From an uncultured Spartobacteria bacterium (GTDB taxonomy: Bacteria > Verrucomicrobiota > Verrucomicrobiia > Chthoniobacterales > Chthoniobacteraceae): DNA of 37,457 nt. Every line of letters begins with the position of its first letter. The stretch's first letter is position 1. Both the position numbers and the translations under genes were made by a program. A model generated the notes under the pieces. The model was given only the letters and a program-made list of their open reading frames with translations, was not told the DNA's origin and searched no databases. The stretch spans positions 1-37,457 of the forward strand of contig CAIYUV010000177.1 of the NCBI GenBank assembly GCA_903929475.1, read 5' to 3'. Shown here piece by piece: positions 1-37,457 of the stretch.

Positions 1-60
1 GAGCCAGTCGCGCTTTCCCTCCGGATCCTTGGGCCAGAAATAGTTGTGTTTTGTATTCAT
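1..60 (-). CDS. N-terminus of an unidentified protein, cut by the window edge
   Basis: An open frame starts with ATG at 60 on the minus strand and runs off the left edge. It reads 20 codons, beginning MNTKHNYFWPKDPEGK. The region upstream (61-145) is an A/C-rich leader on this strand with no other reading frame, which fits a 5' untranslated region. The aromatic start with a charged KRDWL end looks like a real soluble N-terminus, but I do not recognise the family. Only 60 bases are visible, so the call is tentative. A 21-bp tandem repeat lies about 225 bases upstream of this start. Confidence 0.45.
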   Translation of the reverse strand, partial: MNTKHNYFWPKDPEGKRDWL

Positions 61-631
61 GATGTTGGTTTTTTAGTGATTGATGTTGTGGTGTGTGATG
101 TTGCTGTTTTGTTTTGTTGTTAGGTTTCGTGTCTTGTTGTTGGTTTGATGTTCCGGGGAAAATCTTCCGCGTGTGGATGGGGGAAATACGGCTCTCTGGA
201 TTCGATCTTTCACGAAGTGCGGGATTTTTTCCGCCGACCGACTCCCTCCCCCGCGCCACCAGCCAGCCGACTTGCGCAAATGAATGACTCCGATTGCCGT
301 CGGACTGATTCCGATTGCCGTCGGACTGACTCCGATTGCCGTCGGAATGACTTTCTTGGCTGGGAAAATGCCCATTTTCACCGCCCCAACAGAGAAGACA
401 CCCCTCGGCGACAGAGAAAGCCCCCCATTTTCCGACAAAATGCCCAAACCCACGCTTTGCGCCACGGCACCTTGGTGCGAGGCACGGTAGCGCACGGCGC
501 AGCGGGGCAAAACCAATCTCGATGAGGGCGAGTGCATGGTGTCGTATGGAGGTAAGTGGGAGGATTTCACAAAATACCGATCCTAATAGCAAGCGCGATT
601 TTTTCTCCGCGTCGGTGCTCATCCCAACGGG
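61..631. other. Gene-free leader with repeat remnants
   Basis: Positions 61-150 are unusually T/G-rich on the plus strand (A/C-rich on the minus strand) and look like the leader of the edge gene. Positions 150-260 are GC-rich with no coding frame I believe. Positions 285-347 hold a three-unit 21-bp repeat. Positions 386-420 carry two copies of ACAGAGAA. Open frames here on both strands are low-complexity readings through the repeat, and I do not call them genes. Confidence 0.5.
285..347. repeat. 21-bp tandem repeat array 1 (3 units)
   Basis: Three units start at 285, 306 and 327, each exactly 21 bp, and differ only at one internal base and the last base. A degenerate fourth start (TGACTTTC) follows at 348. 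Each unit contains CCGATTGCCGTCGG, a dyad with CCGA and TCGG arms. On the plus strand the period keeps one frame open as the heptapeptide DSDCRRT. The motif CCAACAGAGAAG follows at 386. Confidence 0.9.
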
Positions 632-713
632 ATGAAATCATTCAGCCCAGGGTTGCGAGGCACGAGCTACCCTGGGTGGATTCCCGTTCCATCCATCAAC
701 CCTGAATGGGTTG
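621..713. repeat. REP-like element with three palindromes
   Basis: Three back-to-back hairpins are visible. ATCCCAACGGGAT is at 621-633. CCCAGGGT (646-653) pairs with ACCCTGGG (669-676) around a 15-base loop. CAACCC (697-702) pairs with GGGTTG (708-713). From memory, this 'GGGATGAAAT...CAGCCCAGGGTTGC' layout resembles dispersed intergenic palindromes of Verrucomicrobiota and Planctomycetota, but I cannot count copies here. The element runs directly into the coding frame of the GYF-domain gene. Confidence 0.7.
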
Positions 714-1156
714 CATCCGAACGAACGGGGGAATTCTTTCTCATTTGGATCTTCTCGATGATTATCGGCTGCATGATTGGCGCAGCGAAGGACAGAGTAG
801 GCTCAGGCTTTGTCTGGAGCTTTCTCTTCGGTCCACTCGGCGTTCTCGTCGTCCTCTGCCTACCGAACCTCAAAAAGCAGAAGGAGGAGACAGAGCGCAA
901 ACAGCAACTCGCGCTTCAACTTCAACTCCAGCAAGCACAACTCCAGAAGCTCGACCAGATTCACCGCAGCGCGCCTCCACCGCCAGGCTACGAACCGAAG
1001 TTGCGCATTGCTTCCAACGGACAAGACTTAGGAGAGATGCCCGTGGCGACCGTCAAACTTATGCTCAAGAGCGGCAAGCTGACTCCGCAGGACTATTACT
1101 TCGACGCCGACTCGAACGACTGGATGCAACTCGACTGTTGCACAGCTTTAGTATGA
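632..1156 (+). CDS. Small membrane protein with C-terminal GYF_2 (DUF4339-like) domain
   Basis: The frame has 174 codons. Residues 36-80 hold two hydrophobic stretches around a small AKDRVGSGF loop, typical of a short inner-membrane hairpin. Residues 84-115 are a Gln/Lys-rich coiled-coil linker. Residues 123-170 (from KLRIASNGQDLGEM to SNDWMQL) look like a GYF_2 domain, with the usual pattern of a Gly-x-hydrophobic segment, a 'V..ML..GKL' helix and a final Trp. The first 28 codons are encoded by the REP-like palindromes, so the native start is uncertain. The next in-frame ATG is at 758, inside the first membrane segment. No good ribosome site precedes either. The protein's role is unknown; GYF domains generally bind proline-rich peptides. 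Confidence 0.7.
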   Translation: MKSFSPGLRGTSYPGWIPVPSINPEWVASERTGEFFLIWIFSMIIGCMIGAAKDRVGSGFVWSFLFGPLGVLVVLCLPNLKKQKEETERKQQLALQLQLQQAQLQKLDQIHRSAPPPPGYEPKLRIASNGQDLGEMPVATVKLMLKSGKLTPQDYYFDADSNDWMQLDCCTALV

Positions 1157-1178
1157 CGCTTTCACCGAACGCAACGTG

Positions 1179-1342
1179 GCCTAACCATGCGCTGCAGCGC
1201 ACATGACCTCGTGTGTGTGGCGCGTGGTGCGCCGGGTCAGTGCAAGTTGACAAATGCGTCGGGTGAAGCGGAACGTGGGCGCGGTTCAATCTATAGCGAC
1301 GAACTCGCGGCTGGCCTTGCGGCCTGGCGGTTCAGGTTAGGC
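1179..1342 (+). other. Possible degenerate integron attC site
   Basis: GCCTAAC at 1179-1185 fits the attC inverse-core consensus RYYYAAC, and GTTAGGC at 1336-1342 is its exact reverse complement and fits the core consensus GTTRRRY. The pair follows the stop of the GYF gene by 22 bases, which is the cassette arrangement. After the first core comes CATGCGCTGCAGCGC, which resembles environmental attC arms. Against this, the 164-bp span is longer than usual and the inner arms do not pair well. No integrase is present in the window. The interval 1157-1494 holds no gene. Confidence 0.35.
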
Positions 1343-1494
1343 TGCGAACACGCGCCACGTTCCAAAGCGTTTCCAAAGTGTATTGGTGAAGGGAAGTAGG
1401 GACAGATTATTTGCATCCCGACCGGCTGCGGTGGTGCATGGAAGTGGTGCGTGTTGTTTTGATGAAGGGCAGGATTGGGCGTGTTTGCCTTCTG

Positions 1495-2829
1495 TCAGCG
1501 TGCGAGTTCTTCGAGGAGGGTGCGGTTGAGGCGGATGCCGGCTTCGAAGTTTTCGATGGGGAAGTTTTCGTCGGGGGCGTGGGCGCGGCAGTCGGGCAGG
1601 GCGAGGCCGAGGAGGAGGGTTTCGGCACCGAGGATTTTTTTGAAGGTGTTTACAATGGGGATGCTGCCGCCTTCGCGGATGAGGGCGGTTTCCCTGCCGG
1701 GGAATGTGCGGGCGAGGGCGCGCCGGGCGGCTTTGCCAAAGGCGCTGTGCGGGTCGGTGGCGTAGGGCTCGCCGCTGTGGCCGTCTTCGATTTCGATGCG
1801 CACGCCGGGCGGGCAGTGTTTTTGCAAATGCGCGCGCACTTTGGCCATGATGTCCGCAGGGCGCTGGCCGGGCACGAGGCGGAAGGTGAGTTTCACGAAG
1901 GCTTCGCGTCCGATGACGGTCTTGCTGCCCGCGCCCTGGAAGCCGCCGCCGATGCCGTTCACTTCGACGGTCGGGCGTGCCCACAGCCGCTCGACGCTCG
2001 TGTAGCCTGCTTCGCCAAAGAGCGCGGGTGAGCCGGTGACGGCGAGGATTTCGGCGTCGCCGAAAGGCAGCCGCGCCCATGCATCGCGCTCCCATTGCTG
2101 GAGCGGCGCGACGTCGTCGTAGAAACCGGCGACGGCGACGCGTCCCTCGGCGTCGTGCAGCGTGGCGACGAGCCGTGCGAGCGCGGTGAGGGGGTTTGCA
2201 ACCGCGCCGCCGTAGATGCCGCTGTGCAAATCGGTCGCCGGGCCGTGGAGGCGCACTTCCATCGCAGCGACGCCGCGCAGTCCGTAGGTGAAAGTGGGCG
2301 TGTCGCGCGCGATCATGCCGGTGTCGGAGATGGCGATGATGTCGCACTTCAACTCTTCGCGATGCGCGGCGAGAAAGGTTTCGAGATGGCTGCTGCCAAC
2401 TTCCTCCTCGCCTTCGATGAGGAAGATCAGATTCACGGGAACGTCGCCTTTTTCGCGCAGCGTCTCCCCCACCCCGAGCACGTGCGCGAGGATCTGGCCT
2501 TTGTTGTCCGTGGAGCCGCGTGCGTAAATCACGCCATCGCGCACGACCGGCTCAAACGGCGGCGAAGTCCACTCAGCGAGCGGGTCCACCGGCTGCACGT
2601 CGTAGTGCCCGTAGATCATCACGGTGCGCCGACCGGCGATGTGTTGATTGCGCGCAACGACGATGGGATGCCCGCCCGTCGCGTGGATTTCCGCTTTCAA
2701 ACCGAGCGCGTTTAATTTCGCACCAAGCCACTGCGCGCACGCCGCGACATCCCCCGCCCGCTCGGGCAGTGTGGAAATGCTGGGAAAGCGGATGAAAGCA
2801 AACAGGTCGTCGAGATGCGCGGAGTTCAT
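1495..2829 (-). CDS. M20 family dipeptidase (metallopeptidase)
   Basis: A cytoplasmic dizinc peptidase of the M20 (carnosinase/CNDP-like) family, 444 aa, full length for the group. Visible motifs: YGHYDVQP at 73-80 (His75 and Asp77, first zinc site), STDNKGQ at 106-112 with bridging Asp108, IEGEEEVGS at 138-146 (catalytic Glu pair), SDTG at 168-171, DLHSGIYGG at 200-208 at the start of the dimerisation domain, and a late RAHAPDENF with the last metal-binding His. This order is diagnostic. Substrate specificity (beta-alanyl or ordinary dipeptides, or N-acyl amino acids) cannot be read from the sequence. It stands alone, 66 bases downstream of the toxin gene on the same strand. Confidence 0.93.
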   Translation of the reverse strand: MNSAHLDDLFAFIRFPSISTLPERAGDVAACAQWLGAKLNALGLKAEIHATGGHPIVVARNQHIAGRRTVMIYGHYDVQPVDPLAEWTSPPFEPVVRDGVIYARGSTDNKGQILAHVLGVGETLREKGDVPVNLIFLIEGEEEVGSSHLETFLAAHREELKCDIIAISDTGMIARDTPTFTYGLRGVAAMEVRLHGPATDLHSGIYGGAVANPLTALARLVATLHDAEGRVAVAGFYDDVAPLQQWERDAWARLPFGDAEILAVTGSPALFGEAGYTSVERLWARPTVEVNGIGGGFQGAGSKTVIGREAFVKLTFRLVPGQRPADIMAKVRAHLQKHCPPGVRIEIEDGHSGEPYATDPHSAFGKAARRALARTFPGRETALIREGGSIPIVNTFKKILGAETLLLGLALPDCRAHAPDENFPIENFEAGIRLNRTLLEELAR

Positions 2830-2895
2830 TGCCGCGACACTGGCAAAAGGATCGGCGCACGTCGAGTGGTGCGCGCAAACTGTGTTCCCAACTTG

Positions 2896-3195
2896 CTATT
2901 GGCGTCGCAACGCAGATCTGATCCGTCTCGGTTCCAGACGGCAATCAAGCACACGCATGACGAGCACGGCACCGTCTGCATCGAAGCGATAGTAGATGGC
3001 CCATGGGAAGCGATGGGAGAGCAGTCTAAAAAATCCGAAGACCATTCGATGGATTCCTGCGTGAAGCGTCAGCGAATCAATGTCCGAAAAAAGGGAATCG
3101 AGAAAGTAAGAACCCAATCCCTCGCCCTGCATTTCGTAAAAGCGACGGCCATCCGCCAAATCATCGCGGGCGGAACTGAGGATGCGGATTTTCAC
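2896..3195 (-). CDS. ParE/RelE-family toxin
   Basis: 99 aa. It has the small basic fold of the RelE/ParE superfamily: an N-terminal beta strand (MKIRILSSARDDL), a helix ending in FYEMQGEGLG, a FLDSLFSDID helix, and a C-terminal beta sheet with FPWAIYYRF and VLVMRVLDCRLEP. The IYYRFD...V..VLDCR pattern is typical of ParE-type toxins that act with a short 'unstable antitoxin'. The gene begins 5 bases after the stop of the antitoxin gene and is presumably co-transcribed and autoregulated with it. ParE members poison gyrase and RelE members cleave mRNA; the sequence alone does not settle which applies. Confidence 0.85.
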   Translation of the reverse strand: MKIRILSSARDDLADGRRFYEMQGEGLGSYFLDSLFSDIDSLTLHAGIHRMVFGFFRLLSHRFPWAIYYRFDADGAVLVMRVLDCRLEPRRIRSALRRQ

Positions 3196-3200
3196 CCTGC

Positions 3201-3431
3201 CTAAACCGTCTTGTTGCGGAGTTCAGCCTTTGCGCGATTCCAATCGAGAATCTCCTCGCGGCCATCTGCCAGTCGGCGCTCCGTCTCAGCAAGCACGCCC
3301 TCATGCCACGCAGGCGACGCCAGCTCAGCCTCTTTGCGGCTCAAGTCACCCCACAAAGTTTCCATCAGGTGCAATTTCTCCGAGTGTGCCAGACGTTCGG
3401 CGGCCTCTTCGATTTCAGCGAGCGTGCTCAT
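3201..3431 (-). CDS. Addiction-module antitoxin (PF09720/TIGR02574-like)
   Basis: 76 aa, acidic and almost entirely helical. The layout is that of the addiction-module component family: an N-terminal helix (EIEEAAERLAHSEKLHLMETLW), then a linker with SPAWHEGVLAETERRLADG and a final WNRAKAEL helix. The W-H-x(2)-V-L-x-E-x(2)-R pattern is the family signature. It precedes the toxin gene by 5 bases, the expected order, so that antitoxin is made first. In related modules the antitoxin masks the toxin and is degraded under stress. Confidence 0.85.
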   Translation of the reverse strand: MSTLAEIEEAAERLAHSEKLHLMETLWGDLSRKEAELASPAWHEGVLAETERRLADGREEILDWNRAKAELRNKTV

Positions 3432-3645
3432 GGCGCGGAACGTAGCACGCCATTGTGCGGGACGTCAACGCGCCCGCTGCGGGGAGGACGACGACCACTA
3501 TCTATCCACTGCCGGAGGGAAACCGCTCGCTTTCTAGCCGGGGGAAATGCGGAGCTGTTGCGCGTGGCGGGTATTTTCCAGAGTGAGGAGCGATAGTCGC
3601 ACGCGATGGCACGACGGCGGCTAGACGCGCGACTGCACTTCGGCC

Positions 3646-4389
3646 ATGCTGAATTTCATGCGCATCATCACTCTACTTTTCGCCTTCGCGGCGGCGGCTT
3701 TCGCGGATACTCCGGCGGAGGAAAATAAACCGGCGGCGGAGACTTTCAAAGCGCCGAAGGAAGTCGCGCCGGGTGTGTTTGAGATCGGCTTGGTGCGCGT
3801 GGACAAGAGCGCTGGCACCGTCTCCTTTCCCGCGAAGGTGAACATGGTGGACGGCCTGCTGGAGTATCTGCTCGTGACGCCGCAGGGACCTGCGCACGAG
3901 AGCCTGTTTGTGAGCGACGCGCCGCCGAAGGAAGTCCACATGGCGATGCTGCTGCTCGGCGCGAAAGGGATGGCGCAGCCAAAGGACGGAGCGATTGCGG
4001 GGCGCATTGATTCCGAGTCCCTCGCGAGGGCACCGAAGCTCACGGGGGATAAAATCACGATCACTGCGGTGTGGAAGGACAAGGCCGGCAAGGAACAAGT
4101 CACGCGCGTCGAGCGCTGGATTGTCCGCATGATTGTCTCGCGGAAGAAAGCCTCGGAGACCGTGCCTGCGGAGGACGGGCCGTGGCTCTACACGGGCAGC
4201 TTTTTTTACGACAACCGCTTCATCGCACAGACCGAGGGCGCGCACGCAGCGCTCGTGACGTATCCCGGCGCGCTCATCAACAACCCGCGCACCGGCTCGA
4301 ACGACGACCACGAGTGGTTCGTGAACAAGGAATCCGTCCCGCCGAAGGACACGCCAGTCACATTCACCATCAAACTCGAACCCAAATGA
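3646..4389 (+). CDS. Secreted YdjY-domain protein
   Basis: 247 aa with a signal peptide (MLNFMRIITLLFAFAAAAFA, cleavage near residue 20). ATG at 3658 is an equally good start and gives a tighter signal peptide. The mature part begins with a Glu/Pro/Lys-rich linker, then a beta-rich domain starting APGVFEIGLVRVDKSAGTVSFPAKVNM and continuing LLEYLLVTPQGPAHESLFVSDAPP. This matches the YdjY-like domain common in Verrucomicrobiota and Planctomycetota as I know it. No enzymatic motif is evident. The stop overlaps the start of the next gene in ATGA, so the two are translationally coupled and probably work together in the periplasm. Confidence 0.8.
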   Translation: MLNFMRIITLLFAFAAAAFADTPAEENKPAAETFKAPKEVAPGVFEIGLVRVDKSAGTVSFPAKVNMVDGLLEYLLVTPQGPAHESLFVSDAPPKEVHMAMLLLGAKGMAQPKDGAIAGRIDSESLARAPKLTGDKITITAVWKDKAGKEQVTRVERWIVRMIVSRKKASETVPAEDGPWLYTGSFFYDNRFIAQTEGAHAALVTYPGALINNPRTGSNDDHEWFVNKESVPPKDTPVTFTIKLEPK

Positions 4390-5540
4390 AACGCCGCCAG
4401 TTCATCCTCGCCACACTCGCCCTCGCCAGCTTCGCGCACGCCGCCAACGAACCGCTCCCCCGCGAGGAAAAGAACCTTTCCTTCCGCAATGAACTCCGCG
4501 ACCCGATGAGCCGCGGCATCGCCTGGCTGCTCGCACAGCAGAATGCCGACGGCAGCTTTGGCAAAGACAACACGCATCCCGCACTGACCGCCCTCCCGCT
4601 CGTCGCCCTGCTCCGCGAGCCTTCGGGGAAATACGCAACCTCCGACGCCGTGAAAAAAGGCGCGGCCTACCTGCGCAAGTTCGCGCAGCCCGACGGCGGC
4701 ATTTACAACACCGACAGCGGACTCGCCAACTACAACACCAGCGTCTGCCTGCTCGCCCTCGCACTCGTCGGCGATGAAAAGGACGTCCCCCTTCTCCGCG
4801 CCGCGCGCGCCTACGTCATCGGCCAGCAAGCCACCGGCATGGCCAAGCCCGCCACCGACGGCGGCATCGGCTACGGCACCGTCGGCGCGAGCGCGAAGCG
4901 CGGCCACCCCGACCTCGACAACACCTACATCGCACTCGAAGCCCTTCGCGCCACCGAATCCCTCGCCGCCGACAAGCCCGGCGAAAAGCAGCTCAACTGG
5001 AAGGCCGCGATTGATTTCATCTCCCGCTGCCAAAACCTCCCCTCGCACAACAAGGAGAAATGGGCCAGCGGCGACGCCGAGAACAAAGGCGGCTTCATCT
5101 ACTTCCCCGGCGAGAGCAACGCCGGCGAAATGCCCCTCGAAGGCGGCGGCATCGCCCTCCGCAGCTACGGCACCATGAGCTACGCCGGCCTCCTCAGCTT
5201 CATCTACGCCGACTTGAAAAAGGACGACCCCCGCGTCACCGCCGCAATGGACTGGCTCAAGAAGCACTACACCCTCAGCGAAAACCCCGGCCTCGAAAAG
5301 CAGGGCTATTTCTACTACCTCCACCTCATGGCCAAGGGCCTCACCGCCGCAGGCGTCACCGAGCTGGAGCGCGACGGCAGGAAAGTGGACTGGCGCCGCG
5401 AACTCGGCTTGCAGTTGATGAAACTCCAAACCCCCGACGGCTTCTGGGCCAACGACGTCGCCCGCTGGAAGGAAAACAACGCCATCCTCACCACGACATA
5501 CGGCGTCATGTCGCTGGAGATTCTCTACAACCAGATGTAG
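4386..5540 (+). CDS. Secreted prenyltransferase/squalene-cyclase-like repeat protein
   Basis: 384 aa from the ATG that overlaps the previous stop (ATGA). The signal peptide MKRRQFILATLALASFAHA has a twin-arginine-like RRQFIL, so Tat export is possible. The body is an alpha/alpha toroid with repeated QW-like motifs: QQNADGSFG, QPDGGIYN, DGGIGYG, NKGGFIYFPG and QTPDGFWAND. DLDNTYIALEAL resembles the substrate-facing strand of related proteins. I see no cyclase DxDD motif, so I infer a structural or binding role, or an unknown reaction, rather than hopanoid synthesis. The coupling to the YdjY-domain protein is the best clue to its function. Confidence 0.85.
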   Translation: MKRRQFILATLALASFAHAANEPLPREEKNLSFRNELRDPMSRGIAWLLAQQNADGSFGKDNTHPALTALPLVALLREPSGKYATSDAVKKGAAYLRKFAQPDGGIYNTDSGLANYNTSVCLLALALVGDEKDVPLLRAARAYVIGQQATGMAKPATDGGIGYGTVGASAKRGHPDLDNTYIALEALRATESLAADKPGEKQLNWKAAIDFISRCQNLPSHNKEKWASGDAENKGGFIYFPGESNAGEMPLEGGGIALRSYGTMSYAGLLSFIYADLKKDDPRVTAAMDWLKKHYTLSENPGLEKQGYFYYLHLMAKGLTAAGVTELERDGRKVDWRRELGLQLMKLQTPDGFWANDVARWKENNAILTTTYGVMSLEILYNQM

Positions 5541-5859
5541 CCAGCCTCAAAGAGGCCGGTGTTTCCCCACGCCTGTCCGCATGGTTGCCAGGGCAGCTTG
5601 GGAAATGGCCCGGCGCTTCCGCGATGGTTTTTCTTGCGTGTGATGAGAAAAGTCCCGGCAGGGATGGCAAGGACGGCCATTCCGTCGCGGCGGGGCTTGC
5701 CTATGTAGAGGGAAACATTTCCCCCGCACGGAATCGCCTGGCCATTTCCGGCAAAATTTCCCAGCAAAGTTGTCAGAAAACAGGCTCCGTAGCAGAAACA
5801 GATAGGGAAAGTGGGGACAAACCCGATGAAAGTGGGGACAGAAAAGAGCGGTGTTATCC
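5541..5859. other. Gene-free spacer before array 2
   Basis: No convincing gene. A short hairpin (GCCTC 5544-5548 with GAGGC 5552-5556) directly follows the stop of the prenyltransferase-like gene but lacks a T-run. At 5807 and 5828 the sequence GAAAGTGGGGACA occurs twice with a spacing of exactly 21, the same period as the array that follows. The open frames here are readings through low-complexity sequence. Confidence 0.5.
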
Positions 5860-6090
5860 CACACGACCGCCCTCCTACTCCACACGACCGCCCTCCTACT
5901 CCACACGACCGCCCTCCTACTCCACACGACCGACCTCCCTCCCCACACGACCGACCTCCCCCTCCACACGACCGACATCCCTCTCCACACGAACGACATT
6001 CCTCTCCACACGAACGACCTCACTTTCCACACGAACGACCTCACTTTCCACACGAACGACCTCCCTTTCCACACGAACGACCTCCCTTTC
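5860..6090. repeat. 21-bp tandem repeat array 2 (11 units)
   Basis: Eleven consecutive units of exactly 21 bp start at 5860. Each begins CACACGAMCG followed by a C/T-rich half. The units change in steps along the array: the first three share one variant, the next few are intermediates, and the last five have CACACGAACGAC. This gradient is what unequal exchange or slippage leaves. Read on the minus strand it gives degenerate heptapeptides such as VWKGRSF. A partial unit follows at 6091. No dyad as clear as in the other arrays is seen. Confidence 0.95.
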
Positions 6091-6103
6091 CACATTGGCG
6101 CTT

Positions 6104-6142
6104 TCATAGGCCCCATAGGCCCTATCCGGCCAATAGGCCCTA
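6104..6142. repeat. Short ATAGGCCC repeat
   Basis: Directly after array 2, the octamer ATAGGCCC occurs three times with intervening CCAT and TATCCGGCCA, giving partly palindromic ATAGGCCCTAT elements. On the minus strand it reads GPIG-type codons. It looks like a separate microsatellite-like element rather than coding sequence. The remaining 6143-6257 contains nothing I recognise. Confidence 0.5.
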
Positions 6143-6257
6143 TCTCCCCAGCCGACAGATGAGCCCTCCCTTTCCACACTACTGCCCCATCCTCGACACC
6201 ATCCGCTTCTGGGACGCCGCCGAATGGCTCCTCGCCCGCACCATCGGCCTCCACCGC

Positions 6258-7451
6258 CTAGTATTTCGGGAAGCCGGTGTCTATCCGCTCGGCCCATGCG
6301 TCGAAGCCGCGCTCGACGTTCCATGCGCGAGTGAAGCCGGCCTCTTGCAGCATTTTTACAGCATGGGCGGAGCGGGCTCCGTTTTTGCAGATGAGAATGG
6401 TGTCCTCGGCGCTGTCCAATTCGCTCATGCGCGCGGGGAGCTGGGCGAGCGGGATGAGGGTGGCTTTTTCGAGGCCGCAGATGTCGCGCTCGTAGGGTTC
6501 GCGCACATCCACGAATCGGAATGGCGCGCCGCCCGCGAGGCGTGCTTGCAGTTCCTCGACGGTGATGTGCGGGACGTTCGCCTCCGCTTCGTGTTTCGCG
6601 CGGGCCTGCGGAATGCCGCAGAACTGGTCGTAATCAATGAGGTCGGTGATGGTGGCGTTCGGGCCGCAGACGGGACACTTGGGGTCGCGGCGCAGCTTGA
6701 ACTCGCGGAATTTCATCGCGAGTGCATCGAAATTGACGAGGCGGCCAAGTAAAGGCTCGCCGATGCCGCAGATGAGTTTCACAGCCTCGACTGCCTGGAT
6801 GACGCCGATGATTCCCGGCAGGACGCCGAGGACGCCGCCCTCTGCGCACGTAGGCACTTCGCCGGGCGGCGGCGGCTCGGGGAACATGCAGCGGTAGCAC
6901 GGCCCGCCAAGGTGTGGTGCGAAAACGGTGGCCTGCCCGTCGAAGCGGAAGATGGAGCCGTAGATGTTCACTTTCTTCGTGAAGACGCAGAGGTCGTTGG
7001 TGAGGTAGCGCGTCTGGAAGTTATCGGTGCCGTCTATGAGGATGTCGTAAGGCTCGACGATCTGGCGGGCGTTCTCGCTGGTGAAGAGGGTTTCGTAGAT
7101 GTCCACCTGCACGTTGGGGTTGATGTCGCGGATGCGCTCGCGGGCGGATTTGCATTTGCTTCGCCCCACGTCCTTCGTGCCGTGCAAGACTTGCCGCTGG
7201 AGGTTGGAAAAATCCACCACGTCGCTGTCCACGATGCCGATGCGCCCGATGCCGGCCGCCGCGAGGTAGAGCAGGATGGGAGAGCCAAGCCCGCCCGCAC
7301 CGATACAAAGGATGCTGGCAGCCTTGAGCTTCTTCTGCCCTTCGAGCGTCACCTCCGGCATGATGAGATGACGCGAGTAGCGGGCGATTTCGTCGTTGCT
7401 GAACTCGGTCTTCGCGTAACGTGACGGGTCGAGAATGCTTGGCAGAGGCAT
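6258..7451 (-). CDS. moeB: MoeB/ThiF-type adenylyltransferase with C-terminal rhodanese domain
   Basis: 397 aa from the ATG at 7451; the frame stays open upstream, but that part has no homology. The E1-like domain spans 1-275. GAGGLGS (51-57) is the ATP loop, DSDVVDFSNLQRQ (75-87) the nucleotide and Mg site, and CYRC (185-188) with CPVC (259-262) form the structural zinc site. Cys202 in TCAEGGVLG sits at the adenylate/thioester position. The rhodanese domain covers 295-397 with the active loop CKNGARS from Cys355. Such fusions activate the C-terminal Gly of MoaD/ThiS-like proteins and can supply sulfur. Which carrier it serves (molybdopterin, thiamine or cysteine synthesis) is not shown, since none is adjacent. 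Confidence 0.9.
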   Translation of the reverse strand: MPLPSILDPSRYAKTEFSNDEIARYSRHLIMPEVTLEGQKKLKAASILCIGAGGLGSPILLYLAAAGIGRIGIVDSDVVDFSNLQRQVLHGTKDVGRSKCKSARERIRDINPNVQVDIYETLFTSENARQIVEPYDILIDGTDNFQTRYLTNDLCVFTKKVNIYGSIFRFDGQATVFAPHLGGPCYRCMFPEPPPPGEVPTCAEGGVLGVLPGIIGVIQAVEAVKLICGIGEPLLGRLVNFDALAMKFREFKLRRDPKCPVCGPNATITDLIDYDQFCGIPQARAKHEAEANVPHITVEELQARLAGGAPFRFVDVREPYERDICGLEKATLIPLAQLPARMSELDSAEDTILICKNGARSAHAVKMLQEAGFTRAWNVERGFDAWAERIDTGFPKY

Positions 7452-7600
7452 GGTGTGTTTTCGGAAAAGGGCGCGGACGTTAGCACGCAAAGCGGTTTTG
7501 GAAAGTGCGGCGTTGATGCCTCGGATCCGCCGGTGATTTTCCACCCACCGTGATTCGCACCTTGAAGAAAGCGGCTTCGATGGTTGTTGTGACTGCAACC

Positions 7601-9916
7601 ATGAAGAGTCTTCTCCTTTTTCTCGCCTGCATCGCCGCCGTGAACGCCGACGATGTCGTGCTCGGTCCTGACGGTAAACCGCTTTTCGGACACAGCTCGC
7701 ATGGTGAAGTTTTCGACGAAGGGCCGCGTCAGGCTGCGGTTCTATTGCCGGGCACGGGGAATGTTCATTTTGAAATCACGACAAAAAATGCGGAGGCGCA
7801 GAAGTTTTTCGATCAGGGACTCGGGCAGCTTCACGGCTTTTGGTATTACGAAGCGGAGCGATCGTTCCGGCAGGTGGCGAAATTGGATCCTGACTGCGCG
7901 ATGGCCTATTGCGGAATGGCGATGGCGAACTTCAACAACGAGAAGCGCAGCGCGGATTTCATCAAGGAAGCTGTGAAGCGAAAGGAGAAGGCGAGTGCGC
8001 GGGAGCAGGCGTGGATCGGCGTTTACACCGCATTTTTCAACGAAGCGAAGAAGCCTGATGAGGGCAAACGCAAGGCGCTCGTCAAGACGCTGGAGAATTT
8101 TATTTTCGAACATCCCGACGACATCGAGGCGAAGGCCTTTCTCGTCTTTCACCTGTGGGACAATTCGCAACACAACATCCCAGTCACCAGCCACGCCGCC
8201 ATCGCCGCTCTCGCGCAGCAGGTGCTTGCGAAAAATCCGCAGCACCCCGGCATTCATCACTACCTCATTCATCTTTGGAATTACGAAGACGACCGCCGCG
8301 CACTGACCGACGCATCCACGCTCGGCCAAAGCGCCCCCGGCATCGCGCATATGTGGCACATGCCAGGGCACACTTTCACGCGTCTCCATCGTTGGGCCGA
8401 CGCCGCATGGCAGCAGGAAGCCAGCGCCCGCACTGACCACGCCCACATGATCGCCTCGCGCATTATGCCGGAACAAATCCACAACTACGCCCACAATAAC
8501 GACTGGCTGGTGGAAAACCTCGGCTTCATCGGGCGTGTGCATGACGCGCTCGATCTCGCGAAGAACATGATCGAACTCCCGCGCCTCGCGCCCGGCCATG
8601 TGCTCATCGGCAAAGACGACTACCCCGACGCCCGCACCGGCTACGCGATGGGCCGCAAGCGTTTGCTCGATCTGCTCCTTTCGTGGGAAAAATGGGAGGA
8701 ACTCCTCGCGCTCGACGGCACTCAGTATCTCGAAGCATTCAGTGACCCTGTAGAGGAAGCGCGGCGTCTCCGCGCCATCGGCGTGGCGGCTTTCCAGGCG
8801 GGCAACAAGGCGAAGGGCGAAGAAAAAATCGCTGCCGTGGATGCGCTCATTAAAAAACTCCACGAAACTCGCTACGCAGACGCGGAGAAAGCCGAGAGTG
8901 ATGCGAAGAAGGAAAACAAACCCGCCGACCAAGTCGCCAACGCGATGACGGAAGTTTTCAAAAAAACCAGCGACCAACTTTCCAAGCTCGAAAGTCTGCG
9001 CAATGAAATCCGATTGTATAAGGCCATTGCCGAGGAAAAGAGCGCGGAGGAAATTCGGACGATTCTTGCCGATGTGAAGGACATCCCGCCGCTCCGTCTC
9101 GCACGCATCCAACTCACGCTCGTGGACGACAAGAAGGCGCTGGAGCTTGCCGAAAAAGCTGTGAAGGACGGCGAGCAACAAGTGCTCCCCCTTGCCACGC
9201 TGGCAAGCATCCAGTGGGTCACGGGCAAGCAGGACGAGGCGAAGAAAACTTTCGAGAAGCTCCGCCCGCTTTGTGAGCAGGCCGACATCGGCGAGCGGGT
9301 ATTTACTCGACTCGCACCCATCGTCAGCGCACTCGGCCTGCCAGCAGACTGTCGGCCCAAGCTCGGATGGCCCGCCGACAGCGGAGTGCGCCCGGAACTT
9401 TCAACACTCGGTCCGTTCCGCTGGCATCCCTACCCCGCGCCCGCATGGAACGCGATGGATGCCAACGGCAAGCAGCACTCCCTTTCCGATCTCAAAGGCA
9501 AACCACATCTGCTCGTCTTTTACCTCGGCAGCGGCTGCTCACATTGCATCGAACAACTCAACCTCCTCGCACCTCTCGCGAAGGAATACACGGACGCTGG
9601 TATCACGATTACTGCCGTCAGCACCGACAGCACGGAGGATCTCCAAAAGACCTTCGTGCAAGCCAAGGACGCCGAGGGATTCCCCTTCCCCATCGTCGCC
9701 GATCACACACTCGCCGCTTTCCACGCCTATCGTGCGTTCGATGATTTTGAAAACACGCCTCTCCACGGCACCTTCCTTGTTGATGCCGCCGGATACGTTC
9801 GCTGGCAGGATATTTCCTACCGTCCTTTCCGCGACGTGAAATGGCTGCTCGGCGAGAGCAAACGCCTGCTCGCGATGCCGGTGAATCTCCCCGCTGAAAT
9901 CAGCGCCGCGAAATAG
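7601..9916 (+). CDS. Secreted TPR protein with C-terminal thioredoxin-like domain
   Basis: 771 aa from the ATG at 7601, chosen because it starts the signal peptide MKSLLLFLACIAAVNA. A GTG at 7550 is in frame but adds a charged, non-signal leader. Residues 45-370 contain TPR-like helices, beginning FFDQGLGQLHGFWYYEAERSF and DPDCAMAYCGMAMAN, with many His and Trp residues. Residues 400-600 are further helical repeats rich in Lys/Glu. The end (from about 615) is an AhpC/TSA-type redoxin domain: LKGKPHLLVFYLGSGCSHC, with the CxxC pair at 646 and 649. It probably acts in periplasmic redox or cofactor handling. The stop lies 6 bases from the convergent gene's stop. Confidence 0.85.
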   Translation: MKSLLLFLACIAAVNADDVVLGPDGKPLFGHSSHGEVFDEGPRQAAVLLPGTGNVHFEITTKNAEAQKFFDQGLGQLHGFWYYEAERSFRQVAKLDPDCAMAYCGMAMANFNNEKRSADFIKEAVKRKEKASAREQAWIGVYTAFFNEAKKPDEGKRKALVKTLENFIFEHPDDIEAKAFLVFHLWDNSQHNIPVTSHAAIAALAQQVLAKNPQHPGIHHYLIHLWNYEDDRRALTDASTLGQSAPGIAHMWHMPGHTFTRLHRWADAAWQQEASARTDHAHMIASRIMPEQIHNYAHNNDWLVENLGFIGRVHDALDLAKNMIELPRLAPGHVLIGKDDYPDARTGYAMGRKRLLDLLLSWEKWEELLALDGTQYLEAFSDPVEEARRLRAIGVAAFQAGNKAKGEEKIAAVDALIKKLHETRYADAEKAESDAKKENKPADQVANAMTEVFKKTSDQLSKLESLRNEIRLYKAIAEEKSAEEIRTILADVKDIPPLRLARIQLTLVDDKKALELAEKAVKDGEQQVLPLATLASIQWVTGKQDEAKKTFEKLRPLCEQADIGERVFTRLAPIVSALGLPADCRPKLGWPADSGVRPELSTLGPFRWHPYPAPAWNAMDANGKQHSLSDLKGKPHLLVFYLGSGCSHCIEQLNLLAPLAKEYTDAGITITAVSTDSTEDLQKTFVQAKDAEGFPFPIVADHTLAAFHAYRAFDDFENTPLHGTFLVDAAGYVRWQDISYRPFRDVKWLLGESKRLLAMPVNLPAEISAAK

Positions 9917-9922
9917 CGCCTG

Positions 9923-11008
9923 CTATTTTACGAACCACGGTTTTGCAAATGCGTTCGTGGTAAAAAAATCCAGCAACTGCTTTGCGACCTTGATCCGTGC
10001 AGGCATGCCCGGGTGCGTGCCGTCGTCGGCCATTTCATTCTCGGCATATGTGAGCCCGTCGCTCTTCCTCGGAGTCAGTCCATTTGTCCACAGATACGGC
10101 CCCCACAGAAGCACAGGCGCCTTCACTTCACCCTTCTCCGCATCCGCATTCAATCCGCCCTTGATCTGTTCTTCGATGAGCCAGCGAACCGCAAACGCAC
10201 TCTCGTAGGCATAAGGCTCGGGATTCAAGCGGCTCTTCGCATAGCCCGCATAGATGCGGCTGCTGAGGAATGCCACGCGCAGATTCGGGTATTTCTGCTT
10301 CGCAAGAATCACGATCTCCCGCAGGCGGTCGCGAAGTCGCTCGGTCTCCGCGGGAAAACCTTTTTGCGGCGACATGAGCGCCTGCTTGATCCAAACCACC
10401 TGCACTTGCTCCGGCGAAACACCGAAACTGCGGAGCCGCAGTTCTGCCACTTTCCACGGCATCGCGTCTGCCGTTGCCCACGCTGTCGCATCCTTTGCAC
10501 CTTGCGCCGAATCCACGAGCACTACGCTCGCAGCCTTGCGGTCATCCGCGTTCGCGAGCGGCACAAACTCGCTGAACTCCTGTGTCGTGTTCGACATCCC
10601 AATGCTCATAAAAACAATCTTCCCGTCCGGCGCAGGATTGCCGTCCTTGTCCAGCGGGTGGATTTTCGCAATCGCCTTTCGCGCCAGCGCAGCGTGCTCC
10701 GCCGTCGGCTCATTTTTTCCTCCGCCATATAAACCGCCTGCCTGTCCTTTGTATTCGCCTGCGAGTTCGGTCAGGGGCGTAAGATCTTTGGGGGGCGGAA
10801 CGGGATTTCGCAGCACTTGTGCCTGGCCGGCGGGTCGCTCGCCCGCAACCCGTCGCCGCATCGCCTCATCGAGATACTTCGTTTCTTCCCCGGTAATGAT
10901 TTCCCCCTTCTGTCTGCGCTGGTGAATTTCCTTGGCCCGCTGCCAGTCAATTTCCTCTGCCTGTGCGAGCACGGCAAAACCAGCGATGAGAATGTGCAAT
11001 ATTTTCAT
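9923..11008 (-). CDS. Secreted SGNH-like hydrolase-fold protein
   Basis: 361 aa from the ATG at 11008, which gives the signal peptide MKILHILIAGFAVLAQA; an in-frame ATG 15 bases upstream is less likely. The N-terminal 70 residues form a charged linker with EIDWQRAKEIHQRRQKGE. The core has IVFMSIGMSNTTQEF, with GMSN in the place of the GDS block and Ser as possible nucleophile, and a late MADDGTHPGMPARIKVA that fits the DxxH block. These are SGNH-like signatures, but the overall match is loose, so esterase activity is an inference. It is convergent with the TPR-redoxin gene (6 bases between stops). Confidence 0.65.
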   Translation of the reverse strand: MKILHILIAGFAVLAQAEEIDWQRAKEIHQRRQKGEIITGEETKYLDEAMRRRVAGERPAGQAQVLRNPVPPPKDLTPLTELAGEYKGQAGGLYGGGKNEPTAEHAALARKAIAKIHPLDKDGNPAPDGKIVFMSIGMSNTTQEFSEFVPLANADDRKAASVVLVDSAQGAKDATAWATADAMPWKVAELRLRSFGVSPEQVQVVWIKQALMSPQKGFPAETERLRDRLREIVILAKQKYPNLRVAFLSSRIYAGYAKSRLNPEPYAYESAFAVRWLIEEQIKGGLNADAEKGEVKAPVLLWGPYLWTNGLTPRKSDGLTYAENEMADDGTHPGMPARIKVAKQLLDFFTTNAFAKPWFVK

Positions 11009-11134
11009 GTCAGGGATAAACACACGTTAAGAGAGAATGTCGTGCAAGTCACACGTGCGTGCAGTGCCTCATTTTTAGCTGCAAATGAAAAGCGCATTGC
11101 AGCAGGGCGCGGCATCGCTATTTTCCGTCCGCTC

Positions 11135-11656
11135 ATGCTCAACGAGGACAGCTTTCATTACGCGATAGAAAACACACAGGTAGTCGTGGCACCGCAGAAC
11201 CGTATCGAGACCTTTGGCTCCACAGTTTTCCGCTTTTTCCTGGTGGCCGAAATGATGGACACCGTGGGACAGGTGCGCGTGCGCGATGGTAAACTCCACG
11301 CCGAGCGCCCGCGCCTGATCACGCCGGCGCACTATCATCAAATGCTCGAGGGCTTCGGCGAAAAAGCGGAGGCGTTCGTCGGCTGGCTGCGTGAAAATGC
11401 AGCGGAACTGGCTGTGATGAAATACGGTTTTCAGTTTCGCAAGACGGACGTGCAGGAGGAAGTCGTGCATCGCCCTCTCGAAGACGTCATCGCCTCGCTC
11501 CGTGAAAAAGTGGACCGCGATGAAGACCCGATGTGCACGGTGATTTGCGGCGTGGACGAAGGCTGGGAGGTCTGCCTGCTTAAATTCGCAACCGACATGA
11601 TCCAGCGCTCTGCCGCAGGCAATGTGGACGAATGGAAACGTCGTGGTTTGATTTAA
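11135..11656 (+). CDS. Conserved-looking hypothetical protein, 173 aa
   Basis: I do not recognise this family. The frame is open from inside the neighbouring minus-strand gene, but the first ATG outside it is at 11135 (MLNEDSFHYAIENTQVV). A GTG at 11042 would add 31 residues. The protein is soluble and mixed alpha/beta. It contains FRFFLVAEMMDTVGQVRVRDGKL, a helical LITPAHYHQMLEGF segment, and an acidic REKVDRDEDPMCTVICGVDEGWEVCLLKF strand region. No signal peptide or catalytic motif is evident. The composition is that of a real gene. It lies upstream of the LysM-accA pair. Confidence 0.65.
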   Translation: MLNEDSFHYAIENTQVVVAPQNRIETFGSTVFRFFLVAEMMDTVGQVRVRDGKLHAERPRLITPAHYHQMLEGFGEKAEAFVGWLRENAAELAVMKYGFQFRKTDVQEEVVHRPLEDVIASLREKVDRDEDPMCTVICGVDEGWEVCLLKFATDMIQRSAAGNVDEWKRRGLI

Positions 11657-11760
11657 AAAATTCGCCGTCTGCACTACATTGAAAGGCGGAGCATGATTAT
11701 TTTCTGAAAGTTTTTCGCGCCCGTCCCGTATATTCACCGCAAACCGCATCCTTCTCATCC

Positions 11761-12606
11761 GTGCTTCTTCGCCTGTTCATCATCCTGCTGCTCGCCGCCA
11801 GTGTCTTTGGTAGCGCCTATTATGCGGTGAAGCGGCTGTATATTGAGCCCGAACGCCGTCTCGTCGCTGACAAAAAACTCCCTCCCCCGACTCCGCCGCC
11901 CGATCCCAGTCTCGAAGAGTTTACACGCTGCGAGGAAGTCCGCCGCACTGCACCGCTCGCGGAAGCGCGCGCAGCCTACGAACGTTTCCTGAAGGAATTT
12001 CCTGAATCGAAAAAGCGCGACACGGTGCTCGATGCGATTGGCGAAATCAACAGCGCAGAGTTTTTCGCCACCAAGCCCGACGACACGAACACTTACACGG
12101 TGAAATCCGGCGACTCGCTCGGACGCATCGCCTCCCGCACGAAGCTTTCGCTCGAACTACTCGTCCACCTCAACCAGCTCAAAAGCGATGTCGTCCACCC
12201 GGGCCAGCGTTTGCTCGCGCCGACGTGCGACTTCCGCCTCGTGCTCCAGCAGCGTGCGAGGCGCGTCGTCATCTATCGTGGTGACAAATTTTTCCGCCAA
12301 TACCCCACCCTCGCATGGCCCGGCGCGAACAAAAAACCCGTCATCATTCTGCCCCGGCAAAGCGGCAAGGTGACCGAAAAGATTGCCATCAATGAAAAAG
12401 GCGGAGTCAAACCCACCGACTTCGCGTATTTTTCCGCGCGTCACGTGCTCATGCACAGCATCCCCGGCCACTCGCTCTACGGTCAGTCCGACGACACGCC
12501 AGCCACAGCACAGCGGCCCGCCGGGGCAAATATTGCGCTTACCACGGCCGCGATGAGTGAAATCGCAGTCTTGATTCCTAAAGGCGCTCCCGTGACGATG
12601 GAATGA
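11761..12606 (+). CDS. LysM protein with degenerate L,D-transpeptidase-like end
   Basis: 281 aa, GTG start. Residues 1-22 are a membrane anchor or signal segment, followed by a Pro-rich stretch (41-49) and a helical tetratricopeptide-like part (52-100). A LysM domain occupies 111-154 (TYTVKSGDSLGRIASRTKLS to LLAP), which binds peptidoglycan. The last 110 residues have the strand pattern of YkuD domains. However, where active enzymes have SHGCxR before a 'L....V..G.PV.I' tail, this protein has AGANIALTTAAMSEIA then LIPKGAPVTM, so the catalytic Cys is missing. The final ATGA overlaps the accA start. It probably binds the wall without cross-linking it. Confidence 0.8.
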   Translation: MLLRLFIILLLAASVFGSAYYAVKRLYIEPERRLVADKKLPPPTPPPDPSLEEFTRCEEVRRTAPLAEARAAYERFLKEFPESKKRDTVLDAIGEINSAEFFATKPDDTNTYTVKSGDSLGRIASRTKLSLELLVHLNQLKSDVVHPGQRLLAPTCDFRLVLQQRARRVVIYRGDKFFRQYPTLAWPGANKKPVIILPRQSGKVTEKIAINEKGGVKPTDFAYFSARHVLMHSIPGHSLYGQSDDTPATAQRPAGANIALTTAAMSEIAVLIPKGAPVTME

Positions 12607-13568
12607 GCATGAAACTCCAGCCACTCGATTTCGAGAAACCCATCGTGGAACTCGAAGACAAACTCGAAGACCTGCGCCAGCACAGTCGCGACAACAACGT
12701 AAACCTCGACCCCGAGGTGCATCGCATGGAGGCGAAAATCGAGGAAACCAAAAAGGCCGTCTATTCCAACCTCACCGCATGGCAGCGCGTGCAAATCGCA
12801 CGGCACACCGCGCGCCCTTACACGCTCGACTACCTCCAGCTTTCATTCAGCGATTTCATCGAGGTGCATGGCGACCGGCGTTTCGCCGAAGACCCGTCCA
12901 TGCCGGGCGGCTTCGCGACCATCGGCGGACACAAGTGCGTCGTCATCGGACACCAAAAAGGGCGCGATACGAAGGAAAACATCCATCGCAATTTCGGATG
13001 CGCCAATCCCGAGGGATACCGGAAAGCAATGCGTCTCATGCGCATAGCGGAGAAGTTTGGCAGGCCATTTGTCGCGCTCATTGACACACCCGGCGCCTAT
13101 CCCGGCATCGGCGCGGAAGAACGCCACATTGCCGAAAGCATCGCAGTGAATATCCGCGACATGATGACCTTGCGCACACCCACCGTGGCCGTGGTCATCG
13201 GCGAAGGCGGCAGCGGTGGTGCGCTCGGCATCGGCGTGTGCGACCGCGTGCTCATGCTGGAAAACGCCTACTATTCCGTAATCAGCCCCGAAGGCTGCGC
13301 AGCGATTTTGTGGAAACACCGCAAGCACGCCCCAGAAGCCGCCGAGGCGCTCAAGCTCACCGCGACAGACTTGAAGGAATTCAAACTGGTGGACGAAGTC
13401 ATTCCCGAACCGCTCGGTGGCGCGCATCAGGATCACGAAGCAGCCATCAACAACCTCCGCAAAGCCGTAGCCCGTCAACTCGACCAACTCGCAAAAGTCC
13501 CGATGGAGCAACTACTCGAAGAACGCTACGAAAAATATCGCCGCGTCGGATTCTTCACCGGCGAGTAA
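12603..13568 (+). CDS. accA: Acetyl-CoA carboxylase carboxyltransferase subunit alpha
   Basis: 321 aa, the usual length for AccA. With AccD it transfers the carboxyl group from carboxybiotin to acetyl-CoA in the first step of fatty-acid synthesis. Diagnostic segments: the N-terminal coiled region DFEKPIVELEDKLEDLR, ARHTARPYTLDYL, FIEVHGDRRFAEDPSM, GHQKGRDTKENIHRNFGCANPEGYRKA, ALIDTPGAYPGIGAEERHIAE, and IGEGGSGGALGIGVCDRVLMLE, which builds the oxyanion hole, then AYYSVISPEGCAAILWK. The start overlaps the stop of the LysM gene in ATGA, and an alternative ATG lies 6 bases on. accD is not in the window. Confidence 0.97.
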   Translation: MSMKLQPLDFEKPIVELEDKLEDLRQHSRDNNVNLDPEVHRMEAKIEETKKAVYSNLTAWQRVQIARHTARPYTLDYLQLSFSDFIEVHGDRRFAEDPSMPGGFATIGGHKCVVIGHQKGRDTKENIHRNFGCANPEGYRKAMRLMRIAEKFGRPFVALIDTPGAYPGIGAEERHIAESIAVNIRDMMTLRTPTVAVVIGEGGSGGALGIGVCDRVLMLENAYYSVISPEGCAAILWKHRKHAPEAAEALKLTATDLKEFKLVDEVIPEPLGGAHQDHEAAINNLRKAVARQLDQLAKVPMEQLLEERYEKYRRVGFFTGE

Positions 13569-13604
13569 GTGCGGCCACGACTTTCGTCGCAATACTCCGA
13601 CACT

Positions 13605-14363
13605 TTACCCGCGCAAGGCGCGCGCAAACTCTGTCGCCGCACGGCGAATCTCTGCCGCCACATCGGCGCGCTGGGTGGCGAACTTCGGCTTGAACCACGG
13701 GAAAAGGCCGATGACATCGTGCAGCACGAGCACCTGACCGTCGCAATCCGTGCCTGATCCGATGCCGATGGTCGGGATTTTCACGCTCTCAGTGATCGCC
13801 TTTGCGACAGCGGGCACCACGAGTTCGAGGAGAAGACCGAACGCGCCTGCTGCTTCCACCGCTGATGCATCGGCGAGCAATGCGTCTGCCTGCTCTTCGG
13901 TTTTTCCTTTCACGCGGTAGCCGCCCTCGATGCGCACGCGCTGCGGCTGCATTCCGATGTGCGCCATGACCGGAACACCCGCGCCAGCGAGCAGTGCAAT
14001 GTGAGCAGCGTGCGATGCACCTCCTTCAATTTTCACCGCGTGCGCGCCCGCCTCGATGAGTTGCTTCGCATTCGTGAGCGCCAGTTCCGGCGTCTCGGCG
14101 CTTCCGAATGGAAGGTCAGCGATGATAAGCGCGCGCTGTGTGCCCCGGGCGACGGCGCGTGTGTGATGAATCATGTCGTCCATCGTGACGAACGTCGTAT
14201 CTGGATGACCCAGCACGACCATTCCGAGCGAATCACCTACGAGCAGCACGTCCAACCCACTTTCGTCGAGCAGACGCGCAGTCGGGTAATCGTAAGCCGT
14301 GAGCACCGCGATGCGTTCGCCGCGCGATTTGACGGCTTGGAAATTTGCAATGCGTTCGTTCAT
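13605..14363 (-). CDS. panB: Ketopantoate hydroxymethyltransferase
   Basis: 252 aa, slightly shorter than the usual 260-280. PanB adds a hydroxymethyl group from methylene-tetrahydrofolate to ketoisovalerate in pantothenate and CoA synthesis. Visible: LTAYDYPTARLLDE (21-34), VGDSLGM with Mg ligand Asp44 (42-48), ADLPFGS with Asp83, VKIEGG with Glu113, AHIGMQPQ (134-141), and LLLELVVP with the catalytic Glu180, then IPTIGIGSGTDCDGQVLV. All key residues are present. It follows folK by 18 bases on the same strand, a frequent pairing because both touch folate-dependent chemistry; panC is not seen. Confidence 0.96.
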   Translation of the reverse strand: MNERIANFQAVKSRGERIAVLTAYDYPTARLLDESGLDVLLVGDSLGMVVLGHPDTTFVTMDDMIHHTRAVARGTQRALIIADLPFGSAETPELALTNAKQLIEAGAHAVKIEGGASHAAHIALLAGAGVPVMAHIGMQPQRVRIEGGYRVKGKTEEQADALLADASAVEAAGAFGLLLELVVPAVAKAITESVKIPTIGIGSGTDCDGQVLVLHDVIGLFPWFKPKFATQRADVAAEIRRAATEFARALRG

Positions 14364-14381
14364 GCGGTCAGTTTCCTAGCA

Positions 14382-14882
14382 TCACCATTCGGCGGCGAAA
14401 AGCTCCACCGCCGCTGGATCTGCGAGAGCTGCCAGTAAATCAGCGACTGTCTTTTGCTGACCCGGTAGCAGCAAATCCGGGCGAATGTCGTGCAGCGGCG
14501 TGAGCACGAAGCGACGCTGGTGCAGGCGCGGGTGCGGGATGGCGATTTCGTCGTTCGAGAGCGCGATGTTTCCCACGTAAAGAATGTCTAGATCGAGCGT
14601 GCGCGGTGCGTTTCGAGGACGCTTGGATGGACGTCCCATCGCCGCCTCGATGGACTGCAAACCATCGAGCAGCGTCATCGCCTGCCCCTCGAAATCCACT
14701 TCGACCACTGCATTCAGAAACGCACCGGCATCGGCACCACTCCCGACTGGCTCGGTCTCATAGACTCGCGAACTGCGCGCCTCTCCCGTCACTCCCGGCA
14801 GACGCAGCAACGCGTCGCGGCCCGCACGGAGATTCGCGAGCCGGTCACCGAGATTCGATCCGAGTGCAATACCGATTTTCAT
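14382..14882 (-). CDS. folK: Hydroxymethyl-dihydropterin pyrophosphokinase
   Basis: 166 aa from the ATG at 14882; an upstream in-frame ATG at 14900 would add six residues outside the family pattern. FolK transfers pyrophosphate from ATP to 6-hydroxymethyl-7,8-dihydropterin in folate synthesis. Visible: MKIGIALGSNLGDRLANL, SSRVYETEPVG, FLNAVVEVD, IEAAMGR, and RNAPRTLDLDILYVG with the two Mg-binding Asp residues of DLDIL, then IPHPRLHQRRFVLTPLHDI. All conserved motifs are intact. It is transcribed with panB, downstream of a large palindromic repeat that separates it from dapB. Confidence 0.96.
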   Translation of the reverse strand: MKIGIALGSNLGDRLANLRAGRDALLRLPGVTGEARSSRVYETEPVGSGADAGAFLNAVVEVDFEGQAMTLLDGLQSIEAAMGRPSKRPRNAPRTLDLDILYVGNIALSNDEIAIPHPRLHQRRFVLTPLHDIRPDLLLPGQQKTVADLLAALADPAAVELFAAEW

Positions 14883-14902
14883 CCTCGATACAGTGAACAT
14901 GC

Positions 14903-15017
14903 CTCACGCAAAGACGCTAAGACGCAAAGAAGCAGCGAATGAAGCAGGACACCCGTCCAGCATATGGGCGAAAAAGTTGTTTCGCACTGCCTTTGCGCGT
15001 CTGCGTCTTTGCGTGAG
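14903..15017. repeat. Palindromic ACGCAAAG repeat element between dapB and folK
   Basis: Left arm 14903-14929 (CTCACGCAAAGACGC, then AAGACGCAAAG) and right arm 14991-15017 are imperfect inverted copies of 27 bases. The outer 15 are identical and only a few inner ones differ. Each arm is itself a run of ACGCAAAG/GACGCAAAG near-repeats, and the loop is about 60 bases. Similar 'ACGCAAAGACGCAAAG' palindromes occur in many bacterial genomes. In RNA it would form a long stem between dapB and folK and could act as a processing or termination point. Confidence 0.8.
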
Positions 15018-15047
15018 ACCTCTGTTTTCCATAGCCGGATTTAGCAG

Positions 15048-15785
15048 CTACTTCAGCCCAAGCACGTCCCGCATATCGTAAAGACCGGCGGGTTTTCCGT
15101 GCGCCCACTGAGCGGCACGCAGCGCACCGCGTGCAAAAATTTCGCGGCTGCTCGCCTTGTGCGTCAGTTCCACACGCTCGCCGGGCGTTGCGAAAATGAC
15201 CGTGTGATCGCCGACAACATCGCCACCGCGGATTGCATGCATCCCGATCTCCTCGGAAGTGCGCGCTCCCACATCGCCGAAGCGTCCGTGCCGCACATCA
15301 CTGTTGTATTGCAGTGCGCGAACATCGGCCAGTGTCTCAGCCAGCATCTTTGCAGTGCCGCTTGGCGCATCCTTCTTCATGCGGTGATGCATCTCCACGA
15401 CTTCGAGATCGAAGTCCGGGCCAAGAATCTCGGCGGCCTTCCGCGTGAGCCACAGCAGCGTGTTCACGCCGGTCGAGTAATTGCCGGAATACACAATCGG
15501 AATGATGCGCGCCGCCTCGCGGATGCGCGCCACTCCGGCATCACTGATTCCCGTCGTCCCGATGACGAGCGTCTTCTTCCCAGCGACGCACGCGGCGAGA
15601 ACACTCTCTAGCGCAGCGTGGTGGCTGAAATCTATGCACGCATCGCACTTCGCGAGCGCGGCGGCGAAATCATCGCCCATGTCTGTGGCTGCACCGACTG
15701 CGAGTTCGGCGGATTCTTTTGCGCAGGTGATGAGCGCCTGACCCATGCGACCCTTTGAGCCGTTGATGTGGAGTTTGAGCGGCAT
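15048..15785 (-). CDS. dapB: 4-hydroxy-tetrahydrodipicolinate reductase
   Basis: 245 aa, typical for DapB. It reduces hydroxy-tetrahydrodipicolinate with NAD(P)H in the lysine/diaminopimelate pathway that feeds peptidoglycan. Visible: the nucleotide loop INGSKGRMGQ (7-16), CIDFSHHAAL (50-59), VIGTTGI (74-80), VYSGNYSTGVN (98-108), and the catalytic VVEMHHRMKKDAPSGTA (129-145) with His133, His134 and Lys138. The first ATG follows the dapA stop by only 3 bases, so the two are co-transcribed and probably coupled. All active-site residues are present. Confidence 0.97.
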   Translation of the reverse strand: MPLKLHINGSKGRMGQALITCAKESAELAVGAATDMGDDFAAALAKCDACIDFSHHAALESVLAACVAGKKTLVIGTTGISDAGVARIREAARIIPIVYSGNYSTGVNTLLWLTRKAAEILGPDFDLEVVEMHHRMKKDAPSGTAKMLAETLADVRALQYNSDVRHGRFGDVGARTSEEIGMHAIRGGDVVGDHTVIFATPGERVELTHKASSREIFARGALRAAQWAHGKPAGLYDMRDVLGLK

Positions 15786-15788
15786 GGC

Positions 15789-16664
15789 TTAGACGAGTTT
15801 GAGCGCAGCGAGCGTCGCGCGCAGTTTTGTCTTCGAGGCCTCGGTGAGTTCGCAGAGCGGGAGTCGCACGTCGGCGGTCATGCGGCCCTGCCAAGCGAGC
15901 GCCTGCTTGATGGGCGTCGGGTTGCTCTCGACGAACAAGTCGGAGAAAATACCAGCGAGTTGATCGTGCGATTTCTGCGCTTCATCAAAGCGGCCAGCCA
16001 GCGCAGCGTTGGTGAGTTCGCAGACTTCGCGAGGGATGATATTCGACGCGACGCTGACCACGCCGACTGCACCTTCCTTGATGAAAGACAGCGTGAGCCC
16101 GTCGTCGCCGGAAAGAATCACGAACGACGCAGGCACCGCCTTTTTCAAAGCCACGACGCGCTCCACCTTGCCGCCCGCTTCCTTGATGGCGACGATGTTT
16201 GCGCAGTCCTTCGCGAGGCGCACGCAGGTGTCCACGGCAATCTCGATGCCGCAACGACCGGGGATGCTGTAGAGCATGATCGGGAGTTTCGTAGCCGCAG
16301 CGATTGCGCGGTAGTGACGATAGAGCCCCTCCTGCGTCGGCTTGTTGTAATACGGCGCGACTATGAGCGCAGCATCCGCGCCGAGTTTTTCCGCCGCCAC
16401 GGTATATTCCACCGCCTCGCTCGTGCAGTTCGAACCAGTGCCAGCCATCACTTTCACGCGCCCCTTTGCAAATTGAACGGCGAGTTCGATGACCCGGAGA
16501 TGTTCATCGTGATCAAGTGTGGGCGACTCGCCGGTCGTGCCCACGGGCACGATGCCAGCGACTCCACCGGCGACTTGCGCCTCGATGAGCGCGGCAAACG
16601 CGGCTTCATCCACACGGTCATTGCGAAATGGCGTTACGAGCGCCGTATAAGTTCCTGCAAACAT
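15789..16664 (-). CDS. dapA: 4-hydroxy-tetrahydrodipicolinate synthase
   Basis: 291 aa from the ATG at 16664 (MFAGTYTALVTPF), the standard DapA start; a longer frame to 16703 adds a non-conserved leader. It condenses pyruvate with aspartate semialdehyde, the committed step to diaminopimelate and lysine. Visible: VGTTGESPTL (41-50), APYYNKPTQEG (103-113), LYSIPGRCG with Tyr132 and Arg137 (131-139), and the Schiff-base lysine Lys161 in VAIKEAGG, then ILSGDDGLTL and GVVSVASNIIP. It is the first gene of the dapA-dapB-folK-panB run. A strong hairpin lies upstream at 16742-16771. Confidence 0.97.
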   Translation of the reverse strand: MFAGTYTALVTPFRNDRVDEAAFAALIEAQVAGGVAGIVPVGTTGESPTLDHDEHLRVIELAVQFAKGRVKVMAGTGSNCTSEAVEYTVAAEKLGADAALIVAPYYNKPTQEGLYRHYRAIAAATKLPIMLYSIPGRCGIEIAVDTCVRLAKDCANIVAIKEAGGKVERVVALKKAVPASFVILSGDDGLTLSFIKEGAVGVVSVASNIIPREVCELTNAALAGRFDEAQKSHDQLAGIFSDLFVESNPTPIKQALAWQGRMTADVRLPLCELTEASKTKLRATLAALKLV

Positions 16665-16741
16665 AGGGCCGCGGGTTTTAGGCGGCGCGAGCGTGCAGGG
16701 CAAAGGGAAATGTGATGCGCCGCAGAAGATGGGAAGGACGA

Positions 16742-16771
16742 GGGCCAGTCACCGTTGCGGATGACTGGCCC
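16742..16771. terminator. Hairpin between the outer-membrane gene and dapA
   Basis: A perfect 10-bp stem: GGGCCAGTCA (16742-16751) and TGACTGGCCC (16762-16771) with the loop CCGTTGCGGA, whose ends can extend the pairing. It is followed on the plus strand by TTTGGTTT. It lies downstream of the minus-strand gene ending at 16842 and about 80 bases upstream of the dapA start. It most likely ends the outer-membrane transcript; attenuation upstream of dapA is an alternative. Confidence 0.6.
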
Positions 16772-16841
16772 TTTGGTTTCCACCAAGTCGCGGAGTTCTA
16801 TAAACATCACCAAACGCTCCGCGACCGTGTTTGGAGAATTG

Positions 16842-17792
16842 CTAAAACTGCCAGTTCACAGCGGCCTGAAAACGGAGGTCTGGCACGGACTGCACACCGC
16901 TGTTCTCGCGGCGGATTGGAAAATCGAAACCCGCATCCACGCTGAACTGGTCGCGCCATGTGGCGACTGCACGCGGCCCGATATAGATCGTGGCGCTCGA
17001 AGTATCCTCAGCGCGCACACCACGGAAAGTATCCTCCCCTTTCGTCTCGCCGGAGAGTCGCGCGGCGACAGCCAGCTTCAGCGCATCGCCCTTCCATGCA
17101 ACAACGCCGACCTCGGTGTGCCATGAGAGATCATCGGCAAAATCATAGTCGTGCCGCCCCTGCCCGCGCGCGGCGACTTGCACGCCAGCGTCGAGAAAAA
17201 CACGCCTCCACTGCATGTGCATGTCTGCCCCGAAAATACCGTCCACACTGCCGGTGCCCAGCGCGAGATCGTGCCCGTGGACTCCGCTCGCCGGCCCTTC
17301 GCCTTCGCTCTCGTTTGCCTCCTCCAGCACGCGGTCGCTGTCGCCAGTCGGCAGCTTGATTCCACCCAGCAGACGCGCGGTGAAAAAGAAATCGTCGTGC
17401 TCGATACGCACGGGCGACCAGTGCGCGAGCAACGAGATGTCGCCAAATCCGGAAACATCCCCCGTCTCGATTCCAGCGGCACCGGTGCGCCGGAATGAGC
17501 GGTAAATGAGCGGCACGTTCACCTGCACGCCAAACGAGCGGGTGAAATCATAGCCGACAAATATCTGCGTGATGCTGCTGTGGAGATACTGCCCGGCGGG
17601 ATTGCCGATGCTGTGTCCGTCGAGGCGCAGGCTTTTGTAGCTCGTGTATTGCTCGCTCACGCCAGCGTGCCAGCCGGAGCGATTATCGAGGCGGATGAGC
17701 GGGAGGTCGCACGCGCACATATCGCACGCGGAAACGCCCGCTGTAAGCGAGATGGTGAGGATGATGGTGAAAAGAATGAGTTTGGTTTTCAT
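16842..17792 (-). CDS. Outer-membrane beta-barrel protein (transporter-like) with Cys-rich N-terminus
   Basis: 316 aa from the ATG at 17792; the frame is open further upstream, but that part lacks a signal peptide. Residues 1-22 are a signal (MKTKLILFTIILTISLTAGV). The mature start is SACDMCACDLP with Cys23, Cys26 and Cys28; VSAC could also be a lipobox. The rest alternates amphipathic strands (ITQIFVGYDFTRSFGVQVNVPLIYR, DDFFFTARLLGGIKLPTGDS, RRVFLDAGVQVAARG) and ends in AAVNWQF with a terminal Phe, as in barrels inserted by BamA. It resembles the PF13557 'phenol MetA-pathway/transporter' group. The Cys cluster suggests metal or redox chemistry. It is downstream of the HPCxxCK gene. Confidence 0.8.
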   Translation of the reverse strand: MKTKLILFTIILTISLTAGVSACDMCACDLPLIRLDNRSGWHAGVSEQYTSYKSLRLDGHSIGNPAGQYLHSSITQIFVGYDFTRSFGVQVNVPLIYRSFRRTGAAGIETGDVSGFGDISLLAHWSPVRIEHDDFFFTARLLGGIKLPTGDSDRVLEEANESEGEGPASGVHGHDLALGTGSVDGIFGADMHMQWRRVFLDAGVQVAARGQGRHDYDFADDLSWHTEVGVVAWKGDALKLAVAARLSGETKGEDTFRGVRAEDTSSATIYIGPRAVATWRDQFSVDAGFDFPIRRENSGVQSVPDLRFQAAVNWQF

Positions 17793-17968
17793 GAGATAAG
17801 ATTTGGTGTGAGTTGCCGCCGGAAGGCGGACGGATGTGGAAACGCCGGCAGACGAAATGCGCACGCGGAGCAGGCTCCGGTTTTTTCTGCGCCCGCAAAC
17901 GGGCGCGATCTCACGACAAGCACCGCTGACCGCCAGCGAGACGCCAGCCGGTGAGCCGTGAAAGTGCG

Positions 17969-18445
17969 CTACGCCACCCTCGGCGGCAGCAGCGGAGGCC
18001 GCTCCGCGCGGACCTCTCCCCTCATCGCGATGCGCGCAAACTCTCCATCCACTCTCGGCGGAAAAACCGCCGTCACTGCACGCTCGCAAATCACATCGAG
18101 CTTCACCTTCGACAACTCCTGCGACGGCTGCTGCTCCTTCTGCTTTCCATCGGAGATGCGCTTGCACATCGCGCACGGATGCGCGCCGTCAAACGTCGTC
18201 TTCACCGCCTCGCCGAAGGACGCCGCCTGCGTCCGCTCCACCAGCATCTGCGTCCAAGCCACCGATTGCAGCAGCGCCCAATGCCCCCCGATGCTCGCCA
18301 CAAGTGCGAGCACCACGAGCAGTCTGCCAAATCTGGCGGCGGCGAAAATCACGGCGGCGTTTTGGCGAAGCAGCGCGCCCGTGTCAACCGCTCGAAACAT
18401 CCCCCGCACTCGCACAACCATCGGAATCAGACGCACCACTCCCAC
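17969..18445 (-). CDS. Small membrane protein with HPCAMCK motif
   Basis: 158 aa. The start is uncertain: an ATG at 18400 removes a basic leader and may be better. One hydrophobic segment covers about residues 41-55 (RLLVVLALVASIGGHWALLQSVAW). It is followed by an exported helix (MLVERTQAASFGEAVKTTFDG) and then AHPCAMCKRI with Cys91 and Cys94. The Lys/Gln-rich tail ends in PPLLPPRVA. The HPCxxCK block is one I have seen beside Cys-rich barrel genes in Verrucomicrobiota, but I know of no assigned function. It is the first gene of a two-gene minus-strand unit with the barrel, 176 bases apart, and is divergent from the TPR/EF-hand gene. Confidence 0.75.
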   Translation of the reverse strand: MGVVRLIPMVVRVRGMFRAVDTGALLRQNAAVIFAAARFGRLLVVLALVASIGGHWALLQSVAWTQMLVERTQAASFGEAVKTTFDGAHPCAMCKRISDGKQKEQQPSQELSKVKLDVICERAVTAVFPPRVDGEFARIAMRGEVRAERPPLLPPRVA

Positions 18446-18563
18446 CGGCGGCAGCAGCGCTTTGTCATTTGTCTTCGGGCGGGGAAATCACTATCACTCC
18501 CGCAGCTTCAAACGCGCCGCCCTTGTTTCCGCTCTTCGCGCTCTTCACCAAAAAACCAATCCC

Positions 18564-19721
18564 ATGAACAAAACACTCACCATCCTCCTCATCGCCATCT
18601 CCGCCTGCATTCCGGCGTATGGCAAGTATATCATCCCGGAACTCAAAGACGTTCCGCTGGAGCGCCTCATCGCTAACATCGCCGAGCGCGTGAAGGCAGA
18701 ACCCGCAAACAGTGAAGCCCTCCACCAACTCGCACGCACGCACGCCATGGCCTATGCGAAAAATATCGCGGATGCTGATTCGGTGAAGACATGGAACGGA
18801 TGGGACAAAAAGGAGCCCGCCACGCCCTACTTCCGGACCGATAGTCCCCACGTCCCCTACGTCAGCGGTGCCAAAGCCGCGAACGAGAAGCGAACGGATT
18901 CTGCCAAGGCTCACCTTGCCACCGCCATCGAGACCTACAAGAAGGCCCTAGCCATCAAGCCCGACGACAACACCATCAAGCTCGGTCTCGCATGGTGCCA
19001 GGAACAGGCCGGAGAAAAGGCTGCCGCCATCGCCCTTTATCGTGAAGTCGCCACATCTGCATGGACAACAGAGAGCAAAAGCACGAGCGCGGGGCTCGGA
19101 GATTTCCTCTATGTCGAGACCGCAGGCTATCTCATCCCTCTCCTCGACCCCACGAAAGATGCCGCCGAAATCGCCGTGCTCAATGAAAGAAAAGAGAAAC
19201 TCCAGCGCCTCATGCGTGATATGACCCCCATCATCATCCCCCTCGCCGAACACACCGCCCTCGCCCCGCTCATCAACCGCCACGCCCGCGTCCGCTTCGA
19301 CCTCGACGGCACCGGGCGCCAGCTCGAATGGCAGTGGATCACCCCCGACGCCGCATGGCTCGTCTTCGACCCGCAGCACACCGGCAAAATCACCTCCGCC
19401 ATCCAGATGTTTGGCAACCGCTCCTTCCTCCTCTTCTGCCCCGACGGCTACCAAGCCCTCTCCCTCCTCGACGACAACCGCGACGGCACCCTCACCGGCC
19501 ACGAACTCGACGGCCTCGCCCTCTGGCGCGACGCCAACGCCAACGGCATCTCCGATCCCGGCGAAGTCCGCCCCGTCACCTCCCACGGCATCACCGCCCT
19601 CAGAATCCGCAGCCAGCAGCACGAAACCGGCATCCCCTTCTCCCCCAACGGCGTCACCTTCCAAGACGGCACCACCCGCCCCACCTACGACATCATCCTC
19701 CAAACCCGCCCGCCCCGGTAA
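18564..19721 (+). CDS. Secreted TPR protein with EF-hand-like calcium loops
   Basis: 385 aa from the ATG at 18564, the start that gives the signal MNKTLTILLIAISACIPAYG. Residues 25-165 are TPR-like (LERLIANIAERVKAEPANSEALHQLART and AIETYKKALAIKPDDNTIKLGLAWCQEQAG). Residues 240-385 are a beta-rich domain with two calcium-loop motifs, LDDNRDGTLTGHEL and RDANANGISDPGEV, as in EF-hand/dockerin-like sequences. It is probably periplasmic or surface-attached. The final codons (QTRPPR then stop) lie in the sequence that is repeated at 36690-36716 beside the other copy of the same type of 21-bp array. Confidence 0.8.
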   Translation: MNKTLTILLIAISACIPAYGKYIIPELKDVPLERLIANIAERVKAEPANSEALHQLARTHAMAYAKNIADADSVKTWNGWDKKEPATPYFRTDSPHVPYVSGAKAANEKRTDSAKAHLATAIETYKKALAIKPDDNTIKLGLAWCQEQAGEKAAAIALYREVATSAWTTESKSTSAGLGDFLYVETAGYLIPLLDPTKDAAEIAVLNERKEKLQRLMRDMTPIIIPLAEHTALAPLINRHARVRFDLDGTGRQLEWQWITPDAAWLVFDPQHTGKITSAIQMFGNRSFLLFCPDGYQALSLLDDNRDGTLTGHELDGLALWRDANANGISDPGEVRPVTSHGITALRIRSQQHETGIPFSPNGVTFQDGTTRPTYDIILQTRPPR

Positions 19722-19790
19722 AGCCCCGCAGCCCCCGCCCGCCCCATCAGGCTACAGAGGAGCTTCTCTGAGGAAAAGAGGAGCGTTATC
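19722..19790 (+). repeat. Conserved leader of array 3 (copy at 36717-36785)
   Basis: This segment, which includes GCTACAGAGG, CTTCTCTGAGGAAAAGAGG and AGCGTTA, is nearly identical to 36717-36785, which precedes array 5. The similarity also extends upstream over the last codons of the preceding gene. The few differences would mostly change amino acids in the minus-strand open frame that covers both copies, which argues that it is not a conserved protein. Confidence 0.85.
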
Positions 19791-20000
19791 GGACGCCGCA
19801 ATAACGTTATCGGACGGCGGAGTAACGTTATTGGACGGCGGAATAACGTTATTGAACGGCGGAGTAACGTTATTGGACGGCGCAATAACGTTATCGGACG
19901 GCGCAATAACGTTATCGGACGGCGGAGTAACGTTATCGGACGGCGCAATAACGTCATTGGACGGCGGAATAACGTTACTGAACAGCGGAATAACGTCACT
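19791..20000. repeat. 21-bp tandem repeat array 3 (10 units, TAACGTTA core)
   Basis: Ten units of exactly 21 bp run from 19791. Each is a GGACGGCGGA-like half followed by a TAACGTTA core; units 8 and 10 have TAACGTCA. TAACGTTA is a perfect palindrome, so eight of the ten units place one every two helical turns. One plus frame reads LDGGITL heptads and a minus frame reads FRRPITL heptads, neither interrupted because the period is a multiple of three. Array 4 starts 17 bases later. Confidence 0.95.
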
Positions 20001-20017
20001 GGAACCAACGGTGTGTT

Positions 20018-20332
20018 CCCTGTGAAGTTCTTGGATTACCCTGCACCTTCCATGGGCTTCCCTGCGCTTTCCATGGACGACCCCGCCGGGAATTTGGACG
20101 ACCCCGCGTCAAAGTTTGACGACCCCGCCAAGTTTTCTGACGACCCCGCCAAGTTTTTGGACGAACCCGCGCCAAGTTTGGAGCACCCCGCCAAGTTTTT
20201 GGACGAACCCGCCGGGAATTTGGAGCACCCCGCGCCAAGTTTTTGGCACCCCGCCAGGTTTTTGGACGACCCCGCCAAGTTTTTGGAGCACCCCGGTGGA
20301 AATTTGGAACACCCCGCGCGAAAAGGGGGCGG
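20018..20332. repeat. 21-bp tandem repeat array 4 (14-15 units, phased T-tracts)
   Basis: Units of exactly 21 bp start at 20018. The consensus has CCCCGCC, then AAGTTTTTGG, then ACGA. The first three units are divergent (two contain CCATGG) and the last is broken at CGCGCGAAAAGGG. CCAAGTTTTTGG has CCAA and TTGG arms, so most units again carry a dyad. In the best-conserved units the T-run recurs every 21 bases, which can curve DNA. Plus-frame heptads read LDDPAKF and LEHPAKF. The array is followed by CCAACAGAGAAGG at 20337. Confidence 0.95.
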
Positions 20333-20625
20333 GCCTCCAACAGAGAAGGACGTTCTCCGTCTCTCGAACTCCACTCTCCCAACTTCAAAGCCCGGCATAA
20401 TAAGCGGCAACGACACTGCCACCAATGCCCTCCATGCTTTCCCTGCCGCCAATCCGCATCCCGTCGCGCCCATGCACGCAGGCTTGAATCCGGCCAGGCA
20501 AGTCGCGCACTGTCACGGCGTGCCGCTTGTAAAAAATACTGAAAACGGAGTCCGCCCGATGCCCTGTCGCCAACCCGGCGGGCGCGCGCCCCGGCCCGCC
20601 AGTCCGCAGACGCCCGCGTGAACGC
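20333..20625. other. Gene-free stretch between array 4 and the next gene
   Basis: It starts with CCAACAGAGAAGG (20337). A minus-strand frame across 20385-20663 has a moderately protein-like end (DLPGRIQACVHGRDGMRIGG), but it overlaps the next gene and I recognise no family. The palindrome GGGCGCGCGCCC is at 20580-20591. I see no RNA gene. Confidence 0.4.
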
Positions 20626-20994
20626 ATGAGATACTTCGCAAACCTCACCGCTGGGCGGATCATCCTTTGGTGCTACCTCATCTGGTATCTCTTTTTCACG
20701 GCGCGCTACTTTGATCCGAGCCGGGCGCTGTGGCTCACGTCGCTCGGGCTGTCCGGGATTATCGGCATCGCGCTGCTCATCAGCACATGGACGGGAAAAG
20801 GTGCGCTCGGCGGCTGGCAGACGTTCCGACTTTTCCTCATGCCGTTTTGTGTTTCGAGTTTCTCCGCGCTGGTGAAAGGGCGCGGCTTCACGCTCGTCTT
20901 CTCGCCGAGCGTGAGGGAAAACCTGATCGCCCTCGGATGCTGCGCGGCATTCTGCGCGTTCGTGGCGGGGATGAAGCTCGGGCGGCGCTCGTGA
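20626..20994 (+). CDS. Small integral membrane protein, unknown function
   Basis: 122 aa with four hydrophobic segments: IILWCYLIWYLFFTARYF (about 12-29), SLGLSGIIGIALLIST (39-54), FRLFLMPFCVSSFSALV (67-83) and LIALGCCAAFCAFVAGM (99-115). Charged loops fit an inner-membrane protein. The FLMPFCVSSFSALVKGRGF segment recurs, as I recall, in uncharacterised bacterial membrane proteins, so the gene is probably real. No functional residues stand out. It is isolated: repeat array upstream, palindromic element directly downstream. Confidence 0.75.
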   Translation: MRYFANLTAGRIILWCYLIWYLFFTARYFDPSRALWLTSLGLSGIIGIALLISTWTGKGALGGWQTFRLFLMPFCVSSFSALVKGRGFTLVFSPSVRENLIALGCCAAFCAFVAGMKLGRRS

Positions 20995-21016
20995 ATGGCC
21001 CGGAGGGCCAGCAGAA

Positions 21017-21198
21017 ATTAGCCGGTGGTGGAGCGAAGCGAGAACCACCGGATCAGGTTCCAAACAACAACCGCCCCGGAGGAGGCGGCGGAGCCATCAA
21101 ACACACGTGGCTTCCCGCGCCCCATCCGGGGCGTATGTCCTTTATTGGACGCGATCCGGTGGTTTTCGCTCGCTGCGCTCTCTTCACCACCGGCTAAT
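21017..21198. repeat. 182-bp imperfect palindrome (MITE-like element)
   Basis: The arms are inverted copies: the left one (21017-21054) begins ATTAGCCGGTGGTGG and ends ACCACCGGATC; the right one (21153-21198) begins GATCCGGTGGTT and ends CCACCGGCTAAT. The right arm has an insertion of a few bases. Each arm is itself a hairpin (CCGGTGGT...ACCACCGG). The loop holds another stem, CGCCCC with GGGGCG. Just upstream, GGCCC GGA GGGCC (20997-21009) forms a further hairpin. No transposase is present. It occupies the gap between the membrane gene and the ABC ATPase. Confidence 0.8.
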
Positions 21199-21291
21199 CT
21201 CCTTTCACCCTCCGGGTGAGCGAACACATTCATCACGAAGCGACCCGTGTTACGCCGCAAAAAAAACGGCTGCACTTTTACTCAATCCGCT

Positions 21292-22107
21292 CTAGCTCGC
21301 GGTGCCAGCGGGAGTGTTGCCGGCGAAGTGGAGCAGTTCGAGGATCTCGCCGCGCAGATGCAGAAATTCCGGACTGTTGCGCTGGCGCGGGCGTTCCAGC
21401 GTGACGGCGATGATGCGCTCAATGCGGCCCGGACGCGGACTCATGATCACGATGCGGTCGCTCATATAGATCGCTTCATCAATGTCGTGCGTGACGAGCA
21501 GCATCGTAGTGCGGCGCGACTGCCAGAGCCGAAGCACTTCGTCCTGCATGCGCATCCGCGTGAAGGCGTCGAGAGCGCCGAGCGGTTCGTCGAGCAGGAG
21601 GATTTTGGGATGATTGATCAAGGCGCGCGCGAGGGCGACGCGCTGCGCCATGCCGCCGGAGAGATGATGAGGAAAGGCCTTGGCGAATGATTCGAGATCC
21701 ACGAGACGCATGAACTCATCCACCTCGGCGCGTTTCTTGTGGAGCAGCCCGCGAGCGACGAGGCCCGTCTGGATGTTGCCACGCACGGTGAGCCACGGAA
21801 AAAGATTGGGGTCTTGAAACACGAGGCCGCGCTCGGCGCTCGGATCGGTGATCGGCTCGGCTCCGACGTAAAGTTCGCCGGCATCGGGGCGGTCGAGCCC
21901 GGCGATGAGACGCAGCAGAGTGGATTTTCCGCAGCCGCTCGGGCCGATGATCGAGATCAATTCCCCGGCTGCAACGGTGAGCGACACACCGTCGAGCGCG
22001 AGCGTGGGCGCTGTCGCGCTATCCGTTGCTGAGAAGCTCTTGCTGATATTCTCGATCCGCAGCGAGGAGCCTTCGGGGGTGATGTCGGGATGGAGAGCGT
22101 CTACCAT
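21292..22107 (-). CDS. NitT/TauT-type ABC transporter ATP-binding protein
   Basis: 271 aa from the ATG at 22107, which overlaps the end of the permease gene by 7 bases. Visible: LRIENISKSF at the N-terminus, Walker A GPSGCGKST (55-63), Q-loop VFQDPNLFPWLTV, signature LSGGMAQRVALARAL, Walker B KILLLDEPLGALD, and H-loop LLVTHDIDEAIYMSDRI. The closing MSPRPGRI is typical of the nitrate/sulfonate/taurine group. It powers import with the permease and the lipoprotein encoded upstream. The substrate is not determined by this subunit. Confidence 0.95.
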   Translation of the reverse strand: MVDALHPDITPEGSSLRIENISKSFSATDSATAPTLALDGVSLTVAAGELISIIGPSGCGKSTLLRLIAGLDRPDAGELYVGAEPITDPSAERGLVFQDPNLFPWLTVRGNIQTGLVARGLLHKKRAEVDEFMRLVDLESFAKAFPHHLSGGMAQRVALARALINHPKILLLDEPLGALDAFTRMRMQDEVLRLWQSRRTTMLLVTHDIDEAIYMSDRIVIMSPRPGRIERIIAVTLERPRQRNSPEFLHLRGEILELLHFAGNTPAGTAS

Positions 22108-23141
22108 TTGATCACTCCTTTTTGCCAGACGAGCACGCGGTCGCGCACTTTGAAGAGCATGGTCATGATCGTCGAAAAGAACGCAGCCATGACCACGAGC
22201 GCGGCATAAACTTTCCCATACTCGGCCCAGCCCTGCGCCCAAGTCACATACCAGCCGAGGCCGGATTTCACGCCGACCTGCTCCGCCACGACGAGGGTCA
22301 GAAACGATGCGCCAAGCCCCATGAACAACCCGATGAAAATATTCGGCATCGCCGCAGGGATGGCGACGCGGAAGATGAGAAAGGCGCGGCCCGCGCCGAG
22401 CGTGCGTGCGACATCGAGATATGATGCTCGGGTGTTGGAGATGCCGGACGCTGTGAGCATCGTCACCGGGAACCAGACCGCGAGCGCGATGAGCCCGACG
22501 GCGGAGAACATGGCGGAGGGCGAGAGGATCATCGCCAGCGGTATCCATGCGGTCGCTGGAATCGGGCCGACGATCTTGAGCACCGGCATTCCCCAATAGC
22601 GCGCAAATTCAAACCAGCCAATGCAGACGCCCGTGACGAGGCCTAGCACCACGCCAAGCGCGTAGCCGCAGAGCAGAAGCAGGAGCGAGTGCCACGTGCT
22701 GTCAAAGATTAGCGCACGATCATTGATGAGACTTTGCAACACGCCCGCAGGGCTTGGAAAATACGGCATCGGGAGCCATTGAAAGCCTGCGGTGATCACT
22801 TCCCACACGCAGAGCAGAACGACGGCGGCTGCGAGGATGGGGCACATGTCGCGCATCCACCGCCGGAGACCCTGCCAGAACGTCTGCACCGCCAGTGCGG
22901 TGATTGCCACGCCGAGAACGATCCCGAGAAAAATCGAGAAAGACTGCGTCTCCACCGGTGGCTCTTTCTTCGACACGAGCAGATGCAGTGCAAACGCGAG
23001 CGCCGTGGCGACCGGGACGGCGAGGAGAAATCTCAGCGGTGTCTTCGCCCCGCCCGGCGCTGCGCTTCCTTTTACGACACCACCCGCCTCGCCGCTTGAG
23101 GAGCGGGCAGGTGGCTCCATGACTTCCTGTGAACCGTTCAT
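22101..23141 (-). CDS. NitT/TauT-type ABC transporter permease with long N-terminal extension
   Basis: 346 aa from the ATG at 23141, which overlaps the stop of the binding-protein gene (ATGA). Residues 1-35 are a polar Gly/Ser/Pro tail. Two extra membrane segments (about 38-58 and 70-88) precede the usual permease core, and the core (95-346) has six more. The cytoplasmic coupling loop includes TLGAGRAFLIFRVAIPAAMPNIFIG, the EAA-like region of this family, then EQVGVKSGLGW. Most TauC/SsuC-type permeases are about 250-280 aa, so the first 75 residues are an addition. Gene order SBP, permease, ATPase with two overlaps indicates one transcript. Confidence 0.92.
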   Translation of the reverse strand: MNGSQEVMEPPARSSSGEAGGVVKGSAAPGGAKTPLRFLLAVPVATALAFALHLLVSKKEPPVETQSFSIFLGIVLGVAITALAVQTFWQGLRRWMRDMCPILAAAVVLLCVWEVITAGFQWLPMPYFPSPAGVLQSLINDRALIFDSTWHSLLLLLCGYALGVVLGLVTGVCIGWFEFARYWGMPVLKIVGPIPATAWIPLAMILSPSAMFSAVGLIALAVWFPVTMLTASGISNTRASYLDVARTLGAGRAFLIFRVAIPAAMPNIFIGLFMGLGASFLTLVVAEQVGVKSGLGWYVTWAQGWAEYGKVYAALVVMAAFFSTIMTMLFKVRDRVLVWQKGVIKW

Positions 23142-24274
23142 TTCGCTATCTTCGATGCTGGCGAGCAGCATGTCGCGATCAGAAACGGAGTGCCGATGGT
23201 GGCCAGTTCCAATGCGAGCCGCTGTGGTTGATCCGCAGGAATCTGCCCGTCTGCGAGCTTATCAACCTGCAATGTTTGCAGCCACGCGTCGCTGACGCCG
23301 TCGAGATGAATGAATGCTTTCTTCGCGAGTGCGGCCACATCGGTGGTGGGGCTGAGCATCCCGGCGGACTTCATTTCAGCGGCTGCGGAACTGACTGCAT
23401 TTTCTCCGCCGGAAACGCTCGGGACATAATTCAGATTGCCGAGGGCCGTCGTGTTCAACTCGGGATTGGAAGCGAGATACTTCTTCTCGACCGACAGACG
23501 CGCCGCAGCGCGCGGATTGGTTTCCACCCACTTGGCGCCTTTGAGCAATGCACGCGTGGCAGCGGCGGCCTGCTTGGGATTGTTGGCGGCGTATTTGCCG
23601 TTGATGATCACCGCGCAGCAGTATTCGTCCTTGTAAGGCGCATCCTTCGCCTGATCGGCAACGTTGCGCACCTTGCCCTCGGCGAGCAGCAGGCTGCCGA
23701 TGGGTTCGGAATCCGCGATGGCATCAATCTCCCCCTTTTGCAATGCCAGCCCCAACTCGCCCGCAGGAAAGACGCGCCACTCGATCTCCTTCATCGCGTC
23801 AACGCCGTTCGCGCCCAGAACGCGATTGGCGAAAATGAACGGCGGCGTGCCCATTCCGGGAACACCAATGCGTTTGCCGCGCAGGTCTTTTACCGAGTGG
23901 ATGGGACTGTTCACGCCCGTCTGCACGCGCAGACAGCCCTTGTGGATGCCCGCACTGATCTTCACGTCCAGCCCCTGCTCAATCGGCTTGAGAAAATACA
24001 TGATGAGGTGATGCGTGATGTCGAACCCGCCGAGCGCGAGCACGTCCTTGTATTTCGACCACTCGCATTTCACCAACTCCACATCGAGGCCCTCCTCTTT
24101 GAAGAATCCATTTTCCACCGCACTGAAGATCGGCGCTTCGCAGGTGATGCCGATGTAGCCGACCCGGATTTTCGTCAGCCCTTCCGCGTTCGTTTCAGGG
24201 GCGGACTTTTTGTTGCAGCCCGTAAAGGCGAACGCGCCAAGCACGGCGAATGCGATCAGTTTGTAGGTATTCAT
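23138..24274 (-). CDS. ABC transporter substrate-binding lipoprotein (NMT1/THI5-like)
   Basis: 378 aa. The signal ends in the lipobox FTGC with Cys20, so the protein is anchored in a membrane facing the periplasm. The body has the NMT1/SsuA pattern: IRVGYIGITCEAPIFSAVENGFFKEEGLDVELV, GGFDITHHLIMYFLKPIEQGLDVK, SVKDLRGKRIGVPGMGTPP and LALQKGEIDAIADSEP. Proteins of this fold bind sulfonates, nitrate, pyrimidine precursors and other small anions or heterocycles; I cannot name the ligand. The gene is first in the operon and divergent from a LysR regulator, 114 bases apart. Confidence 0.92.
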   Translation of the reverse strand: MNTYKLIAFAVLGAFAFTGCNKKSAPETNAEGLTKIRVGYIGITCEAPIFSAVENGFFKEEGLDVELVKCEWSKYKDVLALGGFDITHHLIMYFLKPIEQGLDVKISAGIHKGCLRVQTGVNSPIHSVKDLRGKRIGVPGMGTPPFIFANRVLGANGVDAMKEIEWRVFPAGELGLALQKGEIDAIADSEPIGSLLLAEGKVRNVADQAKDAPYKDEYCCAVIINGKYAANNPKQAAAATRALLKGAKWVETNPRAAARLSVEKKYLASNPELNTTALGNLNYVPSVSGGENAVSSAAAEMKSAGMLSPTTDVAALAKKAFIHLDGVSDAWLQTLQVDKLADGQIPADQPQRLALELATIGTPFLIATCCSPASKIAK

Positions 24275-24320
24275 GGAAGTGGCTGGATGTTTAGTGGAAC
24301 AATGACGGAGAGCAACCCTA

Positions 24321-24357
24321 ACCGAATCCCCGCTTGTAACGGAAATAGCGTTTCGGT
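24321..24357. promoter_or_regulatory. Candidate LysR-type operator
   Basis: Nested dyads lie in the divergent spacer. ACCGAA (24321-24326) is inverted as TTCGGT (24352-24357). Between them, AACG-N7-CGTT (24338-24352) forms a second, tighter palindrome with the AT-rich centre GAAATAG. Its size and position, 31 bases upstream of the LysR start, are what LysR-type regulators usually bind. Confidence 0.5.
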
Positions 24358-24388
24358 ATGAGCCTCATGCCATGCCGTTATCAGTGCC

Positions 24389-25297
24389 ATGGAACTAAGA
24401 CACCTCCGCTATTTTCAAGCTGTCGCCGAGGAACTCAGCTACTCGCGGGCTGCACGCCGTCTCCACATCGCTCAGCCCGCGCTCAGCCGCGCCGTGCAGG
24501 AAATCGAGCACACACTCGGCGCAAAACTTTTCGACCGCACCCGCAACAGCGTGCGCCTGACACCTGCCGGGCGCGTGCTGCTTCACGAGGCCGCGTTGAT
24601 CTTCGAGCGATGGGACGAGGCCATGCGCCGCGTGCGCCGCACCGCTGTTGGCGAGGAGGGTGAGTTGCGCCTCGGCTACATCGGGCCGCCGACGCAGCCA
24701 TTTCTCGGACGCGTGCTCGGCGAATACCGCCGGCGATACCCGCTCGTCTCCATCCATCTCGAAGAGCGCACACCGGAGCGCGTTTGGGAAATGGTCGCGA
24801 AAGGCCGCCTCTCCCTCGGCCTCACGCGCCCTGTGCCTATGTCCGAAACGCTCGGACTCCGCACCATCCTCCTGCGCGAAGAACGCCTCGGCATCGTCGT
24901 CCCGCCAAAACACAAGCTCGCGGGGAAAAAGAGCATCCCCTGGAGCTTGCTTAAAAGCGAACCACTGATCGTCCTCGCGCGCCGCGAAGGCGCGGGCCTG
25001 CACGACGCGATGCTCGCGGGATGCCGCGCGGCGGGTTTCGCACCGAAGCTCGCGCACACGCCGAGCCTGATCGGCGCCGTGCTCAGCTACGTCGAGGCGG
25101 GCGCGGGAGTCGGCATCGTCACCGACAGCATCGTCACGCCCGAGCACCCGCTGCGCTTCGTTCCGCTCAGGCCCGCAGTCACCGTCCCCCTCGTGCTCGT
25201 GTGGCAGGAAGACGAAGACACGCCGCCCGTGCAGCGGTTCCGCGAATTGATCGTCAACTGGCAGCGCGCCGGAAAACTCTGGAGCCGCAAAGGCTGA
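24389..25297 (+). CDS. LysR-family transcriptional regulator
   Basis: 302 aa. Residues 1-60 are the winged helix-turn-helix: MELRHLRYFQAVAEELSYSRAA, then LHIAQPALSRAVQEIE and LGAKLFDRTRNSVRLTPAG. Residues 90-295 are the effector-binding fold, with LRLGYIGPPTQPFLGRVL at its start. It is transcribed away from the ABC operon and very likely controls it in response to the transported compound, as is usual for this arrangement. BenM/CatR-like regulators share the HLRYFVAVAEE start. Its effector is unknown. The stop is 27 bases from the stop of the convergent metallopeptidase gene. Confidence 0.95.
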   Translation: MELRHLRYFQAVAEELSYSRAARRLHIAQPALSRAVQEIEHTLGAKLFDRTRNSVRLTPAGRVLLHEAALIFERWDEAMRRVRRTAVGEEGELRLGYIGPPTQPFLGRVLGEYRRRYPLVSIHLEERTPERVWEMVAKGRLSLGLTRPVPMSETLGLRTILLREERLGIVVPPKHKLAGKKSIPWSLLKSEPLIVLARREGAGLHDAMLAGCRAAGFAPKLAHTPSLIGAVLSYVEAGAGVGIVTDSIVTPEHPLRFVPLRPAVTVPLVLVWQEDEDTPPVQRFRELIVNWQRAGKLWSRKG

Positions 25298-25324
25298 AGC
25301 AGTCCCGCCCTTGCGCACTTCCGC

Positions 25325-26062
25325 TCACTGCTTCGCCGCCTTCGGCTTCGAGCGACCCGGCAGCGGGCCCCAGATTTCCTCCATCAACGCAAAAATCTCC
25401 GGCTCCGCCTGCTTCAGTTCGCCCGCTACGAACGGGTAAAAATCATTCGAGCCGAAATAGCTCTCCGTCATCTCCGCAAAGAACTCCTTCTCGTTCGTCA
25501 GCCCGTAGTGCTCGCGCATCCCGCCCGGGCTTGTGAGCACCGACTTGTATTTCCCGCTGTCGCGAAATTTCTCCCACGCCGCCTTCACCCGCGCATCGTT
25601 GAAACCAATCACCTGATCGTGATATGCGTGCGAAAGCTCGTGCAACACCACCCACGGCATCCGGTGGTTTTCAAACGGCGAGAGAAAATCCTCCGCCTCG
25701 GGGATGTGGACGCACTTCGCCAGCGATTCGCTGTAGCCGTGCTCCTTCAGCCAGTCAGGAGCCGGATGATACTGCATCGGGCGCAAACCCGCGTAATCCA
25801 GATCCAGTTCGATGACGACCGCCCGCAACTTCTCCAGCGCCTTCTCCGGCACCACGATGGTGATCGCGACGAGCCGCGCATTCAGCAACTTCAGCGCACG
25901 CTCTCCCATCGCAGCGCCTTCGCCTTTCAAAAGCCGATCATCCACACGCACTGTCCATCCCTCGATGTTGCGCGTGGTGTGAGCCTTCGGAATGCCCGCC
26001 TTCTCCTCCGCGAATGCGTGGATGGAAAAGAGCGACAGCAGCGTGATGAAGATGTGTTTCAT
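25325..26062 (-). CDS. Secreted zinc metallopeptidase-like protein (HELSH)
   Basis: 245 aa from the ATG at 26062 (MKHIFITLLSLFSIHAFA signal). The zinc motif VVLHELSHAYHDQ has HELSH at 141-145 (His141, Glu142, His145), and a candidate third ligand lies in EKEFFAEMTESYFG (191-204). The glutamate-led FAEM helix about 50 residues after the HExxH motif is the gluzincin pattern. RVDDRLLKG and PMQYHPAPDWLKEHGY are conserved-looking segments I do not recognise. The substrate is unknown. Its leader shares a 24-base segment with that of the next upstream gene (27829). Confidence 0.8.
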   Translation of the reverse strand: MKHIFITLLSLFSIHAFAEEKAGIPKAHTTRNIEGWTVRVDDRLLKGEGAAMGERALKLLNARLVAITIVVPEKALEKLRAVVIELDLDYAGLRPMQYHPAPDWLKEHGYSESLAKCVHIPEAEDFLSPFENHRMPWVVLHELSHAYHDQVIGFNDARVKAAWEKFRDSGKYKSVLTSPGGMREHYGLTNEKEFFAEMTESYFGSNDFYPFVAGELKQAEPEIFALMEEIWGPLPGRSKPKAAKQ

Positions 26063-26090
26063 AATTGCACGCATCCATGCACCGCCCGGC

Positions 26091-26114
26091 ACCCGCACAC
26101 AAGCCGCGCCTGCG
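26091..26114 (-). other. Shared leader element, copy 1
   Basis: A 24-base segment beginning ACCCGCACACAAGCCGC on the plus strand is repeated with one mismatch at 27858-27881. On the minus strand it reads CGGCTTGTGTGCGGGT and lies 28 bases upstream of the metallopeptidase ATG. A weaker match, CTTGGGTGCGGGCACAACC, lies in the leader of the gene starting at 31762. It could be a transcribed leader element or a promoter-proximal repeat. Confidence 0.6.
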
Positions 26115-26134
26115 TTTTACCCTGCGCGTTTCTT

Positions 26135-27829
26135 TTACTTCGTCGGCGCGCCGGCGTTGCCTTCGTCGAGATACGTCCGGTCGCCGAGCGTGGTGATTTT
26201 CAAATACTGCCGCCACTTGCCCGCGCGGGCTTCGATGGTTTTCGTCTCGGGCTTGGGTGCGTGGAAATCCACGGCGGGCAGCGCTTCGAAGAGAACGCGT
26301 CCGTCCATCTTGTCGCCTCCGGGAATGCCGAGCAGATGGAGAATCGTGGGCGCCACATCCACGTTCGCCGTGGGTAGCGGGTCGCGGAAACCGGCGCGGA
26401 TGTCCGGCCCAGCGGCGACGAGCGTGTTGTGGATGTCGTAGCGGCTGAGCGACGCGTGAACGCCGTTTCCCCCGACCTGACCTTCGGACTTAAATATCCC
26501 GCGCGTGCCGTTGATGTTCTTCGCGTTGGTCCAGCGGATGGAAAAGATCACATCCGGCGAGTCGGGCGTTTCGATGCGCGCGGCGCTCAGCGGGAAAGTC
26601 CCCGGCAATTCGCTGCGCGTAAAAATGGGGCCGGCGAAATCGCTCGCTTGCAGGAAAGCCACCAGCTTCTGCACCCACTCCGCGTCGTGATTTGGCACGT
26701 AGAACTGGATGCTCCCGCCGAGCGAGACTTGCAGGATTTCGCCCGGCATCGGCGTCTTGTGGTAGCCGCGCACGATGTGGAATCCCGCCTTGTTCATCCG
26801 CGTGCCGAGATCCATCCCGCCGTCCGTGGTGGAGAAACCGTGGTCGGACACGACGAAAATATCGGTCTTATCCAGCACACCCTTTTTTTGCAGCGCGGCG
26901 ATGACCATGCCCAGTTCGTTGTCGCTGTCGCGAATCGCCGCGAGCGCGACGGGCGAGCCGGGCTGCGTCATGTGCTGGCTGAAATCCGGGTCGCCGAGCC
27001 ACAGCGTCGTGAAACGCGGGATGCCCTCGCGCCACAGCTCCTCCACGAGCGCGCGCGTCGTCCATCCATTTTGTGCAGTATTCGGAGAAGGCGGCACTCC
27101 GCGAACCGGCGTCGGCACAGCGCTCACGATTTTCTCCGCAGTGGTTGCGGGAGCCGCTGGCGCGTTCGCAGGAACATCGCCCGCAGCCTTCTCCATCGCG
27201 GGCGCCTTCGGCTGCGCACCACCGGGAGGCGGCGGAAACTTGCCGAGCGCCGCGACGATCGGCTCCAGCGCCGATGCGGGATAAGCCTTCCCCGCAAAGA
27301 GAATGGTCGAGGCATTCTGCTCCGGGCGATTCGGCGAACGGTCGTGGAGCAGCGCCACGGATTTCGTCCCCGCGACCACCGTGCGCTGGCCCGCCTGCTG
27401 GATGATTTCTGCCAGCGTCGGCACGCGGATGTATTTCCCCTCGCGCACCTCGTCGCCCTTCTTGCAAGTCTCCGCAGACTCCATCGCCACCGGGTGATAG
27501 GGGTGGATGTCCGGGCGGAACTCCACATTGGCCAGGATGCCGTTGTGCATCGGATAGCAGCCGGTTGCGATGGCCGTCCCGTTCACCTCCGTCGAAGTCA
27601 CATAAACCGAATGCTGGTCCGCAAAAAAAGTCCCCCGTTTAGCCAGCGCATCCAGCACAGGCGTCGTATCCGCGCGGACAAAATCAGGCCGCATCCCGTC
27701 CCAAACCACCAGCACCACATGCTCCGCCTTCCCCTTGAAAGGCTCGGCCTTCCCATTGAGAGGCTCCTCCGCCCACACGGGCGACACGGCGACAAGGACG
27801 GCGAAAAGCGAGAGGCGAAAATGTTTCAT
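26135..27829 (-). CDS. Secreted alkaline-phosphatase-superfamily hydrolase (phosphodiesterase/pyrophosphatase type)
   Basis: 564 aa from the ATG at 27829, with signal MKHFRLSLFAVLVAVSPVWA. Visible: VVWDGMRPDF with metal ligand Asp44, the nucleophile region YVTSTEVNGTAIATGCYPMHNG (76-97) with the candidate Thr/Ser at 78-80, LWLGDPDFSQHMTQPGSP (Asp and His ligands), VVSDHGFSTTDGG (Asp-His pair) and a late HASLSRYDIHNTL with the final His. This is the type I phosphodiesterase/nucleotide pyrophosphatase layout. A Pro/Ala-rich linker (about 205-255) interrupts the fold. The physiological substrate is unknown. It is followed by the metallopeptidase gene, each with its own leader. Confidence 0.88.
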   Translation of the reverse strand: MKHFRLSLFAVLVAVSPVWAEEPLNGKAEPFKGKAEHVVLVVWDGMRPDFVRADTTPVLDALAKRGTFFADQHSVYVTSTEVNGTAIATGCYPMHNGILANVEFRPDIHPYHPVAMESAETCKKGDEVREGKYIRVPTLAEIIQQAGQRTVVAGTKSVALLHDRSPNRPEQNASTILFAGKAYPASALEPIVAALGKFPPPPGGAQPKAPAMEKAAGDVPANAPAAPATTAEKIVSAVPTPVRGVPPSPNTAQNGWTTRALVEELWREGIPRFTTLWLGDPDFSQHMTQPGSPVALAAIRDSDNELGMVIAALQKKGVLDKTDIFVVSDHGFSTTDGGMDLGTRMNKAGFHIVRGYHKTPMPGEILQVSLGGSIQFYVPNHDAEWVQKLVAFLQASDFAGPIFTRSELPGTFPLSAARIETPDSPDVIFSIRWTNAKNINGTRGIFKSEGQVGGNGVHASLSRYDIHNTLVAAGPDIRAGFRDPLPTANVDVAPTILHLLGIPGGDKMDGRVLFEALPAVDFHAPKPETKTIEARAGKWRQYLKITTLGDRTYLDEGNAGAPTK

Positions 27830-27857
27830 GATCTCCAGCATCCTTGCCCAACCCGAC

Positions 27858-27881
27858 ACCCGCACACAAGCCGCACCTGCG
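27858..27881 (-). other. Shared leader element, copy 2
   Basis: Matches 26091-26114 in 23 of 24 bases. It lies 28 bases upstream of the phosphodiesterase ATG at 27829, the same distance as copy 1 from its gene. On the minus strand it reads GCAGGTGCGGCTTGTGTGC followed by GGGTG. The equal position in two secreted-hydrolase leaders suggests a role in expression. Confidence 0.6.
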
Positions 27882-27939
27882 ACTTCGTTGGTGGAAAAAG
27901 TAGTCAGCTACTTCTGCAGCTAACGTGCGCTCTCTAACG

Positions 27940-28105
27940 CGGCGGGTTCTTGGTGCCGTCGGGGAAGTGATGTCGGTCTTCCGCAATGCGGCGAGCTTCT
28001 CCACTTTTGCGTCCAGAGCGACGAGCACATCGAGCGCCGGATCGAGCCGCTCGATGCTTCCATCATCACCGGCACTAGGCGCGGAGGCGCGCGTCTGCTT
28101 ATGTG
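27940..28105 (-). pseudogene. Possible remnant of an SMP-30/gluconolactonase-like N-terminus
   Basis: On the minus strand an open frame reads DDGSIERLDPALDVLVAL, then DAKVEKLAALRK, before turning into unrelated codons near 27950. 'IxRLDPALDxLV..DAKxEKLA' is how I remember the N-terminus of many SMP-30/gluconolactonase-like proteins, where 'GFKFTEGP' should follow; here it does not. There is no start codon in a proper context and no downstream domain. It is therefore probably a leftover gene end. The rest of 27830-28165 has no gene. Confidence 0.35.
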
Positions 28106-28165
28106 ATTGGAAATGACCCTACGTCTCAACGCACTCAGCGTAACTCGCGAACAAACTTTGCGCCC

Positions 28166-30211
28166 ATGAATCATGGGCGATTGAAATTTCGGTTGGAAGC
28201 GACGGCCACGGGATCGCGGGCGAGGGCGGCGACTTTCCACACGGCGCACAATGAAGTGCGCACGCCGCTCTTCATGCCGGTGGGCACGCAGGCGACGGTG
28301 AAGGGGCAGCTCACGCAATCGCTGGAGGATGCAGGGTCGCAGATCCTGCTAGCGAATACTTACCACCTGCTGCTGCGTCCGGGGCCGGAGGTGTTTCGCA
28401 GCACGGGCGGGATTCATGGGTTCATGAGTTGGAAAAATTCCGTGCTCACTGATTCGGGCGGGTTTCAGATTTTCTCGCTGCCGCATTCACGCTCGATGAC
28501 CGAGCAGGGCGCTGCGTTTCAAAGTCACATTGATGGACGCACGATTCTGCTCAGCCCCGAGTTGAGCATCGAGACGCAGAAGGCCATTGGCAGCGACATT
28601 ATGATGGCGCTGGATCAGTGCATCCCCTCGACGGCGGACGAAGCGACGGCGCGCGCTGCGCTTGGAATCACGAATCGCTGGGCGGCGCGCAGTCTCGCGG
28701 CACGTGGAGATTCGCAGCAGGCGCTTTTTGCCATCGTGCAGGGCGCGCTATTTCCAGAGCTGCGGCGCGAAAGTGCAGCCGGTTTGTGCGAGATGCCGTT
28801 CGATGGATACGCCATCGGCGGCCTTGCTGTCGGCGAGAGTCGGAGCGAACGACAGGACACTTGTGAACTCACCGCGCAACTTCTCCCGCAGGATCTTCCG
28901 CGCTACCTCATGGGTGTAGGCACGCCGCTCGATCTGCTCGAAGCAGTGCATCGCGGCGTGGACATGTTTGACTGCATCATTCCCACACAAGTCGCGCAAC
29001 GCGGCGGCGCGTTCACCTCGCGCGGGTTTCTGCAATTGCGTCGCGGCGTGTATAAATTTTCCGAGGACAAACTCGATCCGCTCTGCAACTGCCCCACGTG
29101 TGCACGCTACTCCCGCGCTTATCTGCATCACCTCACGAAGAGCAATGAACACCTCGGCTGGCAGCTCATCGGACAGCACAACATCTATTTTTACCACCAG
29201 CTCATGCGCGAAATCCGGCAGAGCATCTTCGAGGATCGCTTCCTCGAACTCTACCGCGAAAAGCGCTCATTTCTCCACGAGTCGGACATGGACAATCCGA
29301 TCCACGTGCAAAAGCCCGGGAAGAAAATGGCGTTCCACCTCGGCAACTACGAAGTGCACCGCGCTCCACAGGGCTTCGCCAGTATCCGGCAGATTTCCTC
29401 CGGCGAAGTCATGCACTCGCGCACGCCGCCGATGGTGGAGGCGCACCAGCTTTACATCGAACAGTCCAACCTCGCCGAACGTCTGCGTCTTGCTGCGAAT
29501 GAAAACACGGAGACCGCCGCGCCGTTGGTGATCTGGGATGTTGGCCTCGGCGCTGCCGCCAATGCCATGTCCGCGATTCTTTGCTACGAAGCGCAAGCCA
29601 CAGCGGGCCCGGTGCGACCGATGCACGTCATCAGTTTTGAAAACGACCTCAATCCGCTGAAGCTCGCCTTCATGCACAATCGCGAATTCACCTACCTCCG
29701 CCACAGCGCCATCGGCGGCATCCTCGGCGTTGGCCTGTGGCATTCGCCGAAACACACCGGCCTGCGCTGGACCCTCGTGCAGGGCGATTTTCTGGAAAAG
29801 ATACCCGCCGCTCCAGCGCCGCCGGATGTGATTTTCTTCGACATGTTTTCGAGCAAGACCGACGCCGACCAGTGGACGCTCAGCGCATTCCAAAAAATCT
29901 TCGCCGCGTGCGAAGAACGCGCCGTCGAGCTTTTCACCTACACATGCTCCACGCCCGCGCGCGCCGCGCTGCTCGTTGCAGGATTCCATCTCGCGAAAGG
30001 ACGCGCCACCGTGGACAAAGTGGACACCACCATCGCGCTCACACCCGCCGCCGCGCCCATCGCAAAACAACGCAGCCACGAATTCCTCGGTGCCGAGTGG
30101 TTTGGAAAATGGACCCGCTCCAGCGCGAAGTTCCCCGCCGACGTGCCGCAGGAAGAGCACCCATCCTTCGAGCAAACCATCCGCTCGCACCCGCAGTTCA
30201 AAGGTCTTTGA
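28166..30211 (+). CDS. tgt: tRNA-guanine transglycosylase fused to an MnmD-like methyltransferase
   Basis: 681 aa from the ATG at 28166 (MNHGRLKFRLEATATGSRAR); a typical Tgt is about 370-390. Residues 1-385 are Tgt, which exchanges guanine 34 for preQ1 in GUN-anticodon tRNAs. Visible: LTDSGGFQIFSL with Asp96, FAIVQGALFPELR, AIGGLAVGE, the nucleophile Asp269 in VDMFDCIIPT, and zinc ligands Cys307, Cys309, Cys312 and His338. Residues 390-650 look like the MnmC1/MnmD methyltransferase (PF05430): VIWDVGLGAAANAMSAI (455-471), SFENDLNPLKLAF (490-502), PPDVIFFDMFSSKTDADQW (552-570) and FTYTCSTPARAALLVAGF (590-607). That enzyme forms mnm5U34. Both halves look intact. Confidence 0.9.
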   Translation: MNHGRLKFRLEATATGSRARAATFHTAHNEVRTPLFMPVGTQATVKGQLTQSLEDAGSQILLANTYHLLLRPGPEVFRSTGGIHGFMSWKNSVLTDSGGFQIFSLPHSRSMTEQGAAFQSHIDGRTILLSPELSIETQKAIGSDIMMALDQCIPSTADEATARAALGITNRWAARSLAARGDSQQALFAIVQGALFPELRRESAAGLCEMPFDGYAIGGLAVGESRSERQDTCELTAQLLPQDLPRYLMGVGTPLDLLEAVHRGVDMFDCIIPTQVAQRGGAFTSRGFLQLRRGVYKFSEDKLDPLCNCPTCARYSRAYLHHLTKSNEHLGWQLIGQHNIYFYHQLMREIRQSIFEDRFLELYREKRSFLHESDMDNPIHVQKPGKKMAFHLGNYEVHRAPQGFASIRQISSGEVMHSRTPPMVEAHQLYIEQSNLAERLRLAANENTETAAPLVIWDVGLGAAANAMSAILCYEAQATAGPVRPMHVISFENDLNPLKLAFMHNREFTYLRHSAIGGILGVGLWHSPKHTGLRWTLVQGDFLEKIPAAPAPPDVIFFDMFSSKTDADQWTLSAFQKIFAACEERAVELFTYTCSTPARAALLVAGFHLAKGRATVDKVDTTIALTPAAAPIAKQRSHEFLGAEWFGKWTRSSAKFPADVPQEEHPSFEQTIRSHPQFKGL

Positions 30212-30334
30212 TCGGCACACGCCGCGTATCGCCTTCGCCAGCGCGACAGCTTCCCATCTTGCCACCATCCGCGCACATCGCTATTCACGCGCTTCCAGCG
30301 GCGCAACCCCGGCGGGGATTGCGATGCGGCATTT

Positions 30335-30979
30335 ATGAAAACACTCAGCAATCTCTTTGAAAAAAACCGGGCATGGGCCGAGCGCATCCGGCAGAAGGAC
30401 CCCGGGTTTTTTGAAAAACTCGCACACCAGCAATCGCCCAGCTACCTGTGGATCGGCTGCTCCGACAGCCGCGTGCCCGCCAACGAAATCGTGGACCTCC
30501 TCCCCGGCGAACTCTTCGTCCACCGCAACATCGCCAACATCGTCGTCCACACCGACCTGAACTGCCTCTCCGTCATGCAATTTGCCGTGGATATCCTCAA
30601 GGTGCGCCACATCATCGTCTGCGGTCACTACGGATGCAGCGGCGTCCGCGCCGCGTTGCGCAACGACCGAATCGGCCTCAGCGACAACTGGCTCCGCCAC
30701 GTCCAGGACGTGCGCGAAAAACACACCCGCCGCCTCGCCGCCGAGCAGGGCGAAACCGCTGCCGCCAACCGCCTCTGCGAACTCAACGTCATCGAACAAG
30801 TCGCCAACGTCTGCCAGACCACCATCGCACGCGACGCATGGGAACGCGGCCAGGAACTCACCGTCCACGGCTGGGTATATGGGTTGAAAGACGGCCTCCT
30901 CCGCGACTTGAAAACCACCATCACCGGCGCAGAAGAACCCGCCAAGATGCACGAGGCCGCACTCGCTGCGCTGGCTTAA
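30335..30979 (+). CDS. can: Beta-class carbonic anhydrase
   Basis: 214 aa, usual size for a bacterial beta carbonic anhydrase, cytoplasmic, interconverting CO2 and bicarbonate. Visible: WIGCSDSRVPANEIV with zinc ligand Cys42 and the Asp44-Arg46 dyad, LFVHRNIANIV (60-70), and ICGHYGCSGV-like VCGHYGCSGV with zinc ligands His98 and Cys101, then ARDAWERGQELTVHGWVYGLKDGLL near the end. All ligands are present. Bicarbonate supply would support the acetyl-CoA carboxylase also in this window. A damaged copy of its C-terminal 50 codons lies at 31849-32008. Confidence 0.96.
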   Translation: MKTLSNLFEKNRAWAERIRQKDPGFFEKLAHQQSPSYLWIGCSDSRVPANEIVDLLPGELFVHRNIANIVVHTDLNCLSVMQFAVDILKVRHIIVCGHYGCSGVRAALRNDRIGLSDNWLRHVQDVREKHTRRLAAEQGETAAANRLCELNVIEQVANVCQTTIARDAWERGQELTVHGWVYGLKDGLLRDLKTTITGAEEPAKMHEAALAALA

Positions 30980-31039
30980 AGCAACCGCACTGTCAGCGAA
31001 TGCTCTCATTCGCCCGGCACCAGCGCCAACGCACTTCCC

Positions 31040-31762
31040 TCAATTCAGCCTCATGGACGCCAGCAGCGATTCATTGATGCGCCCCGTGGGGGCCATCCCG
31101 TTATCCCGCTGATAATCCGCAATGGCACGGCGCGTCGCCGGACCGATGATTCCATCGGCATAACCGGCGGGATAACCACTTGCCGTCAACTGCCTCTGCA
31201 CCTGCTGCACCATCGAGCCCCCGGAAGAAACCGCACGGGAATAGTAAGTCGGCTCGTAGCCGCCATCAATAATCAGCCACCCGCCATCATACCAGCGATA
31301 GCGATGGTCGCCCCACACATGCACACTGTTGCGGCTCCAATCCCGATGATTGTTTCCATCCACCCAAAGCCCCCCGTAATTGTTACTGCGCGTGTAGGAG
31401 CCTTGATTGGAGTAGTTGTTACTGCCGCGGATCGAGTAACCCGACGAGCGGCCCGAAGGCGCGTATCTCGAACTCTGCACACTCTGGACATTCTGTGTTT
31501 GATTCTGCACGGAACGCGCCCGGTCGCGCCCCCCATTCCCTTGCTGCACATTCACACTCTGGGCGCGCCCCTGCCCACCCCTGGAGCGAGCGACAGGCGC
31601 AGAAGCCTGGGGCTGCTGAGCCGCCTGCTGCCGGTTGTCAGAGTTGCCCTTCCTCCCCTTGCCTTTGTCCTTTTGATCCTTGTCGTCCGCAGATGCGGCC
31701 ATCGGTTGAAATAAAGCGAGGCCAAAGGCCATCGCAGAGATGATTGTCGTGAGTTTTTTCAT
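31040..31762 (-). CDS. Secreted protein with low-complexity middle and peptidoglycan-binding domain
   Basis: 240 aa from the ATG at 31762, which begins the signal MKKLTTIISAMAFGLALFQPMAASA; the frame is open further upstream, but that part covers the carbonic anhydrase remnant. Residues 26-130 are disordered, rich in Gln, Ser, Asn, Arg and Gly. Residues 130-180 are Tyr/Trp-rich (NNYGGLWVDGNNHRDWSRNSV, GDHRYRWYDGGWLIIDGGYEP). Residues 185-240 are a PF01471-like peptidoglycan-binding domain: VQRQLTASGYPAGYADGIIG, then PATRRAIADYQRDNGMAPTG. It is probably exported and wall-bound. It sits between the carbonic anhydrase gene and its remnant. Confidence 0.8.
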   Translation of the reverse strand: MKKLTTIISAMAFGLALFQPMAASADDKDQKDKGKGRKGNSDNRQQAAQQPQASAPVARSRGGQGRAQSVNVQQGNGGRDRARSVQNQTQNVQSVQSSRYAPSGRSSGYSIRGSNNYSNQGSYTRSNNYGGLWVDGNNHRDWSRNSVHVWGDHRYRWYDGGWLIIDGGYEPTYYSRAVSSGGSMVQQVQRQLTASGYPAGYADGIIGPATRRAIADYQRDNGMAPTGRINESLLASMRLN

Positions 31763-31848
31763 AATAGTCTTTCTTGGTTGTGCCCGCACCCAAGAAATCG
31801 CGCCTCCCCCCACCTCTGCGCTTAAAATACTTTCCCTTTCACAAAAAC

Positions 31849-32008
31849 ACAATCGCTCGCGACACATGGGAGCGCGGGCAGGAACTCACCGCCCACGGCT
31901 GTGTCTATTTTTTGAAAGACGGTCTCCTCCGCGATTTGAACACCAGCATTACCGACGGCAGAGGAACCCACCAAAGTGCATGAAGACGCGCTCGCGGCGC
32001 TGGCATAA
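31849..32008 (+). pseudogene. Frameshifted C-terminal fragment of a carbonic anhydrase
   Basis: Translation from 31849 gives TIARDTWERGQELTAHG, then CVYFLKDGLLRDLNTSIT. This matches the carbonic anhydrase C-terminus TIARDAWERGQELTVHG onward. After DG, one extra base shifts the frame; the shifted frame reads EEPTKVHEDALAALA and a stop, matching EEPAKMHEAALAALA. About 41 of 52 positions agree by my count. The invariant-looking Trp and Gly of HGWVYG have become Cys and Phe. There is no start or zinc-binding part. It is a leftover of a duplicated or second carbonic anhydrase gene. Confidence 0.85.
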
Positions 32009-32070
32009 TGCAGGGAAAAATCGACAGCCCCTTATCTCACTCAATAAAAAACGGGCACCCTCTTCCGCGT

Positions 32071-32412
32071 TTAGTAATCATACTCCTTGGGGCGATCGTT
32101 TGGAGCCAAGACTGCCTTTGGTTTTTGCAGTTCCTGAAACGTCTTAATTACGCCCGCAATCGAATATCCGAGAAGGAAGAAATTCGGAATCATGAACATG
32201 AAATAAAGACGAGCCGCTGAATGAACCGTATGCGGGCAGCTTTCTGAAATTCCAGACAACCAACCTAGGGGAAACGAGAGTGCACAAAGGACAAGCCCGC
32301 TCAGAGCGGTCAAGTTGTTAGAGGAGCCCGTTCTTGTAATGAGCCACACCAATATGACCGCCCAACATACCGCGAGTAAGATGCTGAGTTTGCCTCCCAG
32401 TGTCATTTTCAT
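32071..32412 (-). CDS. Small membrane protein, unknown function
   Basis: 113 aa from the ATG at 32412; an ATG two codons later is equally possible. Three hydrophobic segments are visible: LSILLAVCWAVILVWLI, LTALSGLVLCALSFPLGWL and LYFMFMIPNFFLLGYSIAGVI, followed by a polar tail ending RPKEYDY. The local composition is less GC-rich than neighbouring genes, which can mean recent acquisition. I recognise no family. It lies just after the carbonic anhydrase remnant and downstream of the DUF1015 gene on the same strand. Confidence 0.6.
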   Translation of the reverse strand: MKMTLGGKLSILLAVCWAVILVWLITRTGSSNNLTALSGLVLCALSFPLGWLSGISESCPHTVHSAARLYFMFMIPNFFLLGYSIAGVIKTFQELQKPKAVLAPNDRPKEYDY

Positions 32413-32482
32413 CACAGCACGGAAGCTACCTAATGGAGCGTGCAAGTGGAAGCGCGTTTTCTCTCAGCTAGCAGACGGAGCT

Positions 32483-33730
32483 TTAAAACGTGTGGATGAA
32501 AAGTCCGCTACGGAGCTTGGGCTCGAACCATGTGCTTTTGGGCGGCATGATTTGGCCGGCGTCGGCGATGTCCATGAGCTGGCCGACGGTGGTGGGGAAC
32601 ATGGAGAAGGCGACGGCGGCTTTGCCGGAGTCCACGAGTTTTACCAGTTCGCCGGGGCCGCGGATGCCGCCGATGAAGTCCACGCGCTTGCTGGTGCGGG
32701 GGTCGTCAATGCCGAGGACGGGGGCGAGGAGGCGCTGCTGGAGGCCTTCCACGTCGAGGCGTGCGGAGGGGTCGGCGTCGGGGGCGGGTTGCCAGGAGAG
32801 GGCGTGCCATTTTCCGCCGAGATACATGCGGATGTCGCCGGGCTTGGCGGGGGTGTCGGAGGTGGTTGGTGTAAGAGTGAAGGCGCGGGCGACTTCGGCG
32901 AGGAATTGTTCGGGCGTGCGTCCGTTGAGGTCTTTGACGACACGGTTGTAGGGCATGATTTGGAGTTGGCTCGCTGGGAAGAGGACGGCGAGGAACCAGT
33001 CGGAGTCGGGCGTGGAATGACCTTTGGCGCGAAGCTCGAGGCCGACGCGGGCGGCGCTGGCGGTGCGGTGGTGCCCATCGGCGACGTAGGCGACGGGGAG
33101 CGTGGCGAATTCTTTCACGAGCACGGCGACGATGGCGGGATCATGGATGGACCAGACGGTGTGCTGGATGCCGTCGGGGGCGGTGAAGTCGTAGGTGGGC
33201 GTCTTGGTTTTTTCGTGGCCAATGATGCCGTCTATCTCCGCACGGTCGCGGTAGGTGAGGAAGACAGGGCCGGTGTCTGCGCGAAGGGTGCCGATGAGGC
33301 GGGTGCGGTCGTCTTCTTTGTCCTGCCGGGTGCGCTCGTGTTTTTTGATGATGTCTTTGGCGAGGGGATTTTGCGCGCGTTCGTGGACGTAGTCGTCCAC
33401 ATGGCAGACGGCGGCGAGGCCGGTCTGGGTGTGTGCGCCCATGCGCTGTTGGTAAAGATAGAGGGCGGGCGCGGCTTCGCGGCGGAGTGCGCCGTTGGAT
33501 TGCAGGCGCTGGAAATTTTCGCGCGCGCGCGAATAGACGGCGTCGGAGTAGGGATCGGTGCCGGGAGGGAGTTCGAGTTCGGCGCGGTCCACGCGGAGGA
33601 GGGTGTTCGGTTTCCCCTCGGCGAGAGCGCGGGCTTCGTCGGTGTTGAGGACATCGTAGGGCACGCAGGCGATGTCGGTGACTTGAGCGGGATCGGGCAC
33701 GAGGCCACGGAAAGAGCGGATGCGGAGCAT
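32483..33730 (-). CDS. DUF1015 family protein
   Basis: 415 aa from the ATG at 33730 (MLRIRSFRGLVPDPAQ), the normal start for the family; a longer frame adds a low-quality leader. Conserved blocks: the RSFRGLVPDPAQV-type opening, ACVPYDVLNTDEARALAEG, the long central IIKKHERTRQDKEDDRTRL, AYVADGHHRTASAA with a His-His pair, and FLAVLFPASQLQIMPYNRVV. These are typical of PF06245 (DUF1015). The function is unknown; in other bacteria it is often beside serA/serC, which are not present here. The conserved GHHR block suggests a nucleotide or phosphate chemistry. Confidence 0.92.
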   Translation of the reverse strand: MLRIRSFRGLVPDPAQVTDIACVPYDVLNTDEARALAEGKPNTLLRVDRAELELPPGTDPYSDAVYSRARENFQRLQSNGALRREAAPALYLYQQRMGAHTQTGLAAVCHVDDYVHERAQNPLAKDIIKKHERTRQDKEDDRTRLIGTLRADTGPVFLTYRDRAEIDGIIGHEKTKTPTYDFTAPDGIQHTVWSIHDPAIVAVLVKEFATLPVAYVADGHHRTASAARVGLELRAKGHSTPDSDWFLAVLFPASQLQIMPYNRVVKDLNGRTPEQFLAEVARAFTLTPTTSDTPAKPGDIRMYLGGKWHALSWQPAPDADPSARLDVEGLQQRLLAPVLGIDDPRTSKRVDFIGGIRGPGELVKLVDSGKAAVAFSMFPTTVGQLMDIADAGQIMPPKSTWFEPKLRSGLFIHTF

Positions 33731-33784
33731 AAGGCCGCGCGTGGTAGCGGGCACGGGGCGCGCGGGCAAGTGCGATGCGGCGGG

Positions 33785-33897
33785 AACTACAGAGCACACG
33801 GAGATCACGGAGGATGTTTTTGAATTTGGGAGGCTGGGAGGCGGGGAAATAATCCCGCTGCTCTTCCTGCTCCGTGTCCTCTGTGCTCTCTGTAGTT
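33785..33897. repeat. Palindromic CACGGAG repeat element
   Basis: The arms 33785-33814 and 33868-33897 are 30-base imperfect inverted copies: the left begins AACTACAGAGCACACGGAG, and the right ends CTCTCTGTAGTT. Each arm repeats a CACGGAG/CACACGGAG word. The loop is about 53 bases. It resembles in design, not in sequence, the ACGCAAAG palindrome at 14903-15017. It sits between the phosphatase homologue's stop and the DUF1015 start. Confidence 0.75.
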
Positions 33898-33902
33898 AAA
33901 TG

Positions 33903-35105
33903 CTACAGCGCGTCTTTGAGGAAGCGGAAGATGTCCGTCTGGTGGAGGAAGCCCTGCACTTTCTCCGCGCCGAGACCGCGCCCGACGGCGATGACGTCCT
34001 CGGCGGTGTTGAGCGCGGCGGGCGACTGGAAGGCGGAGGGCTCGGGGGCTTGCGGACCTTTGGGGCCGCTGGCCCAAGTGATGGCGGGGTTGCCCTCGGG
34101 CGTGGTGCCGAGAAGCGCGGGGCCTTTGTCCTGCCGCAGCGGGTAGCCGCTGAGTGCAAAGCCGCCGATGGCGTGGCGGCCAACGCCGATGACGAGGGAT
34201 TTTTCACCCGAATATTTTACGGCGGTGTCGAGGGCGCGATCCAGTTCGAGCGTTTCGCGGATGGTGTTTTCGCCGTCGTTAATCACGGCGGCCTGGCCGA
34301 CGAGCGCTTCGTCCACGATGAGGACGTAGCCGCTGCGGTTCGTCTGCAAACACTGGATGGCGCGGCGCACGAGATCGCTGAGCGCGGGCTGCGCAACGCC
34401 GGAGTCGCGCTGCTTGCTGAATGCGAGCGGGCCGTTGGCGAAAAGTCCGAACAGCGTGCCGTCGCGATAGGTGGCCGCATTTTCCAGCTCCAGCTTGGTG
34501 CGCACGATCTCGCGTTCGCCGGACTCCAAAAGACTGCGCGCATCTTTGCGGCGTCCGCCTTTGTCGGCGGGGAGAAAATCATCCGCGCCGCCGCCGAGGA
34601 GGACGTTGAATTTCGGCGAGTCCATCAGCGTGGCGGCGAGTGTTTCGCGTTCGGTGCTGTTCGTGGTGTGCGCGTAAAAAGCGGCGGGCGTCGGGTCAGT
34701 CAGGCGGCCATTGGTGACGATGCCCACGGCGCGGCCTTTCTTGCGCGCAAGCTCCAGCAACGATACGAGACTGCGACCATCGCCATCCACGCCGAGAGAA
34801 CGGTGGCGCGTGCGGTGTCCTGTGGCGAGCGCGGTCGCGGCGGAGGCGGAATCGGGCACGGCGAATTGCGCGGCGTCATTTCGCACGATGGCTGTATGCG
34901 GAAAGTTGAGTTCAGTTTCGAGACGATGATCCGCGCCATCATCGTAGAGACGCGCGGCGGTGAGGTGGCGCGAAACGAGGCCGTCGCTCACGACGAGGAT
35001 GATTCCGAAGGGCCGCTGCACGACCCAAAACCGCACGTAGAGACTCCCGAGCGCGAGGAAGGCGACCAGGATGACGAGCGCGAGCAGATGATTGCGAATC
35101 CGCAT
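33903..35105 (-). CDS. Alkaline phosphatase homologue, probably catalytically inactive
   Basis: 400 aa. Residues 7-29 form a signal anchor. The fold markers of alkaline phosphatase are present: LVVSDGL with Asp41, the nucleophile block VPDSASAATALATG (Ser86), TDPTPAAFYAH and LLGGGADDFLP. However, the usual 'VEGGxIDHAxHxND' block is VDEALVGQAAVIND (264-277), so the Asp and His zinc ligands are gone. The 'DHETGG' pair is RHAIGG (310-315), and the usual His before TAED is Asn366. Several metal ligands are therefore missing while the fold motifs remain. I infer a non-catalytic or changed activity. It is on the same strand as the DUF1015 gene. Confidence 0.85.
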   Translation of the reverse strand: MRIRNHLLALVILVAFLALGSLYVRFWVVQRPFGIILVVSDGLVSRHLTAARLYDDGADHRLETELNFPHTAIVRNDAAQFAVPDSASAATALATGHRTRHRSLGVDGDGRSLVSLLELARKKGRAVGIVTNGRLTDPTPAAFYAHTTNSTERETLAATLMDSPKFNVLLGGGADDFLPADKGGRRKDARSLLESGEREIVRTKLELENAATYRDGTLFGLFANGPLAFSKQRDSGVAQPALSDLVRRAIQCLQTNRSGYVLIVDEALVGQAAVINDGENTIRETLELDRALDTAVKYSGEKSLVIGVGRHAIGGFALSGYPLRQDKGPALLGTTPEGNPAITWASGPKGPQAPEPSAFQSPAALNTAEDVIAVGRGLGAEKVQGFLHQTDIFRFLKDAL

Positions 35106-35222
35106 GAAGGCGCGGATTCAACGCAGTGCGCGCTACTTGGCAATGACGGAGTTCCGCTGTGTGTGATTGTGGCGATGTTTTCATTGGCTCGCGGCGGACA
35201 GTGCCACTAGCTTCCGCGTTCC

Positions 35223-35900
35223 ATGCGTTCACGACTGCTTGTCTTCACCGTCTTGCTCTCCGCGATATTCCTTTTCACCGGCTGCGCCACACAGCCGCAC
35301 CGCTCGCTATTTGGCCCGAGGAAAAACAAACGCACGGAGAATGTGTGGCTCGTCAGCAATGGCTGGCACACCTCCATCGCCATGCGTGCAAAAGACGCGC
35401 CGCCGGAGTGCCGCGCCTTCGATGGCAAGGCGCGCTATTTCGTCATCGGCTGGGGCGGGCGCGACATTTACATGAACCGTGATGTGAAGCCGTGGCAGTG
35501 GATTACCTCGGTCGCGCTGCCCACGCCGAGCGCGATGCACATCATCCCCGTCCGCACGACGCTGCTAAAGGAATGCCCGTGCAGCGAGATTATCGAATTC
35601 GACGTGACACCGCGCGGCGTCGCGCACCTGCGCAATCGCGTCCACAACGCATTCGCCCGCGACCCCTACGGCCAGCCCGACATCGCCGGGCCGGGCAAGC
35701 GTGCGTGCAGCAAATTCTTCACCGGCTCGGAAATCTACTACCTCCCGAAGACCTGCAATCTCTGGGCTGCGGCGGGCCTGCGCACCGCTGGCGTCCCGAT
35801 TTGCGCGAGCGTGGCGATTGTTGCCGATAACCTCATCTGGCAGTGCCGACGCTGCGGACATGAACTGGCCGTCTGGCACCACCCTCGCGATCCTTTATAG
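35223..35900 (+). CDS. DUF2459 (TIGR02117-like) lipoprotein
   Basis: 225 aa with a lipoprotein signal ending LFTGC (Cys21). Family features: VWLVSNGWHTSIAM near the start, ARYFVIGWGGRDIYMN, and the C-terminal KTCNLWAAAGLRTAGVPI with Cys and Trp of the CNxWxA motif. The NGWHT and CNxW blocks suggest a papain-like Cys/His arrangement, but activity has not been shown to my knowledge. A CxxC pair (CRRCGHE) near the end is extra. The gene is 45 bases upstream of msrA on the same strand, so they may be co-transcribed. Confidence 0.85.
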   Translation: MRSRLLVFTVLLSAIFLFTGCATQPHRSLFGPRKNKRTENVWLVSNGWHTSIAMRAKDAPPECRAFDGKARYFVIGWGGRDIYMNRDVKPWQWITSVALPTPSAMHIIPVRTTLLKECPCSEIIEFDVTPRGVAHLRNRVHNAFARDPYGQPDIAGPGKRACSKFFTGSEIYYLPKTCNLWAAAGLRTAGVPICASVAIVADNLIWQCRRCGHELAVWHHPRDPL

Positions 35901-35945
35901 AGTGCGGAATAGAATGCGCGCTTTGCACTCTCACTCACACACACT

Positions 35946-36593
35946 ATGATACACCACATGACCCGCAGACTTTTCATCCTCGCAGCAGCACTGCTGACTG
36001 CATCCTTCAACACCAACGCCGCCGAAAAAGTGAACACCGAAACCGCCAAACCCGCCGCCACCGCCAACCAAAAGATCGTCGTCGGAGGCGGCTGCTATTG
36101 GTGCGTCGAAGCCGTCTTCCAGCGCCTCGAAGGCGTGAAAGCCATCAAGTCCGGCTTCTCCGGCGGCCATGTGAAAAATCCCACCTACGAGCAAGTATGC
36201 ACCACCAACACCGGCCACGCGGAAGTCGTGCAGATCGAATTTGATCCCGCCGTGCTCACCCTCGACAAACTGCTCGATGTCTTCTTCGTCGCCCACGACC
36301 CGACCACGCTGAACCGTCAGGGCCGCGATGTCGGCGAGTCCTACCGCTCGGTGATATTTTACGCGAACGACGATCAGAAAAAAGCCGCCGAAGCCGCGAA
36401 AGTGCGCGCCAAGTCGGAGTGGAAAGACCCCATCGTCACCGAGATTTCACCCCTCAAAGAATTCTACGCCGCAGAGGACTACCACCAGAATTACTTCAAC
36501 CTGAACAAGGACAAGAATCCGTATTGCAGCGTCGTCATCGCGCCAAAGCTGAATAAGCTGCTGAAGATGGGCGTGATCAAAGAAAAGCAGTAG
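35946..36593 (+). CDS. msrA: Exported peptide methionine sulfoxide reductase A
   Basis: 215 aa; an ATG at 35958 (MTRRLFILAAALLTAS) is an alternative start with a compact signal. A signal peptide and a 20-residue Thr/Ala/Lys linker precede the catalytic domain. Visible: VGGGCYWCVEAVF with the nucleophile Cys50 in GCYWC (usually GCFWC), GFSGGHVKNPTYEQVCTTNTGHAEVVQIEFDP, FFVAHDPTTLNRQGRDVGESYRSVIF, and AAEDYHQNYF. NPYC near the C-terminus provides the recycling Cys. It reduces S-methionine sulfoxide in envelope proteins; the signal indicates the periplasm. The redox-active TPR-thioredoxin protein in this window is a conceivable partner. Confidence 0.95.
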   Translation: MIHHMTRRLFILAAALLTASFNTNAAEKVNTETAKPAATANQKIVVGGGCYWCVEAVFQRLEGVKAIKSGFSGGHVKNPTYEQVCTTNTGHAEVVQIEFDPAVLTLDKLLDVFFVAHDPTTLNRQGRDVGESYRSVIFYANDDQKKAAEAAKVRAKSEWKDPIVTEISPLKEFYAAEDYHQNYFNLNKDKNPYCSVVIAPKLNKLLKMGVIKEKQ

Positions 36594-36602
36594 CACCGCG
36601 AC

Positions 36603-36657
36603 ATGGCACAGGCGTCCCGACTGTGGGGCGGCGGACGTCTCGCCCGCAGTGTGCCAT
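36603..36657. repeat. Inverted repeat after msrA
   Basis: ATGGCACA (36603-36610) is inverted exactly as TGTGCCAT (36650-36657). Inside, GGCGTCCCGACTGTG and GGACGTCTCGCC give further partial pairing. It begins ten bases after the msrA stop and could serve as its transcription end, though no T-run follows. From memory, 'TGGCACAGGCGTCCCG' is a dispersed repeat in related genomes. Confidence 0.55.
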
Positions 36658-36671
36658 GCACGGAGGCCGCG

Positions 36672-36716
36672 ATGAAGCCGGTCGGCATCATCCATCAGAC
36701 CCGCCCGCCCCAGTAA
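36672..36716 (+). pseudogene. Tail-end remnant similar to the 3' end of the 18564-19721 gene
   Basis: The frame ends GIIHQTRPPQ and a stop, compared with DIILQTRPPR and a stop at 19721. The nucleotide match runs straight on into the shared array leader (36717-36785). No upstream homology to the rest of that gene is visible, so this is a short copied 3' end carried with the array cassette. Confidence 0.55.
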
Positions 36717-36785
36717 AGCGCCGCAGCCCCCGCCAGCCCCCTCGGGCTACAGAGGGGCTTCTCTGAGGAAAAGAGGAGCGTTACC
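36717..36785 (+). repeat. Conserved leader of array 5 (copy of 19722-19790)
   Basis: Nearly the same as 19722-19790, including GGGCTACAGAGG, CTTCTCTGAGGAAAAGAGG and AGCGTTA. It ends exactly where the first 21-bp unit begins, as in the other copy, so leader and array behave as one cassette. Confidence 0.85.
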
Positions 36786-37079
36786 GGACGGTGGAATGAA
36801 GTCATTGGACGGCGGAATGAAGTCATTGGACGACGGAATGAAGTCATTGGACGACGGAATGAAGTCATTGGACGGCGGAGTGACGTCATTGGACGGCGGA
36901 GTAACGTTATTGGATGGTGGAATAACGTTATTGGACGGCGGAATAACGTTATCGGACGGCGGAATAACGTTATTGGATGGTGGAATAACGTTATTGGACG
37001 GCGGAATAACGTTATTGGACGGCGGAATAGCGTTACTGGACGGCGGAATAACGTTACTGGACGGCGGAATAACGACCTG
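36786..37079. repeat. 21-bp tandem repeat array 5 (14 units)
   Basis: Fourteen units of exactly 21 bp start at 36786. All share a GGACGGCGGA half. The core changes in blocks: TGAAGTCA in units 1-4, TGACGTCA in unit 5, TAACGTTA in units 6-11 and 13, TAGCGTTA in unit 12. TGACGTCA and TAACGTTA are both perfect palindromes. The last unit decays to AACGACCTG. The unit is the same type as in array 3. Confidence 0.95.
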
Positions 37080-37121
37080 CCAACAGAGAAAACAGCCTCT
37101 CCAACAGAGAAAGACGTCGCC
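37080..37121. repeat. Two CCAACAGAGAA units after array 5
   Basis: Two units begin CCAACAGAGAAAACAG (37080) and CCAACAGAGAAAGACG (37101), spaced exactly 21 bases. The same word follows array 4 at 20337 and array 1 at 386. It therefore looks like a fixed trailing part of these arrays. The stretch 37122-37322 is GC-rich with no gene that I can support. Confidence 0.75.
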
Positions 37122-37322
37122 CCGGCTGCGATGGGGGCCGTTGCCAACACCCCCGACACCGCCCAGCGGTCTGCCGACGTCAGGCTGATTGCCTTTGGCC
37201 GTGCCGCAGGCGATTTCCGCCGCGCTCCGGCTCCCTCCGCCTTTCCACCCGTCAACCGCCTCCCTCCAACGCCCCCGGTGCGCCATCCCGAATCACCGCG
37301 TGAGTGCCGCGAGGCTTTGGAC

Positions 37323-37457
37323 TGCGGCGGCTCGACGCCGCTTTTGGCTCTCACGGGCGGACTGGAAAGGAGCGTCGAGTGCGGTGCCGCGCTCGATGGG
37401 CTTGGGCATTCCACCCTGCTTCTGCGGGCGAAGGAAAAGCGGCGTCGAGCCGCCGCA
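37323..37457. repeat. Element with perfect 23-bp terminal inverted repeats at the window edge
   Basis: The 23 bases 37323-37345 (starting TGCGGCGGCTCGACG) are the exact reverse complement of 37435-37457 (ending CGTCGAGCCGCCGCA). The inner 89 bases contain no coding frame I believe. The second arm ends at the last base of the window, so the element may continue. Perfect arms imply recent movement or gene conversion; it resembles a MITE. Confidence 0.85.

Follow-up and report, generated by a model that had tools for sequence, protein, structure and literature searches.

Tandem arrays with 21-bp units of many different sequences occur in the noncoding DNA of the bacterial genus studied here, and the pattern is confirmed as real and beyond chance. 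Five such arrays lie in the window, a stretch of 37,457 nucleotides that is the whole of contig C177 in draft genome G000 (4.5 Mb, 295 contigs). Across the genus, 18 of 22 noncoding arrays of at least 2.8 copies, in stretches not picked by array matches, have a period of 21, 42 or 63 bp (here ‘21k’), as against 1/13 coding arrays (Fisher 4e-5). We interpret them as noncoding satellites of constant unit length that would gain and lose whole units under a sequence-blind length rule, with modules that would be copied between loci, an interpretation to which we give an even chance of being correct.

Judged by a single protein, the dihydrodipicolinate synthase of the window, whose nearest named relatives come from Verrucomicrobiota metagenome genomes (identity up to 63%), the host probably belongs to that phylum. 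The genomes compared are G007, the sister genome of G000 (mean identity of G000–G007 alignments 86.7%), four other species of the same genus (G001, G003, G006 and G008), another genus of the family (G011) and another family of the order (G014).

Arrays of the window

TRF and gapless cutting both recover the five arrays with 21-bp units named in the original prediction (Table 1), and alignment of each to its best consensus upholds the claim that they contain no indels. Where the original prediction counted at least four unit types there are four, the arrays at 19784 and 36779 both carrying CGTTATTGGACGGCGGAATAA and forming one family. The fourth array is clear only from 20074, and the decayed 21-mers in front of it agree with the start of 20018 given originally. 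All TRF rows for the window with a score of at least 50 and a period of at least 10 fall at 21, 42 or 63 bp, the array at 20074 being given as period 42 and 63 as well. TRF prints indels of 3% for the array at 5859, on a 20-nt consensus, and of 11% for that at 20074 at period 21 (0% at 63); the units of both hold register when cut gaplessly at 21.

Table 1. Arrays of the window and the parts that flank them.
Feature	Position	Strand	Unit or relationship	Basis
Array	285–352	.	unit TGACTCCGATTGCCGTCGGAC, 3.2 x 21 bp	TRF; 2 mismatches, 0 indels
Array	5859–6094	.	21-bp unit CCACACGACCGACCTCCCTCT, 11.2 copies	TRF; 25 mismatches, 0 indels
Leader (end of upstream gene and its 3′ flank)	19688–19783	.	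common to 36683–36778 and other loci	
Array	19784–20003	.	21-bp unit CGTTATTGGACGGCGGAATAA, 10.5 copies	TRF; 19 mismatches, 0 indels
Decayed 21-mers between arrays	20004–20073	.	common to contigs C22 and C233	
Array	20074–20317	.	unit TGGACGACCCCGCCAAGTTTT and variants, ~11.6 units, 63-bp higher order	TRF; 32 mismatches, 0 indels
Tail after 20074 array (GCGAAAAGGGGGCGGGCCTCCAACAGAGAAGGACG)	20318–20352	.	shared with C22 and G007 C48	
Leader copy	36683–36778	.	homologous to 19688–19783	
Array	36779–37074	.	14.1 copies, 21 bp, family of 19784	TRF; 28 mismatches, 0 indels
Tail with CCAACAGAGAA 21-mers	37080–37121	.	common to contig C85	

By Pfam, the array at 5859 is flanked on one side by a squalene-hopene-cyclase-like gene and on the other by a ThiF/rhodanese gene. 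None of nine other same-genus genomes shows a 21-bp array in the 1.5 kb downstream of the latter gene; G003 carries 2.5 copies of an 84-bp repeat in that interval, G007 continues with other sequence, and the comparison yielded no clean empty site. A partial unit stands alone at 6163–6178, in register and 84 bp (4 x 21) past this array, the bridging sequence being no longer unit-like, and the flank also scored one different, out-of-phase unit match. Elsewhere in the window, a 21-bp repeat of 2.2 copies (27721–27767) lies within a long ORF on the minus strand (26135–27865), and past the last array tail there is an inverted repeat with perfect 23-bp arms (37323–37345 and 37435–37457), a related imperfect one being found behind the array in contig C85 (L010:451–604).

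Excess of period 21 in noncoding DNA

TRF was run on the window and on sampled stretches rather than on complete genomes. Period statistics took arrays of at least 2.8 copies and period of at least 10, with stretches chosen through array matches kept apart, and arrays were labelled coding or noncoding by a home-made hexamer gene caller that required coding signal outside the array. By genome, 21k arrays make up 11/14 of the noncoding arrays in G000 (680 kb), 3/3 in G007 (571 kb) and 4/5 in the set of G001, G003, G006 and G008 (249 kb). The G000 count includes as noncoding one array, L214 at 5899, whose coding signal is close to the threshold. Periods of 20 and 22 bp are absent among the same-genus noncoding arrays of at least 2.8 copies, while the coding arrays have periods of 12, 15, 18, 24, 54 and 138, with one at 21. 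Among named bacteria outside the genus, a small set that includes 11 Verrucomicrobiota stretches, none of five noncoding arrays in 1.28 Mb is 21k (Fisher 0.0016); both Fisher tests treat arrays as independent, which arrays of one family are not. Within the order, 2/2 noncoding arrays are 21k in G014 (60 kb) and 0/1 in G011 (60 kb). The G011 stretches (L189–L191) lack 21k arrays but have two short repeats of 20 bp, and the step length there might differ from 21, with little sequence behind this suggestion.

The excess is weaker under a cruder labelling (every overlap with an ORF counted as coding, arrays taken regardless of copy number, score of at least 60), by which 2/6 noncoding and 5/14 ‘coding’ arrays of G000 are 21k, because stop-free arrays were themselves called genes. 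At score 60 and any copy number, 3/18 noncoding arrays outside Verrucomicrobiota and Lentisphaeria have period 21, and the stricter count is 0/4. Outside the arrays, lag 21 in noncoding DNA is raised in G000 (z 3.3, second to lag 9), in G007 (z 3.0, level with lag 12) and in the other same-genus species (z 4.2), and is not raised in named Verrucomicrobiota (z -0.1) or in G011 and G014 together (0.3); multiple-of-three lags are generally raised, so uncalled coding DNA contributes to this signal. Young repeats give a mixed answer on a preference for 21 bp: 9/18 same-genus noncoding TRF arrays of fewer than 2.8 copies are 21k, and 21 bp accounts for 6/33 two-copy repeats outside arrays (1/13, 4/12 and 1/8).

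Register and indels

To follow register we used a pooled set of 54 arrays (10,747 bp), some of which have weak 21-bp substructure. The set takes in stretches that had been selected because of an array, and below 2.8 copies it accepts periods of 42 and 63 bp but no others; its tally of 54/58 noncoding and 4/19 coding 21k arrays is biased by this admission rule and was unused as a test. With whichever consensus of 21, 42 or 63 bp fits best, the 54 arrays align with 922 mismatches and 25 indels, the indels being confined to eight arrays, six of these with zero net shift, and register is kept end to end in 52 of the 54. An earlier count, in which a 21-mer consensus was imposed on the 42- and 63-bp arrays too, gave 38 indels in 47 arrays. 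In control noncoding alignments between G000 and G007 (5,430 bp), 857 mismatches are accompanied by 102 indels, a rate that would predict about 110 indels in the arrays versus the 25 observed, a depletion that is in part built in because TRF prefers regular arrays.

Register also extends beyond the arrays: the 150-bp flanks of 46 arrays hold 44 further unit matches, 35 in phase and nine out, many of the in-phase ones perhaps directly at the array edge, and shuffled units give 6.3 out-of-phase matches and none in phase. Divergence is slightly higher at the edges of arrays than in their interior (p 0.013, n = 30 arrays), and the array substitutions, 172 transitions versus 114 transversions in a raw count without a control, look ordinary. 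In the sampled stretches, as distinct from complete genomes, there is thus a peak at 21 and no abundance of single-base indels in the relatives, the two points on which the original prediction could have failed.

Modules and whole-unit change

Several arrays belong to modules of leader, array and tail that recur at several loci, with a conserved leader and tail found in just two families, CGTTATTGG and TGGACGACC. The two leaders of the window are 90% identical across 96 bp, and related leaders occur in G000 and G007. The decayed 21-mers at 20004–20073 match C22 and C233 at 94% over 69 bp and 90% over 60 bp, the tail at 20318–20352 is 100% identical to C22 (35 bp) and 96% to G007 C48, and C85 is 100% identical to window 37080–37168 (89 bp).

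The modules of C22 (in G000) and C48 (in G007) are probable orthologs, as judged by their flanks. They are 96.9% identical, with two gaps of 21 bp in the array and one of 1 bp near the start, and the following 1.1 kb is 97.3% identical with one 2-bp gap and another gap of 21 bp. Identity at this locus (L016:65–1547 versus L135) is about 97% versus a mean of about 87% for alignments between the two species, and a recent exchange is therefore possible. The window module at 20001–20352 is equal in length to that of C22 and 94% identical, with one compensated 3-bp shift, and the module of the array at 20074 is 92% identical to G007 C48.

In G007, the locus that corresponds to 19784 retains the leader and the upstream gene (protein 86% identical); there a different 21-mer family precedes the CGTTATTGG family (by eye; TRF partly gives a 42-bp repeat), and the right flank resembles that of 36779/C85. 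Arrays of the window run from one family into another in series from 19784 to 20317. Six of the 33 G000 arrays lie at most 60 bp from a contig end, so that the apparent exchange of modules could partly be assembly error.

Two further observations concern the surroundings of arrays. In contig C21 (L014:529–1674) a CGTTATTGG array ends after about five units and the sequence then enters a tyrosine recombinase gene (Pfam Phage_integrase); the junction comes right after GAAC, which we take to recall an IS91-type insertion. Translated repeats that look leucine-rich by eye, with periods of 138, 207, 138 and 69 bp, occur at L010:1004–1513, L027:1–397, L235:720–1102 and L136:9190–9389, some of them near 21-bp arrays.

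Sequence families and possible common descent

Single linkage at 16/21 matching positions sorts the 54 pooled arrays into 29 sequence families. G000 alone has 18 families in 33 arrays. The CGTTATTGG family, that of the array at 36779 and the sole family searched for, was found in two of 19 genomes, G000 and G007 (in the latter at 88%), while period 21 recurs across the genus. The leader of the 36779 array and the 20318 tail each match four of 19 genomes, all of the same genus, those beyond G000 and G007 weakly.

It is possible, though we doubt it, that all families go back to one ancestral array of 21-mers whose copies spread around the genome and then drifted, with homogenisation keeping the length and no ruler needed. 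Such descent would fit the serial arrangement of families between 19784 and 20317 and the copying of modules between loci, as well as the best shared 5-mer of G000 (CGTCC/GGACG, in 6/18 families, P 0.044) and a slight upper-tail excess of family pairs with at least 13 matches (4.2% versus 2.0%). The best 6-mer of G007 similarly occurs in 4/11 families (P 0.012), and because some families share words, common descent may account for part of the pattern. Shared words are weak overall (P 0.01–0.09 per species), and k-mer tests for a universal motif across the pooled families were not significant, with no word common to all. Against common descent, the mean similarity of family representatives, 10.04/21, is about that of shuffled units (9.85). 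Length 21 moreover recurs with other units in G014 and, according to the portions of PMC8161180 available to us, in other bacterial groups as well. Under neutral drift, finally, indels would be expected at closer to the control rate.

What may set the length

The period excess, the register and the 21-bp steps agree with the original contention that constant length with varied sequence calls for something that either generates length or selects for it. In our preferred reading, of satellites under a sequence-blind length rule, arrays would lengthen and shorten by whole units via slippage or unequal exchange, and modules would spread between loci through recombination. Against this reading, slippage alone leaves the missing off-length units unexplained, so selection or a gated process would be needed. 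The sequence-blind factor that would set the length is likeliest a step, about two helical turns long, in the machinery of copying or exchange, and the rule itself, as we infer it, is probably tied to two DNA turns plus a lineage-specific factor. Exactly 21, without 20 or 22, is tighter than a preference for helix pitch would give, which likewise counts against the reading. The step differs between lineages (21 here, 20–21 in Bacillus, 23 in Porphyromonas), as one would expect of a lineage-specific factor more than of the helix alone. Most likely the length is fixed by such a machinery step, and neither by a code nor by a protein that binds a particular sequence; at the individual sites the arrays are probably not regulatory elements but spacer DNA that is tolerated.

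A stronger version, which we think rather unlikely, has a lineage-specific ruler that works in fixed steps of 21 bp, such as a polymerase, a recombinase or a reverse transcriptase, building and maintaining arrays from arbitrary sequence; the arrays would then be footprints of an undescribed enzyme activity throughout the order, with slightly different steps across bacteria.

Selection could also keep the spacing if a nucleoid or regulatory protein polymerised along the DNA with a 21-bp, two-turn repeat, a proposal already made for this repeat class (PMC8161180, in the portions available) that we consider unlikely for the present arrays. Register kept in arrays and flanks would be in line with it, as would a weak enrichment of dyad symmetry (Z 3.5; p 0.005 versus genomic 21-mers), so that a sequence-specific form of the lattice first proposed for the window has weak support from dyads and shared words. 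Against it, no motif is common to all families, the arrays show no clear preference for gene orientation (9/10/4 in divergent, tandem and convergent spacers, or 15.3/8.6/12.1 per 100 kb, as descriptive counts), and a sequence-blind lattice would not require repeated sequence at all. Nor is there A/T phasing at 10.5 bp. Phased bent DNA, which had been among the original suggestions, likewise finds no support: the A/T signal at two cycles per unit has Z 1.18 and -1.69, and the AA/TT/AT signal is raised at one (Z 3.06) and three (Z 3.53) cycles per unit.

That the arrays represent noncoding RNA or hairpins, with a fold in every unit, is very improbable: two of 29 families fold strongly (z about -3) and the weak dyad excess would suit hairpins, but a combined z of -1.8 over the 29 families gives no clear excess of stability, and the window has no Rfam match at gathering thresholds. 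Translation into heptapeptide repeats, the arrays being small coding genes, was suggested at the outset, 21 bp being seven codons and a multiple of three, and is in keeping with at least one frame open throughout in 53/54 arrays, yet it is scarcely credible given that synonymous bias is absent in the best open frame (combined z -1.9, 24 arrays), that three array ORFs scanned have no Pfam match, that the coding arrays of the genus use other periods in all but one of 13 cases, and that 3-bp indels, bearable in coding arrays, are just 3 of the 25. On the gene caller, the codon test and Pfam together, the arrays appear to be noncoding.

Comparison with known systems

The original view that no described system fits must be given up, as the class is in print. 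In the available portions of PMC8161180, Subirana and Messeguer describe repeats of constant size (20–21 or 52 nt) and variable sequence, report 20–23 nt repeats from many bacterial groups, remark on the two-turn length, and suggest a protein polymer or small RNAs for this class. Satellite expression is reported in B. coagulans (PMC8625621, in the portion available). The 20–23 nt class resembles the present arrays in having one length with several sequence families per genome, mostly noncoding, and in the limitation of families to a species or close relatives, which in our case comes from one family. The differences are that the published class spans 20–23 nt whereas our arrays of at least 2.8 copies are exactly 21; that most repeats of a species are said to carry a short characteristic sequence whereas no word is common to all our families; and that some of our arrays, unlike that class, occupy leader-array-tail modules. 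The 52-nt Bacillus repeats are likewise constant in size and variable in sequence but differ in size and lineage, and are transcribed in B. coagulans (PMC8161180, same portions); by our own arithmetic 52 nt is close to five helical turns.

As to the host, Verrucomicrobia were not met in those portions of PMC8161180, and ‘verrucomicrobi’ is absent from the main text of PMC6749651. Among the matches listed in a literature search, a paper on one verrucomicrobial genome mentions tandem repeats, without a 21-bp pattern in the part available.

A likeness in architecture is found, in the available portions of PMC4596501, in BrickBuilt of Porphyromonas gingivalis, a 23-bp minisatellite inside a MITE that is intergenic and has units of about two turns, as here. 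It shares with our arrays a leader and tail, dispersed copies and whole-unit expansion and contraction between strains, but it is one sequence family with terminal inverted repeats where ours are many families.

The present arrays thus belong to a published, poorly explained class of constant-size repeats, to which the host lineage may be new. To this class the clade adds quantitative constraints, namely a register kept while sequence drifts and an ortholog pair differing by whole 21-bp steps. With the coding, bending and folding tests negative and the motif and dyad signals weak, the question narrows to what measures length, for which the sister genomes offer test material.

Follow-up and report, generated by a model that had tools for sequence, protein, structure and literature searches.

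The window analysed here, a whole stretch of 37,457 nucleotides, carries two adjacent genes of unrelated Pfam families whose leaders are copies of one stretch. Probably, in one lineage of a Verrucomicrobiota family, a start region of some 60 bp underwent a single local duplication as the two genes came to be neighbours, in the ancestor shared by this species and its sister G007. On the best reading, the find is an ordinary if neat local leader duplication, with both genes using copies of one expression signal. It would be a natural case in which leader, ribosome-binding region and start codon were copied together, as a complete gene-start unit, to an unrelated neighbour gene, and the sister species offers orthologous copies for comparison.

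A direct repeat in register with two start codons

Both genes lie on the minus strand. The gene at 26135–27829 encodes a secreted type I phosphodiesterase/nucleotide pyrophosphatase-like protein of 564 aa (PF01663, E = 3e-32) and has the repeat on both flanks. That at 25325–26062 encodes a secreted HExxH metallopeptidase-like protein of 245 aa with a weak match, below cut-off, to PF07737; its residues H141, E142 and H145 are invariant among orthologs. The N-termini of both proteins are signal-peptide-like according to a simple rule.

Self-comparison of the window gave a gapless direct repeat of 60 bp on the minus strand, in which 27822–27881 (copy A) and 26055–26114 (copy B) are identical at 49 of 60 positions (82%). 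Copy A comprises the leader, the ATG and part of codons 2–3 of the phosphodiesterase gene, and copy B the same portions of the metallopeptidase gene. The best-matching part is a 16-mer that is exact at 26091–26106 and 27858–27873, both on the minus strand, and occurs only these two times in the window. It belongs to a core of 25 nt, CGCAGG[C/T]GCGGCTTGTGTGCGGGTG (27857–27881 in copy A and 26090–26114 in copy B), which is identical at 24 of 25 positions and ends 27 nt before both ATGs. The register relative to the start codon is the same in both copies: the match spans the ATG into codon 3 (ATGAAACA) and then stops. The copies are 1767 bp apart and bracket the phosphodiesterase gene exactly, copy B filling most of the 72-nt gap that separates the two genes. 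The sequence-only reading had reported a shared segment of 24 bases, 23 of them identical, 28 bases before each ATG. Such a segment is real, with these figures correct if the 24-mer ends with GGGT, and it proved larger than claimed, as part of the 60-bp repeat with its 24/25 core at 27 nt.

A chance similarity of the two leaders has nothing in its favour except the G+C-rich composition and is improbable in the extreme, given E-values of 2e-9 (window against window) and 3e-10 (BLAST, whole genome), the identical register to two start codons and the persistence of the repeat in G007. A chance origin of the repeat is excluded. Separately, an N-terminal extension of the proteins through the repeat, where an open frame runs from GTG codons at 27865 and 26098, was considered and judged unlikely: most species differences there would change an amino acid, and the ATG at the leader end begins a normal signal peptide.

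Just upstream of copy A, a terminator-like hairpin with a T run (27903–27924, minus strand) might mark the end of an upstream transcript, the frequency of such sites being no higher than chance (3 versus 2.8 expected from shuffles). A similar sequence in G007 stands behind a leucine-rich-repeat-like gene. Should the hairpin work, the promoter would have to lie in the approximately 74 nt before the start codon, which are mostly repeat. In the same region, positions 27900–27996 form a remnant resembling the 3′ end of the leucine-rich-repeat-like gene found upstream of the G007 phosphodiesterase gene. Further on, at 28166–30211, a Queuine tRNA-ribosyltransferase domain (PF01702) is fused to a domain of Methyltransf_30 (PF05430), the family to which the methyltransferase portion of MnmC belongs. 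Position 34 of the tRNA would be the target of both activities.

Comparison with the sister genome and other relatives

The element was present in one of 10 genus genomes examined, the Chthoniobacteraceae MAG G007 (contig CANJNZ010000018.1), where it occurs twice, before the same two adjacent genes. A block of 2.67 kb (25328–27996) is 94% identical to G007 with rearranged flanks on both sides; the two species cease to be homologous near 27996, and nothing in the G007 stretch examined matched window positions 18355–25327. The phosphodiesterase and metallopeptidase orthologs are 97% and 93% identical, respectively. Copies A and B differ from their G007 counterparts at 3 and 4 of 60 positions, whereas paralogous leaders differ at 11–13 of 60. 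Thus, the duplication predates the species split.

We also compared divergence within the block. The first 21 nt of the core showed no change between species in both copies (0/42), versus 19/194 at other noncoding positions of the block; this lower divergence may hint at function, with a boundary picked post hoc and small numbers. Across the four leaders, a single column of the 21-nt core varies. One column changed in parallel, T to A, in both G007 copies.

No copy beyond G007 was detected in 213 genomes of the order, the next best match having E = 0.003. Similarly, among 80 metallopeptidase loci fetched from GTDB genomes, some with short flanks, the 79 loci other than that of G007 carried neither the leader nor, in the fetched flank, the phosphodiesterase gene (0 in each case). 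A genome with a single leader and just one of the two genes was likewise found neither among these order genomes nor among these loci. Phosphodiesterase relatives with 64–72% identity occur without the repeat leader in another genus of the family, and the closest relatives outside the sister belong to another genus of the family.

Genome-wide searches for a regulon

The leader had been proposed to be a regulatory site shared by genes for secreted proteins, with an enrichment before genes with signal peptides as the suggested check. Pattern and BLAST searches covered the entire genome (4.5 Mb, 295 contigs). With the 15-mer and up to 2 mismatches we obtained 17 matches versus 26 for a reversed control; the remaining 15 near-matches lay mostly within long open frames. 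The 25-nt degenerate core with 3 mismatches retrieved exactly two matches in the whole genome, both known copies, and BLAST with the whole leader yielded nothing above chance in the genome beyond these two. The core was also sought in viral contigs, with no match. Upstream statistics were drawn from 437 kb of the 4.5 Mb, where the 90 nt before each of 351 genes were scored with a matrix derived from all four leaders (two copies in each of two species). The real copies scored 38, the next best upstream region 12 and reverse-complement controls up to 11. The other 349 upstream regions, 69 of them signal-peptide-like, showed no leader enrichment, and signal-peptide-like genes did not score higher (Mann-Whitney p = 0.98). 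Sites enriched before several genes of this genome, as for a regulon operator, were therefore not seen in these regions, and the genome-wide searches together with the scored upstream regions lead us to reject the regulon reading. A seemingly shared regulatory leader need not signal a regulon.

No sigma-70-like promoter was recognised in the two leaders, and promoter motif discovery by two-block EM on 120 upstream regions performed no better than the reversed control, with no model learned.

A weaker relative had also been claimed in the leader of the peptidoglycan-binding gene (31762). This leader scored 1.1 bits with the matrix, a background value compared with 38 for the real copies and at most 11 for controls. 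What had been taken for a relative is a hairpin, TTTCTTGG-GTGC-GG-GCAC-AA-CCAAGAAA (31768–31795), unrelated to the repeat and mostly conserved in G007. Beyond the gene, 31848–32012 is an 82% copy of 30820–30983, where the carbonic anhydrase gene has its 3′ end, so that the peptidoglycan-binding gene is likewise bracketed by direct repeats; homology with G007 stops at 31846, just before this copy.

A probable local duplication, rival explanations and known systems

According to the favoured scheme, the duplicated unit would begin with a putative promoter, include the ribosome-binding region and reach as far as codon 3. Copy A would drive the phosphodiesterase gene, and copy B, between the genes, would give the metallopeptidase gene its own start region. 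The likely route would be tandem duplication or illegitimate recombination via the ATGAAA common to both starts, that is, promoter and start-site capture; recombination at this shared sequence would account for a repeat that ends at the start codons. As to short homology at a junction, the repeat ends at ATGAAACA, common to both starts, but the ancestral arrangement was not found in the genomes and loci searched. Three parts of this scheme are inferred: the presence of a promoter in the repeat, the route of recombination and which of the two start regions was copied. As a separate point, codon 3 (His) was considered as a clue to the donor gene and rejected as uninformative, since 5 metallopeptidase loci have His there, a frequency similar to that of other residues.

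A far less likely account sees in the core an operator, or a special promoter, through which one transcription or sigma factor co-controls only these two genes, under conservation by selection. The near-invariance of the 21-nt core across the four leaders argues for it, and the parallel T to A change in both G007 copies would fit co-evolution or gene conversion. However, similarity runs on past the core as far as the start codon, more than an operator would require, the genome is devoid of other sites, and other species have the same metallopeptidase without a copy. With comparably low probability, duplication itself might have created a private two-gene regulon, the 21-nt operator or promoter having been copied together with the start codon and kept identical by selection or gene conversion; if this were true, phosphodiesterase and metallopeptidase would be co-controlled in one lineage.

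Slightly less probable again is that the phosphodiesterase gene is an inserted cassette whose footprint, a target duplication or recombination site, is the pair of 60-bp repeats. In favour of this, they bracket the gene exactly, elsewhere the gene does not stand beside the metallopeptidase gene (80 loci, G007 being the sole exception), and apart from the sister its nearest relatives belong to another genus of the family. Yet 60 bp is very long for a target duplication, and register with two start codons is unexpected from blind insertion, short of a loss of the native start by the inserted gene. Moreover, the block showed no recognisable integrase or transposase, and its G+C content is ordinary (0.64 versus 0.61 for the window). 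The sequence-only reading had also raised an RNA element. A structured RNA leader common to both genes, such as a riboswitch-like element, appears very improbable: the position in the 5′ leader fits, but neither copy is predicted to fold more stably than its shuffled versions (z −0.20 and −0.22), the predicted structures differ, with no shared, unusually stable fold in the two copies, and no family exists across the genome, which holds two copies in 4.5 Mb.

A putative mobile promoter is reportedly a similar sequence (about 80% or more) that immediately precedes two or more non-homologous genes of the same genome; the repeat, with 82% over 60 bp, conforms to this description. Repeats presumed to act as promoters are described as mobile promoters in PMC8049555; Matus-Garcia et al. 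2012, on putative mobile promoters and ‘promoter propagation in prokaryotes’, is cited there and in PMC11111574. As in those systems, a short similar sequence precedes non-homologous genes and presumably carries a promoter, here a putative one. Unlike them, only two adjacent copies exist, here and in G007, the repeat runs through the start codon, and nothing points to dispersal or transfer. Neither the own genome nor G007 nor the 213 order genomes showed copies beyond those of one local duplication. The earlier suggestion of a repeat moving with gene starts finds support as far as a single local duplication shared with one sister species goes, and fails for a mobile or dispersed repeat.

In the laboratory, promoters are known to be captured through spontaneous tandem duplication at 9-bp microhomology (PMC11111574). 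There too, local duplication gives a neighbour gene an expression signal, and the ATGAAA shared here could be the microhomology. In contrast, the present case is natural and old and is seen as product alone, the intermediate with two full gene copies not being seen. In horizontal regulatory transfer (Oren et al. 2014, cited by PMC9944727), a regulatory region is also joined to a different gene; the present copy, in contrast, comes from the immediate neighbourhood within one genome, and no between-strain exchange was seen.

Other repeats were observed elsewhere. An intergenic inverted pair of a dispersed repeat (CTTTGCGTC...TTTGCGTGAG) lies at 14883–15047, with 18 genome matches at E <= 0.01. 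Tandem repeat arrays occupy 5858–6094, 19688–20317 and 36683–37074, the portion 19688–20003 being related to the last array (83%). Finally, at two further loci of the own genome (L193 and L200), ATTCACCATTCACTA-type repeats precede two other genes, in both orientations in L200.
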